From Owenia fusiformis (lineage: Eukaryota > Annelida > Polychaeta > Sabellida > Oweniidae), in contig CAIIXF020000006.1 in NCBI GenBank assembly GCA_903813345.2, positions 39,938,848-40,002,847 of the forward strand: a stretch of DNA of 64,000 nucleotides, written 5' to 3'. Both the position numbers and the translations under genes were made by a program. The notes beneath the pieces were generated by a model. That model ran no database searches, was not told the origin of the DNA, and worked only from the letters and a program-made list of their open reading frames with translations. Every line of letters starts with the position of its first letter. Positions within the stretch are counted from its first letter, which is position 1. Of the stretch, positions 1 to 64,000 are shown one piece after another.

Positions 1-355
1 TCACCGCGAATGGCATGATTTCCTCGAGTCTCTTCAGTTGCAAGGCAACCATACTGGGACTGAATCGCGTCGTTCCACTACTGCCCTTGGCGGGGGCCCG
101 CTGCCATACTGTATGACTTCCGGGGTCTACTAAAGCACGTTAGTGGAGGAACCAACCACAGTCTCACAATCTGTCTCCGGCAAGAGCGGCCAGAGAACCA
201 ACCCATGCCAAGAGCCGGTAAACGGTTGGACCTTCGAACCGAGTGTCCGTAGTGCAATGATCAAAAACTCCGTACCTGGGGCTCGAACGCGGGACCTCCG
301 TATACCACTACGTTCGACCACGGCGTAACCCCCTAACCAATGAGGCCACACTGCT
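1..355 (-). repeat. tRNA-derived SINE-like sequence
   Basis: Read on the minus strand, the segment starts near 355 with tRNA-like internal promoter elements. A box-A-like TGGCCTCATTGG lies at 348-337 and a strong box-B match, CGTTCGAGCCC, at 289-279. Their spacing is tRNA-like, but the acceptor stem does not pair, so a working tRNA gene is unlikely. About 270 bases of more GC-rich body follow to the window edge. I did not identify the SINE family, and a tRNA pseudogene is the alternative. Confidence 0.5.
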
Positions 356-1057
356 TAGGTGTCAAAACTGCTCAAAAATGTAATAGTTATTTTAATATTT
401 TGCTTGGAACACGTACGTGCCTATAATAATTGTATTTTCTAAACTATTTGTTTGGAATCACTAATTTACTAATTACAAACAACGGCAATCACAGCCCACG
501 TGTGTAATTGGCTACTTCGCGTAAATGCGCCGTCTGAGATACCATATGCGACAGAACAAGAGGGAATTCGATTAAATAACATTTTACTTTTGAATCAATC
601 AATTTTCAGTGTCCACAAACATTTGAGTCTAATTGTTTCTATGTACAGTGATGTACAGTCACCACAACGCGACATTTTTGGAGCTAACGAAGTTCGCGTA
701 CTATTGTAAGTGTTCGAAATGTTCATGGATGGTTCCAACTTCCAATATTTTGGATCGATGTTTTTTACGGGTACTTGCTTTCGAGATATTTGCCGTGTTG
801 AAAGCATGCGTTGACTTGATACTGAACTAATTACAAAATTACATAAAATGCAATCGAGTTCACGTTAAATCTAGCCCATTGGCCCTATTTGGTCAAATGC
901 AATTTTTAAATGTAGCAGGACTCGTATGTTCGAGGGTATAGTTACATCTCTATACACACAGTGTTTATGGCTTACCGATATGAGGTAATTAATAAGACAT
1001 TTGGCCAAACAAGCCACTAATCGGCTAATGGTGTTCCTGAGTAGGTTTCGATTTCTA
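356..1057. other. Unassigned AT-rich sequence
   Basis: No coding exon, RNA gene or clear repeat structure was seen here. Confidence 0.4.
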
Positions 1058-1806
1058 TGACGTGTCGCAAAAAGGTGGCGCATTTGTTTTTTAAGGGTTT
1101 CGCGTGAATGTAACTTGTATCTGGCAAATATCCCCTGTTGACACGTTACATTTTGAATTATTTTTCGTCTTTAAAAGCTCATAACTCAAACAATATATGA
1201 CTATTATACTTATTTTTCGTTTTGATAAAGGTAGATTGAAGTTTTATTTCAAAGGATGAATTTTAGTAAGCGTCCCATATTGTGACGTCATAGAGTTTGA
1301 AAAATATAATATGTTGACAGCGACCTTTTTTGCTCATTTTTTGTTACCTTCACCTTTTCAGGTGTACATTAAACAAAAAATACGAGATCAATTTTTAATA
1401 AATCATACATGATTATTTTGCTCTTAAACTCTAGTTTATTAATAAATAGTTGGTTTTGTTCACAAAAGTATGTGTTTTCTGTTTTATGTGGAAAAGTGGA
1501 GGACGAAAGGTTTTCAAAATTCATTAAAAAGGGATAATTACGCCATTCGCCTATTTTCAAGCACATCAACACGTATATTTATTTCACCTAAAATATCAAT
1601 TGATTCGTGTTTTATGATGCTCCTACTCCATTGTTAATACATATACGATATCAGAGTTATTCGCCTTGAATATTTTGAGATATAGAGGCAAATGTGGAGG
1701 ACGAAAGGATTTCCATATGTGTACATTTTTGAAAAAATGTCACATTCTGTGGTGTTAAAAAGCGAAAATGTGTAACAATGCGTGCGCGACCTTTTTGCGA
1801 CACGTC
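1058..1806. mobile_element. MITE family A, copy 1 (TA target)
   Basis: Terminal inverted repeats begin GACGTGTCGCAAAAAGG and are flanked by TA at 1056-1057 and 1807-1808, as expected for Tc1/mariner-type transposition. There is no coding capacity. A second copy in the opposite orientation lies at 46373-47248 and shares the subterminal and internal sequence. Confidence 0.75.
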
Positions 1807-1810
1807 TATT

Positions 1811-3584
1811 CATTTACGATCATATATTGACGTTATCTATTAAAAAATCCGACTGGGAATCTGGTTCGCGTTCTTCGTCACATTATCTTCCTTTGTTACG
1901 ATGGATCTTGGACATATATATTGGGTATTTTGAATTAAAGAATAAGAGTTATAGATATTGTGTTCTATATATGGCATGATCCATACGTCATTGAATTCGG
2001 ATCTGCCAGGAGCACAAAATATCCCAGAATTCACATCCATGTAGATGTGGTCCTCTTAAGGTTTATCTCAATATATGGATGGGTTCCTCATTGAATTCCA
2101 GGGCGTTACCCCTCTTGGGTCACCAGAAAGTCACTTTCATACGTATATATACGTCAGTTCACGAAATAATGAGGAAAAGAGCTCATAGAAATATGAACCC
2201 ACTGCTGTACGCTATTGAGTTTCAGCATCAATGGCGAGTTTGGATTTTAATTGATTGACAAAAAGCCAAAGTTGATCAGTTGAACTTTATTTGGTCAACT
2301 CAGACAGCAAGATAAGGTGTGAATTTAATGTTGTATGGCGACTCATCGTTATCACGTCTGACAAATCAGAAAATTGTTGAAATGACTGCAGGTCTTCTCC
2401 AGTCAATTGTTTTAACTTTGAATGAGTAGTATTTCTGCTCTGCATGTCTAAGTTGACCCAAAGTTTTCTTTGCAACTTGTATTTTTAATTATGTTTGTAT
2501 TTAATTATAACAGTACCTCGGCCCTCGTTGTGTATGTTAATAGGAATTAAGTAATATGATTATAGAAACCTTTAAACCTTAAACTTCCTTTTTACAGATC
2601 TGAACCTGTCCTTTCAGCTTTCTGATCACATTGTTTAAGTAGCTTTTATCCAGTTTTCCCTGGGATCTTTTCGCATTTCCCCCATTTTTAGCCACTTTCA
2701 TCGAGACACTGTTTGAACAATAGCGCGCACTTTACTCGTGATACCTGACAGTACACGTGGTGCAATGTGGGTCACCGGAACATGCATTTTCAGTCAAAAC
2801 AACGTGCATTTCAGTCATAATAACGTGCATTTTCAGCCATGTTTAATAATTTAAGCCCAACACTAGGTGCATTGTGTGCTGAATCATTTCTTAAAAAGGT
2901 GTTGTTTCAACCGTTGCACGAGTTTCGCAGAGTGGAATGAATCAGCCACAATGCATCGAGTCTTGGGCTGAAATTCTTTTCACACATTGCTAAATTTTTT
3001 CTAAGAAATCACCTGCAAGAACATATTTTCAATGGATATTTTTGCAGGTCATGTGGCAAAGCATCAATTTTAAGGGCAACCATTCAACAAATGACCTTTG
3101 TTGGTTAGTTGGTTTTATAATGCAGTGCATTATGCAATAGAGTCATTCCGTCGGTGTGCATGAATGCCTTATTAGTTTTAGACTCAAGATGTGTTTATTA
3201 ATGAAGTTGACAATAAATATACCGGTATATATATATTTTTTTGATTTATTATAGGTTAACACATTTAGTTTAAAACCTCTAAATATTGGTTTCACCATAG
3301 AATGTTTATAAATGAGGGCTGAGAATTGCCAACCTACATGTAAGAACAAAACTTTTTTTTGAGATATATGAACAAAGAACAATTAGGATATCTAGGTCAA
3401 CAAACAGGCAGCCCATGATATTGGTTTTATTCCAAGGGTTATATAGTGTGTACGAGTATCTGACCTTGGGAAATCATTCCTCGAACAGATACCTATGTAG
3501 GCCTATACTAGCGTTATAAATTGGTCCCATCGATAATTCTAATACTATGAACTTCATAACCGATAATCTTGATTTATTTTTCAG
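1811..3584. other. Unassigned sequence; last part is intron of the TGF-beta gene
   Basis: No exon was recognised. The 3' end is intronic, because a polypyrimidine tract and AG at 3583-3584 precede the TGF-beta exon. Upstream prodomain exons are probably outside the window or too diverged to recognise. Short repeated phrases (AACGTGCATTTTCAG and variants, about 2785-2840) occur. Confidence 0.4.
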
Positions 3585-4489
3585 ATATTGAGACCGTTCG
3601 ATGTAAGTTCTACACGGGTGCGATGCTAACGCAACCACGAAGAATTGAATTGAAGATCATCAGCGAGATCTACAAATACGTTCGTTCGTTCAGTGCTGAT
3701 GTCATCAGGTGTAGAAAGGATGGCGGATGCGAAACAACAACGGCAGTTCTGTCACGTGATGTCTCCGGTAGTGACGACAGCCCGAGAATCGCTGTTTTCT
3801 ATTTATCTAAGTTGAAAGAGATTATCACTTTCCTGAATCCGAAAGATCTTGATGACTATCTATCATTGACTGTGAGTATACACAAACTAGGGCGACAGGA
3901 GTCACTCGAGGCGGAGATGTGGATATTTTACAACACAGAAGACGACCTTTTGCCCCAATCTAAATTTCCACCCGATTATTCAGTGTCTAACTTCGACGGG
4001 ATACAGTCGGGTAAAAAAACAATCAAAATGGCGGATAAGTTGCAAAAGTCACCACGAAATCTAAAGCGTGTTTCCAGAGGACGCAGGAGAGATCTTTATC
4101 GCTCCATACAAGCGGTGAAGAATGAGTTTTCCAACTTTACGCTAAGTCTTATCCGTGCCAGTGAAACTGTCAAAACGTCAGACTATTGCAGGCGCCAAAT
4201 ACACATGGTCGATTTAAGAAATGTTTTCAACGATACCTTCTCCTCAACTGCGATGGTTGACATAGGGCGTTGTAGCGGAAAATGTAACATCATTCCCAGC
4301 CCCACTCTCATTTCTATGAACGCCATGATGAGAAACAGGAACGCTTGGAAAAGTCAAAGTAACGAGTTTGAGGGACAGTTATGCTGTGTTCCTGTAGTAC
4401 TAGATAGTTTCCACGTTATTACCATCAAAGGACAATGGCCATCTAGGCACATTCTCAACGCTAATGTTACTCAATGTGGCTGCCTATGA
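3585..4489 (+). CDS. TGF-beta family ligand, last exon (partial gene)
   Basis: The exon opens after the acceptor TTATTTTTCAG at 3584 and reads to TGA at 4487-4489, giving about 301 residues. The first ~165 residues are prodomain-like. A dibasic RGRRR furin-type site at about 4076-4090 would release a mature domain of about 132 residues. The mature part holds all seven knot cysteines in family order: C-R-R near its start, CSGKC, the CCVP pair and the terminal CGC. The CC pair keeps the cysteine that normally makes the intermolecular disulfide, so a secreted dimer is expected. The domain lacks the usual Trp after the first cysteine and is very diverged; the VDLR and CCVP context is loosely reminiscent of AMH-like ligands. 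Subfamily is not assignable by eye, and upstream exons were not found. Confidence 0.88.
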
Positions 4490-4604
4490 AAAGACAAACT
4501 GCGTTGGAATTGTACAATCAAATCGTCAAGTTGATTGAACAGTTGCCCCGTGTTCCTGTATAGCTGACGCACAAGATTGCGTTTTAAAGCGATGTGCAGA
4601 TGAA

Positions 4605-5013
4605 GGTCAGGGTGCATGATGGGAAATTTTCTGCATTCCTCTATTGTGACACTTTATTTTTCAAACAAGAATCACTCCTTCACCACATTGTCTATATCGT
4701 CCAGTTTTGCACAAAGAGTGCACCTACGTGCCTAGAAAAGACTAAGAGAAGAATGTTTTGATGAAGTGAATGAAAGACAAGAAACTTCAGTGAAACAATT
4801 CAGAAAATTTGCAGAATTTTTGTCACTGAATTTTCTCGTTTTTAAACATTTTACAAAACAAATTTTCTCACAAGTCTTTTCTAGGCACATAAGTGCACTC
4901 TTTGTGCAAATCTGGAACATGTAGACAATGTGGAGAAGGAGTAATTCTTGTTTGAAAAATAACATGTGACTCAATTGAGGAATGCAGAAAATTTCCCAAC
5001 ATGCACCCTGGCC
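4605..5013. mobile_element. Palindromic MITE, TTAA family, copy 1
   Basis: The two ends are long inverted repeats starting GGTCAGGGTGCATGATGGG, so the element is nearly a perfect foldback. The flanking TTAA is decayed here but intact in the sister copy at 11615-12018. It has no transposase. TTAA targets fit piggyBac- or Kolobok-type elements. Confidence 0.75.
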
Positions 5014-5129
5014 TTACTTTCAAGAATTGCACTTGATCCAGGACTGATAGTGTAAAGGATTGAATTGTTTTTATAATTGCTAGATCATCATGCTAAATAC
5101 TTTTGGTGATTCGTAATGACTTATGATTG

Positions 5130-7560
5130 TAGCGTTCAAACAGTATGGTGTCCACATTTTGATTTTTCAGTGGTCGATTATTTGAAGCCTGAATCAAGCG
5201 AAGATTATGTAATGTAAACCATACTTTGACCTTTCAATTCCTGACGATTTGAAAGATTGAAAAACTAGTATAATGGTGACCATACTTTGTCCTTTCATTG
5301 TCTGGTGATTGGGAAGGTTCTTGTATAATAATAAATTGAGACCGTACTTTCAGTTTTCAATGACTAATGGTTTTGAAGGCAGTAATATATTGAAGACCAT
5401 AATTCCATCTTTCAGAGATTGATGATTTTGAAGGTTGTAATGCAATGGAGACCATACTTTAATTTAAAAGTAAATAATGGAGACAACACGTTTAACTTTC
5501 AATGACTGATGATTGGGATGGTTGTAATATAATGTAGACCATACTTTGATTTTCAATGATTAATGATTGATAAACTGGAGACCATACATAGACATTTCAG
5601 TGACTTATGCTTTGAAAGGTTGTTATATAATGTAGACCATGCTTTTACATTTCAATGAATGATAATTGGGAAAGTTGCAATTTAACAAAGACCATACTTT
5701 GACCTTTCAGTGACTTATGATTTGGAAGGTTGTAACATATCGGAGACAACACTTTGACCTTTCAATGACTGACGATTGGGAAGGTTGTAATATAATATAG
5801 ACCATACTTTCACCTTTCAGTGACAGATGATTGGGAATATTTTGATATATTGGACCTTTATATACTTTGACCTTTCAGTGACTTATGATTGGGAAGGCTG
5901 TAATATAACATAGACCATACTTTGACCTTTCAATGACTAATGGTATAGAAAGTTGCACTATAACGGGGACCATACTTTGACCTTTCAATGACTAATGGTA
6001 TAGAAAGTTGCACTATAACGGGGACCATACTTTGACCTTTCAATGACTAATGGTATAGAAAGTTGCACTATAACGGGGACCATACTTTGACCTTTCAATG
6101 ACTCATGGCTGGGAAGGCTGTCATATAACGGAGACTATACTTTGACCTCCCAGTGACATAATTTGGAAGGTTGAACCATAACGTAAAATAGACCATACTT
6201 TGACCTTTCAATGACTCATGATTTGGAAGGTTGTACTATAACAGATTTATGATTGGTAAGGTTGTCATATATCGGAGACCATACTTTTACATTTCAATGA
6301 ATGATAATTGGGAAAGTTGCAACATAACAGAGACCATACTTTGACCTTTCAGTGACTTATGATTTGGAAGGTTGCAATATAACGGAGACAATACTTTGAC
6401 CTTTCAGTCACATGATTTGGAAGGTTGTTATATAAAAGAGACCATATTTTGACCTTTCAATGACTGATGGGAAGGTTGTAATATAACGGAGACCATACCT
6501 TGACCTTTCAGTGACATGATTTGGAAGGTTGTGCTATAACGGGACCATACTTTGACCTTTCAATGACTTATACTTGGGAAGATTGTAATATAACGGAGAC
6601 CATACCTTGACCTTTCAGTGACTTATGATTTGGAAGGTTGTAATATAACGGAGACCATACTTTGACATTTCAGTAACTAAGGATTTGGAAGGTTGTGGTA
6701 TTAGGGAGACCATACTTTGACCTTTGAATGACTGATGGTTTGGACGGTTGTGAGATTATGGAGATTACATTTTGCCCTTTCAATGACTGATAATTGGGAC
6801 AGTTGTAATATAACAGAAACAATACTTTAACCTTTCAGTGACTTATGATTTGGAAGGTTCTAATATATTGCAGAGACCATACTTTGACCTTTCAATGACT
6901 GATAATTGGGAAAAAAGTGTAATATAGTTTATTAGTTTAGTTTATTTATTTATTTATAGTGGTCAGTCTTACAATTATATAATAATTAATTATAATATAA
7001 CGGAGACCATACTTCGACTTTCAACGACTAATGATTGATAAATTGGAGATCATACTTTGACCTTTCGATGACTGATAATTTGGAAGGTTGTAATATGATG
7101 TAGACCATACTTTGACATTTCAATGACTGATGCTTCGGAAGGTTGTAACATATTCGAGACCATACTTATCCCTTTCAATGACCGATAGTTGGTAAGGAAA
7201 GGCTGTAATATATCGGAGACCATACTTTGACCTTTCAATGACTGATGATTGAAAAAATTATTGGAGGTGATACCTGAGCATTTTAATGAATGGTCATCGG
7301 GGAGGCTGTAACATAATGCAGACAGCACTTTAACCTTTCAATGACTGATAATGGGAGGGTTGATATTCAAAGGGGACCACATTTTGATAATGGGAAGGTT
7401 AATATTTAATGTGGACCACATTTCGATCTTTCAGAGACCTATCATTTAGGTTTAAATGTATTGTAGACCATACTTTAACCCAAATCACTGTGATAATGAC
7501 AACTTTCAATTACAGATAATGAGAAGAATGTGATTATAATGGTATATTGACCATACATAG
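5130..7560. repeat. 55-bp minisatellite, block 1
   Basis: About 40 degenerate tandem copies of a 55-56 bp unit are present, with core phrases GACCATACTTTGACCTTTCA and GGAAGGTTGTAATATAACGG. Three consecutive copies at about 5926-6095 are identical and exactly 55 bp. Some copies carry TTTGACCTTTCAG, which looks like a 3' splice site. The array starts downstream of the TGF-beta exon. Another block of the same family lies at about 47990-49190, and scattered remnants lie at 8400-9400. Confidence 0.9.
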
Positions 7561-7585
7561 TGTCCCGGATGTAAAGATACAAATA

Positions 7586-8405
7586 CTGTTCTCCCGGTAA
7601 TTTTCGCGTGGTACCTTATTTTGCGCTTTTGCTACTTTCCGAAGATTCGCATAATACGAGGGGTGATCAATAAGTAATGGACGCTTTTTTACACAAATAC
7701 TTTTTATAGACCAATCCCTTTGATTTTCCTACAAGTGATACATCATTCAATTATCTATCAATCCCGGGGTACCTGTATCTCCTTCACGGAAATAAGGATA
7801 TATCAACATGTATTATATATTTTGTCTTCAAATCTTCAGAATTGATAGATAATTGAATGATGTATCACTTGTAGGAAAATCGAAGGGATTGGTCGATAAA
7901 AAGCATCTGTGCAAAAAAGCGTCCATTACTTATTGATCACCCCTCGTATAATAGCCGCGAAATTCGAAAATTTCTAATTTTTTCACGAAATATAATAGTC
8001 GCGAAATTCCTGGGAATTTATTTCACTCAATGTTGATGATAGTTCCGTCCAGTATTTGGCGATTAAAGGTTGGGAGGTTACTGTATTCTTACATTCGGCT
8101 TCTGGAAGATCATTATTAAATGAACATTCTCACAAAATTGCTCAAGATGAAAGGCAATAATGGCTGACATTGAAGTTGAAAGCGTGGTATTGCATGACAA
8201 TCCCACTAAAACTGTTAAAACGTGCTAAACTAATCACCAACCTAAATAAAAGAAGCATGACACATTTTGAGAAGTGAGCTACAGTGAAAATTAATAGCCG
8301 CATATTTTCAAAAATCTAAAATTTAGCGAAATATAATATCCGCGAAATTTCAAAATCGCAAAATTGCGAAATATAATAGGGTCAAATATTAGTGGGAGTA
8401 CAGTA
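7586..8405. mobile_element. Probable MITE with nested mariner-type MITE
   Basis: Diverged ends (TACTGTTCTCCCGGTAATTT against the reverse complement of the right end near 8405) suggest one element. Its interior repeats phrases such as CGAAATATAATAGCCGCGAAA. The mariner-type MITE at 7657-7946 sits inside. The boundaries are uncertain. Confidence 0.35.
7657..7946. mobile_element. Mariner-type palindromic MITE
   Basis: A foldback element of 290 bp with TIRs beginning CGAGGGGTGATCAATAAGTA, flanked by TA at 7655-7656 and 7947-7948. The TIR resembles mariner ends. The arms pair over more than 100 bases. There is no coding sequence. Confidence 0.85.
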
Positions 8406-9458
8406 CTCTAATTTTGAGAGATTTCCTTAAAAGATCGTTAAATGGCAATATATTCTTGAAATGATAAAGTTATGGTTGTTATAGTTGTTATAGTTTGTGA
8501 TGGTTTAACCAAAATGATGACCACAATTTACTTTTCACACATGGATGATGGGGAAGATGGAATATAATTCTACTTTCACCTTTAAGTAACTGATGGTTTG
8601 AAGTGGGACGGTTGGAATATTATGGAGACCACATTTCGAACTATCAGTGACTGATTGTTTGAAGGTTCAACCGTCACACGGAACTGAATTGTTTTAGTGA
8701 GTGATGATGGGCGTGATGTATAACATATTGAGCAAATTTATATAACAATAAAAGGGACTATTCCCTGGCCTTTAAGTAACTGATAGTTATAAGTGGGAAG
8801 ACTGGAATATTATAGAGACCGAACATTTGCCTTTCGATAATCAATGATCGGAGGTTGAGATATAATGGTTACAGCATTTTGACCTTTCAGTGACTAATCG
8901 TTTGATGTTTTGACCTAGTTCAACAAGTTAAACCCAATACCACGGCTTTCATTTATTAATCTGAATGTTCTTGTAGCCGTGATTGGGTTTAACTTCCGTG
9001 CTATGCTTTCATCTGTTGCAAATTCTCACTATCAGTTATTAATCAAACGCGCATGGAATTACATGCGCTGCTATAGACCACCATTAATCTTTTTTGCATT
9101 TAGGGCCGAATAGGCACGGACGTTAAACCTAGGGCGGGCCACAAGATATGTCAGATAAGAAATGAGGCCCAGACTAGGTTTAACTTGTTGAACTAGTTTT
9201 GACCATGATGGCTACCATATACTGGTATTTAGGATTTTTGGAATATAATGAGAAAGACACACTGATATTCAGTGAATGATGCTTGGACTGAAATGAGGTC
9301 AAAACATTGTACTTTCAGTGATTGATGTGGGGAGGTTGAAATATAATGGTGGCCATATTTCGATCTTTCTGATAGTAGGAAGGCTGAAGTTTAATGATAG
9401 AACGCTTTTATTACAGCACTATAATTTTCCAAAACTCAATAAAGTTTCTATACAATGA
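8406..9458. repeat. Degenerate 55-bp repeat remnants
   Basis: Diverged fragments of the 55-bp family recur (for example GACCTTTCAGTGACTAATCG near 8880). They are interrupted by the MITE at 8915-9196. Confidence 0.5.
8915..9196. mobile_element. Short MITE with CTAGTTCAACAAG ends
   Basis: Inverted repeats CTAGTTCAACAAGTTAAACC at both ends enclose 282 bp. The element splits a TTTTGACC phrase of the 55-bp repeat, so it inserted after the array formed. No coding sequence. Confidence 0.65.
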
Positions 9459-9479
9459 TTGTGCTTACAGCTACTTATT

Positions 9480-9745
9480 CATTGTAATTTCACTTCTAAA
9501 TTATGTGGAATAGAGCAACGAAAGTGTTGCAGCTTTGAACAGCTTTTAGTACTTTCTCACCAATTATATCTTCGAACATATTCATTTCATGATTATGTAA
9601 TATTGACCTACTTATTATTTACACAAGTCTTTAAACATGTGTGTAAGTTATAAGTAGGTCATATATTACGTTATTATGAAATGAATAAGTCCGCTGATAC
9701 AATTGGTCAGAAAACACTAATTGAAACTGTGAATGTTCATACATT
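9480..9745. repeat. Inverted repeat (foldback)
   Basis: Two arms centred near 9630 pair over most of the interval, with TTGACCTACTTAT on one side and its complement on the other. It is probably a MITE whose ends I cannot fix. Confidence 0.5.
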
Positions 9746-11610
9746 CTATTCCATACATTCATTAGGAGCTAAGGAAAATCGTTTAGGAAGTTTCGACGAA
9801 ATGGATGGTTTGCTAAACCTAATAAGTACGGCAATCCAGGCCAAATTGAAAAGAAAATAGAGAGTGAGAGAGAGAATGAGAATAATAAGTTAAATATGAG
9901 CCTGGCCATAGTAAAATCAGTCTTATCACAAAAATTAGAATTGTGCTACAAAATGAGCTAAATTTAAATCCAACTTTTTGGTCTATATATGCAAGGAAAA
10001 ATTAGTAAGACACAAGCCGTGGCTCATTTGGAAGGTCATTTTGTGCTTTTTAAGGAAAACAAAAAATCAGAATATTGAAAAAATCTGTGATAAGACTCCT
10101 TTTCCCGTGGCCTGGCTCATATTTTGCAAAGGTATAGCTTGTATAATAATAGGTAACCCTGAATGGTGAAAATATAAATTTTGCATGGTTTATTTCTATT
10201 TCAAGCATAAGATGACCAGAACAAAGCAAACATATTTGAGTTTTTATTAATTGTTTTCATTATAACACGAAGAAGGTTAAAATTATTGTGATATTTTACT
10301 TACTGCATTAAATGTATTTTGTCATTACTTTTGATTGAAGAAATAAATAAATAATTACACGGATCAATAATAAAAAAAATATCTCAATTATTTATCATTT
10401 AAGCCATATACAATGAAGAAATAATTTTTCAAGTGCGAAAATTATGGTTACCCTGTAATATAAAATGTCATATGAAAAATGAAGGTCATCCCTTCAATCT
10501 ATTTCCACAGATTTTATGAATAGTTTACATTTTTCTATATTATGCTATTAAACGGGAGGGTGATTTTTTTCTCGTCAAAATATTTATATTATCATTACGA
10601 ATCATTTCTGTGAGTTTCAAGAAAATCGCCCCAGTAATTTTTCTCATTGGGCTCCATTATAAAAATTGAACGCAGTAAAAATTTGCATAATGGGTTGTTA
10701 GTTAATGCTATGGTATTGAAAATTAAAAGCAAAAAAGAACAAAGAAAAATTGCCATGGGCAAGTTACTTACACGTGTGTTTATAATGGAATATCCGGTGG
10801 GGTATGGTTGCTTACCGTGATAATGGGAAGGTGGGGTGGTGCGACAAAAACAACGAGCAGTAAGAGAACATGAACAGAAACTTGATCAGTCACTTATTGG
10901 ATCCAGAACGAGGCTATGATATTAGTGACGTCACATTTAAAGAAAAACAATAATTTTAGTATTACATGAATATATGACGGTGACTATTAATTGACCTTTG
11001 TACGAATGATGGTTGGATGCGGTATATGAACATCAACCCATAATGCTTACTGAAAAGAAAAGAAAACACAAAAATGAATAGATCTATGAAGACTGGATAC
11101 TTCCAATTCCTCATATTTCACATCACTCATGAGGATGAATTCCATTTACCTTGCTTGTACAGTTTTCTAATCAAAGCATGGTTAGAGCATAGTTAAATGA
11201 TTCGGCTAAAAAAGTACATATTTACAAAAGTATATTTTTTACTAAATATGTAAAGTTTTTGTAAGGGTATAAACTCCACTGAGATAATTGCGGTTGAACG
11301 GTACACTGAATTGAGGATAACCGAGGCCAGTGAATCAAATACAAATGGTTTTATACAATATACAATGTACTTCAGAGGAGAAATCATTGACTTGAGTTGA
11401 TCTATCTATCCAGTGTACCTCCGTGTACCTCATTTATACAGTGTACTGTGCCAAGATCTCAGTGGACTTTACAGATAAAATTGAAATAATAGTAGTCAGA
11501 TTAAAAATTCGATTAGTTGCAATTTATTATTGATGGATAAACAAGTCAGTGTTTTACTGGTAAGTTTTCTTTGTAATTGATTTGAGGTAAGTGTATTTTG
11601 TCTATTTAGT
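9746..11610. other. Unassigned AT-rich intergenic sequence
   Basis: No exon, RNA gene or clear repeat was recognised. Confidence 0.4.
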
Positions 11611-11614
11611 TTAA

Positions 11615-12018
11615 GGTCAGGGTGCATGATGGGAAATTTTCTGCATTCCTCTATTGAGTCACATCTTATTTTTCAAACAAGAATCACTCCTCCCCCATAT
11701 TGTCTATATCTTCCAGTTTTGCACAAAGTGTGCCTAGAAAAGACTTGTGAGAAGAATGTTTTGATAAAGTGTATAAAAAACAAGAAAATTCAGTGAAAAA
11801 ATTCAGAAAATTTTCAGAAATTTTTTTCACTGAATTTTCTCGTTTTTTAAACATTTTACAAAACAAATCTTCTCACAAGGCTTTTCTAGGTACATAAGTG
11901 CACGCTTTGTGCAAACCTGGAAGATGTAGACAATGTGGGGAAGGAGTTATTCTTGTTTGAAAAATAACATGTGACTCAATTGAGGAATGCAGAAAATTTC
12001 CCGACATGCACCCTGTCC
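11615..12018. mobile_element. Palindromic MITE, TTAA family, copy 2
   Basis: Same family as 4605-5013, with GGTCAGGGTGCATGATGGG ends. The target duplication TTAA is intact at 11611-11614 and 12019-12022. It lies immediately next to another TTAA-flanked palindrome. Confidence 0.85.
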
Positions 12019-12039
12019 TTAAGGTGCCATGATATTTAA

Positions 12040-13998
12040 GGTGCCATGAAAGTTAACAGGAAATGACGAAACAGGAAGTGACAAAATATTTTGCATTCTT
12101 AGACATTTTTTGAACAAAGATAACAGAGTTCTTGTTTGACCTCCAGTCAATTTAACTGTTTCCACATATCATTTACATGACCAAGATCACAATGTGCATG
12201 GTCAGAATGACCCTAAACATGATGAAAGAAGCTTTTTAGCCCTTTGAAAGTGTGACTGAAAAAAGCTAAAAGTAGGAGCTAGGGAAGGTCACTGAACAGA
12301 ATCTTTTGAATTTTCCAGAAAATGTGCCCAATATAATGCTCTAACTGATACAATCTTTGAAATTTTAGAAAATTGTCTTAATCAAAAATGGCGGTCATAA
12401 AAAGGAAAATAGATCGCTTTTCAAATCATTTTTTTCTTTCTTTTTTCTTTTTCTATGAATGATATCAAATTTTCAATGATTGTATCATTTAGAGCAATAT
12501 ATTGGGCACATTTTCTGAAAAATTTGAAAGATTCTGTTCAGTGACCTTTCCTACCCCCTTCTTTTAGCTATTTTTCAGTCACAATTTTAGAGGGCTGAAA
12601 AGGTTATTTCATCATGTTTAGGGTCATTCTGACCATGAACATTGTGATCCTGGACCTATAAATGGTATTTGGAACTAGTTGAATTGACTGGAGGTCAAAA
12701 CAGAACTCTGTTATCTTTGTTCAAAAAATATCTAAAAATCCCCCAAAAATTGTCACTTCCTGTTTTGTCATTTACTGTTAACTTCCCTAGGGTCAATACA
12801 ACCTACTTGAGATTTGTTTTGGTCATCGTATAGGAAAAGTAGTAGTTAAAACACTAGTTTGCTACTTTGTAGATGTATGGCACGTATATGTGTACATGCA
12901 TTGACAATTAATGTTTGGTAATAGCTAGTAGGGGTGTCAGAGACCGCTGACAGATTGTAATTTTGAACCCAAAAAATTGAATTATATTTTTGGCGGTCTC
13001 AGTAAATCAATGGGGTAATCAAGTCCTACGTGCTTTTTATAGGCCCAGAAATCAATTCTCGCTTATAAATGAAGCAAAATATTTTTTCGTTCGTGGGATA
13101 TTTTTTTCACCATATAACCGAACGGAAAGTTTTTGAATAGGATTACATGATCTGAATGGATGCGAGGATTCGATTGGCTGGGATTTGAGAAATTATGATT
13201 TGAACTTTGCCAATTTTACATGTATTCCAATGGGTGAAAAAGTAAGTTGCTTTCTACCATAGCACCTTAACAGGAAATGACAAAACAGGAAGTGACAAAT
13301 TTTTTTGCAGTTTTAGACATTTTTGAACAAAGATAACTGAGTTCTGTTTTGACCTCTAGTCAATTCAACTAGTTCCACATACCATTTACCGGTCCAGGAT
13401 CAAAATGTTCATCGTCAGAATGACCCTACAACATGATGAAATAACCTTTTCAGCCCTCTGAAAAGTAGGAGGCAGGAAAGGTCACTGAACAGAATCTTTT
13501 GAATTTTTCAGAAAATGTGCCCAATATATTGCTCTAAATGATACAAACTTGAAAAAAATGATATCATTCATAGAAAAAGAAAAAAAAAGAAAAACACTGA
13601 TTTGAAAAGCGATCTATTTTCCTTTTTATGACCGCCATTTTTGTTTCAGACAAGTTTCCAAGACAAGTTTCCGATTTCAAAGATTGTATCAGTTAGAGCA
13701 TTACATTGGGCCCATTTTCTGAAAAATTCAAAAGATTCTGTTCAGTGACCTTCCCTTGCTCCTACTTTTAGCTATTTGTCAGTCAAATTTTCAAAGGGCT
13801 GAAAAGGTTATTTCATCATGTTTAGGGCCATTCTGACCATGAACATTGTGACCCTGGACCTGTAAGTGGTATGTGGAACTAGTTGAATTGACTGAAAGAC
13901 AAAACAGAACTCTGTTATCTTTGTTCAAAAAATGTTTAAAAATGCAAAAAAAATTGTCAGTTCCTGTTTCGTCATTTCCTTTTAAGTTTCATGGCACC
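12040..13998. mobile_element. Compound palindromic element flanked by TTAA
   Basis: Outer TIRs beginning GGTGCCATGAAA are flanked by TTAA at 12036-12039 and 13999-14002. Two palindromes of about 740 bp each lie inside (about 12050-12790 and 13265-13990). Both use AGGAAATGACRAAACAGGAA arms, so the order is arm, reverse arm, spacer, arm, reverse arm. No transposase was seen. It probably arose by insertion of related elements or by an aberrant transposition. Confidence 0.7.
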
Positions 13999-14388
13999 TT
14001 AAATGCATTGAAATTGACACTGGGTCAGATTCTAGTCTATGATGCTAACATTAGCATCAATGAAGCACATAAAACATTTAAAGGGAAAACAAAATCATTT
14101 AATATTTTTCAGTGACTGTGTACCGTATGGGCAAAGTTTTTTTGTATGGCTATTTCAATAAATGAAATACCATGGCAATTTTATGTGTTGTATATACGTA
14201 ATGTAAAAATGTTAAGTCCATATAAACAATGGTTAACTGTGAACTAAACGTGTTATTGCTGAAATTAATGCTGAAACTAATGCTGAAATTGAATTGTGAA
14301 TAATATTTTTCATAGTATATATGATTCCTGTTTTCAGATCTTTTATATATTAAGCTGTTCAATAGCTAGTATACCTGCATTAGGTGCC

Positions 14389-14437
14389 ATGAGTGAGAGG
14401 GGCAATATTGTTAAGGAAGGTTGGCTCTGGTTACGAG
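14389..14437 (+). CDS. Akt-like gene, exon 1
   Basis: ATG AGT GAG begins a 16-codon exon (M-S-E-R-G-N-I-V-K-E-G-W-L-W-L-R) that ends with one extra base before the donor GTAAGG at 14438. It matches the short first coding exon of Akt genes in length and sequence. The start follows directly from this alignment. Confidence 0.85.
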
Positions 14438-17400
14438 GTAAGGATTAAGAAGCCATTATACAATAATACAGCATTAAGAGGGCATTAGAGTATGGTAAAC
14501 TATTTAAACCATGAATAAATAGAGTTTTAAAAACCTTTATTTGATTACACCATGGGGTTCTATCAAAATAATTTATAATATTAAAGTATTTCTCATTTTA
14601 ATTCGATTTTGAACATGCTTGGTTTTCAAGGCAGCCATTTTGAATTTTCCATCCTGAAATCTTGTCCAAAAAGTCCTATGTAAACCATCTACCAGGGTTC
14701 TCGCTATTACATACTGGCCTACCACGTGAAAACGTTTAAAAGGGATACAAGCTACAGTTAAGTTGCAAATGGAGGACGTGGGTTTCCATATTTCCATAAT
14801 TTCCATTTTACATATATTCCTACTGATCTACCAGGGATAGAATAGATTCATCAAGCAGTTTGTTGAATCGTATTAGCAAAAACCGCGTATAGGCAAAGAT
14901 AGGGAATAGTGGGTGCAGTTAAGTTAGGATTGAAGGCAATACGGGATACGTTTTACATCCATTCTCAATAAGAATGCAAATTCCAGGTATGAATCTGACA
15001 AAAATTAAAGTAGCTTTAAATGGTTTAAAGTTGATGTATTTCTATTTGAATATATGTTAAGTATCTAAAAGGAAAAATATCTTCATCAATCTCATACCCC
15101 TTCATGGAAAAGTCACATGTTGAAGCTTATCTAGTATTCATTTAAAAATGTAAGTCTCTGTCATTTACGTTATAGGGGGTTGTCGAAGCAAGCGACCTAT
15201 ATTTTTATTCAACATATTATTCTCATGTCTGTTTTTGTACCTAACAATAAGGATATATTTTGCCTTAATACTAAATCATACATCAGGCATTTTGAAGATA
15301 CACAAGTGGAAAGAATTCACATTGAAGTCAACAATTACATGTGACTTATTATTCCTTTTCTCAAACAAAACCTAAGTGCTACATGTCATTCCAATTTTAT
15401 AAAAACTCAGTTTGATAACATTAAATTTATATTTCTTTTCTGATTAGAAATAGTGTTCAGAATAAAATGATAGCCGTATCTTGGAGTTTGATATGCCATA
15501 CAAAATGTATTTGAGATTTGTATATCGTTACACCCTTGGTAACGTATATGATCCAAAAAAAGTAACATCGTAGAATGAGTCATATCATATGTGATCATGG
15601 TTAAACCATCAACTGGTGCTTCTTTTATCATGTTTACACTACATTTTAACCAATAGTAACATTTAAAAAACATAGTTCTGTGGACCATCATGTAACGTAA
15701 ATGATGGTGAAATTAACTAACTTTTGCAATAGAAACATTAAAGCTAACACAAACATTATTTATGCACAAAACACGTAATGAATTAATATATTGTCACATA
15801 CGCTATATGTTGGAATAAATATATACAGGATTAAAGGGACATAATCTTTCTTCACACATTTGTAATGCTAAATCCTTTGTAACGTAAGTGATTACAAAAC
15901 TTACAATCACAAGATCAAAACTATACTATATAATTTGTGATTATCGTCAAAAAGTAACAACATTCAGTGTTTACTCTTATATCATAGGTACATATGAACT
16001 CCTGAAACGTTTCTAAATCCTAGCTTGGACATATAGGTCCATAGAACATGAGTTTAAATCTCAGGACACAGATCTAGAGTTTAAATAGCCCTTTAAACTT
16101 CCCTGTTGGGATTGACTCTTCTACTACACACTCAAAATCTGAGACTCTCAGCCAAATAACGTAACATTCTAGAGACCATTGGAGATTCTTCTTTTCCTAA
16201 AAAATAGTATTTATCATCATCAGTATCACATGCAGTGCCTTTTCGACATACCAACAGTATTGTAAACTGCAGTGAAAAAAATCGCCAAAATGTAGCTCTT
16301 TATCTCCACTCTCAGTCCACATGATGGCCCTGTCAGAATACTCTTGGTTGTCTCTTCTTGTATGTCATTCCTGGTTCGTTTCATTTTGTGCGGTGCACTT
16401 TTAACACTGTTTATTTGCTTCAACAAAATATTCCTTTGCTTGTGGTAAACGTCGAGTACTCATTTCATTTTTGTCCAGCCAGGAAAGGCCCTTAAGCTTG
16501 TATCATCTTCCATCGCCTTTAGTAATATTATATCAACTAGACTTGAACACTTTTCAGGCATTTCCCCGCCAGTCATGTTGCGTCTGCTTCGCCTCTTCAA
16601 CTACGTGTTTTCCTCGTAGTAATCTTCTCCTCAACTCTAGGGATATCACTATGCTAAAGTTTGCATCGCATCACTTTTCCCCTGCACTCTTTGGTGTTTT
16701 TGGCGTGCTTGGACCCTTCATTCTATTTTTCTCTGCTTCTGTAAGATCCTTGGGAATGATTTGTGATTGTTTTTTCCCTGTTTATCTATGTTCAGGGAGC
16801 TTTGTTTTCTTATGGCTACGTACGTCCCCAAGTTCTACTTATCCGTTTTCTAAAGAGCCATGCATGTCCTTTTTGCAAAATTCCAGGCAAAATTAATATG
16901 AACTATAAATTGTGTGTTACTTGTACCACTGTCATAAACACGGTCACAATCATTGTTATCGGCATTACTTGGGTCATTGCTAACAGTTTTCTTCTTTTTG
17001 ATTTGTCTCCTGTATTATTACGCTATCTGAGACTAACATAACATGTCTCGGACGCAATGACATATTTTTTTCTTTTATGGTCTTTATCTTTTCAGATAGT
17101 GCACGCAGCTATTGAGACAATGCATTTATGAACCCGAGCACGCTCTATTTGGTGCTTTTTTCCTATCACGATAGTCTTCTTGAATTTCAGCAGGATGCTT
17201 ACCCATCTACGAAAAGTACAAGTTGATAAATGAACATATCTGTAAAGATTTGACGATAGAAAATGTGTGCAATAGAATTTATCAATTACGTTACCATGGG
17301 TAACGTAATTTATGACATAGAAAACGCAAGACTATAGGTTCACTTCAAAATGAATGATAGAAAAGTGTTTTTATGTTCATTTTCACATTTATACCGACTG

Positions 17401-20400
17401 TGTTTATGCCATAGATAACATCAAATTAACACTACATCTTCTTTTAACAAGAGAGATACTATATTAGGTGTGATATATACCTTAAATTGTGTGGATTTAC
17501 TCTAAAAAGGTGGTAGTGTTTCTTTATTCAGATTCAAATGAATATGGATACTCAAATTTCCCGCTTTATAAACTTTATTCAGAGCTAGGAGTATGGTAAC
17601 CGTTATTTTCGTACTACTAGGTATCGTAAATGATGGTGTCGTAAATGATGCAAATACCCTTTTGCTGGCTGTATTATATTCAAACAATGTCAATTTAGTT
17701 AAAAATACTGATCAGCCAGGGTCACTCCTACCATACAATAAGGTGATATAACATTAATATGCTCAGACACTTATTGCCTGTGGAAACTATGATCACGTAA
17801 ATGATTTTCTTATCTATAACTTCATGAAAAACGGGAATTATAATTTTCTGGCCCCCAAATCTCAACGTTTCAAATATCAACTTGTACGACGTTCTATTAA
17901 GTATTCAAATTGGAATCCAGATACGAATATGGCACATATAAAACATTAATTTTTCACCAGTTTTTATATGATTTATAGCACAAGGGGGTTGATATAAAAA
18001 AGTCTGGCGACATTTGTCAAGGAACATTTTCAACATGGTAAATATGTCAAAATGATAGTTTCTGTCATTTAACCAGAAGCTGGGATCGTCATGTGTATAA
18101 AACACCACTTTATATGGGATGTAACGCATGAAAAGTGTTCTAATGGCACCATACAATCCTGATTTTTGATATGGCGACAGTCACGTAACTGATGAATAGC
18201 CCTATTCTAGTACATATAATAAAATAGGTGTAACTGAGAAATTATATATTACATATGTGCTAGGTAGAGGGTCATATGTACTATTTATATATACAACAAA
18301 AAGTGATGTTGGTAATGTAAATGCTGAGATAGAGCCCTGGGACATCGATTTTGCATTCTTATTGAGAATGGGTGTTTAGTAAATCCATTACACTTTGACT
18401 TTGACTATCACTTACATTGATATGCAACAAAACCCACAGTTCATAGTTTCATGAATGCAACATCACTGGAGCAGATATAATCAAAAATCGTCTGACATTC
18501 TATATGTCGTGTAAAACTACATCTACCTGGTAATGGTTTCAGTGTTAAAGGTATCGAGTAGTAAGTACTTATATCATGAATCCCTCTTGATATACAGCAC
18601 AACAGTCTGGTCAACATTCAAAATGGCAGCAATAATCATTTGCTATATTTAAGGATTTAAGTCCTTGATTCAGTTTCATGTGGAATTATCATTCCTTGAA
18701 GGTGTTGTTTTCCAAAGGACCAGTGTCTTTAAGACCCAATATTAGCCATCAAGATATTAGGAATAAATTGTACAGGGATAACCAACACTGCGTCAAATGT
18801 GAAGTGTCAAGTAATTTATAGACGTGCAAAGATAGTCTAGAAACTCCGCTTCAAAACGTACAAAGACCTTGCTTGGATAGAGCGTGTCAAAAGTTTAGAT
18901 ATCTCTTTGCACGCCCGTGGCTAAACTTATCAAAACAAACATAGTCGCAAATAGACTGGTCACGTAATATTATGCGCTACGGTCACGCTTAGCTAATTAG
19001 AATTACAGTCTTTTTGACTAGATGTATAATATTTTTTGTGTTTATTTGATTTTTTATTTTATTTTCAGAACAAGATTAAACTATAAATATATATACGCAA
19101 TAGTCGAAACTAGTAGATTTGTGCATACAGGGAACTGATAGACCGTTGAAAAATAATCTGAAGGAATAGTGATATGTCACTGCATTCCTTCAGAACCCTA
19201 GTTGGAATGAGAACAGGTCCAGTGGCTTTTGATTGGTTTGGGCCAGCACTTTGAAAATTAAAAATGTTTTAAAGTGCATTGAAATTTTTTTATATGAAAA
19301 ACATATGCGAAATGCATGAAAAAACTCCCCCGATTCATTCTACAAAATACCCCAACTCCTTTATAACATTTCGAAATATAAAAATTTGAGGAAGATTTCC
19401 TTTATCTATAGATTCACTTATATATTCCATAAAATATTGGTTGCAATGTGTACATCAAACAAACGCAGATAGTTTAACAAATATATCATTTCGGGATAAG
19501 AATGACTTTGTCAAATATATGGAATGCATATTAAACTATTTCATCTTTGAACATGTTTTTGAAAAAAAGTACGCTTGGAATAAAAAATCTTCTAAAGGAA
19601 TTAAACTTGAAATACAAAAATATCTAGAATATAATGATCGAGCCATAAGAGAAAACAGAAAACCCGGAAAATATATGAAAAATGATTTAACTTTAAGTGT
19701 AAACAAAATGTTAATTTTTAAAATGGCCAGGTTTAGATTAGCAAACCATAATTTAAGAATTGAAACGGTGAGACGAGTGAGAAATAAAAATGGTACTAAA
19801 CATAATCGACTTGAAGTAAAAGACAGAATTTGCCAAATTCGCAATAGATATGAATTTTTTTAACAATCTAAGTTTTATCAACACATTTGAAATTATGTCG
19901 GATGAAGAAAAATTTAAGTTTTTAATGATTTCAATGATAATAAAGTTGTAAACGAATTGATACATTCTATAAATAAACTTTTACAACGTCCGGAGCTATT
20001 TGAAAAATGAATAAACTAGCTAGTTTGTACTCGAAGTACTCGAAGGCAAAAATCGCTTTTACAAACTGGTTTCTTACGTACTACAGAAGCCGGCTTCTAG
20101 AGTAACCAAGAAGCCGGCTTTAAAAAGCCGGCTTCTAGAGTCACCAAAATACCGGTTTTAAAAACGGGCTGCTCACTAACTGACGTACTACAGAAGGCAG
20201 TTTAAAAAAGCCATTTTGTGCCAAAACTATGAGTGTAAATTGCATTCTAAGCATGACAGTTTATGAATTTGATCACATTCATCAATTCAGAACAGATTAT
20301 GCATTGTATTTCTGTTTAATAATTAATTTGCACTCATAAAATAACTAAAATATTAAATAAAAAATTCTTGAAATATGTTAAGATTTAACGTTTTTTCAGT

Positions 20401-23400
20401 TTTCTTTCATTTTCATGCAAATTGCAAGAGAATAAGATGCATAATGTACATCAAAATGATCGGGAGACAGCATTCCATGATTCCAAGTTGCTGGATTGTC
20501 TCTATATAGCATGTGTAATGTTGAGCGAGCTGATTTGTAAACTGGCTCAAACTCGGAGCCAGTTTTGGAAGATGAACGGTGCGTTTTTATTAAACAGAAA
20601 TACAATGCATAATCACTGGCATAATTTGTTCTGAATTGATGAACGTGATCAAATTTGTAAGATGCATAATGCACATTAAAATGATCGGGAGATAGTATCC
20701 CGTGATTCCCATTTGCTAGATTGTCCTTAAATACCTTGTGTTAAATGGAGCGGCGAGCTGATTTGTAAACTGGCTTCAACTTGGAGCCAGTTTTGAAAAA
20801 TGAATGGTGCGTTTTTATTAACAGAAATACAATGCATAATCTGTTTCTGCTCTGGATTGATGAACGTGATCCAATGCATGCTTTCAATTCAATTAATACA
20901 ATGCATAATCTGTTCTCAGTTGTTGCATGTGACCCATTTCATCGATGTTTATGATTTTAATGCAATTCACAGTAAAAGTTTTGGAATAAAATGGAATATT
21001 GCAGACAATTTAAATATGTTGAGATTTTAGGTATATAATCAAAAAAATTAAGATATATTTTGCTTAACTGTTGTTTTCAAAGCTACATGTAGCTTTCAAA
21101 CTAGTTTTCTAAAAGCCGGTTTCTTGGTGACTGCAGCAGCCGGCTTCTCTAGCACGTCAAAAGCCGACTTTTAAAAACTGGCTTTTTGGTGACTGCAGAA
21201 GCCGGCTTCTGTCGAACATCAGAAGCCGGCATTTAAAAACGGGCTTCTTGGAAACTCAAGAAGCAGGCTTCTGTAGTACGTAAGAAGCCGGCTTTTTAAA
21301 ATCCGGCTTCTTGGTGACTCCCGAAGCCAGCTTCTGATGTACTATAGAAACTGGCTTTAAAAGGCTTCAGAAAGCCGGCTTTGTATATTTGCCATCGAAC
21401 CTTTTTGGGCGTCCAAATTTTGGCGTCTCCGTTCTGTTTAAAAACTATACTTTTTAAAAATATTCGGAAGTCCGAGGAGATAGTTAATCTCCCAGAGCAG
21501 ATCAATTACATTAATGATAAAAAAACGTTTTGAAATGAGTTATTATAAAAGCATATGTATCATTGATTTGATCCGAATTGGCTTCAAACCAAATCCTGCA
21601 AAAGTATGACTGATTTAGCCATTGCATGGGATCAAGCCTGTAGCCAGGATTTCTCAAGTGGAGTTCTATTTTTGCTAAATGTCCATCATGTGTATCTTTG
21701 GACCGTAGAAATCAACAGGTCGTACCCAGGCCGCAGATATACTCCGCGGTGGCCGCATGTCGGGCTTAAGGTAAACTTTCGTCTGCCGTAGGGTTTTAAT
21801 GGGTAAAACCCAAGTCACATTTTTCGTACGACGGCCGAACGTCGACCGCAGATTAATTAAATTAGTAATTTTTTGCGGCGAGCTTTGAAAAAACTACGGT
21901 CGCCTTGCGGTCTCCGTACGGCGTATCCAGTTTTTCTAAGGTTGCCGTATGTAGACGGCTCATCTTCAAAGGGATATCCTATCATAGGTCATCCCAATTA
22001 TAAGCGAAGCCATTTGCACTGTTCTCCGATTTAGACATTTTTGCATTTCTTATAACTTGTTTAAGTTTGAAATATTAGTTTGCATGACACAATAATTGGA
22101 ATATACAAATAGATCTTATTTGGATGAGCTGAAATCGATGTTGAACATTTTGTCCAGCAACTTGGATGATACTTATTCCAGTTATTGACCAGTGATCTTA
22201 ATGAGGCATATTGGGCGAAAATTAAAGGGTTTTTCTTCCTGTTGGTAAGACCTGGCTGGTTTAAATGACACCATAATTACAGTTCTTATTAAATGATGGC
22301 TAGGATGAATCCTAGATGATGGTAATACATCGTCTGTTCCCACACTCAAACACAGTCATAAGTTTGATGAAGCGAGATGAAACAGCAGCCATTTACGATA
22401 TGAAATATTTGGCACATACAACAATCATGTCAATATGTAGCCAGAAACATATAACATTTAAAAGTTAATGTAACATATGTGGTACCATGTTGTGTTGGGT
22501 ATGTCCTAGTATTTTAACATTGGCATGGTTAAAAGCAACATTGATTTAAAAAATGCCCTCCCACAGATTCGGTCTGGTAACATGACGACAGTGATCCGAA
22601 ACGAATGAATTATGGAAAAGGAGCCAATTATAGTACGGTATATAGTAGCCCGGACAGAATTGTTCAATGGTCACCTTTTCTTTAATAACTTTTTTAATTT
22701 TCAGTATTATCAAAATCTGATTACATAATTGAAAACTACAGTGAAATTCTGACATACAAAAAATATATTTAAGGAACATCTCTTAATATGTTGATATTAT
22801 AGGCATTCATAGTATGAGTGACGCAAATACAAAATTCACCATTTTGCTTCATATTTGTTCAAAATGGCAGCATATTTCGTGAATTTGAATGTTGAGTTGA
22901 GAGTAAATATTTAAAGATTGTCATAGGCCTATAAGGTCATGCTACCACCTTTACAATCCTGATGTAATGCACCAACTGACTATTCATCAAATACAAGAGA
23001 TCAACTCCCTCCAAGGGTATATAAACTCATATCTATTGAAATGTTCGGAATTGTGTTTAACAGGACGTGAAAAGGTGGCGCCCAAATGTACGGGGTGTAT
23101 GAGAGTAGGTCCTTAGTCTTTTCAAGAGCTCCAAACAGCCATCTCAGAGGCCATTGAAAAGCTGAAGAACATTTCACATGCATGCCAAGCATGGGTCAAG
23201 AGGAGTGTGACTGGGAAAGACATTAAAAACTGTGGCAGTATGACCGTATAGTTGCATGGGTTAAACGAACTAGGGTTGGTAATCCATTACGGGTAACAAT
23301 GGAATGGCCAAAAATGTAAATCCTGCAACCCCAACCAATATACTGTACATACTATGTACAAACCTTTTAGATACATATAGCGGTATACATAAAAGTCAAT

Positions 23401-26400
23401 TTAAAACAAGGTTTTAAATGCAGTCATTAGCTCATACTAAAGCAGCAGTCTATATGACTTCGCAGGCTTACGACATTTCGTAAATATTAATTTTCAAATG
23501 AACATTCAAATCCACAAAACATGCCACCATCTTTGAACAAATATGAGACAAAAATGGTGAATTATGTATTTGCGTCACTCATACTATGAATGCCTATAAT
23601 ATCAACAAATTAAGAGATGTTCCTTAAATATTATTTTTGTATGTCAGAATTTCACTCATTTTCAAATATGTAATCAGATTTTGATAATACTGAAAATTAA
23701 AAAAGTTATTAAAGAAAAAGTGACCATTGAACAATTCTGTCCGGGCTACTATATATATACATTATACTCTTAAAGAAAGTAAATAAATTATATAAGATAT
23801 TGAATTGAAAATTCCTCAAACATATTGCATATTGTCAGTCCGGCCATCCATCCATCCCGAAAAAACACAGAATAAATAATTTATCTCACCAAAGAGTTAG
23901 ATAAAGTTAGACTGATGAATCAGAATGACTTATTGCATATCAAGAAGTAAGGTCATTCCCCATGAAATTATAAAGGGTGCTCGTAGATCGCAAAGATGAG
24001 TACCCAAATCGTGCTATCACATACCTGTTTTAAAATGCCTTATCTGCATTGAAATTCAGAGTCATTCCTTATGTTTTTAAGGTGCTGATATAGTATGGCT
24101 TTAAACTATTAATAACAAAAAAATTGTAGATTAAATACGTAGCCAATTTTTAATAAAGGGAATAAAATGAAATAGAGATACACATCTACAGGGTGGGCCA
24201 AAACAATACCCAACCTCAAATCAGGATAAAAATAGTAACACTCAATATGGTACATTGACTCACATATCATTTTAAAGGTTATACATTTTCAAACAATTTG
24301 GTATAAAACACTATGTCATGAAAGCAATAGTAAAGTTTCATTATACTTATTTGGGAGGCTGGGTTGCTATTTAAGGTCTCCGGATTTAAGGGGGAAAATA
24401 GTAAATCTAAGGAATTATGTTAATTTTTTATTTATATCATTTTTTGTTAGGTGAATAGATGCTTGCGTATTGATATTTGCATCATTGTGTGACTTTATTT
24501 ATTGTTTTGAAATATAAGTACTGTTTAATAACATTTTACACGTTATACATTTAACCAATTTTAACAATTGCTCAATACACCCCCCTTCCCCCTCTGCGTC
24601 ATTGTGTGACTTTATTTATTGTTTTGAAATATCAGTACTGTTTAATAACATTTTACACGTTATTAATTTAACCAATTTTAACAATTGCTCAATACACCCC
24701 TACTCCCTTCCCCCTCTGCGTCAACAATAAGCTTCGAGTGGTAGCGCAATCTAGCAATAGCCTTATTGAGAGATTTCTGTTGCAATTCATTTCAGCACTT
24801 CAGGATTCTGTTTCAGCTCATCAATGCTGTTTATTGGATGCTTGTGATTGTACCATTTCCTTGAGATTTAGTCTAATTGCTCCATGTATGCTATCAACCA
24901 CATTAGCATGGGGGCTGTTGGGTGGCCAAGCATCGAAATCAATCAAATTGACACCTTATTCGCAAAGGAATGTCAATGTCTCCTTTGATCTATGGCACGA
25001 GGCAATTTCTTGTTGGAAAATAAAATCCTCGTCACATATGTGTTTAATGTCTTTTAATAGAACCCTTTTGAGCACTCATTGATAGTAAACAGCACTGAAA
25101 TTCATAAACGATACGTTTAGTCACACAACTATGCACATATATAACCATGTAGACTAATGTATTCACCTAACAAAATGATGTTCTATAAATAATTAACATT
25201 ATTCCGCAGATTTACTTTTTTTCTCCCTAAAACACGGAGACCTTAAAAAGCAACCCGGCCTCCCAAATAAGTATAACAAAACTTTGATATTGATTTCATG
25301 ACATGGTGTTATATACCAAAATGTTCGAAAATGGATTACCTTTAACATGATATATAAATCAATGTTTCACATTGAACATAGCTATTTTTATCCTGATTCA
25401 AAGTTGGGTATTGTTTTTTTAGCCCACCCTGTACAATGTCATTACTCGAGACTTAGCCTTTATACAACAGTTCAAAACCATTTTACCATCTTCTTCTTAA
25501 AATATTTACATAAATATCTGATTTGATTTTGATAGAAATTTTTTCATAATTTTCAAAGATTATCTGGTTCATGGGAGTTAACTTTAGGCTGGGTAATGAC
25601 TATATCATAATATAAACATAAATTGAAAGCATTATAGAAATATACTATACTTCATGTATAGGTAAAGTAAATAGATCAATCTAGCTCTTCCACTTACTGC
25701 TTTGTGTTTTTGTTATTATTTCTTGAGGTTTGTAAGTCAACATTTTGAAAATGTCAATTATCAAATTCCCAATGGAACTTCTACAAATGCCAATTAAACA
25801 GCATCGCCAAACAATAAGCAACAATTAGTAAATTATCTGATTAAGATTTTGCATGGGAAACCGAAGCCTAAAATGTTAAGATGGTACCATTGTCCCTTTA
25901 AGTCCTTTAAATGTCTGGCTTACATGCCTTTTGGGTGGGTTGTGTATGTCAATGGGTGAACCATTTGAAAACTATTTTGTTATCCAATATTACCATATAG
26001 TTGTTTTCTAATTAAATATAATGAAATTAAAAGTAAATTTTTTCTACATGTTCATTTCATTCATACAAAGGCATTTTAAGTGCTTTTTGACATTTTGACT
26101 TCACATCTTAGACATTAAATAATCAAGTTTTTACAAGATTTTACAAGATTTACAAGATTTACTAAATTTACTAGATTTACAGTCTACCATTATTGCATTC
26201 TATTTCAATCAAATAAACGGTGAATATGTGCAACTTTACATGATATTAAGTTATTTAAAGACACTATCCAATGAACCAGCTGTGTTGTATTGTCACTCGG
26301 CTTAATTACCCTTATATCTAATATGTTAATTGGAGTTTTTATACAAAATTGATACTCGAGAAACTTGATGTTTGTTGTTTCACGTTGATAAAAAATATGG

Positions 26401-29400
26401 TAATTTTTTGAAATAGATTAATAATTCGTAATTCAAAGCTCACTCAATGCTACTAGAACAGAACTAGAACAGAATCTTGCTTCAATGGATTTGAGAAATT
26501 ATTGGCATACATGAAACTATTTAAAACATAATTTATATTATTCAAAAGCGAATAGGGTCAACGAATCCTAGTTCCCTGAAGTTTGAAAAATGAAAATATC
26601 TGGGTATTAACCCGTAGATAATCCATGAAAATGAAAAATATTTTTGGGGATTGTCATGTGATATTACAAAGATGAGCCTTTAAGTTTAAGTCACAGATAG
26701 GTGTCTCTAGTTATGTTTATATTTGATGACGTCACTCATTAATGTAGCTTCTCAATAAAGTTGTATAACATTAATAATTGCTCCTGTTTTATCTAGCCCT
26801 TATGGACTAACGGACAGGGAAATGCTTGAAAAAACTCCACCGATTCATTCTACAAACACCTTCCCCTCCTTTTTAGGAATTTTGACCGGGGGTTCCACTG
26901 GCGGATCTGGTGCCCCCCCCTTAGGTGGGCCCAGAAAAAAATTGGGCCTAAAAATGTTGGGCCAAAAAAGGCCTTAAGGTCCCAAAAAGTGGGCCTTTTT
27001 GGTCATTACTTGGCCTTCTAAGGCCAAATTTTGAAGAAAATGGGCCTCAAAATTTCGAAATTTGGGCCCAATTTTGTGTTTTAAGGGCCCAATCTAAGGG
27101 CGAAAGTTCTTTCTCTGACCTGAAATTTGGGCCCTCCCCTTGTTGGTTCCCAGATCAATCCCTGGTTCGCACGAACCCCGCTACGCTACGTGCAAGGGGA
27201 TGGTTTATTTTGTCCGAGATGAAGCAGCTTTTAAAGTTAAAAACGAATTGCGTGAAGTAATCGATATTTCTAAGTAAAAAAACATGATCCAGGGTCTTCC
27301 TAAAATTAGGCAGTGACTGATGAATACTTGAAAATCGTCATGCCCATGTAAACCAATTCGGAATGGTTGGTTCAGGGAAAGTCATTAAACATTAAAGTTC
27401 TAGCTATTAAGTCATGTTTGAAAATCATTTTCGTCTCTTGTGTTATTTCAATGGGAGAGACTTTGGAGGCCTATAACTTTCTTGAATACAAAGAAAGATA
27501 TTTTTGTAAATACGTTCATAGTTCAAATTCAAAATACAAACCCAAATGTCTACTCTATTCGTATTTTGTGAGAAAAATGGTGGTATTGGAAATTATGCCA
27601 ATTTATATTTCCAGCCTTAAGATACTAGTCATAGTTGGATAGTTTTTGCTATACAGAGTTGTATAGCAAAAACTAGCCAACTGTGAGATTATGCAAATAT
27701 GAATTCAAACATATAGAGGCTTTAATACGAAATCCAATGGGGGAATACGGGTTGCCAAACTTGCCAAACTGGCAGACTAGAAATTTGGACCCCTCCTTGT
27801 TACTTTCTGGATCAGCCTATGAATACTGTAAGGAACTAGAATGAATGGAGGGGGATTCATGAAAAACATGAATAATAGAACCCCTGGTCACCAAATTCTG
27901 GCTACGCCAGTGTATAGTGTGATAGTACATCATTGTTATCCATGGTTGTCATAAGCGAGAACTCGGGTAGAGTTAGTTGCTATGGTAACATGACATCACA
28001 ATACCAAGGGCAACATTCCACAAAGGAAGACTTTAAGCATTTTGTTCATCCCATATCAACGTTGAAATACAATAACTGGTGGGAATTGGATTTGCTTTAC
28101 ATAATTTAATATTTTTTATGTTTCCTCTACTTTGAAAAGTAAGCTCCTCTTTGGTCAGTACAAGAGTAGCACCCTGTATCAGTGACTCAAACACATGAGT
28201 GAACCCACTTGAGATCTGTCACGCGGGGTCAATTGGACAACTCAGAGAAGGTCATTTTCATCTTTATAGGTCTTACCGTGCTGATTAGCATTCCACCCTT
28301 CATAGAAGAAAAATGAGATATTGCATGATCAGAAGTATGGTACATGGTCCGAGACTTTTAGCTGCAGTCTTTAAGGCTGACTTGCGGGCAGGCGCATTAT
28401 CAAGGGGTATCAGGGTGGATGACTGGCTTCAAATCTGGCCTTTTTAAAAAGCTCTACTGTGAATTGTGCAAACTGTAATACATAGTGATATTTCAGGAGC
28501 ATGAATAAATATGTTCATGAAAGAGTTGCCCCGGGTATTGGTATGTCATGTAACTATAGTACCTATAACTCTACCCGCATCTTATCACTTTTCTGAAACT
28601 TTACAATCTTAGTTGCAATACTTCAAAGTACAAATTGTGAACATTTGAAGACACTCCGTACAGAGTTGATAAAATGCCAGCACCAGTCCTGTTACTTTTT
28701 GAACACCCTGTACATGTAAATGGCGACCATTTTTCAAAATGGCTGCCTACTAGTCAAAATACCATAAGAAAGTGTGCCCTTCTTATGAGTATTCACATAT
28801 CAAATATTAATAAAAGCATTCTATTACTTTTTGAGTTAGATAAAAACGTAGAATAACACACACAAAAATGGTGATAATTTTTCAAAATGGCCGCCTTTTC
28901 CCAAAAGTATCACTAGACAGTGTGGCATATAGTATTCACACATAAAATATGAACAAAATCGTTTCTCTACCTTTCGAGTTATAGTAAGAAGCATTAAATT
29001 GTCGGTCATTTTTCAAAATGGCCGTCTTCTACTAAAAGTGTCATCAGAGAGTCTGCCATGCTTATTCACATACCAAATATAAAAAAATCGCTCCGCCACT
29101 TGTCGAGTTTCAGCAAAACATCATAAAATAGCGTATAAAGGCCGCCATTTGTCAAGATGGCTGCCATGTGCTTCTTTAATATCTACATTTCAAGCTTCAT
29201 TAATGTCCTCTATAAGTTTGTTTACATTAAAAACGTATTGCTATTACAGTTTTATATTGTACCTTAACTAGAAAAACAGCAACTCCACGGAGTAGCAAAT
29301 CCCACCGAACAAAACATATTATGCTTATTATAGCTAGTGTAAATGTTGAAATGTTTGTGCACTTTGTGATAAAAGCATTACATGTGGCACAAATTTAGTT

Positions 29401-32400
29401 TATACAATTGTGAACTAGGCATCATCGTATACAATTTGAACCAAATCTGTTCACTGGTATATGAGTTTTCAAAGATTACGTTTTTTACGAAAATTGGCCA
29501 CCATCTTGAAATTCAGCCGCTATCATGAAAATTATTTCTTGAACAGAGCTACTATGTCCCTAGGCATAATCATATAAAATTTCAACCAAATCTGTTCACT
29601 GGTATTTGAGTTATCAAAGATTACGTTTTTTACGAAAAATTGCCGCCATTTTGAAATTAAGTGGCCATCTTGAAAAAATTTTGTCGAACATAGCTACTGT
29701 GTCCCTAAGCATCATCATATAAAATTTGAACCAAATCCGTTCACTGGTATATGAATTATCAGATTACATATTTTACGAAAAATGGCCGCCATTTTGTAAT
29801 TAAGCGGCCATCTTGAAAATCTCTTCTTGTGTTAAACTCCCTTGTTCCTAGGCATACGCATATAAAATTTGAACTAAATCCGTCAACTTGTATTTGAGTT
29901 ATCAACGATTACATTTCTTACGAAAAATGGCGGCCATTTTGAATTGAGCGGCCATATTGAAAATTCCTTCTCGAGCAGAGGTACTACACTCATAAGGCAT
30001 AAGCCTATAAAATTTGAACTAAATCCGTTTACAGGTATTGGAGTTATCGCCCGGACACACGGACAAACGAACGGACGGACGGACGGACGGACAGACGGAC
30101 GGACGAACGGACGGACGGACGGACGGTTTCTCTATATCCCCCTCGAACTTCGTTCGGTGGGATAATTACTGTAATATCGGCACTAAAATGGCCGCCATTT
30201 TTAAATGAACGGTTATTTTAAAAATCGGCTTACAGGAATTCTACCCCAATAGCACGAGGGGAAAGAGTACCCGTGTATATACAACCTACCGCCGAGCAAA
30301 GACCCGAAGATGTCTGAAAATGTAGGGGTTAAGTTATAAACTTTTGTTTATATCTTGAATTTCTCAATATGAGAAACAGATAAAACACAGGATTGTGTTT
30401 AACTGATAAAGTTATTGTTCCAGGCACTCATGTTTGCAAAATAATGAGTACTTAGCGCAATGTTTACTATCCAATCGCTAAATTCAACTTCTAAATATTT
30501 GAATGATGATTTACATCTTGAATAAGCAACAACCATAGCTGTCTTTACTTCATTTGATTCAAAGATACAATAGGTGTAAATGTATCATATTTATTTCACT
30601 GCCATACGTTGCATATCATTTAAATCACCGGTGAAAGTTGAAAATGAAAGACCCGATTATGTCACGAGTACGATTATATAGGACCCGAAACTACCACCCG
30701 AGTATTCCGACTATACCGTGAGTAGAACCCGATGAGTTAGTGAGTAAGCTTTCGAATGAGCATATAATATCATGACGATATCACAAATATTCCTGTTTAT
30801 TTATCATATACTCCTGGCACCGGGGTATAATATAATATGATATAATTCCCGCTTATGTTTTGATGACTCACTTGAAATAAAGATCTTGGACGCTGTGTTG
30901 AATCAGTTTTGTCCGGCATTTTTACTCGCTTCTTTTGTGGACTATCCTTTTGAACAAGCTTCATATCCTCGAAACGAAAATTACCGTGATCTTTCTTTGA
31001 TTATACAATTCCATAGTCAAAAACATTGTAAATCCATTTTTTGCCATTTAACTCAGGCACATTAACTTATATACTCAGTAATGGATGGTGCTGACTGAAG
31101 TGGACCACAAAGTCATCCATCTCGTGTGATTTATAACTACAGTGGAGGCATTTGTACCGAGGACCTGAAATACAATGTTTCGATGTGCAGTGGTAACTTG
31201 TGATGGCCATATTTTTTCAGTTTCATTTATTGTTCACAACAAAATGATTCACATGAATGATGCAGATTGTATGTTTATTATTTTTTCATCAGCACGTCAT
31301 AAACTCGACGATATAATCGGATCTCAACAGATTTTACTCAAATAATAATATTTTGACACTTAATATATTATGCATATGCACATCCATTTAAGGACCCAAG
31401 TATGTCTCGTGTATGGCTCATTATCAATTAAAGCGAGTATGAATGAGAAAAACAAATCGAAAACCATTATACGTTTACCTTATCTCTTAATTTGTCCATT
31501 TTCCTACGAGATGACATTATCAAACATTTGCTTGGCGGTATATGCGTGTCTTGCTCGGCGGTAGGTTGTATATACACGGGTACTCTTTCCCCTCGTGAAT
31601 AGGGTATATGTGTACAAAATATTCGTTGGATGGGATAATTAGCACATAAGTTTCATATATCGAGTGATATAGAAGAGTGAATGACAATTTAAACACCGCA
31701 TACCTTTGTTTTAAGCTAGTTAACGAAGAACTAATATTCACTAACCCAGGCTGACCACACCTCTGAAAGGACAAGGTGCAATTATTGGCAAATATCCCTA
31801 TGGTCAAAATGAATCATTCGTAGGTGTAACATGAAGAATAAAATGTCATATATTACTTTGGAAAATATTAAAGTGCTCGGACACACATAAGCTGAGATAG
31901 GGATCATTTCGTTCAGTAAGGTTGTATTGACTTACATGGGGCTGTGCACCATTGACTTAACATGAGGATATCAGCAGATCCCAATAGAGGCCATTGGTTT
32001 CCATTGATTATCACAGAAATACCAATAATACACTATGACCTGAATCGATTGCAAACTTAATAATTTAACAATACGACACAAATGGTTTATCTCATCAAAT
32101 GTGCAAATATGAAGTTTGCAATCGATTCAGGTCATACTTAAAATTAAAAGATTGTACATTTTTTCATCATTTTTTCCCTACAAAATGATTATAGAAAAAT
32201 GCTCCAAAAACAACTTTTACACTTGTCAAATATCATACAAGTTTGTAAAAACCAAAGATTATACTATTATATTTCATTATGTAGTAACATATTTGGATAA
32301 GATGCAGGGATGCGTAGGATGTAAATGGATTTTGACAGACACAAAAATACTTCCTGGTTTGGAATCTATGCCTCTACACTTCATGATTGAATTATGACCC

Positions 32401-35400
32401 TAATAAGTGGCCTATACATCAATACAGTGCTGAATAAAGGTCAACAAGATACTAGTGTGCATATAAATGTAAAAATTGAAGCAGAATACTCATTTTGAAA
32501 AATCAGATGAATTATTTTTTCCCATGGGGAGATCCCAATGGAGGGTGTATAAGGTCCTTTTCTGGAAAAGTAAAAACTCCAATGTATAAAAGACTCAATA
32601 CGAATAACTTTTTTTCTAGGGAATAATTCCTTTCAAGAAATTATAAAATAAATAAAGTAACCAGCCTAACAGCCCTTTGAAATTTCAACAACGTTTTACT
32701 TTTTTTGTTTTCTTAAGACTTATCTTTTGTTTTTAGGTGAATACGGTAAGAACTTTAAGCCACGTTACTTTATCTTAATGGATGATGGTCCATTCAAAGG
32801 ATTCATTGACGTCCAAGCCAGCCTAACTCAAAAACCTCTGATTAATTTCTTCGTTGAAGGTATGTGCTAATTAATTCTTTCATTGAGCTCAGATTGATAT
32901 ACTTGTACTTCTTCAGGGAAATAGTCAGTAGAGAACAGGAATATCAGTTTTCTAGTTTCCATGATCACTCTACTATACATTTCACCTAGAAATGCATAAG
33001 ATACATGTACTTTGTCAATTTGGATTGTTAAGTATATTTTAGAAAGTACCTTATTAACTTCTAACAGTCATCCAATAAACCATTAATAAGGAACAGACAC
33101 ATAAAAACAAATTCGATAATTATTACTGATAAGCCGAAAGGGTTTCTTATGAAGGTTTCTAGACAAGTCATCCCAAGACAATTCATCCCCATTCCCAAGA
33201 CATTTCATCCAAAGACATCTCATCCCAAGACAACTCATCCACAAGACAACTCATCCCAAGACAACTCATCCCCAAGACAAGTCAACCCAAGACAAGTCAT
33301 CCCTAAGACAAGTCATTCCAAGACAATTCATCAAAAGACAATTCATCCCAAGACAACTCACCCCTAAGACAATTCATCCCAAGACAACTCACCCCTAAGA
33401 CAATTCATCCCAAGACAACTCACCCCCAAGACAACTCACCCCCAAGACAATTCATCCCAAAACAATTCATCCCAAGACAAGTCACCCCAAGACAATTCAT
33501 CCCAAGACAACTCACCCCTGAGAAAATTCATCCCCAAGACAATTCATCCCAAGACAACTCACCCCAAGACAAGTCATCCCAAGACAATTCATCCCTAAGA
33601 CAATTCATCCCTAAGACAATTCATCCCAAGACAACTCACCCCAAGACAATTCATCCCAAGACAATTCATTCCTAAGACAATTTTCCCGAGACAATTCATC
33701 CCAAGTCAACTCACCCCTAAGACAATTCATCCCAAGACAACTCACCCCAAGACAATTCATTCCAAGACAACTCACCCCTAAGACAAGTCATCCCAAGACA
33801 ATTCATCCCCAAGACAAGTCATCCCAAGACATCTCACCCCAAGACAAGTCATCCCAAGACAATTCATCCCAAGACAACTCATCCCAAGACAATTCATTCC
33901 AAGACAATTCATCCCAAGACAACTCACCCCCAAGTCAACATTCATCCCAAGACAACTCGCCCCAAGACAAGTCAATCCAAGACAATTCATCCCAAGACAA
34001 CTCACCCCAAGACAACTCACCCCCAAGACAATTCATCCCCAAGACAACTCATCTCAAGACAATTCATCGCAAGACAACTTATCCCCGAGACAACTCTTCC
34101 AAACTTGAAATATAACATAATTCTATACAGTTAATTTCGAAATGGCACTTGAAAGTTATGTTTTACTTTTAAGTACGGTATCTTGATTCTCAATAGATAA
34201 ATAAGAATATCGAATTGAATATAAAAGTCATAGACATGATTTTCAAATTCAATCATCATTAATCTGAAAATTTATAATTTGAAATCGTATTCCGGATTAA
34301 GCCAAAGATGACATATTGGAATTCAGCAAAATACGTCAATACAAAGACTGAATTAATCTGGGAGAGTCATTCTTATAATACCCCGGATAATAATGAGGGG
34401 TTCTTACATTAAAGAATAATAGTTATAAGTTCTAGTCGTTATTCTATTACAACTATGCTGAAAAACAATGGTACAATTTAGAAGTTTCTGCCAAAATGAT
34501 TTGCTTTGTCCGAATCAATCAACAAAAAAGAACTAAAACTAGACTAAACGAACTACAAAAAATAAAAAATATCAAGTAAATACCACGGTGTTATAACATG
34601 ACGGTTACGTCAAGGCGATTTGCGAAATTTTGCGGTAACGATAACATAAAATGGCGGATGGGAAATACAGCATGTCCTCTTTCTCGCCTGTAGGCAAGAT
34701 TCACAGATAAGATTTACTTTTCAGCTAGTTACATTCGGTGACGTATATATTGATGGTTATAAAGACTGGGTCAAATCTGCCAGGTGGTTTACTAGAAGCA
34801 GAATATAAGCTGTAAACTTACCGACTGATATATCAAAGTTCATAATTTTTAGTCCATTCTCGTGTTTTCTCAGTATATGTGCCTCAAAGCCACTCAAACT
34901 ATTAACTGTAAGTAAACTATGTATGGAAAAGCGATAAAATGACAAATCCAGAAAAGGAACGTGGTATATATTGTAAGTAATAAGGTTTCAAACGCAATGC
35001 CGTTAGACGACTACGTATTAATTATATGGACGGTAACGTTTTGTATGAGTTGTACATTAGATATATAGCGGACGGTTACGTGCATGTACATCTTTCAAGT
35101 CAAGGTTGCTAGTAAGTTCCGATAGCCTTTTTCCATGTCATTGTTATAACGGGTAAGAAATGGAATATTGAATTGCTTATATTTGTTTTCAGGACTCGCA
35201 AGAGACGCTCTTGTTTGAGCCTCAATAGGGCAAGGAAAATTGTGACTTGCTTTATTTATGAAACCAATGAAATTCAGAAAGATAGCAATGAAGAGGCAAA
35301 GGAAGAATTAGCATCACGTACTGATGAATATGGCAAAAATTAATAACAATGGATCGGGGATACATATTTGAACGAGGTTCGCGTAACCCTCGATTTTTTT

Positions 35401-38400
35401 GCGCAAATTCAAAATACATTATTATGGCTTGAGTTGAACATATTAGGTGGTTCCCAATGCTCAATTGGCTTTTTATGATCGTATGTAGGTTACATCTATA
35501 TACCCCGAGGTCGTTAGGCAATGTAGACCATGCCCTTAAGACAAAGATAAACAAATTACTAAATTTTGTGTAGTTTTGAATTTCAAACTCAACAGTTTTT
35601 AGCTTATTATATGTTATCCCCGGGCATCAATTTGCAAAGACTACGTTCAAAATATACATTACGAAATGCATCACCGAATGCGATGCTTACATAAATCGTT
35701 CATCCTTTCATAGATACACAGTAGTAGAAAATGATGTACCAACCTTAGTTTTCTGTTCCATCACGGCCATTTTATTTGATAAACCAATGAACGTAGCCAA
35801 CCAACCTCGTTTTCAGAGGTGGCGTAACCGTCATGCTATAACGTACCGTGAATACAGCATGACAAAATATAAAATGTGTCAGTTTAAAATACAGCATGAA
35901 AAAATGTATATTAAAAAATCAAAGATATTCTATGGCCAAATAGTATGCCAACTGCTAAAATCTGTAAATATTTTTCAAAAATTCTTTCAAGAGTTGAAAT
36001 TAATTGTATAAAATAATGTTATATTTCAAGTTGGGAAGAGTTCTCTCGGTTATAAGTTGTCGTGGGACGAGGTGTCGTGGGGATGAGTTGTCTTGGAATG
36101 AGTTGTCTCAGGGATGAGTTGTCCTGTTACCCTCATGAACATCAAATGCAAGGTTTAGTAGAGTGATGATATGTCAATGAATATAAGCATAGTTGTTGTT
36201 GTTGTTGTTGTTGTTTTGATTTTGACAAAGGCAGTAGAGAATTTCAATCAGGGGATGCACATATAATAGACTGGAAAGCAGAGACAATGAATATAAGCAT
36301 TTTTTTGTTGTTGTTGTTGTTGTTGTTTTGACTTTGGCAAAGGCAGTTGAGAATTTCAATCAGTGAATGCACATATAATAGACTGGAAAGCAGAGATAAT
36401 GAATATAAGCATTTTTTGTTGTTGTTGTTGTTTTGACTTTGGCAAAGGCAGTAGAGAATTTCAATGAGTGAATGCACATGTTATAAAACTGGAAAGCAGA
36501 GATAACATGAATGTGATGTTTTCAGAATACAAGATTGAGAGGACTGAAAAATTCAGAGCAAATACATTTATCATGCGTACGTTTCAACAAAACATGATTA
36601 TTGAGCGCATTTTTTCTGTTGAGTCCGCTACAGAGAGGTATGTACCATGATATACACAAGTACGAGGCGTGATCGGGAATTTCTGGACCGTTGACTCTAT
36701 TTTTGCCATTTTTATCCTTTCTTTTTGATTTTTTCACATAATATAACGCAACTATATAGGATAACACCATGGAGATTTCATTGTTCTATGACATCATTAT
36801 CCTATTATTGTTGTTATGATGGTAACTAGCGACAAAGGTGGAGCTCATAAAAGATACCAAAGGCCCATGTGCAGTATGGCAAGTGATTTTAGACAGTCAT
36901 ATCTTTCACCATGAGTATTTTCTAGGTAAAAATATACAGAGTTTTATTGAAACAACATGTTTAAAGTAACGTCCCCATGGTAGTAAAATATCAATCCCAC
37001 TCTCTAAAAAATTATGGATTGGGACCCCACCTTGTGATCCTTTTAAATTGCAAGGCTTATTCTCTAAAAAAGAGGAGGTTATATTAATTACTTCTGAAAA
37101 CGGGATAGGTATTGAAATAAAATAAAGTTAAAAACCCCATTTCCCATGTTATTTTCCCATAGGGAAAACTCATGCTATCCATTGTTTTCAGCATGATTTT
37201 GGTCATCCAAAATTGACATCTTCAAAACTAGACTTTTATATGATGTTTGGACACTTTGGCCAATGCATAAAATTTCTGTTGATTTTTCAAATTTTTTATT
37301 TTGCTGAGCTCCACCTTGTTGCGTCAATGGTTACCATGGTAACAATAATAATAGGATAATGATGTCATAGAACAATGAAATCGTCATGATGTGATCCCAT
37401 ATATTTGGGTTATATTGTTTGAAAAAATCACTAAGAAACGATAAAAATGGCAAAAAATGGGGCGAATGGTCCAGAAATTCCTGATCACACCTAGTACCAT
37501 TATGTACTTTATAGTACTACAGAGAAGTATGTACCATGATATACACTAGAATGAACCATAATCTGCTTTATAGTACTACAAAGAGTATGTACCATGATAT
37601 ACACTAGTTTGTACCATAATGTACCTTATAGTACTACAAAGAGTATGTACCATGATATACACTAGAATGAACCATAATCTGCTTTATAGTACTACAAAGA
37701 GTATGTACCATGATATACACTAGTTTGTACCATAATGTACCTTATAGTACTACAAAGAGTATGTACCATGATATACACTAGAATGAACCATAATCTGCTT
37801 TATAGTACTACAAAGAGTATGTACCATGATATACACTAGTTTGTACCATAATGTACCTTATAGTACTACAAAGAGTATGTACCATGATATACACTAGTTT
37901 GTACCATAATCACTAAGAAAGGTTTAAAATATTCAAAAAGAGCCAATGGTTCAGAAATTCCTGATCACACCTAGTATGTACCATTATGTACTATATAGTA
38001 CTACAGAAAAGTATGTACCATGATATACACTTGTATTGTGCCATAATGCACTTTATAGTACTACAAGGTGTATGAACCATGATATACACTAGAATGTACC
38101 ATTATGTACTTTTATAGTACTACAAGGCGTATGTACCATGCTATACACTAGCCATATAGTATGTACCATAATGTACTTTACAGTATTTCAAGGCGTATGA
38201 ACCATGATATACACTAGTATGTACCATAATGTACTTTATAGAACTGCAAGGCGTATGTACCATGATATACACTAGTATGTACCATAATGTACTTGATAGT
38301 GCTACAAGGCGTATGAACCATGATATACACAAGTATGTGCCATAATGTACTTTATAGTGCTACAAGGCGTATGAACCATGTTATACACTAGAATGTACCA

Positions 38401-41400
38401 TAAGATACTTTATAGTACTACAAGGCGTATGTACCATAATATACCCTAGTATGTACCATAATGTACTTGATAGTGCTACAAGGCGTATGAACCATGATAT
38501 ACACTAGTATGTGTCATAATGTACTGTATCGTACTACAAGATATATGTACCATGATATACACAAGTATGTGCCATAATGCACTTTATAGTATTACAATGC
38601 GTATGCACCATGATATACACTTTCTAATATGTACCAAAATGTACTTAATAGTACTACAAAGAGTATGTACCATGATGTACTATATAGTACTACACAGAAT
38701 AATGTACCATAATGTACATCAAGTACTACATAGAATATGTATCATAATGTTCTTTCTCGTACTACAGGGAGTATTTACAATGATATATACTAGTATGTAC
38801 CATAATGTTCTTTCTCGTAGTACTGGGAGTATTTACCATGATATACACTAGTATGTACCATAATGTTATGTCTCGTACTACAGGGAGTATGAACCATGAC
38901 ATACACTAGGATGTACCATTATGTACTTTATAGTACTACAAAGAGTATGTACCATGATATATACTAGTATGTACCATAATGTAAGTTATAGTACTACAGA
39001 GAGTATGTATCATGACATACACTAGGATGTACCATTATGTACTTTATAGTACTACAAGGTGTATTTACCCTGATATACACTAGTATGTACCATAATGTAC
39101 TTTATAGTACTACAAAGAGTATGTATCATGATATACACTAGTATGTACCATAATGTACTTTATAGTACTACAAGGTGTATGTACCCTGATATACACTAGT
39201 ACGTACCATAATGTAAGTTATAGTACTACAGAGAGTATGTATCATGATATACATTACTAAGTACCATATTGTACTTTATAGTACTACAAAGAGTATGTAC
39301 AATGATATATACTAGTATGTACCATAATGTAAGTTATAGTACTACAGAGAGTATGTATGTATGTACATGTATGTACTTTATAGTACTACAAAGAGTATGC
39401 ACCATGATATATACTTGTACATACCATAATGTAAGTTATAGTACTACAGAGAGTATGTATCTTGATATACATTACTAAGTACCAATGTACTTTATTGTTC
39501 TACAAAGAGTATGTACCATGATTTATACTAGTATGTACCATAATGTACCTTATAGTACTACAGAGAGTATGTATCATGATATACATTACTATGTACCATA
39601 TTGTACTTTATAGTACTACAAAGAGTATGCACCATGATATATACTAGTACATACCATAATGTAGGTTATAGTACTACAAAGAGTATGTATCATGATATAC
39701 ATTACTATGTACCATATTGTACTTTATAGTACTACAAGGCGTATGTACCATGATATACACTAGTATGTACCATAATGTACTTTATGCAGGGCGTCAAATA
39801 AGGCTCTCCCCATTTACTTTTTTTAATATAGAAGAAATATAGGGTTACTGTATACCATATTAAAGGGAATTCAATTTGCTGATCACACACCAAATTTTAG
39901 GGTGATTGGTTTAATTCAAAAGTTTTTAGAGTATTTGTAGTGATGTCCATATTTCACATTTTTAATAATTTGTATAATTCCTTCAAGCAGCTCGGACAGG
40001 CTCAATCCAACAAGGATTCAATTCTAAATTGTTCACAAACAGGGTTGTTGCACTTTCCAGGCTTTTAAGAGCTTTCTTGATACATTTGAGCAATATTTTA
40101 TGGCCATGAAGTTCCTCCTCTTTGATTAATTTTTCGACCCTGTCATTCATAATTGCAGTTTTAACTTTTCATCGTTCATACTACAGCCTTATTTTTTTTT
40201 TTTTTTTTAAATTAAAAATATTTATTCTCTAAATTAAAATCAAATACATAATAACACTTGACACTTTAAATAAGTGTATCAGCGTGAAAACATTTAAATA
40301 TTAACCCGAGTCACATGGAAATGAGAAAAAAAGACCAATTAAGAATATTTACTCAGTAAAAAGAGAATAAAATTGATAACAATATATAAAATCTACATAT
40401 ATGTTTGTCAGTAATTCAGTTCATCATATGTTGATGTCATATGGATTTTAAAATTCTTTTTAAAACAGTAAATGGAAGGTGATGTTTTCAAAGAAGTTGG
40501 CAGATTATTCCAAAGCTGAGCACCTGAATATTTTATTGAATGTTGACCTATACTTGTTCTAAATTTTTTCATGTGAAGACAATTTTGGAATCTTGTCTCA
40601 TGTTCGTGAAATATTAAATTTGGAGTAAAATAATTTTCAAATATGTCAAAAGGAAAGCCATCGGGTTTTGTTGTGTATTGATAAAGAAATTTTGCAACTT
40701 CAAGCTTATGTATGTCAAAAATATCTAGAAAATTGAGTTGTTTAAAAAGAGGTGGACTATGTGCTAAAAAGTCAGAATTTGTGATTATTCTCACTGCACG
40801 TTTTTGTAACAAAAGCAATTTATTCAAAAAGGTTTTACATGCATTACCCCATATGATGTTGCAATAGTTCAATTGTGATAATATAAGTGAATTATAAATG
40901 GTAATCATGGTTTTTGTATTCAATTTATATTTAATCTTTCCCAGAATACCAATAATTTTTGATATTTTATGTATAACCTTATTTATGTGTTCATTCCATT
41001 TTAATTTACAATCAATTGTTACTCCCAGAAAATTTGTATGCATTACTCTATTAAGAATATTACCCCCTATTTTTATATTAAAATCTTGATTTTCATCAAT
41101 ATTTAACTTTGATCTTGTAAATAGCATATAATTTGTCTTGTCTATATTTAAAGAAAGTTTATTTGATTTGAACCATTCTAATGTCTTTTCCATTTCTAAA
41201 TTTACATTTCTATATAGATCATGAAGATTTTTGTTAGAACATAAGATATTTGTATCATCTGCGAAAATAGTAAATTTAAGAATATTTGAAACCTTATGTA
41301 AATCATTTATATAAAGAATGAATAAGATGGGGCCTAAAACAGACCCTTGAGGTACACCACAAGTGATAATATTTTCTTCAGATAGAGTGTTGTTAAAAGA

Positions 41401-44400
41401 AGTAATGATTTTTCTATCCGATAAATAGCTTTCGAACCAATTTTTTGCAACATTGCGAATTCCAAAATTATCAAGTTTTTTTAGAAGAATTTCATGATTT
41501 ACTGTATCGAAGGCTTTCGATAAATCTAAAAATATTCCAATAGCATGAGTTGAGCTTTTATCTAAAGATATCCTCACTTCTTCCAAGAAGGAGAGGATTG
41601 CCATATAAGTTGAATAATGTTTTCTAAAACCAAACTGATTTTTTAATAAAAGTTTGTATGTTTCAATGAATGTTATTAATCTATTTTTCATGATCTGTTC
41701 TAAGAGTTTAGAAAAGACACTAAGTAGAGATATGGGTCTATAGTTTGAAAATTTTGAAGTGTTTCCTTTTTTAAAAAGTGGGATAACTTTGGCTGTTTTC
41801 AACTTAGTGGGAAAAACACCTGTATGGATAGATAAGTTTGCTATATGAACAAATGGTAAAAGTAAGTTATTTCTTGCGTGTTTAACTACTATTGGTTTGA
41901 ATTCATCTAGGCCTGGTGAGCAATCTTTTAAAACTGACATTAAATTTTCGATTTCATTCTTACTCACAGGAGTAAGTTCTAAAGAAGATTCATTGATTTC
42001 CATAAATGTTAAAGGGGACGTTTTTGAACTTATCTTTGATGCTAATTTAGGTCCAACATTAGAAAAAAATCTGTTAAAATGATTAGCAATATCTTTTCTA
42101 TCAGTCAAAGTATCATCTCCATCATAAAATTTATCTGAAAAACTGAATCACATTTTTTGCGGTGAAGTAAATCATTTATAACTGACCAAGTATTCTTGAT
42201 ATTATTGCTTGTTTCAGTAAATCTATCACAAAAATATTTCCTTTCTGCTTTACGGATTAATTTATGGAGTTTGTTTCGAAAAGTTTTGTATTCAGCTTGA
42301 TTCTGTTTCGTTGGGTGTTTCAAAGTATTTCGATAAAGTTTATTCTTCTGTTTCACAGATGTTAGTATACCATGTGAGAGCCAAGGCTTAATTGGGTTCT
42401 TGTGAATTTTTGTATTTTTGACTTTTACAGGGAAATGTTCATCATATTTTCTACTAATTTTGTCTGCAAATAAATTATAAGCCACATTTACATCAACCTT
42501 TTCATTAATTATACCAGTCCAATCTATATCTTTCAATGAATCACTAAAATTATTAATTGCACTCAATGGATATTTCCTAAAAGTGATTTGTTTATTTTCA
42601 CAAACATTTTGATGGTGTGATGTAAGGGCAAAGATAGGATGGTGATCAGAAATGGGAAATGAAAGAAGACCACTTTTGATTACATTATTTGAATTAGAAA
42701 AGATATTATCAATAAGCGTAGCACTTTTTTCTGTTATTCTGGTAGGTTTAAAAATCAATGGGTTGTAAGATTGGGAGTATAATAGATTAAGAAAATTCAA
42801 CGTTTGTGCATCACTTTCAGTTTTAAGTAAATCAATGTTGAAATCACCCATTATAAAAGAAATTTTATGTTCCCTATCAATTTTAGAAAGTAGACTCTCA
42901 AAACTTTCAAGAAAAGATGCCATGTCTGTATTTGGTGGTCTATATATTATAGTAATAACCATATTTTTCTCATTTTTTCTAGGAATTTCAATAGATAGAG
43001 ATTCACATGCTTTATAATCTAATTTGAGGTCATCCCTATGTTTAAAGTCAATGCCTTTTAAAATATGAAGTGCAACACCACCCCCTGGTCTATCTTTCCT
43101 AGAGTTAAAAATACTATTATAATTAGAATCATTTTCCTCATAAATAGGCTCTAAGTTTGATGTAAGCCATGTTTCAGTCATACCAATAATTGAAAGATTA
43201 TTTTTTAACAAGAAATATTGGAGCAATTTTATTAGGAAGATTTTATTATTGATTTTTAAAGGGTGATCAGCATTTCCCATAAGCTTTAGGATTATATATG
43301 GGAAAGTATAATAAATTTAAGAATTAAAAAAGTTAGGGGGGGAGAACAGACTTATTTGACGCTCTGTAGTACTACTGAGAGTATGTACCATGATATACAC
43401 TAGTATGTACCAAAATGTACTTTATAGTACTACAGGGAGTATGTACCATGATATACACTAGTATGTACCACAATGTCTTTATAGTACTACTAAGGGCATG
43501 TACCATAATGTACTATATAGTACTACATAGAATATGTACCATTATGTACTTTATAGTATTACTGAGAGTTTGTACCCTAATGTACTATATTGTACTACAA
43601 AGAATATGTACAGGGTTGTACCATAATATACTAGTTTGTACCATAATATACCAGTTTGTACCATAATATACTAGTTTGTACCATAATATCCTAGTTTGTA
43701 CCATATTATACTAGTTTGTACCATAATATACCAGTTTGTACCATAATATACTAGTTTGTACCTGTCCATAATATATAAGCTTGTACCATAATATTCTATA
43801 TAGTACTACATAGAATACGTACAGGGTTGTACCATAATATACTAGTTTGTACCATACTATAGAGGTTTGTGACATATTTGTTTAGTTTGTAACATAATGT
43901 ACTTGCACTTCACATCCTGTAATGTTTTTTTTGTAGGGAGTCCTGGGTCGAAACACTTCTGTCTGTTTCACGGAAGGTGAGAGAGGTAAGGTCCTAGTGT
44001 TTTCAGGAGTTTTCCCCAATGTTGATAAAAAATCACAATTCTGCCCAAAGATTTTCATAATTTTCAAGTAGGATTTTAAGTGAAAGCCTATTTTTAAAAT
44101 ACCGCCATTCTCATCATATTGTGTAGTATGTTTGTTAACAAACTGTAGTCCATATTTGATGAGGTTTCGGGGACATATTAACCAGGAATATATTCCAAAT
44201 CCAGGTATATATATGTCCTGCTTCGACGAGGATCCGGGATATATAAATAATTTATTCTCCCCAAGTAGTTCTCCGGGACGTATGATGGCCAGATATCTCG
44301 ACCTGGGAATTCTCGTCCATATCTTAGCACTGAACTAAATACTCAAGTCCCACAGTTAAACATTTTAGATTTAATATTTGCAATTTTACTTACTTTAAGA

Positions 44401-47400
44401 TTCCAGATTTCAGACTTTTTTTAAGCTGAGTCAGTCAGAAGATGGACATCTTCATCACATCTTAAATCTAACGGCATACATGAACTTATCGATTATGTTC
44501 AAAAAAGATTTGTTCAATTTGAAGCAGATTGAAAGGATGAGTCTGGGAATGAGTCTGGGTATCGACTTAGAAAATATTGAAAAGTGTAATGTCTCAAAAA
44601 CCAACTCAATCACACATATTATTAAACTTCAATATCTTATCCTTCCTTTGAGATTACAAAAATATCAATATGTTTCTCAATTGATGAATAATATTGGCAT
44701 TAAAGACAGTGCATATCACTTTGTCAGAATTGAAAAAAAAATCAATGGCAAATATTAAATGAATTATTTAATACAAAAAATTTGAAACATATCCTCCAAA
44801 ACATTGCTTACCTTCTTTGTATAGACATTGAATGGTATTTCTGGATAAGTGAATTGGTGTTTATCTGGGTAATCAAGGGATTATAGTCACTCAAAGTTAC
44901 TGAGCATCCAGTTTTGAGACTTCAATTGTGTTGGTGAAGTTACACACATTTCAGTCAAATTCATGCTGAGCACAACATTTTGGTTTCAATTTTATAATCT
45001 CTATACATGACCCTGGTGATGAAGAGTCAGAATCAGTCAAAAAAAACAAACCGGAAATCTGTGGTCATTGTGAAAACTAATAGTGAAGCAACTTTTTTTC
45101 TGATATTTCTTACATCAAATGACAGCCATTTTTCCCCCTTCATATTAAACTGGCGGGAAATTCAAAAATTTGAAAAAAAATTAATCTTTAAATAGATTTC
45201 AAAAATATGATTTTCTTTTTAATTCTTCATGGGTCTTAAGTTATTTCTTCTTTGTATGTCATACATGTTGCCATTGGTGTTTTTTCTATGACAATGACCC
45301 TTTTTTATTTGTTAAATACTTATTCTGACTCTCAGCAGGGGGTTAGGCAGGGGGCATATATCCAGACACATCCTTTGATCATGACAGGATTATGTATCGA
45401 TATCGTAAACTGAATTCAACAATGTTTTTCTCTTAAACCATTTATTGAAATCATTCTGTAAAAACACGGTCCTTTGTGTAATTTTGACTGATTGACAACA
45501 ATTTAATGCGAAAATTAGTTATATACATTTTATATAACTGTTTTTGTTAACATTTTTTGTTTTTTAGTGCAATTTTTTTGTTCCATGCTACCAATTCTTG
45601 AGAATGAAATAAAATGTCTTTCCGAACCTTGCTGGAAAAAAATAGCATATGCAACATTTTCTTAGACCTCTCAATATTATAGTTATACAAAGGAAATGCT
45701 GGTTGATTTAAGAAAAAGTATGCAAAAACTTAAAACAAAACCCCCCAAAATAGATAAACGATAGATAATAGATTGACGATGTGTGAAATTCAGAAATTTT
45801 CAGAAATTTTTGATGACTGGTTTAAGAGAATCGTGTGTTCAAAAAGTTCGCCATATCGATACCCATTCTTTAACCTTTTTTCACTTTTTGAGCTCTTTAT
45901 GCCTCAAAATTGGTGCAAAGTTCTAATAGATAGTCGATTGCTAATATTTATAGAACCTTTAGAGGAAATACACTTTAAACCAAAACGATTGACTTGTCGT
46001 TTCGAAATTTGGGAAATATTAGATAACATCGTTTGTGGCTAAGTTTGATAACCATTGACATTGATATACTCACTCTATAGACCTAAGTAGGTATTTTATG
46101 ATTAAATATACCTAATATACCTATACATGATTTGAATAAAAAATTGGTTTACCTTTCAAAGGTCACTGAAGGTCAGTTTTTAAATCCTGAGACATTGTAG
46201 ATGTTTCAAAACATAATTGGTAAAATTCAAGCAAGTTGAAAATGGCCTATTGTACCGATTATTAACATCTGGAGTCTAATAAAAATAAGAATAGGAATTA
46301 GAGATTGGAAATTGATCAAGTTCAATTTCAGAATCCAGATGCCAAATTGAATAAGATACATATGACACGTCGCAAAAAGTTCGCCCACGTATTGTTACAC
46401 ATTTTTGCGTTTAAACACCACAGAATGTGACGTTTTTTGAGAAAAATGTACACAAGTCATATGGAAATTTTCGTCCTCCACATCTGCCTCTATATCTCAA
46501 AATATTAAAGGCGAATAACTCTCGTTTATGTATTCACAATGGGCTAGGAGAATCATAAAACACGAATCAATTGATATTTTAGTTGAAATAAATATACGTG
46601 TTGCTGTGCTTGAAAATAGGCGAATGGCGTAAATTAGCCCTATTTTAATGAATTTTTAAAACCTTTCGTCCTCCACTTTTCCACATACAACAGAACACAT
46701 ATACTTTTGCGAACAAAATCAACTATTTATTAATAAACTAGAGTTTAAGAGAAAAATAATCATGTATGATTTATTAAAAAATGATTTGTATTTTTTGTTT
46801 AATGTACACCTGAAAAGTTGAAGGTAACAAAAAATGAGCAAAAAGGTCGCTGTCAACAGATTCAATTTTTCAAACTCTATGACGTCACAATATGGGACAC
46901 TTATTTAATTCATCCTATGAAATAAAACTTCCATCTACCTTTATCAAGACGAAAAATAAGTGTAATAGTAATATATTTTTTGAGTTATGAGCGTTTAAAG
47001 ACGAAAAATAATTCAAAATGTAACGTGTCAACAGGGGATATTTGCCAGATGTTTTGGTAAAAAACTATTTTTTTTTAAAAATAACGCGCAAGAATTGTGA
47101 ACAGAGTGTAGCTGATCTAAAAACTTCATCGAAACAGCTTTAAAATGATCTATAACTTTAATTAGAATATTATCTTGATCCGGGGAATCAAAGTTACATT
47201 CACGCGATACCCTTAAAAATCAAATGCGCCACCTTTTTGCGACACGTCTATGACTTAATATGATTGAATTGAATTTAAAATTATTGAAATAAGAAGACGA
47301 TAGTTTCGATATCTTACTCAGTACTGTTGACTTTCTAGCAGGATACAATCATATTGATTTTTTCGAAATGTTCAAAATGGCGTAGAATCTCAACCGAAAG

Positions 47401-47818
47401 TCGAATTTTAATTCTGAATTTAGATTCACGATCCCGAGACTTTGTTTATGAAATTTAAAAAATTGGCGTTTTGGTGGGACAAGTTTCAACCTTGATATTC
47501 TGAACACCTGTTAAACCGAGCTTTTAAAAATGTCTACTTTTTGATTGCAGTTAGAAAATGAAGGTAGAGGGAAACAACCCGTCGACGAATCACAACTTTT
47601 CCCAAAAGAACTCTTCGACGAGTAACTCCTTTTCCCACAAAAGGTCGAAAAATAAAATACACCAACGTCAAGGAAAATGGGAAACATTGAGTGGTCTTGA
47701 AGCAGATGTGAACAATCGAATTTTTAAATATGTCATAAGGACTGAGTCCCTTGGAGCAGAAATGCCTTTATTTAGTTCTATGAAATATGAAAACTTATTT
47801 GAGAACAGTCTCTATTAA
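14389..47818 (+). CDS. Akt/PKB-type PH-domain protein gene (five exons, kinase not found)
   Basis: Joined exons are 14389-14437, 32737-32859, 36526-36637, 43937-43976 and a terminal exon from 47551 or 47555. All junctions are GT-AG and the phases match. The first 108 codons form one PH domain that aligns end to end with that of Akt: IVKEGWL near the start, GEY-K--PRYF, then NTFIMR, IIERIF and the closing ESWVETLL helix. The glutamate matching Akt E17, the arginine matching R25 and the one matching R86 are kept. Akt K14 is Leu and R23 is Lys, so phosphoinositide binding may differ. No kinase motif was seen on this strand before the convergent MAN2C1 gene. The product may therefore be a PH-only protein of 132 or 195 residues, depending on the last acceptor. 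A truncated or decaying Akt paralogue is the alternative. Confidence 0.8.
14953..18375. repeat. Widely spaced inverted pair, possible element ends
   Basis: The phrase CATTCTCAATAAGAATGCAAA at about 14960 recurs inverted at about 18350, 3.4 kb away. The interval also contains repeated GTAACGTAAATGAT-like motifs. It may be a decayed DNA element; no transposase is recognisable. Confidence 0.3.
19441..19975 (+). pseudogene. Non-LTR retrotransposon C-terminal fragment
   Basis: An open frame of 140 codons at 19441-19863 includes FRLANHNLRIETVRR followed by a RICQI motif. This looks like the extreme C-terminal region of proteins encoded by many invertebrate non-LTR elements. After the stop, another frame continues with INTFEIMSDEEKFKFLM, typical of the end of the same domain, so at least one indel has broken it. 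No reverse transcriptase part is present. Assignment is from remembered family patterns. Confidence 0.45.
20080..21400. repeat. AAGCCGGCTT-rich repeat element
   Basis: Two clusters (about 20080-20210 and 21100-21400) repeat the palindromic decamer AAGCCGGCTT and variants in units of about 60-65 bp with TTGGTGACTGCAG spacers. Between them lie two diverged direct copies of about 200 bp containing ATGCATAATG and AATGATCGGGAGA. The whole resembles one mobile element with repetitive ends. Confidence 0.5.
22643..23751. mobile_element. TIR element with about 220-bp arms
   Basis: Inverted ends start TAGTAGCCCGGACAGAATTG and pair over roughly 220 bases (to CAAAATGGCAG near 22870 and its complement near 23530). 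TA-rich flanks suggest a TA target. The central 650 bp has no recognisable transposase. Confidence 0.7.
24189..25431 (-). mobile_element. Tc1/mariner element with decayed transposase
   Basis: TIRs CAGGGTGGGCCAAAACAATA are flanked by TA at 24187-24188 and 25432-25433. On the minus strand between about 25045 and 24740 lies a transposase remnant. It contains FIFQQEIASCHRSK, an in-frame stop, then DAWPPNSPHANVVDSIHGA, matching the Tc1-type pattern QQDxAxxH...WPxxSPDLNxIE. The usual D and E residues near the second motif are altered and the frame is broken, so it is inactive. A 120-bp segment is tandemly duplicated at about 24479-24722. Confidence 0.8.
26820..27915. mobile_element. Possible DNA element with CACTGGCG ends
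   Basis: A left end CACTGGCGGATCTGGTG near 26896 and an inverted CACTGGCGTAGCCAG near 27912 resemble ends of common invertebrate DNA transposons. A dispersed phrase AACTCCACCGATTCATTCTA at 26832 also occurs near 19325. The interior contains GGGCC-rich low-complexity sequence. Confidence 0.35.
27925..28710. mobile_element. Mariner-like element copy, left end missing
   Basis: The right end, CCAGCACCAGTCCTGTTAC then ACACCCTG before TA at 28711, matches the element at 61230-62285, to which most of this segment is related in inverted order. The left terminus is not seen. Confidence 0.55.
28715..30165. repeat. AAAATGGCCGCC-type repeats ending in an ACGG microsatellite
   Basis: Phrases such as AATGGCCGCCATTTTGAA recur through the interval. 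From about 29400 they form roughly five tandem units of about 120 bp with TAAAATTTGAACCAAATC. The run ends in (ACGG)n at about 30066-30125, followed by CCCCTCGAACTTCGTTCGG. This looks like the end of a dispersed interspersed repeat; the class is unknown. Confidence 0.55.
30253..31597. mobile_element. Non-autonomous DNA element, 47-bp perfect TIRs, 5-bp target duplication
   Basis: The ends begin CACGAGGGGAAAGAGTACCC and are identical for 47 bases in inverted orientation. AATAG flanks both sides (30248-30252 and 31598-31602). A CAC start with a 5-bp duplication is characteristic of the Transib group, but the heptamer is not a close match, so the class is tentative. No transposase was found inside. 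Confidence 0.8.
32032..32137. repeat. Hairpin-forming inverted repeat
   Basis: The arms TATGACCTGAATCGATTGCA and complement, about 26 bases each, are separated by about 52 bases. It may be a tiny MITE. Confidence 0.6.
32737..32859 (+). CDS. Akt-like gene, exon 2 (PH beta strands 2-4)
   Basis: After acceptor TTTTTAG, 123 nt encode EYGKNFKPRYFILMDDGPFK and on to PLINFFVE. The donor is GTATGT at 32860. PRYF contains the arginine equivalent to Akt R25, and PLINFFV matches the Akt strand before the variable loop. Confidence 0.88.
33149..36130. mobile_element. TU-like foldback element with tandem-repeat ends
   Basis: The left end (about 33155-34105) is an array of 15-mers of the type AAGACAATTCATCCC, about 60 copies. 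The right end (about 36045-36125) carries a few copies of the same unit inverted. Inside both arrays lies the same inner sequence (CAACTTGAAATATAACAT, at about 34108 and inverted near 36020), so the inverted repeats have an outer repetitive and an inner unique domain. That is the architecture described for sea-urchin TU elements, whose outer domain also uses a 15-bp unit. The 1.9-kb middle has no recognised gene. The strongly unequal arms suggest array expansion or contraction. Confidence 0.65.
36179..36525 (+). repeat. About 110-bp tandem repeat abutting the exon 3 acceptor
   Basis: Three units start at 36179, 36289 and 36401 (110, 112 and 108 bp). Each opens GAATATAAGCAT followed by a (GTT)n stretch and ends GGAAAGCAGAGA. 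A fourth start, GAATGTGATGTTTTCAG at 36509-36525, is the splice acceptor region itself. The array therefore appears to be built from the intron end. Confidence 0.8.
36526..36637 (+). CDS. Akt-like gene, exon 3 (PH beta strands 5-7)
   Basis: 112 nt encode YKIERTEKFRANTFIMRTF through IIERIFSVESATE, aligned with Akt KTERPRPNTFIIR...VIERTFHVE. The arginine of IIER matches Akt R86. The donor is AGAGAG/GTATGT at 36638, and this junction is the seed of the following satellite. Confidence 0.88.
36663..37494. mobile_element. Mariner-type MITE with about 190-bp arms
   Basis: The ends (CGAGGCGTGATCGGGAATTT left, CTAGGTGTGATCAGGAATTT as reverse complement of the right) pair through to GGTGGAGCT. The element is flanked by TA at 36661-36662 and 37495-37496. 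Removing it restores continuous satellite sequence. Confidence 0.85.
37908..37972. mobile_element. Truncated copy of the same MITE right end
   Basis: ATCACTAAGAAAGG to CTGATCACACCTAG resembles the last 65 bases of the MITE at 36663-37494 and is likewise followed by TA within the satellite. It may be an internal deletion derivative or a copy carried by array duplication. Confidence 0.6.
40408..42132 (-). pseudogene. LINE reverse transcriptase frame
   Basis: About 570 codons hold the RT core: LDLSKAFDTVNH, GVPQGSVLGPILFILYINDL and the catalytic FADD box, with thumb and C-terminal region to the stop at 40408. No ATG is needed, because the frame continues upstream as DGDDTLTDRK into the endonuclease region. 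A one-base shift near 42130 separates what was one ORF2. Confidence 0.85.
42105..43280 (-). pseudogene. LINE apurinic-type endonuclease frame, truncated
   Basis: The frame contains the APE-like motifs TETWL, IYRPP, GDFNIDLL, LIDNIF and SDHHP in order. The start of the domain (N-x-R-S-L region) is missing or replaced, and the frame ends in a TGA at 42105-42107 produced by the frameshift into the RT frame. Confidence 0.85.
43367..43915 (+). repeat. About 60-bp donor minisatellite, part 2
   Basis: The satellite continues with more degenerate units and a subrepeat (TTTGTACCATAATATACTAG, about 20 bp) at about 43620-43760. It ends roughly 20 bases before the acceptor of exon 4, so the array spans nearly the whole intron. 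Confidence 0.85.
43937..43976 (+). CDS. Akt-like gene, exon 4 (PH C-terminal helix)
   Basis: After TTTTTTTTGTAG, 40 nt encode (R)ESWVETLLSVSRK, matching the Akt helix REEWTTAIQTVADG. The donor is GTGAGA at 43977. A second donor, GAG/GTAAGG, lies 9 nt downstream and would add V-R-E in frame. Confidence 0.82.
44390..46280. repeat. Dispersed repeat carrying AGACTCCAGAT-like ends
   Basis: TTCCAGATTTCAGAC near 44401 and CATCTGGAGTCTAATAA near 46268 resemble the ends seen at 51356-52955. Internal phrases (AGCTGAGTCAGTCAG) are shared too. This is a possible diverged member of the same element family. No exon was recognised. Confidence 0.35.
46373..47248. mobile_element. MITE family A, copy 2 (TA target)
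   Basis: The ends are GACACGTCGCAAAAAG and its inverted partner GACGTGTCGCAAAAAGG, flanked by TA at 46371-46372 and 47249-47250. It is the inverse-orientation relative of 1058-1806 and slightly longer. Confidence 0.75.
47551..47818 (+). CDS. Akt-like gene, probable last exon with two acceptors
   Basis: TTGATTGCAG at 47550 and TTAG at 47554 are acceptors four bases apart. From the first, the frame carries on from exon 4 (phase 0) as LENEGRGKQPVDESQLFPKE and stops at 47623-47625, giving an acidic 24-residue tail. From the second, the frame gives an 87-residue Ser/Asn/Lys-rich tail to TAA at 47816-47818. Neither resembles a kinase. A downstream exon cannot be excluded, but no kinase motif was seen on this strand. 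The assignment to this gene rests on the acceptor and phase. Confidence 0.5.
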
Positions 47819-47989
47819 AGTCTATAACAATTACTTAATCTGATTTTTTAATGATGTCTTTGGAAATGCGATATGGTATTTTGTAATTTGTTTAGCAAAC
47901 TAATGAATAGAATATACGACTAACATTATAATAATGTCTGTTATGTTTCTTTTTGAGGAATATAATAATGCCAACGCTTTAACCTTCTA

Positions 47990-49190
47990 TGGACTAATTG
48001 TTGATGTAATATAAAAGATACCGTACTTTGACCTTTTAATTAGTGGCTGATTGTTAAAGATTCAATCATAAGAATGACCCGACTATGAGTTCTTTTAATG
48101 AATTATGATGGAAATGTTTGACAGTGTGATGATGGTGAATATAACGGAGACAACATTTTAACTTTTTTGTTACTGATTGTGGGAAGGTCAGGATATAATC
48201 TAGACAATATTTTGAAATATAATGGAGACTTATTTTGCTCTTTCAGTGACTTATGATTTGAAGGTTGAAACATTATAGAGATCATACTTTGACCTTTCAA
48301 TGGCTTCATAATGGTAAGGTTGAAATATAATAGAGGCCATACGATGACCTTTCAATGGCTTCATAATGGTAAGGTTGAAATATAATAGAGGCAATACGAT
48401 GACCTTTCAATGGCTTCATAATGGTAAGGTTGAAATATAATAGAGGCCATACGATGACCTTTCAATGGCTCCATAATGGTAAGGTTGAAATATAATAGAG
48501 GCAATACGATGACCTTTCAATGGCTTCATAATGGTAAGGTTGAAATATAATAGAGGCCATACGATGACCTTTCAATGGCTTCATAATGGTAAGGTTGAAA
48601 TATAATAGAGGCCATACGATGACCTTTCAATGGCTTCATAATGGTAAGGTTGAAATATAATAGAGGCCATACGATGACCTTTCAATGGCTTCATAATGGT
48701 AAGGTTGAAATATAATAGAGGCAATACGATGACCTTTCAATGGCTTCATAATGGTAAGGTTGAAATATAATAGAGGCCATACGATGACCTTTCAATGGCT
48801 TCATAATGGTAAGGTTGAAATATAATATAGGCCATATACGATGACCTTTCAATGGCTTCATAATGGTAACGTTGAAATATAATAGAGGCCATACGATGAC
48901 CTTTCAGTGGCTTCATAATGGTAAGGTTGAAATATAATAGAGGCCATACGATGACCTTTCAATGGCTAATGATTTGAAGGCTGGGATCATATAAACAACA
49001 TTTTGACATTTCAGTAATTGACGGTGTATAATGGAGACACCCCTTTGTCCTTTTCAATGACTGACGTTGGAGTGGTTGGAAAATAATGCTGGCCAGACTT
49101 TGACCTGACAATGACTTATGGTGGGTCAAGTACAAATGAGCTTTGCTGAATGGGGGAGAAGGCGTATAATAATGTCCGACCATGATCGTC
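47990..49190. repeat. 55-bp minisatellite, block 2
   Basis: Same family as 5130-7560. A homogeneous core at about 48290-48960 holds about 12 near-identical 55-bp units (GGTAAGGTTGAAATATAATA and GATGACCTTTCAATGGCTTC), varying mainly at one base (GGCCAT or GGCAAT). Degenerate copies flank it. Each core unit has ATG/GTAAGG, a donor-like site on the plus strand. It fills the gap between the two convergent genes. Confidence 0.9.
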
Positions 49191-49304
49191 AGTTTCCCAT
49201 ACGTTTATAGGGCCATAACACATTGAATGACTAAGTATTCTTGAAATTAAAATTTCATTTGACTTTACAATAATTTACATTCATATATTACGTTCAAGTA
49301 TTGC

Positions 49305-49310
49305 TTTATT
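49305..49310 (-). terminator. Candidate poly(A) signal for MAN2C1
   Basis: AATAAA on the minus strand lies about 370 nt after the stop codon. No nearer canonical hexamer was seen, although AATAAG occurs earlier. Confidence 0.4.
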
Positions 49311-49675
49311 CATCCTTGACATGTGTTTGGCTTCTATTCTTGGGAAACTAGTTTATCTTGAAACTACCTCAAATAAATTAAAAAAATATGACATAATAAG
49401 ATTTGCATACAATCCACATTCATTAAAATAAGAAACTGTTTGTCCTTTTTATAATTATGAAATAAAGTCAGATTTCAAATGGTAAACATCGACTACCGAG
49501 TGTCCCTTGCTCCTTTTCCCAAGGTGTTTCCTTGACTACTTACATCGTTTCTAAAATGTTGTCCAAATTAATACAAAACATCTTATTTGAATCTCAGACT
49601 TTTTGAATGGGGTGTCTATCACGTCCTGTGTTTTCTAAGGCTTTTCATCACTTTGAAGTGTTTGTCGTTGTTATT

Positions 49676-49891
49676 TTAGAATTTCACTTTGAAAGTTTTA
49701 ACTTGGAAAGGTTTATAATCAACAGCAATGCTTGTTTTGTTTGGCGTTCGTATTTCTTCTGGATCTACGTCTTCTAGCATATTGCAGCTGTGGACGCAGG
49801 AGAAACGAAGCGACGTCGTAATAGTCGCAACACAAGTTCCTCCAAATGATTCGTATGCTCGAATAATAATAGCATTATCAGAATCTTCACT
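49676..49891 (-). CDS. MAN2C1: MAN2C1 last exon and stop
   Basis: After TTTCATTCCAG, 71 codons run from [20 protein letters not shown] to [14 protein letters not shown] and TAA. Human RLYEAHGSHVD...FSPFQVLSLLL aligns; the C-terminus has normal length. Confidence 0.95.
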   Translation of the reverse strand, partial: SEDSDNAIIIRAYESFGGTCVATITTSLRFSCVHSCNMLEDVDPEEIRTPNKTSIAVDYKPFQVKTFKVKF

Positions 49892-52800
49892 CTGGAATGA
49901 AAAATGGCAAAGTAATGGTCTGTTAAATATTAGTAAAAGTAAATAGCAGACTGAATGAATGAATAAATACACTTATACACTTATAATAGAATTGATCATT
50001 ATTGCGAAACATGGTTGGTTTTGGTTGTAAATTGTCAAAAATGTATTTAGAGGGATGATTCAAAAATAAGGGACAAAATTTACGTTACAATCACGACTCC
50101 TAAATATAATACCTTTTTTATTGTATCAATAATGATGCTATCTGTGTCAACTTGAAAGAATGGCACGTTAAGTAAACTCTCTTTAACACCATTGATTGGT
50201 TTAACAATGAGAGGGTTGTTCAGGTTTGCTGCATTGCGGATCACGCCGGCATCTTGGAATGTGTTCTCGTGTGGTAGAATTGCATACGTGAATGTGTGAT
50301 TGCCCATGTCAGCGACCTCATCGGGGGCTTTCGGCGATTTCAACCTACACGAGAAAGTTAGGAGAGAATTTGATTAACCTGCTATGCCACTCGAATGCAA
50401 TGCACTACTTGTTACGAGAGCTATTCTTCGAGATGAGGTACATTTTAAATTTTCCCAGGAAACGATAGACCAGTGCTTTCATCAAAAGGGAGGTCAAGCT
50501 ACACTTTTCAATAAAACTTGTATTTGAACGTGAAGAACTATAGTCGTATAGAAAATAGCTGGAAACACAGAATTTGAGGGATATTGAGACTAGAACAGAA
50601 TCCACGGGGTCTTATCATAACACGTTCACGTTCTCTTAAAATCATGTAACTGAACCGCACTAACACGTGCTTACCTTTACGCGTTTCATCTAAACCAAAG
50701 TATACAGTTAACACCAATATGTTCAAATATAATCAATAGAGGAGTTTTTTTAAAATGTGTACGTGAATACATGTATGTAATATTATTACATACAAGGACT
50801 ACTACCGACCCTTTCATTGTTTTTTTCTAAAATAATTCAGTGACAACGCATATTTTCCCTATACAATTATACTCAATTGGTCATGCAAGTAAATGTTACA
50901 CAAGCGAACTAATCATGAGAGGACTCTACTCATTTAACTATATTTTGTCTTTAAACGCGTGTTTCTTGGCTCCCCAAATAAATGCAGTTCAGAAACTATA
51001 GATTGGCAGAAAGGAAGATTTTAAAATGCAGCATGCAAGGATAACTTCAAATGGATAACTTATAAGAATAACCTCAAATAAATAACTTACAAGGATAACC
51101 TCAAATGGATAACTTACAAGGATAACTTCAAGTGGATAACTTACATGGATAACCTCAAATGGATAGCTTACGAGGATAACCTCAAGTGGATAACTTACAA
51201 GAATAACCTCAAATGGATAACTTACAAAGATAGCCGCATCACATTCTCGCTGGTTTGGAATCCATATTTGCAGTCGTTCAGTATTGCTACACCAAAGTTG
51301 TATTCTGATAAGTCCGCCCATTTGTGAGTGCAAACCTTAAAAAAACACATTTATAACTAGACTTTGGAAATTGAACAAGTTCAATTTCAGACTCCAGATT
51401 AAGACCTTTTTTAGCCGAGTCATCCAGAATAAGCCGAGTCATCCAGAATAAGCTGAGTCATCCAGCATAAGCCGAGTCATCCAGAATAAGCAGGTGGATA
51501 GCTGGACTGATGGATGAATGGATGGATTGATAGGAGGAAGGATAGGACAGAATAGGAAGGAAGGATAGGATAGAATAGGAAGAAAGGAGAGGATAGTATA
51601 GGGTATGAAGGATAGAATAGGATACGATAGAACCCGAAGAAAGAATAAGATAGGACAGAATAGGAAGGGCAGGATAGGAAGGAAGGATAGGAAGGAAAGG
51701 AAAGAAGGATAGGATTGGATAGGATAGTTGGGATGGATATTATAGTCGAGTCATCCAAAATAGCCAAGTCATCCAGAATAGGCTGAGTCATCCAGAATAA
51801 GCCGAGTCATCCAGAATAAGCCGATGGATGGATGGATTGATGGATGAATGGATGAATTCATAGGATAGGAAGGATAGGACAGAATAGGAAGAAAGGATAG
51901 AATAGGATAGGATAGGAAGGATAGAATAGGATATGATAGAATCCGAAGAAAGAATAAGATAGGACAGAATAGGAAGGATGGGATAGGAAGGAAGGAAGGA
52001 TAGGATAGGAAGGATAGGAAAGAAGAATAGGATTGAATAGGATAGGTGGGATGGATATAGCCGAGTCGTCCAGAATAAGCCGAGTCGTCCAGTCCTATCC
52101 CTCTTTCCTATCCTTCTTATCCTATCCTTCCTTCCTATCCTATCCTATCCTATCCTTCCTTCCAATATAGGAAGGAAGGAAGGATAGGATAGAATAGGAA
52201 GAAACGATAGGATAGTATAGGATAGGAAGGAAGGATAGGATAGGAAGGATAGGAAAGAAGGATAGGATTGGATAGGATATAGGATAGGATATAGGATAGG
52301 ATATAGGATAGATATAGGATAGGATATAGGATAGGATAGGATAGGATAGATGGGATGGATGGAAGGATTTTTCAATATTTTCTTCACTACTCTTGACTTT
52401 CTATCAGGATACCATCATATTGATTTTTTCGATCTTGCGCGTGGTTATTGGCAGGTTAAAAAAAGTCATAACTTTTGAACCGGAAGTCGGATCGAAATTT
52501 GATTTACAGATTCGGATTCCTGAGAAAATTCTACCCTTAATTCATAACTCATATGTTAAATTTGGAGAACTTTTTATTGTGACCTACTTTCTGGACGCCA
52601 TATTTCAAAATCGGTAAGCGTAATCAAAAATCTAATGTCATATCTTTGCTTTGGCTTTTTCTAAGCTACATGATGAAAAAAAGATTTAGGAGTTACGATA
52701 AACAACGACGAAGATAAATGACAGAATGTTGAAAATGTAAGATTTGACCTAGTTCTTGACCTTTGACCTAGATAAAAATTTGACCCAATTTCCGAGAAAC

Positions 52801-55800
52801 TAGATCTAGGACCTAAATGGACCATATATAAGACTTGACTCAATATCTTCTAGTTAACGAGAAAACTGGGAAAGAAAAATAATAAAGAATAATAATAAGA
52901 AGAAGAAGAATACTGACGAAAACAATAGACTCCAGATTTACATCTGGAGTCTAATAATATTGGTTTACCCCGCCCCAATTGAATATAATATTTAATGTAA
53001 AATATGTATATATTTCGCTTAACCCCATATAGCCTACCTCAAACTTGAACCAATCCCAGGATGTATTTGCATGAGTAGGGCGTCTAACAAAGCCGTATTG
53101 AGTGTCATACGTTGCTACGTCACTGCGACAATTCACTGGGAATTCAACCTTTAAGAACTTGTGATCTTCGTGCCAGGCAACCTTAACATAAAGCATTACA
53201 TTATTGTATAAAATTATATGTCGCATATTAGATGAACAAGATAGGTTCAATATTTTGGAACAGGTTGGAGGTGGTCGAGAGGCTCTGCAAATTAATCTCG
53301 TAGGTCCGAGCTGGCTTTGCGCGTGATCTTTAATGTTTGGGGATTGTTCTATATGGGAATGACATTGTTCTTTATGGGCTGGGGTGTGTTCTATATGGGT
53401 ACACGTAGAATATGGTCTTGGAGGTAGTCAAGACTTGTAGAAAGAAGCTTGAAAGTTGCTGGCGTAATCTGGAAAATTATCAAATCGATGAACACATTCC
53501 AATCGGGACATCACTGATATATGTTTATATCACGTGGGTAATACTTTTGAACCAATCAAATTCCTTCGGCTATCTTCGTTGCGAAACAATACCTTCGGTA
53601 TCGGTCCAACATTGTGATTCCATTTCAATCGGTTTATTGAATTAAAACGGCATCCTCCTAACACATTCATCCAGAACTCGTACCTCCTCTTCCAACCTGC
53701 GATCAGCTATTTAGTATTGGTCAGGAAAAATGGTCACTGGGGGAAGGAAGGAACATGTGGATAATGTCTGGAGCCCGGTGTTCAGAGAATGTTATGACTG
53801 AAACGTACCTCAGTATTAAACCTCAAGTATGGGCTTTCAGCATCAAGCACGATGTTCTGTATGATATTGCTGCTGTCGCTTATCTTCAAATTCACCTACA
53901 AACAAACACATATATATATTTCGTTTTTTTAAGTAAATCAAGAAGGTAAGTCAAAATACTACTGCTGTATGTACTAACTTCGAAGGTCCATCTGAACTAT
54001 ACAGTCTTCCAGGCCCATAGCCAGGGGGTGTGCAAACCATTTATGGGACAAAACACGTTCAAAATAATGTTTACACAATTTAAAGCACCGTTCGAGTGAA
54101 TTTGGTCTTGGGCTAAAATGGTCATATGTAAATCCCCTTTTTTCAAAAGTGAACCCACTGGGCAAAAGCTGGCCATGGGGCTCTTCTAACAGATCCCTAA
54201 CCAGGAGGATTACAGATTGTTTTTTTAAATTGCTTACAAATTCAAAGCGCTGAAACCCATGCCCTGTAAGTATTTCAAACAGCAAATCTACTTTAAAGTC
54301 TTGACTTTAATATGACGACAAATAGGTGGAAATCTCTTGAATTTTGTTAAGAAACTATCAACTTTTAATTTCTAGTTTAATTTTTTATATAAAACGTAGC
54401 ATACATTGATGGAACTAATTGTTTCTTACCTTTATCTCGACTCTAAGGCGACTCTTCTCCACAATTCTTGCAGCTTCAATCACTTCAAATACCTCTTTCC
54501 TAATTAAAACGTATGTCTATCATGTTTAACGGACTAGTTTCTCGTTGGATGTCATATTAAGACCCTTTCAAATTGTTCTTCAATTATATTTTTTCTGATA
54601 TTCATAACAAATGTGATTATCACATTATAAATATTTATTTATTTATCATAAAAATATATAAAACATGAAAGATATGTCACAATCTATATAAGACACCACC
54701 GTGGCAAATAAAAGACATCTCATGTCTTAAGACTATTCTAAATACTAAATGTTTCTTAAAGGTGCAACAATTAATGCAGATGGACCATTCAACGATCATT
54801 GAAGAGTGTCAAAATATATTCAAGGTTGGATGTTTCATCATGAATTAGACATATTTTTATTATCTCCAACGAAACCCCCTGAATGAACATTATTTCAGCT
54901 GATATTTCTCTTGAAACTTGGTGGCTCTTAAAAATCTATAAATGGGACTCCCTTTATAGGAGCTTTGAACTGAATTTACACTTCTTAATCCTAAATCCAT
55001 ACATTTTAAGAAAACAGGTATGTCAAAGAAGATGTTAAGCCAAATGTTGCCCTGATAGCTTAGAAAAAGTAACAATTTTCAAATTTTCTCTGTATATCCT
55101 TTGCTGCCCCTTTAATCGCAAAACATGAACAGACTTTGTCACGTGATCCAAAAGGTATCCGAAAGGGAACTCCCGATTGCCCAACTAATTGAAGGGGGGG
55201 GGGAGATGGTGAAAATGGAAAATAAAGCGTATATTACCTTGTTTCGAGATGATAGTGCTCAACATTCCATGCATCATATGAAGCAGGCCTATCTGTGTAA
55301 AGAACAAACTGGTTTCCACACCCGCCATCAATGCATTCCCTGAAATAGGTATCACGCTCATTAATGTAAAGAACAAACTGGTTTCCACACCCGCCATCAA
55401 TGCATTCCCTGAAATAGGTATCACGCTCATTAATGTAAAGAACAAACTGGTTTCCACACCCGCCATCAATGCATTCCCTGAAATAGGTATCACGCTCATT
55501 AATGTAAAGAACAAACTGGTTTCCACACCCGCCATCAATGCATTCCCTGAAATAGATATCACGCTCATTAATGTAAAGAACAAACTGGTTTCCACACCCG
55601 CCATCAATGCATTCCCTGAAATAGATATCACGCTCATTAATGTAAAGAACAAACTGGTTTCCACACCCGCCATCAATGCATTCCCTGAAATAGATATCAC
55701 GCTCATTAATGTAAAGAACAAACTGGTTTCCACACCCGCCATCAATGCATTCCCTGAAATAGATATCACGCTCATTAATGTAAAGAACAAACTGGTTTCC

Positions 55801-58800
55801 ACACCCGCCATCAATGCATTCCCTGAAATAGATATCACGCTCATTAATGTAAAGAACAAACTGGTTTCCACACCCGCCATCAATGCATTCCCTGAAATAG
55901 ATATCACGCTCATTAATGTAAAGAACAAACTGGTTTCCACACCCGCCATCAATGCATTCCCTGAAATAGATATCACGCTCATTAATGTAAAGAACAAACT
56001 GGTTTCCACACCCGCCATCAATGCATTCCCTGAAATAGATATCACGCTCATTAATGTAAAGAACAAACTGGTTTCCACACCCGCCATCAATGCATTCCCT
56101 GAAATAGATATCACGCTCATTAATGTAAAGAACAAACTGGTTTCCACACCCGCCATCAATGCATTCCCTGAAATAGATATCACGCTCATTAATGTAAAGA
56201 ACAAACTGGTTTCCACATCCGCCATCAATGCATTCCCTGAAATAGATATCACGCTCATTAATGTAAAGAACAAACTGGTTTCCACACCCGCCATCAATGC
56301 ATTCCCTGAAATAGATATCACGCTCATTAATGTAAAGAACAAACTGGTTTCCACACCCGCCATCAATGCATTCCCTGAAATAGATATCACGCTCATTAAT
56401 GTAAAGAACAAACTGGTTTCCACACCCGCCATCAATGCATTCCCTGAAATAGATATCACGCTCATTAATGTAAAGAACAAACTGGTTTCCACACCCGCCA
56501 TCAATGCATTCCCTGAAATAGATATCACGCTCATTAATGTAAAGAACAAACTGGTTTCCACACCCGCCATCAATGCATTCCCTGAAATAGATATCACGCT
56601 CATTGATGTAAAGAACAAACTGGTTTCCACACCCGCCACCAATGCATTCCCTGAAATAGATATCACGCTCATTAATGTAAAGAACAAACTGGTTTCCACA
56701 CCCGCCATCAATGCATTCCCTGAAATAGATATCACGCTCATTAATGTAAAGAACAAACTGGTTTCCACACCCGCCATCAATGCATTCCCTGAAATAGATA
56801 TCACGCTCATTAATGTAAAGAACAAACTGGTTTCCACACCCGCCATCAATGCATTCCCTGAAATAGAAATCACGATCATTAATGTGAAGAACAAACTGGT
56901 TTCCACACCCGCCATCAATGTATTCCCTGAAATAGATATCACGATCATTAATGTAAAGAACAAACTGGTTTCCACATCCGCCATCAATGCATTCTCTGAA
57001 ATAGATATCATGATCATTAATGTAAAGAACAAACTGGTTCCCACACCCGCCATCAATGCATTCTCTAAAATAGATATCATGATCAATTATGTAAAGAACA
57101 AACTGGTTTCCACATCCGCCATCAATGCATTCCCTGAAATAGATATCACGATCATTAATGTAAAGAACAAACTGGTTTCCACATCCGCCATCAATCCATT
57201 CTCTGAAATAGATATCATGATCATTAATGTAAAGAACAAACTGGTTCCCACACCCGCCATCAATGCATTCTCTAAAATAGATATCATGATCATTAATGTA
57301 AAGAACAAACTGGTTTCCACATCCGCCATCAATGCATTCCCTGAAATAGATATCACGATCATTAATGTAAAGAACAAACTGGTTTCCACATCCGCCATCA
57401 ATGCATTCTCTGAAATAGATATCATGATCATTAATGTAAAGAACAAACTGGTTCCCACACCCGCCATCAATGCATTCTCTAAAATAGATATCACGATCAT
57501 TAATGTAAAGAACAAACTGGTTTCCACACCCGCCATCAATGCATTCTCTAAAATAGATATCACGATCATTAATGTAAAGAACAAACTGGTTCCCACCCCC
57601 GCCATCAAGGCATTCTCTAAAATAGATATCGGGACCATTAATGTAAAGAACAAACTGGTTCCCACACCCGCCATCAATGCATTCTCTAAAATAGATATCA
57701 GGACCATTAATGTAAAGAACATACTGGTTCCCACATCCGCCATCAATGCATTCTCTTAAATAGAAATGAAGATGATTTATAATTATTGAAAACAGTTTTT
57801 CCATCGAAAGTGCTGCTTAAAGTGAAAGTATAAATTCACTTACTTCTAATTCTGAAAAACGTACTCAAGTTATGTGTTTGTGGTAATATATACATGTTCG
57901 TCAACATGGCAATTAAGTAGTATTAACTTACGTCATAATAACAAAAACACGTATTTCTAGTCTGGAAATTGTACCCAAGGATACTGATTCGTATAAGAAA
58001 ACAACTAAATGTAATAAAAGTAATAAAATAAGGAAATCAAATAGGTTGGAATTCGCATTTTGGTAGCCCATGGCCAGCTGTAAGGATACATTGATCTAGT
58101 TGTGTCAATGTATAACTACTGTAGAGCATTGACATGTCAACCGAAGGTGAATGGGCGGGAAGTACAACTTGATGATTTCGAAGCCAATTTTGAAAGTTGA
58201 AAATATGGAAAAAGGGATATGTCAGCATTTATTCTTTACATTCGTCAAGCTTTACCGTCTTGGTTTTATATTGCGGTGGGGGTGGTATTGGGTCACGTGG
58301 TATACATGTGATTGATCCATAAAAGGCTTATAGGACCACATATAAGCTAAGGGCAATCCCCTCCTACTAATACCAAATAATTACGAAAGCTATTCACTTC
58401 TTGCGAGTATAGCGCTAGTGTTTCATTCATTCATTCAAACTCCTATTCTATTGATTGTACCTTTCCATCTACGAGACAATAATTGTGTGATTTGAAAAGA
58501 ATTGCAATATACATCTCTGACAAACCCTGACACTTGAAACACGAACGAACTATCATATATTGGCAACATTGATTACGTCATTGGTTGTACCTTTTCAAAC
58601 TTTGCAATCTGCGCAAGTTAATCTTATTTTGCTTGGACAAATTGCCTCCAACAACCTATGACATCAATCTAGCCAATATGTTACAGCTTCTTTGCTTTAT
58701 TAATAGGTTGCAGATTTTATTAAAAAGTTTATTTATTTTGAGAACTTCTCAATGTACCTTCCATTTGATTTCATCTTCAGAGAGACTACCTTGCCAATCT

Positions 58801-61800
58801 TATCGACGGTGGCTTCAATGAGACGATTTTGCAACACAATACTTTCGGTTTGTTTATCAACAGTTGCATTACAGGCAATGTCTTCTTTTACATCTGTCCC
58901 AGTTTCTTCATCTACCTTGGCAGCTCCGTATGCAGGGACAGTCACCAATGCTATATTAAAATAATTTGGAGATACAATTGATAAAGCAAATGTTGTCATT
59001 CTTGGAGTTTACATACTGCACATCATTTGATTCAAAGGGTGATATGTTAGTCTCAGCTGTATTAGAATTTCTGAACAGTTCGTTCAGTGCTGTTGTGCTT
59101 TCTTGTAGATGTTTCATTTTCCCGGGTATTGAGCTCGTAGTTCACGAACGTTGCCTCATTACACTAAGTTTTCTCATACGATAGGAAAAACAGTGAAAAA
59201 CCCTGGTAAGAATGTGTATTAAAATTTCAGAAGAGATGGCAGCAACGAAACGAACGAACTGCTACGGAAATGTGAACATATTCGTTTTTACTCAATTAGG
59301 GCTAGTTTGGATCATACATAGTAGCCCATCTAGTATACCGAAATCACTGGATTACTGGATTGAATAAAATCTTTAATACACTGTACCTACTTACCCAATT
59401 TTCTACCAGTCTGTGGAACTTCCGTTTTCATCTTTTTCCTCTTCTGCTTTGGGGTTTTAGGTTCGTCACTTCTGCCAACCTCCACAACTTCCGTTCTCGA
59501 CCATCCAAGTCCATTTAGGGCTATGTTAACAAGCGGTCCTTTGCCATCCTAGCAACCCCAAAATACACAAATATTGCAAATATATGCAGCCTTAGAATCA
59601 TTATGAAATAGATGGAAATGGTTAGAATCAGAATGTGTCAGACATTTTGCTATCGACTTTCTAAACTGGCGAAATGTTTTAGCATTCGGGGGAGAAGCAT
59701 ATTACCTGAAAAACAGCACTGATTGCCCCATTCAGCAAAGCTTGTCCCTTTTCCTGGATTTCTAGAAAAGATGATTAGATACATCATATCTGTTCACAAA
59801 ACATTTTAAAAGTATAACCTTTATAGTTATATTGCCGATCTACTCTTATATAGATATATTTTTCTCTGTCAATATCATTTTGAAAAATGCTTTTTAACTC
59901 CAATGAATGGGAAGTTGCTCAACTGCGAGCTTATCTGTTTGCAAATACAAAACCAGCAAAATGCCACCAGGGCCAAAAAATCAAAATTACAATTGTTTAC
60001 TTGTATTAAGAAACTGGCTTTTGTACATAATTGGAAAATTTACTGACCTTTATAGTAAACGATTGCATCATTGTTTACCTGTAAAAATAAACACACAACT
60101 GAAATATAATGACTTTGAAAACGTACAAATAAAATGGGAGTGAGATTTATAGTATTGCATTGTACTGAATATGTATTGCATTGTCTGAAAGAGAGAATAC
60201 AATTATGTTTTATGCTCGCATATATGAAATATATAAAAGTGTAAGATTAAGATCAGACTGAACTTTCTACCATTTTGTTGACCATGTGATTTTTTCAGTT
60301 GAAGAAAACTTATTTCAAACAGGGTCGAAATCTTTCATTTTTCATAAAATGTGCTTTAGTGAACTCAGATTATAAATCGAGTTTTAATTTTTCTTTAAAA
60401 AGTAAATAACTGAGCGATCTTATTTTCAAAATTGCAGAACGCATCATGTAGATCTGCCTTACATCAGTTGACTGTATAAATGTTGTTGTTTTGAAACAAA
60501 TGTGTAGAATTACAGAGAATCAAGGTCAAAGTAGGATAACCTGAGACAAACAGACCTATTATTTTACAATCACATGCAAAACATGGGTGCAATGATTATT
60601 CAACGAATCCAAGATTAAATATCAAATAAATATAACTGACAAAGGTATACAAGGCAGAGCATCTTTTAAAAGACTAATAACATGTTAACTAATCTATATT
60701 TTCAAATGAGATACATCGACAGTTTCAATGTTCGGTCAAGAAACTTTAAATATGTCGTACCTCGTTTATCGAACTCCCCGGAAGGACATCGTGAAACTGG
60801 TTTAACAAGAATAGCTTCCACATACGTTCTATATCGTCAGCAGGATATACGTAGGCGTTCGATTTCAGCGAGGATGATGACTGTGTGCGAAGTGCCAACG
60901 TGGAAATAAACTCGAGGTTATGGAAAAGGACCTCACCCTTCCTGTTTTCACGTTTAATCTAAAATTACAAGACATGACGTTTTTCTTTGCTCAAATGACA
61001 CAGGATATTTCTTGGTATTCCCCTGAAGCTAAAAATATGAACATTTCGTTCAACATGACATTTAAGAAGAGAAACTATTTGCACTGAACTTATCAAATAA
61101 TCGAAATACAATATTCATGATGCTCATGTATCCCAAAATCGTCGGTACTTTTTAAAATAATTGATACATGGGATAGATGCAACAGCTCATTTGATGAAAT
61201 TCTACAAAGTTAATTAAATAACATATATACAGGGTGTTCCAAAAGTAACAGGACTGGTGCTGGTATTTTGTCAATTTTGCACCTAGTGTCTTCAAATTTT
61301 TACAAATCGTACTTTGAAGTATTGCAACTAAAATTGTATAGTTTCAGAAAAAATGATGAAATGCGGCTAGAGTTGTGGTTACTATAGCAACATGACATCA
61401 CAATACCCGGGGCAACTTTTTTCTGAAAATGTGATATCTAACATTTTTGTATTACTGAAGGAAGTATCCATTTCACCTATTATAATACAACATTTCTTAT
61501 TTATTTTATTAGTTGCTTTGTTGTAAAGGTGTTGCTATAAAACTCAGATTCAAGTCTAATTTCATTATAATAATATTTATTCAATTTCCTGGAATATCAC
61601 TATGAATTACAGTCTGAACAATTTGTGGTTGAGTATTTGAAAAGACCCAATTTGAAGCCAGTCATCCACCTTGATAAGGCGCCTGCCCGCAGGTCACCAT
61701 TAAAGACCATGCAGCTATAGAGAAGCTAGGTCTTGAGTTCTAAAAAAAATGTACCATACTCTTCTGATCATGCAATATCCAATTTTTACTTACATGGGGA

Positions 61801-63329
61801 ATGGAATGCTAATCAGTGATGTAAGATCTTTAAAGATGAGAATGACCTTCTCCAAGTTGTTCAATCGACCATGCGTGACATGTTCTCAAATGGGTTCACT
61901 CATGTGTCATGGATACAGAGTGTTACTCTTCTACTGACCAAATAGGAGCCTATTTTTCAAAGTACATAGGATACATAGGAATATCAAATTATGTAAAACA
62001 AATGTAATTCCCACCAGTTGTTGCATTTTAACTTTGATATGGGATGTACAAAATGCTTATTGTCTCTTTCTGTCTTAATGTAACTTTCTGCGTGGAATGT
62101 TGCCCCGGGTATTGTGATGTTATGTTACCATAGCAACCATAACTCTACCCAAGTTACATAGTTTTTGTCGAAACTTTGCAGTTTTAGTAACGATACATGA
62201 AAATACATTATGTAAAATTTTGAAGACGATTGATGCATATTTAACAAAATGCCAGCACCAGTCTTGTTACTTTTGGAACACCCTGTATTATTGTATATTT
62301 AACTATACTATTATTATTAACTATACGTTGTAAGAGGCGTGTTTCCTCCAGTTAACTCGTGATTGAACCTCGTCATAAATACTTTACATATAGTAGCACA
62401 CAGCACCCATAAGTGGACATTTCCAAAATAGTGCATGTATCAACAAAAATTAACGGATTGTTGATATCTTATTGAACATCAAAAACGCATTTTCAAACGC
62501 ATCTAATTTTCTCATATAAGTAATGCCTGGGTCACATTTGCTCCGATCCATCGGCCGGCGTCCGACATAGTCTCATTTGGGGGATTCCTTGTTACAACGT
62601 GTTCTATAGGCACGTGACTCATCGACCTTGACCATGTTGTTGTACATACTTCAATACAACCCACCTGAGACTGTGTTGTATAGGTACCCTGGTGTGTCTC
62701 AAAATACAGTTCTCCAACCCATTTACATAATTTGGGTGATTCGTGTTCCTCTATGAGAGACATCATTGCATCTGGCGATGAGAACTTCACCCTGAAAGCA
62801 AACGAAAGAGAATCGAAAGAGAGAATCGAAACAACCGTTACCGTTGTACGAAGATGGCTGAAGATTCTTCAAGGAACTAATATAATTTTAGGAGGGTTAG
62901 AATTCGACCATTTTCCGTTTTGGTACGTTGATATCTAAAAGTACACTTTATAGATTGTGTAATCTCACCTGTAATCTATTGCCTACGTACATGTGTTTAT
63001 GAAACGGAGTATTCAATTGAAGTCATGACATACAGGGTGACCCCTTTGATTAATTGAACTACACTTCAGGTGCTTAGAGCAAGAGCTTGTATATTTGTAA
63101 AATTCAAATTCTAAAACTCCAATCGTAAGTTATAAAATAAATATAAATATAAGTGCGAGTGTCACTTTAAAAGTATGAGTTACAGGTGATTTTGTGAAAT
63201 GTCTATATTTATGCAGAGATTCAAATAATTATTTTTGCTTTTAAAACGGGTTTATTTAATTAATGCGTTACTCACCTTGGACAACCATCAGTGTTATGCA
63301 TTCTTTTCAGCTTTTCCACCATGTGTGGG
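49676..63329 (-). CDS. MAN2C1: MAN2C1-type cytosolic alpha-mannosidase, C-terminal 14 exons
   Basis: Joined minus-strand exons are 63329-63276, 62791-62665, 60958-60761, 60078-60048, 59761-59706, 59548-59395, 58950-58758, 55339-55238 (or an upstream acceptor up to 57754), 54499-54430, 53895-53809, 53181-53038, 51335-51226, 50344-50113 and 49891-49676. All junctions are GT-AG with compatible phases, giving 590 residues by the shortest path. They align collinearly with the C-terminal half of animal MAN2C1, a GH38 enzyme that trims free oligomannosides in the cytosol. The metal-site His lies in LLNQFHDV; the beta domains carry [24 protein letters not shown] and NDCKYG. The catalytic-nucleophile exons lie beyond the window. 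Two introns contain junction-derived satellites. The family assignment is secure. Confidence 0.95.
50113..50344 (-). CDS. MAN2C1: MAN2C1 exon ([19 protein letters not shown])
   Basis: 232 nt. [35 protein letters not shown] and LNNPL follow the family almost residue for residue. The donor is AAAAAG/GTATTA. Confidence 0.97.
51036..51235 (-). repeat. 27-bp splice-donor minisatellite in MAN2C1
   Basis: About seven units of 27 bp follow the exon donor without a gap. Each unit fuses about 10 nt of exon end (GGYTATCYTT) to 17 nt of intron start (GTAAGTTATCCATTTGA). Six GT donors result, five with perfect GTAAGT and one GTAAGC; a further copy is mutated to ATAAGT. In the coding frame the first intron codon after the exon leucine is TAA, so skipping the first donor would truncate the protein. 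Confidence 0.93.
51226..51335 (-). CDS. MAN2C1: MAN2C1 exon ([13 protein letters not shown])
   Basis: 110 nt after TTTTTTTAAG. It encodes [20 protein letters not shown] and KYGF...MRLS, and ends TCTTT/GTAAGT. The donor is the first unit of a tandem array. Confidence 0.95.
51356..52955. repeat. Repeat element with GGATAGGAAGG microsatellite
   Basis: TTTCAGACTCCAGATTAAG near 51385 and CATCTGGAGTCTAATAA near 52945 look like element ends. Inside are 20-bp repeats (GCCGAGTCATCCAGAATAA), a long GGATA/GGAAGG microsatellite, and a unique part at 52385-52615 related to 47320-47440. At about 52094-52165 the microsatellite flips strand (TCCTATCC), making a large potential hairpin. Confidence 0.55.
53038..53181 (-). 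CDS. MAN2C1: MAN2C1 exon ([15 protein letters not shown])
   Basis: 144 nt, 48 codons, with [13 protein letters not shown] and [16 protein letters not shown], the most conserved block of the C-terminal beta domain. The donor is GAG/GTAGGC. Confidence 0.97.
53809..53895 (-). CDS. MAN2C1: MAN2C1 exon ([15 protein letters not shown])
   Basis: 87 nt between TTTGTAG and [22 protein letters not shown] matches human EVVLDVGCPYVRFHTE. Confidence 0.93.
54430..54499 (-). CDS. MAN2C1: MAN2C1 exon ([23 protein letters not shown])
   Basis: 70 nt between TTTTAATTAG and GTAAGA. Position and phase fit the family; sequence similarity is modest here. Confidence 0.85.
55238..55339 (-). CDS. MAN2C1: MAN2C1 exon, minimal form at the last acceptor
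   Basis: From the most proximal acceptor (CTATTTCAG before 55339), 102 nt encode [20 protein letters not shown] and [14 protein letters not shown]. The donor is AAG/GTAATA. This aligns without any insertion to GNQFVLF-D-P---DAWDV-DYHLETR of the human protein, so it is the ancestral exon. Using a more distal acceptor adds 69 nt per unit, up to an exon of 2517 nt starting at 57754. Confidence 0.93.
55296..57754 (-). repeat. 69-bp splice-acceptor minisatellite in MAN2C1
   Basis: Thirty-five full units plus the 44-nt exon start make 36 copies. Spacing from first to last acceptor is 2415 bp, exactly 35 x 69, with no indel. Each unit consists of the first 44 nt of the exon (encoding [14 protein letters not shown]) and the last 25 nt of the preceding intron (ending CTATTTCAG or CTATTTTAG). 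Every unit has an acceptor, and the coding frame runs through intron-derived parts (INERDIYFR) with no stop. The 13 upstream units are diverse (INDRD, INDHD, INGPD variants). The rest are almost identical. Confidence 0.97.
58758..58950 (-). CDS. MAN2C1: MAN2C1 exon (ALVTVPAYG ... KMKSNG)
   Basis: 193 nt from [10 protein letters not shown] to SLKMKSNG, ending on AG of an arginine codon before GTACAT. The codon is completed by G or A from whichever repeat acceptor is used downstream, always giving Arg. Confidence 0.93.
59395..59548 (-). CDS. MAN2C1: MAN2C1 exon with lysine-rich insert
   Basis: 154 nt encode [18 protein letters not shown] (human: IVNTLPWKRIEVMAL) and then a strongly basic stretch with PKQKRKKMK. 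That stretch is longer and more basic than the human counterpart. The donor is GTAAGT. Confidence 0.92.
59706..59761 (-). CDS. MAN2C1: MAN2C1 exon ([18 protein letters not shown])
   Basis: 56 nt between CTTTTCTAG and GTAATA. It encodes the helix before the beta domains. Confidence 0.88.
60048..60078 (-). CDS. MAN2C1: MAN2C1 micro-exon ([10 protein letters not shown])
   Basis: 31 nt between TTTTTACAG and GTCAGT. It fits the family segment after NQFHDV...GSS and supplies the phase needed by both neighbours. Confidence 0.85.
60761..60958 (-). CDS. MAN2C1: MAN2C1 exon ([13 protein letters not shown])
   Basis: 198 nt, 66 codons, from IKRENRKGE to GSSINE. This is the alpha-mannosidase middle region. 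The His of QFHDV corresponds to the zinc ligand known from GH38 structures. It ends GAG/GTACGA. Confidence 0.95.
61230..62285. mobile_element. Mariner-like TIR element in a MAN2C1 intron
   Basis: The ends CAGGGTGTTCCAAAAGTAAC are inverted at 62285 and flanked by TA on both sides. Length is 1056 bp. I see no intact transposase. A partial relative lies at 27925-28710. Confidence 0.8.
62665..62791 (-). CDS. MAN2C1: MAN2C1 exon ([16 protein letters not shown])
   Basis: 127 nt after TGCTTTCAG, ending [29 protein letters not shown] is a near-match to the family's WVGELFLELHNGTYTT motif at the end of the catalytic domain. Confidence 0.95.
63276..63329 (-). CDS. MAN2C1: MAN2C1 exon ([17 protein letters not shown])
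   Basis: 54 nt between AATTCTAG and GTGAGT. It encodes the stretch just after the family's glycine-rich GDGGGG loop and matches RLKRLSNTDG of the human protein. Upstream exons were not found before the window edge. Confidence 0.85.
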
Positions 63330-64000
63330 CTAGAATTAGAATATATATAATTTCATTGGTACATACGTAGTAAATAAAGAATATAGGTCAATGTAGTCAA
63401 AATGAAAATTTCCAAAATAATCCCAATTCTATACCAACTTTGCTTAAATGACAATCACAAGATCGAAATCAAACATTAAAAGTCCCTGGTAAAATGGAGC
63501 AATGCAAACTTTAGTTATCCCCGAATCCTCATTTTAGACCATCAAAATGTGAACTTTTCTTATGGATAAATAAGGGTTATGTACTGGGAGGTTTTGGATA
63601 TAAGGTATATCCTGAGGGATATATTTATATCTCCCCGGGCGACCGAAAGGACTCAAATTACTGTCATTTATCCATGTTTTTACAGAATTTCACTCGACTT
63701 TTCAGATTTATTTTTCAATTTTTCGTCTGAAGAATGCATCATTACACTTCACCAAAAATAACAATTATATTGAAAAATTCTCGGGAGCGGGATGGATATA
63801 TCATATCTGCCCGCATTTGTATTACACTTACTATTTCTTATTGTGTTACGTTCTTGATAATTCGTTCATCTTTTTATGATCATTGAATTATATGATAGAT
63901 GTGTATACTTCATTTTAACAACTCGGTATACACAAAGGCACTTTTATAACTATGCATCGCTACCACATACATTTATTTTACGAAGGTGGCCGAAGATGTT

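Follow-up and report, generated by a model that had tools for sequence, protein, structure and literature searches.

Several tandem arrays in the annelid Owenia fusiformis are built from units that contain an exon-intron border, and we consider them probably to be 'mirage' minisatellites, that is, tandem duplications spanning a splice junction that are tolerated since the exon-proximal splice site is the one used. This reading draws on what was observed directly: the anatomy of the arrays, their reading frames, the splice signals retained in their copies, their presence in further, unrelated genes, and a single public protein model free of the repeats. The founding duplication would have involved a short segment that by chance straddled an exon-intron border, and the array would then have been enlarged and homogenised through slippage or unequal exchange. 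With a unit that holds the whole border, one complete border would stay beside the exon body, namely the first donor in a donor array and the last acceptor in an acceptor array. Splicing at this exon-proximal copy would discard all other copies as intron, leaving the array nearly invisible to the protein and free to drift to dozens of copies. We infer both the mechanism, slippage or unequal exchange, and the near-neutrality of the arrays; that transcripts are spliced at the exon-proximal copy is suggested by the reading frames and one public gene model. Among the causes offered by the original prediction, the best fit is tolerance, combined with slippage or unequal exchange of the ordinary kind.

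Anatomy of the arrays in the window

Arrays were located with Tandem Repeats Finder in the window, the whole 64-kb stretch of Owenia DNA that was analysed (Table 1). As had been predicted, they sit in two neighbouring genes, MAN2C1 (alpha-mannosidase 2C1) on the minus strand and an AKT-type PH gene on the plus strand, the latter identified by a PDB search, Pfam having given no match for the PH piece. From residue 34 of the public Owenia model P0001 onward, all 25 of 25 MAN2C1 introns are GT-AG with 0 mismatches; the C-terminal part beyond P0001 was read from the window, and its 0 mismatches are by construction.

Table 1. Arrays, exons and inserted elements in the window
Feature	Position	Strand	Remarks
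69-bp array in MAN2C1	55296..57764	-	Tandem Repeats Finder: x 35.8, 97%
27-bp array at MAN2C1 donor	51036..51232	-	Tandem Repeats Finder: x 7.3, 85%
58-bp satellite, first block	37494..39785	+	Tandem Repeats Finder: 58 bp, about 80%, for both blocks taken together
Second block of 58-bp satellite, with shorter derivatives, past LINE	43367..43903	+	Tandem Repeats Finder
112-bp array in intron before exon 36526	36176..36505	+	Tandem Repeats Finder: x 3.0, 89%
MAN2C1 exon	55238..55339	-	start is exonic part of last 69-bp copy
MAN2C1 exon, donor repeated in 27-bp array	51226..51335	-	
AKT-type PH gene exon	36526..36637	+	donor 36638 repeated in 58-bp satellite
Next PH-gene exon (R-ESWVETLLSVSRKVRE)	43937..43985	+	read by eye from sequence
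Element inside 58-bp satellite	36657..37493	.	inverted ends seen by eye
LINE inside 58-bp satellite	40408..43316	-	endonuclease and reverse transcriptase frames

The 69-bp unit consists of 25 nt of the intron's 3' end, the acceptor AG and 43-44 nt of the start of a MAN2C1 exon. It is present in 36 in-register copies, every one of which retains the AG (36/36), while the 25-nt intron-end part is diverged in the outermost copy; point changes among the copies fall in ordered blocks. P0001 contains the exonic part once and skips all extra copies, the acceptor it uses being that of the last copy, and this exon-proximal copy restores the conserved protein. The 27-bp array repeats the donor TTT/GTAAGT of exon 51226-51335, overlapping the exon by its last 7 nt, and keeps the GT in six of its seven full units; a partial eighth unit lacks it.

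The 58-bp unit likewise carries an exon end and donor, CTACAGAGA/GTATGTACC and variants. The first unit past the inserted element agrees with the exon end and donor at 36637/36638 at 29 of 30 positions (CTACAGAGA(A/G)GTATGTACCATGATATACAC), and later units are more diverged. This satellite is interrupted by a dispersed repeat and the LINE, and its second block stops 33 bp before the next PH-gene exon (43937); of 40 places scored, 39 elsewhere match the left part of the inserted element (36657-36800). The score of the 27- and 58-bp units against their junctions was reached in 0 of 500 shuffles, and at the three window junctions (69-, 27- and 58-bp arrays) the unit has intron and exon in the order of the genome. 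Within the 324 kb of sequence searched, the 58- and 69-bp units are confined to their own loci.

The claim of three clear junction arrays and a probable fourth thus stands for the 69-, 27- and 58-bp arrays, all of them clear and spanning a splice site, and falls for the 112-bp array. The latter ends at 36505, 20 bp short of the exon start at 36526, and neither includes nor directly abuts the acceptor. The closest local match of its unit is a T-rich stretch within the exon (P 0.014 over 15 aligned columns), and we rejected it as a junction array.

Recurrence in other Owenia genes

Junction-spanning arrays were also found on other Owenia chromosomes, in unrelated genes, which bears out the proposal that the phenomenon recurs across the genome. 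In an unbiased survey of C1 (18 evenly spaced 10-kb samples), one sample of the 18 held an array of eight 81-bp units on an alpha2-delta donor. All eight units retain GTAAGT (8/8), and reading past the first donor leads immediately to a stop, as reading past the first donor of the 27-bp array also leads, by our reading, to a stop. A kinase exon has an array at its acceptor. A further set comprises the 14 arrays, among those listed, that carry a consensus donor three times; six of these 14 have Pfam matches above the curated cut-off. Arrays occupy both borders of a tetraspanin-like exon and of a UDP-glucose dehydrogenase exon, and these two of 12 exons point to local susceptibility. Locus L054, where a 15-bp array lies at the donor of a kinase, was left out of the counts, its similarity not being significant (P 0.11). 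A 98-bp array lies near a junction and does not span it.

Chance, targeting and other explanations

The original prediction had called independent origin at several junctions hard to ascribe to chance, a view that one test favours and several others do not. According to the exon score, 12 of the 14 listed consensus-donor arrays start at an exon-like end, compared with 3 of 13 single copies (P 0.0016), or 3 of 12 when the single copies come from the C1 samples alone (P 0.0027). The score threshold of 3.2 behind these numbers was set afterwards (at 3.3, 11/14, P 0.009), and the score is passed by between 1/10 and 1/4 of random positions. For AGGTAAGT alone the figures are 7/8 arrays against 3/8 single copies (P 0.06), and with Pfam-supported exons only, 6/14 against 3/13 (P 0.25). 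The comparison is of arrays with single copies, the 12 arrays of the control 8-mer standing outside it, and its requirement of three exact copies favours young arrays. The exon-end test finds arrays anchored at junctions in excess of what a wholly neutral model would give; targeting of junctions is no more than suggested.

A stronger version of this idea is that splice junctions are real hot spots, where arrays are born or homogenised at several times the rate found elsewhere, for example by way of R-loops, pausing or AGGT-core microhomology. We judge it unlikely. Besides the exon-end result and the exons arrayed on both borders, it has in its favour the numbers of unit matches, 568 for AGGTAAGT x3 and 515 for AGGTGAGT x3 where the backward controls give 328 and 132, and the three junction arrays in the window against 0.38-0.93 expected, in a window selected for its arrays. 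When whole arrays are counted in the listed stretch, however, AGGTAAGT x3 shows no excess over the backward control 8-mer (8 versus 12), nor does its ratio of arrays to single copies in the C1 samples differ significantly (8:8 versus 12:18, P 0.37). By coverage, MAN2C1 junctions are depleted, with 2 of 50 in arrays against 23-25% of 2000 intron positions, a test that is not fair for births, being dominated by a few long arrays and affected by selection, which removes exonic arrays. Births at junctions in the two unbiased samples occur at about the frequency of random births, with two seen against 0.7-2.8 expected by chance: one in the C1 samples, where 0.4-2.5 were expected on assumed junction numbers, and one among the kinase exons, where about 0.3 was expected. 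The exon finder was specific, reporting 40 exons in real sequence and 0 in shuffled sequence, but missed most MAN2C1 exons. Against hot spots there also weigh the single-copy sample of 13, the threshold chosen post hoc, the weaker P values in the subsets and the bias of the triple-copy rule.

Could the 69-bp repeats instead be coding? The unit amounts to 23 codons, the frame is open across all 36 copies (over 860 aa), three shared variable exonic sites are synonymous by our reading, and shared variable sites number 5/25 in the intronic part against 3/44 in the exonic part (P 0.13). Two more frames, however, one on the minus strand and one on the plus strand, are also open for hundreds of codons, as expected of a unit whose length is a multiple of three. 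At six more exonic sites the variation is confined to a single copy, nearly always changing the amino acid by our reading, and stops interrupt the 81-bp array and, on the same reading, the 27-bp array. Translation as an in-frame coding repeat is very improbable, and we rejected it on its absence from P0001, the other open frames and the stop in the 81-bp array. Unrelated satellites lying at junctions by chance might be expected where array coverage is 17% locally against 3.2% in the 18 C1 samples, and where the 112- and 98-bp arrays come near junctions without spanning them. This remains the reading for the latter two arrays; for the 69-, 27-, 58- and 81-bp arrays it is excluded by units that contain the exon sequence itself, and as a general account it is extremely unlikely. 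Assemblies often give wrong copy numbers for arrays. Nothing in favour of assembly error, or of the retro-insertion of splicing intermediates raised in the original prediction, was found at these arrays, and we give this pair of explanations hardly any credence: the ordered blocks of point changes are unlike an assembly echo, and retro-insertion finds no support in units where exon and intron follow the order of the genome and no exon is joined to another.

Known boundary repeats and the place of the Owenia arrays

The original prediction knew of no precedent for such satellites, but amphioxus mirages and human exon-intron boundary repeats are already in print; Owenia adds annelid cases to a known type of junction array. 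As far as the available text of the amphioxus reports goes (PMC3087553, PMC3902484), mirages are known in Adh3, TnC, the globins BflGb6/BflGb9 and PGBD5, as tandem units of 10-160 bp spanning a 5' or 3' exon border, with splice signals retained in many copies and the mRNA reportedly undisturbed. The Owenia units of 69, 27, 58 and 81 bp resemble these in including the exon-intron boundary and in retaining the splice signals described above. They differ in their host, an annelid and so a different phylum (a difference of place, not of anatomy), in reaching 36 copies and 2.5 kb where the amphioxus arrays have 2-7 copies in the passages giving numbers, and in a recurrence established by an annotation-free scan. 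The definition of a mirage also takes in length differences among individuals and somatic change; the Owenia data come from one assembly.

In human genes of segmental duplications, variable internal tandem repeats occupy exon-intron boundaries, with 27 intron modifications in the portion of that report available (PMC2812944). The Owenia units lie similarly at exon borders. The human repeats, on the same partial source, can alter splicing or make new introns, whereas those of Owenia are fully intronic in one public model. Intron gain by tandem duplication, as far as it is covered in the sources at hand, resembles the Owenia case in duplicating a segment with splice-site potential; the Owenia arrays, in contrast, multiply existing borders, and no new intron was seen.

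In the literature searched, as far as its available text extends, single amphioxus genes were the only reported sites of mirages. The Owenia total is ten protein-supported genes (MAN2C1, the PH gene, alpha2-delta, the kinase and the six Pfam-supported donor-array genes) and six more exon-like loci. Mirages in so many genes of an annelid suggest something more widespread among animal genomes than a peculiarity of lancelets. A bolder extension, which we think rather unlikely, is that in Owenia, and perhaps in many satellite-rich animal genomes, junctions are hot spots of array birth or homogeneity several times above elsewhere; by extrapolation each genome would then contain hundreds or even thousands of arrays at junctions, supplying spare splice sites for new introns and exons. 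If the mirage reading holds, the splicing machinery manages 36 almost identical acceptors in tandem, the arrays are natural test constructs for exon-proximal site choice, and the proposed route from mirage to new intron would become testable in chromosome-scale genomes.

Arrays at the junctions of two neighbouring genes

The right-hand gene of the window is MAN2C1 (alpha-mannosidase 2C1, GH38) on the minus strand, which the public Owenia fusiformis protein model P0001 matches at 98% identity over 70% of the query. Mapping P0001 from residue 34 on, extended by a C-terminal part read off the window, gave 25 introns, all 25 bounded by GT-AG. P0001 is marked partial and is without C-terminal exons that stand open in the window. 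A piece of the neighbouring PH gene matches AKT3 in a PDB search (E 7e-8), though nothing in Pfam, and a further exon was found with an AKT1 query sequence. The last exon, delimited by eye, ends in a stop, and there is no kinase domain.

The original prediction had placed three clear arrays and a probable fourth, with units of 69, 27, about 60 and about 110 bp, in or against splice sites. Tandem Repeats Finder gave periods of 69, 27, 58 and 112 bp; the units of the first three hold a junction, whereas the 112-bp array stops 20 bp short of the PH gene exon in the table and does not contain its acceptor. Every 69-bp copy keeps the AG (36/36) and joins the last 25 nt of the intron, diverged in the outermost copy only, to 43–44 nt of exon. 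No difference separates the three exon-nearest copies, and farther out (copies 6–12) blocks of three units are repeated, as expected under growth by unequal exchange or slippage. GT is kept in six of the seven full 27-bp units, and the first 58-bp unit matches the exon end plus donor at 29 of 30 positions; this satellite, with a dispersed element and a LINE, makes up almost the whole of a 7.3-kb PH gene intron.

Features of the window and its right flank
Feature	Location	Strand	Remarks
TGF-beta-family frame	3560-4489	+	PF00019
PH gene	32737-47625	+	AKT-type PH domain
15-bp x 61 array	33161-34100		intron between two PH gene exons
Exon of PH gene	36526-36637	+	end and donor recur in 58-bp satellite
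Dispersed repeat and LINE	36657-43316		inside 58-bp satellite
27-bp array	donor of MAN2C1 exon 51226-51335	-	donor repeated; 7-nt overlap with exon
69-bp array	most of intron before MAN2C1 exon 55238-55339	-	36 in-register copies
98-bp x 6.2 array	L009 55-663, just past right end		MAN2C1 intron

The 98-bp array leaves a gap of about 60 bp to the donor of the upstream MAN2C1 exon and does not span the junction. Another MAN2C1 intron stretch (51413-52368) mixes AGGAT-type simple repeats with 19-bp AGCCGAGTCATCCAGAATA arrays, sequence related to the 15-bp array seems to recur on the opposite strand at 36055-36123, and a 55-bp satellite family occupies two sites 42 kb apart (5577-6912 and 48261-48967). 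Arrays (at least 2.5 copies, period at least 10) cover 17% of the window versus 3.2% of 18 samples from contig C1, and the window is therefore a local hot spot. Since it lies (at C6:39,938,848-40,002,847) 0.84–0.90 Mb from the end of the 40.84-Mb contig C6, a subtelomeric effect is possible. The genome searched comprises 498 Mb; the published assembly is given as 505.8 Mb in 12 chromosomes, with 43% repeats and 26,966 genes (PMC9977687).

Recurrence elsewhere in the genome

The recurrence of junction-spanning arrays is established. When 10-kb stretches were sampled at 18 even intervals along C1, one of them (L018) proved to contain eight tandem 81-bp units repeating the last part of an exon with its donor, GTAAGT standing in 8/8 units, in an alpha2-delta calcium-channel gene (PDB match, E 1e-27). 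We then searched the genome for triple occurrences of a consensus donor 8-mer, spaced 38–68 bp apart, with the 8-mer written backward as control. AGGTAAGT gave 568 matches versus 328 for its control and AGGTGAGT 515 versus 132, totals that count units rather than arrays. Among the matches listed, which cover about the first 100 places, AGGTAAGT formed 8 arrays (to C3:3.3 Mb), AGGTGAGT 7 (C1 to 19.4 Mb), one being the other strand of a AGGTAAGT array, and backward AGGTAAGT 12, mostly of period 24–33 (to C3:5.1 Mb).

Upstream flanks were examined for all 14 listed donor arrays, using an exon score that combines acceptor and codon bias over the stretch ending at the first donor. An exon-like stretch ended there in 12 of the 14 (L033 and L040 failed), at a threshold of 3.2 that was fixed once the scores were known and that one of the 12 meets exactly. 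The score passes 24/25 true MAN2C1 donors, some of them in its training set, and, of random positions, a tenth to a quarter. For six exons there is support from Pfam, with matches that exceed the curated cut-off (Muted/BLOC1S5, NIF phosphatase, neurotransmitter-gated channel, UDP-glucose dehydrogenase, MRPL52 and Rieske, the last also matching PDB 3d89); two matches are weak (tetraspanin, E 0.058; DUF4904, E 0.017), and four exon-like stretches have no Pfam match. The array starts 11–60 nt inside the exon in 11/12, the sequence at the twelfth, L039, being too short for this to be seen. In two of the 12 exons (L029 and L035) a duplication separate from the donor array also spans the acceptor (120 bp x 2.0; 130 bp x 2.1). 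Among 20 protein-kinase-exon loci, chosen by us as partial stop-free matches among 144, one (L058) has a degenerate acceptor-spanning repeat of about 22 bp (0/2000 shuffles); another, L054, failed the same shuffle test.

Chance, hot spots and tolerated duplication

Whether junctions attract arrays is a question on which the tests disagree. Exon-like stretches precede 12/14 donor arrays versus 3/13 of these 8-mers where they stand singly, a set made up of 12 from the C1 samples and one from flank L010 (Fisher P 0.0016). The difference persists with the window included (single copies 5/16, P 0.0035), with C1-sample single copies alone (P 0.0027) and at threshold 3.3 (P 0.009), and P stays below 0.05 with as many as about 60% of the single copies taken to be true donors; it weakens for AGGTAAGT alone (7/8 versus 3/8, P 0.06) and on restriction to Pfam-supported exons (P 0.25). 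Because three exact copies are needed, this test favours young arrays.

In the coverage test, direct repeats span 2/50 MAN2C1 junctions versus 23–25% of 2000 random intron positions, a depletion that arises because a few long arrays drive the coverage. If the probability that a random founding includes a junction is the sum of units over length, the C1 sample gave 1 case against 0.9–2.5 expected (80–230 junctions assumed; 0.4–1.2 for at least 2.5 copies) and the kinase loci 1 against about 0.3 (42–44 junctions), an unbiased total of 2 against 0.7–2.8. The window gave 3 against 0.56–0.93 (24–40 junctions assumed, P 0.02–0.07) or, for at least 2.5 copies, 0.38–0.64 (P 0.007–0.03), an excess from a sample biased by having been chosen for its arrays. 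Array number showed no excess among the matches listed (AGGTAAGT 8, control 12), also relative to C1-sample single copies (8 and 18; P 0.37). Thus, of the genome-wide process originally proposed, recurrence holds (L018, donor arrays, L058), while enrichment is suggested by the exon score and not by coverage, birth or array-number tests. That junctions are hot spots of arrays seems to us rather unlikely; ordinary tandem duplication, tolerated where it spans a junction, is the likely origin.

Splicing and relation to mirages

P0001 reads one copy of the exonic part of the 69-bp unit and no repeats. The copy adjoining the exon body restores the conserved protein sequence, and from sequence we infer splicing at the exon-proximal copy of the arrays. 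Reading through the first donor gives DEVGK-stop in the 81-bp array and, by our reading, MRLSL-stop in the 27-bp array. In frame, the 69-bp array stays open through 860 aa; this is no sign of coding, since a second frame on the minus strand and one on the plus strand are likewise open over hundreds of codons. Its shared variable sites (exonic 3/44, intronic 5/25) do not differ significantly (P 0.13).

By anatomy, we file the Owenia arrays as putative mirages, the amphioxus minisatellites whose unit spans an exon-intron border (PMC3087553). The PGBD5 paper describes cases of 60 and 108 bp and cites TnC (PMC3902484), and a human study treats tandem repeats at exon-intron boundaries (PMC2812944). 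Literature searched for mirage minisatellites and annelid boundary repeats, with subscription papers mostly outside its scope, held no annelid case. The junction arrays of Owenia are real and recurrent, and extend a known kind of array to another phylum.

Follow-up and report, generated by a model that had tools for sequence, protein, structure and literature searches.

An in-frame array of 36 3′ splice sites in a MAN2C1 gene of the annelid Owenia fusiformis, and further minisatellites spanning splice junctions in its genome

Introduction

The closest described relatives of the repeat reported here are the “mirages” of amphioxus, minisatellites that span exon-intron boundaries and that are known there from Adh3, the globin genes BflGb6 and BflGb9, TnC and PGBD5. 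The amphioxus literature describes them at both 3′ and 5′ boundaries, with concerted evolution within a cluster, divergent units at its edges and variation in length. In the amphioxus globin paper, mirages were put forward as a source of new introns, and it was considered that their repeated AG and GT signals could act as cryptic sites leading to alternative transcripts; a further account, in which TnC and PGBD5 are named, states that accurate splicing is undisturbed (PMC3902484). In BflGb6 the repeats comprise the 3′ end of an intron and the 5′ part of the following exon, which is the layout of the array in the MAN2C1 gene of Owenia fusiformis, although two BflGb6 haplotypes hold 6 and 3 copies compared with 36 here. 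A search of the open-licence PMC literature found no description of mirages outside amphioxus, and what is new here is the size of the array, its open frame and the occurrence of mirages outside the cephalochordates. The array further differs from the amphioxus mirages in its 69-bp unit, which is a multiple of three in length (3n) and stop-free throughout, and in its host, an annelid rather than a cephalochordate; the genomic sequence in which it is seen represents one haplotype.

In NAGNAG-type tandem acceptors, a single exon is likewise preceded by a series of 3′ splice sites, but these follow one another at 3 nt. The 69-nt spacing of the present array leaves every acceptor enough space for a branch point and a pyrimidine tract of its own, and the array is not a NAGNAG case. 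Coding VNTRs, such as mucin-type repeats, are in-frame minisatellites of a gene that lie wholly within an exon and are translated, whereas the array, equally in frame within a gene, spans a junction and its translation is doubtful.

The MAN2C1 Gene

The window is the whole stretch of 64,000 nucleotides analysed (GenBank assembly GCA_903813345.2, contig CAIIXF020000006.1, positions 39,938,848 to 40,002,847), and positions below are those of the window unless a locus is named (Table 1). Judged by the C-terminal domains of its predicted product, the minus-strand gene is a cytosolic-type alpha-mannosidase, MAN2C1/Ams1 (GH38); the name MAN2C1 draws in part on the human sequence as well. Same-strand GH38 matches extend beyond the window to C6:40,007,328, and more exons were recognised at locus L007. 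The exon numbers E2-E22 are our own; the C-terminal E15-E22 were joined and read as open, and the first exons and at least two small ones, in the E9-E11 and E13-E15 intervals, are left unplaced. Spliced at the last acceptor of the array, E15-E22 form an open stretch of 383 residues, which matches Glyco_hydro_38C (PF07748, 2.1e-62) and Glyco_hydro38C2 (PF17677, 3.8e-13). The best relatives among eight matched PDB entries, 7vqo, 6lz1 (Ams1), 7dd9 and 5jm0, are Ams1-type mannosidases, and the last-acceptor product aligns with solved mannosidases of this type through the E15/E16 junction. No known RNA family was found above its gathering score within the window. In the assembly, three matches above the cut-off were found for PF16915, the family of annelid erythrocruorin linkers; searches for the GFP family, for mollusc haemocyanin and for COX1 had no hits, which in the first two cases, with the controls silent as well, does not amount to absence.

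Table 1. Features of the MAN2C1 region and of the other loci with junction-spanning arrays (a slash marks an exon-intron boundary; L-numbered loci have their own coordinates).
Feature	Position	Strand	Remark
MAN2C1 exon E15, upstream of the array	58758..58950	-	donor GGAAG/gtacat, written AATGGAAG/gtacat; exon ends at 58758
Outermost intron end	57755..57779	-	taaatcatcttcatttctatttaag
69-bp acceptor array (mirage), 36 copies	55296..57754	-	35 full units, then 44 nt at the beginning of the true exon
True MAN2C1 exon E16, 102 nt	55238..55339	-	starts with the terminal copy; donor ACAAG/gtaata
MAN2C1 exon E17	54499-54430	-	E17-E22 span 49676..54499 and read open to the stop
MAN2C1 exon E18	53895-53809	-	as E17
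MAN2C1 exon E19	53181-53038	-	as E17
MAN2C1 exon E20	51335-51226	-	as E17; multiplied donor
27-bp array over the E20 5′ splice site (donor-side mirage)	51036..51232	-	TRF and in-register reading of copies
MAN2C1 exon E21	50344-50113	-	as E17
MAN2C1 exon E22	49891-49676	-	as E17
Myosin acceptor mirage, four copies	L033: acceptors 5653, 5913, 6173, 6432		260-bp unit
Myosin donor mirage, four copies	L031: donors 4497, 4463, 4429, 4395		ACAG/GTAGGGGTC, exactly 34 nt apart
MAN2B-like acceptor mirage	L028: true exon start 1209		acceptor copied once, 156 nt upstream

Anatomy of the Array

The initial annotation had described a 36-copy array of a 3′ splice site with units of exactly 69 bp, and this was confirmed both by TRF (period 69, 35.8 copies, 97% matches, 0% indels, 55296-57764) and by reading the array unit by unit. 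Each unit consists of a 44-nt exon copy and a 25-nt intron end, both from a MAN2C1 3′ splice site. Exon-like DNA runs from 57754 at the outermost acceptor, and the exon itself from 55339 at the terminal copy; these two enclose 35 complete units, giving 36 acceptors. The length is 69 bp in all 35 units, with no indel and, as had also been claimed, no stop in the MAN2C1 frame; 17 units are identical to the consensus, and 14 unit types occur. AG is retained at all 36 acceptors, and splice signals are thus kept in many copies. The statement that every unit ends in CAG or TAG holds for all except the outermost acceptor, which ends in AAG (AAG/A). With intron and exon of one junction present in each of the 35 units, and the terminal copy running into the exon, the array is a mirage.

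In the outermost intron end, which is probably the ancestral one, 18 of the 25 nt agree with the unit consensus, and in the 44 nt beyond it only 14 do, a difference that marks the start of the repeated unit and is the expectation from a tandem duplication reaching from intron position -25 to exon position +44. Relative to the consensus, units 3-21 carry 0-2 changes and units 22-34 carry 3-8, so that strong divergence is confined to the intron-side edge; units 0-2, on the exon side, have one change in common. Such inner homogeneity combined with divergent edge units is as in mirages, and it suggests that the most recent growth of the array probably took place beside the real exon. Among the distal units a three-unit pattern can be followed (23/26/29, 24/27/30, 25/28 and, less exactly, 31), and the Cys-to-Tyr, Cys-to-Trp and Cys-to-Gly changes that had been noticed in distal copies occur in units 22, 26 and 32.

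Near-identical units are easily miscounted and one assembly was at hand, yet an artefact in which copies were collapsed or expanded seems highly improbable, given that the distal units are individually distinguishable and carry the three-unit pattern, and that long reads in general exceed the 2.5 kb of the array. Searching the whole assembly (498,259,871 bases in 525 contigs, of which C1-C12, each 31.9-62.2 Mb long, make up 477.5 Mb) with two units gave at least 21 matches; those listed all lie in this array, at a single place, which also speaks against an artefact, and the same search found no second haplotype or alternative contig of the region. The copy number may nonetheless be off, or polymorphic.

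Open Frame and Selection

Joins of E15 to the last and to the outermost acceptor are both open, as had been predicted, with 384 and 1189 codons including the stop, a difference of 805 residues, and in the list of open reading frames the frame of the array is open over a whole 860 residues. The array is, however, wholly open in two of the six frames, and a third has one stop, which means that openness is not specific to the MAN2C1 frame. By a rough estimate, about one junction unit in five would be both 3n and open by chance, which is not a small share.

Among the units there are 21 distinct changes, 7 synonymous, 14 nonsynonymous and none to a stop, compared with a simulated expectation, at the same transition share, of 4.9, 14.7 and 0.8, respectively. 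The simulated probabilities of at least 7 synonymous changes, of no stop and of no lost AG are 0.19, 0.44 and 0.52, so that neither coding selection nor acceptor-keeping selection is apparent in a test of low power. Units of a coding VNTR are translated and constrained; here the counts of 7, 14 and 0 are not different from neutral, again at low power.

Other Mirages in the Genome

The same gene holds a second array, on the donor side, that the initial annotation does not mention. The last base of E20 is 51226 and its GT starts at 51225; the 27-bp array sets in at the exon end and has eight in-register copies, counted outward from the exon as 0-7, of which 0-5 keep GTAAG and 6 and 7 are without the GT. 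The last 10 nt of E20 agree with the 27-bp unit at 8 of 10 positions; for the exon ends of 15 among the gene's 16 other placed donors the figure is 0-4 of 10, from which it follows that the repeat spans the E20 boundary. Donors 1-5 would each add TTG-TAA immediately, and a working enzyme therefore needs the exon-proximal donor, even though this site has a matrix score of 3.1 (-1.5 if the matrix is built without it) and four of its copies score higher, at 5.3, 5.3, 5.3 and 7.3.

We extended the comparison to the two other listed multi-exon GH38 places (L027; L028-L029) and to nine myosin-head regions (L030-L038, 62.8 kb), picked before any look at repeats. The nine regions contain 45 of the 92 listed matches and hence 90 match ends, four of which lie within 20 nt of a tandem array; on reading the sequence, two of the four proved to be clear mirages. 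In the acceptor mirage of L033, the three upstream copies share 216-227 of 240-241 positions with the last, and all three would bring a stop if used; in the donor mirage of L031, use of two of the alternative donors would shift the frame, and that of the third, at 102 nt, would run into TAG. The upstream acceptor copy of the MAN2B-like gene in L028, the alignment of which scores 196 where none of 100 shuffles exceeds 28, carries an in-frame stop.

In total, five boundary-spanning arrays were found at four genes, namely MAN2C1 (two), the MAN2B-like gene and two myosins, and only the MAN2C1 acceptor array is 3n and stop-free throughout. In the four others every alternative copy checked brings a stop or a frameshift, so that a working product there needs the exon-adjacent copy. 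The presence of mirages at four genes of an annelid points to minisatellites growing across splice junctions as a more widespread route of intron change.

Three further arrays were considered and not counted as mirages: that from L028 2049 to L029 6450 begins 5 nt past the donor G without a clear exon part, that at L027 4213-4403 reaches the acceptor with the AG itself unrepeated, and that at L031 4633-4720 stops 22 nt short of the acceptor. A 17-bp repeat of 2.2 copies also lies at an exon end in L030 (5783-5820), and is not included among the mirages.

Choice of the Acceptor

When the end of E15 (...AATGGAAG) is joined to GGAATGC, the sequence continues as TTTACACAGATAGG in the product of the last acceptor and as TTTACATTAATGAG in that of an upstream acceptor of the inner block. 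We infer that it is mainly the last acceptor that is used, and consider it likely that the array is functionally intronic and merely lengthens the intron; the fallback of the initial annotation, by which only the last acceptor serves, is thereby favoured in this slightly weaker form. Under this reading, an initial tandem duplication would have taken in 25 nt of intron end together with 44 nt from the start of the MAN2C1 exon that follows, after which slippage or unequal exchange would have multiplied the 69-bp unit to 35, latest in the exon-side block. By exon definition the spliceosome would mainly pick the last acceptor, the one adjoining the true exon with its donor, and each new copy on the exon side would turn a former exon start into intron and leave the enzyme unchanged. 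A wrong choice would add 23n residues rather than destroy the mRNA, and the array may be tolerated because its unit happens to be 3n and stop-free.

Exon definition is plausible here in view of the 102-nt E16 behind an intron of 3,418 nt and before one of 738 nt, and would explain the tolerance of mirages. According to a study of this question, sites closest across the exon are favoured where the flanking introns are long; for 3′ sites under exon definition, it gives the upstream preference as significantly reduced and does not say that it is reversed (PMC9225289). The latter point counts against predominant use of the last acceptor, as does the fact that this acceptor is also transcribed last, and that the frame of the array, unlike that of the other mirages, forbids no upstream acceptor; the cryptic use of repeated signals considered in the amphioxus globin paper also counts against it. 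In its favour are the open GH38 C-terminal region that the last acceptor yields, the neutral-looking changes among the units, the four other arrays, whose checked alternatives are unusable, and, by analogy, the amphioxus mirages, which are reported not to disturb the mRNA.

Site strength was scored with a crude matrix built from the 17 other MAN2C1 acceptors (leave-one-out range -7.5 to 12.0), within which range all 36 array acceptors fall, at 0.3-8.4. Most of the inner block scores 5.6, and the terminal acceptor and its two neighbours score 3.3, so that by this matrix the terminal site is weaker than most inner copies. Site strength does not favour the exon-proximal copy, which again counts against the last-acceptor reading.

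The comparable scores would accord with a splice ladder, in which many acceptors are used and the MAN2C1 loop that precedes the conserved GNQFVLY strand is extended by 0-35 inserts of 23 residues each. The 35 units, all of 3n length and none with a stop, are as this would require, and the loop does vary in length, the Ams1 of 6lz1 having six extra residues there in the alignment. A ladder is nevertheless unlikely: changes among the units look neutral, at low power, and include the loss of Cys in three of them, such a mode of action is closed to the genome's four further mirages, and the amphioxus precedent points elsewhere. RNA structure steering the choice was rejected, which also weighs against a ladder, since the folds of the unit and of the dimer are slightly poorer than the mean of their shuffles (z 1.2 and 1.3). 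Rejected likewise was a donor within each unit, which would make the units micro-exons; the best internal GT, CGG/GTGTGG, scores 1.4, lower than the leave-one-out scores of 16 of the 17 placed MAN2C1 donors. The family of mannosidases with 0-35 inserts that the initial annotation had proposed thus finds little support, there being no visible selection (at low power) and no usable alternative among those checked in the four other arrays. Its tunable version, with tissue or allele length governing the choice among 36 near-identical acceptors and hence 23n-residue inserts, is conceivable only because this array, alone of the five, is 3n and stop-free throughout, and we hold it to be quite improbable.

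Very unlikely is constitutive use of the oldest, outermost acceptors, which would leave most or all units in the enzyme, up to 805 residues. The outermost acceptor is probably ancestral, with the original intron upstream of it, and is transcribed first, and the frame is open throughout; however, copies 30-35 have some of the lowest scores (0.3-2.8) and the outermost site is AAG/A, although AAG is found in 3 of the 17 other introns. In addition, an 805-residue insert in a conserved beta domain would probably harm folding, and the units bear no sign of selection at the protein level. Whichever site is preferred, the array is a natural experiment in which many identical acceptors stand in one pre-mRNA and misuse leaves a readable product, and it can show directly how position governs the spliceosome's ranking of equal sites.

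Repeat Content of the Genome

Tandem repeats with a period of at least 10 make up 10.7% of 18 samples of 6 kb taken at preset places. Eight of these, 0.5 Mb from contig starts, contain 11.8% and ten at 20 Mb contain 9.9%; with so little difference a subtelomeric cause of repeat richness was rejected, and the genome looks repeat-rich throughout. The nine myosin regions contain 9.7% of tandem repeats, the window 18.5%, and its MAN2C1 part 26% (period at least 10 in both), much of which is the 69-bp array. Of the MAN2C1 junctions in the window 20 were checked, and 2 of them lie inside arrays, which at a repeat content of about 11% calls for no special cause, arrays over junctions being no commoner than chance placement would make them.

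Mirages and related arrays in MAN2C1 and other genes

Mirages, boundary-spanning minisatellites whose unit holds the intron and exon sequence of one splice junction, were found in MAN2C1, a MAN2B-like gene and two myosin genes (see table). In MAN2C1, a 27-bp array that is the gene's second mirage spans the donor of the C-terminal exon E20 (51335-51226), and its alternative donors would lead to a stop at once if used. The upstream acceptor copies of the myosin mirage in L033 contain in-frame stops, and the four donors in the L031 myosin gene are spaced exactly 34 nt apart. The acceptor of this same L031 exon sits 22 nt past the end of a 21-bp array. The long array in the MAN2B-like gene starts 5 nt into the intron following an exon, and its consensus unit includes a TACTAAT that resembles a branch point as well as a CAG resembling an acceptor.

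Duplicated exons and other coding features

The diverged tandem exons of the MAN2A-like and MAN2B-like genes are candidates for mutually exclusive exons. Among the profile matches listed, 12 serial myosin-head matches at G000 C9:37986009-37994334 (-) all cover the same profile region (about 18-84), and they probably represent an alternative-exon bank in a myosin gene. Within the window, domain searches point to a probable non-LTR retrotransposon and to a gene of the TGF-beta family, of which the open frame is probably the terminal exon (see table).

Features in the window and in other regions of the same assembly (G000; C4 and C9, large contigs; L007, further MAN2C1 exons; L positions local)
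Feature	Location	Strand	Details
MAN2C1 donor mirage	window 51036-51232	-	27-bp array
MAN2B-like acceptor mirage	L028 915-1241		unit roughly 150 bp
Myosin acceptor mirage	L033 5427-6523 (G000 C4:24495000-24504999)		260-bp unit, four copies
Myosin donor mirage	L031 4365-4500 (G000 C4:17292800-17299700)	-	ACAG/GTAGGG (exon/intron), n=4
Long array, ~13.4 kb	L028 2049 to L029 6450		69-bp unit, different from that of MAN2C1
MAN2A-like exon duplicates	L027 about 4212-4050, 3620-3450	-	diverged, tandem
MAN2B-like exon duplicates	L028 about 1474-1627, 1890-2044		diverged, tandem
Two overlapping long open frames	window 40411-43316	-	reverse transcriptase, endonuclease domains
Open frame	window 3560-4486	+	309 residues; terminal TGF-beta domain (7.2e-8)
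Minisatellite, MAN2C1 neighbourhood	window 37494-39785		58-bp unit
Minisatellite, MAN2C1 neighbourhood	window 5329-7250		55-bp unit
Minisatellite, MAN2C1 neighbourhood	window 48261-48967		55-bp unit
Minisatellite, MAN2C1 neighbourhood	window 33161-34100		15/31-bp units
Minisatellite, MAN2C1 neighbourhood	L007 403-1011		98-bp unit
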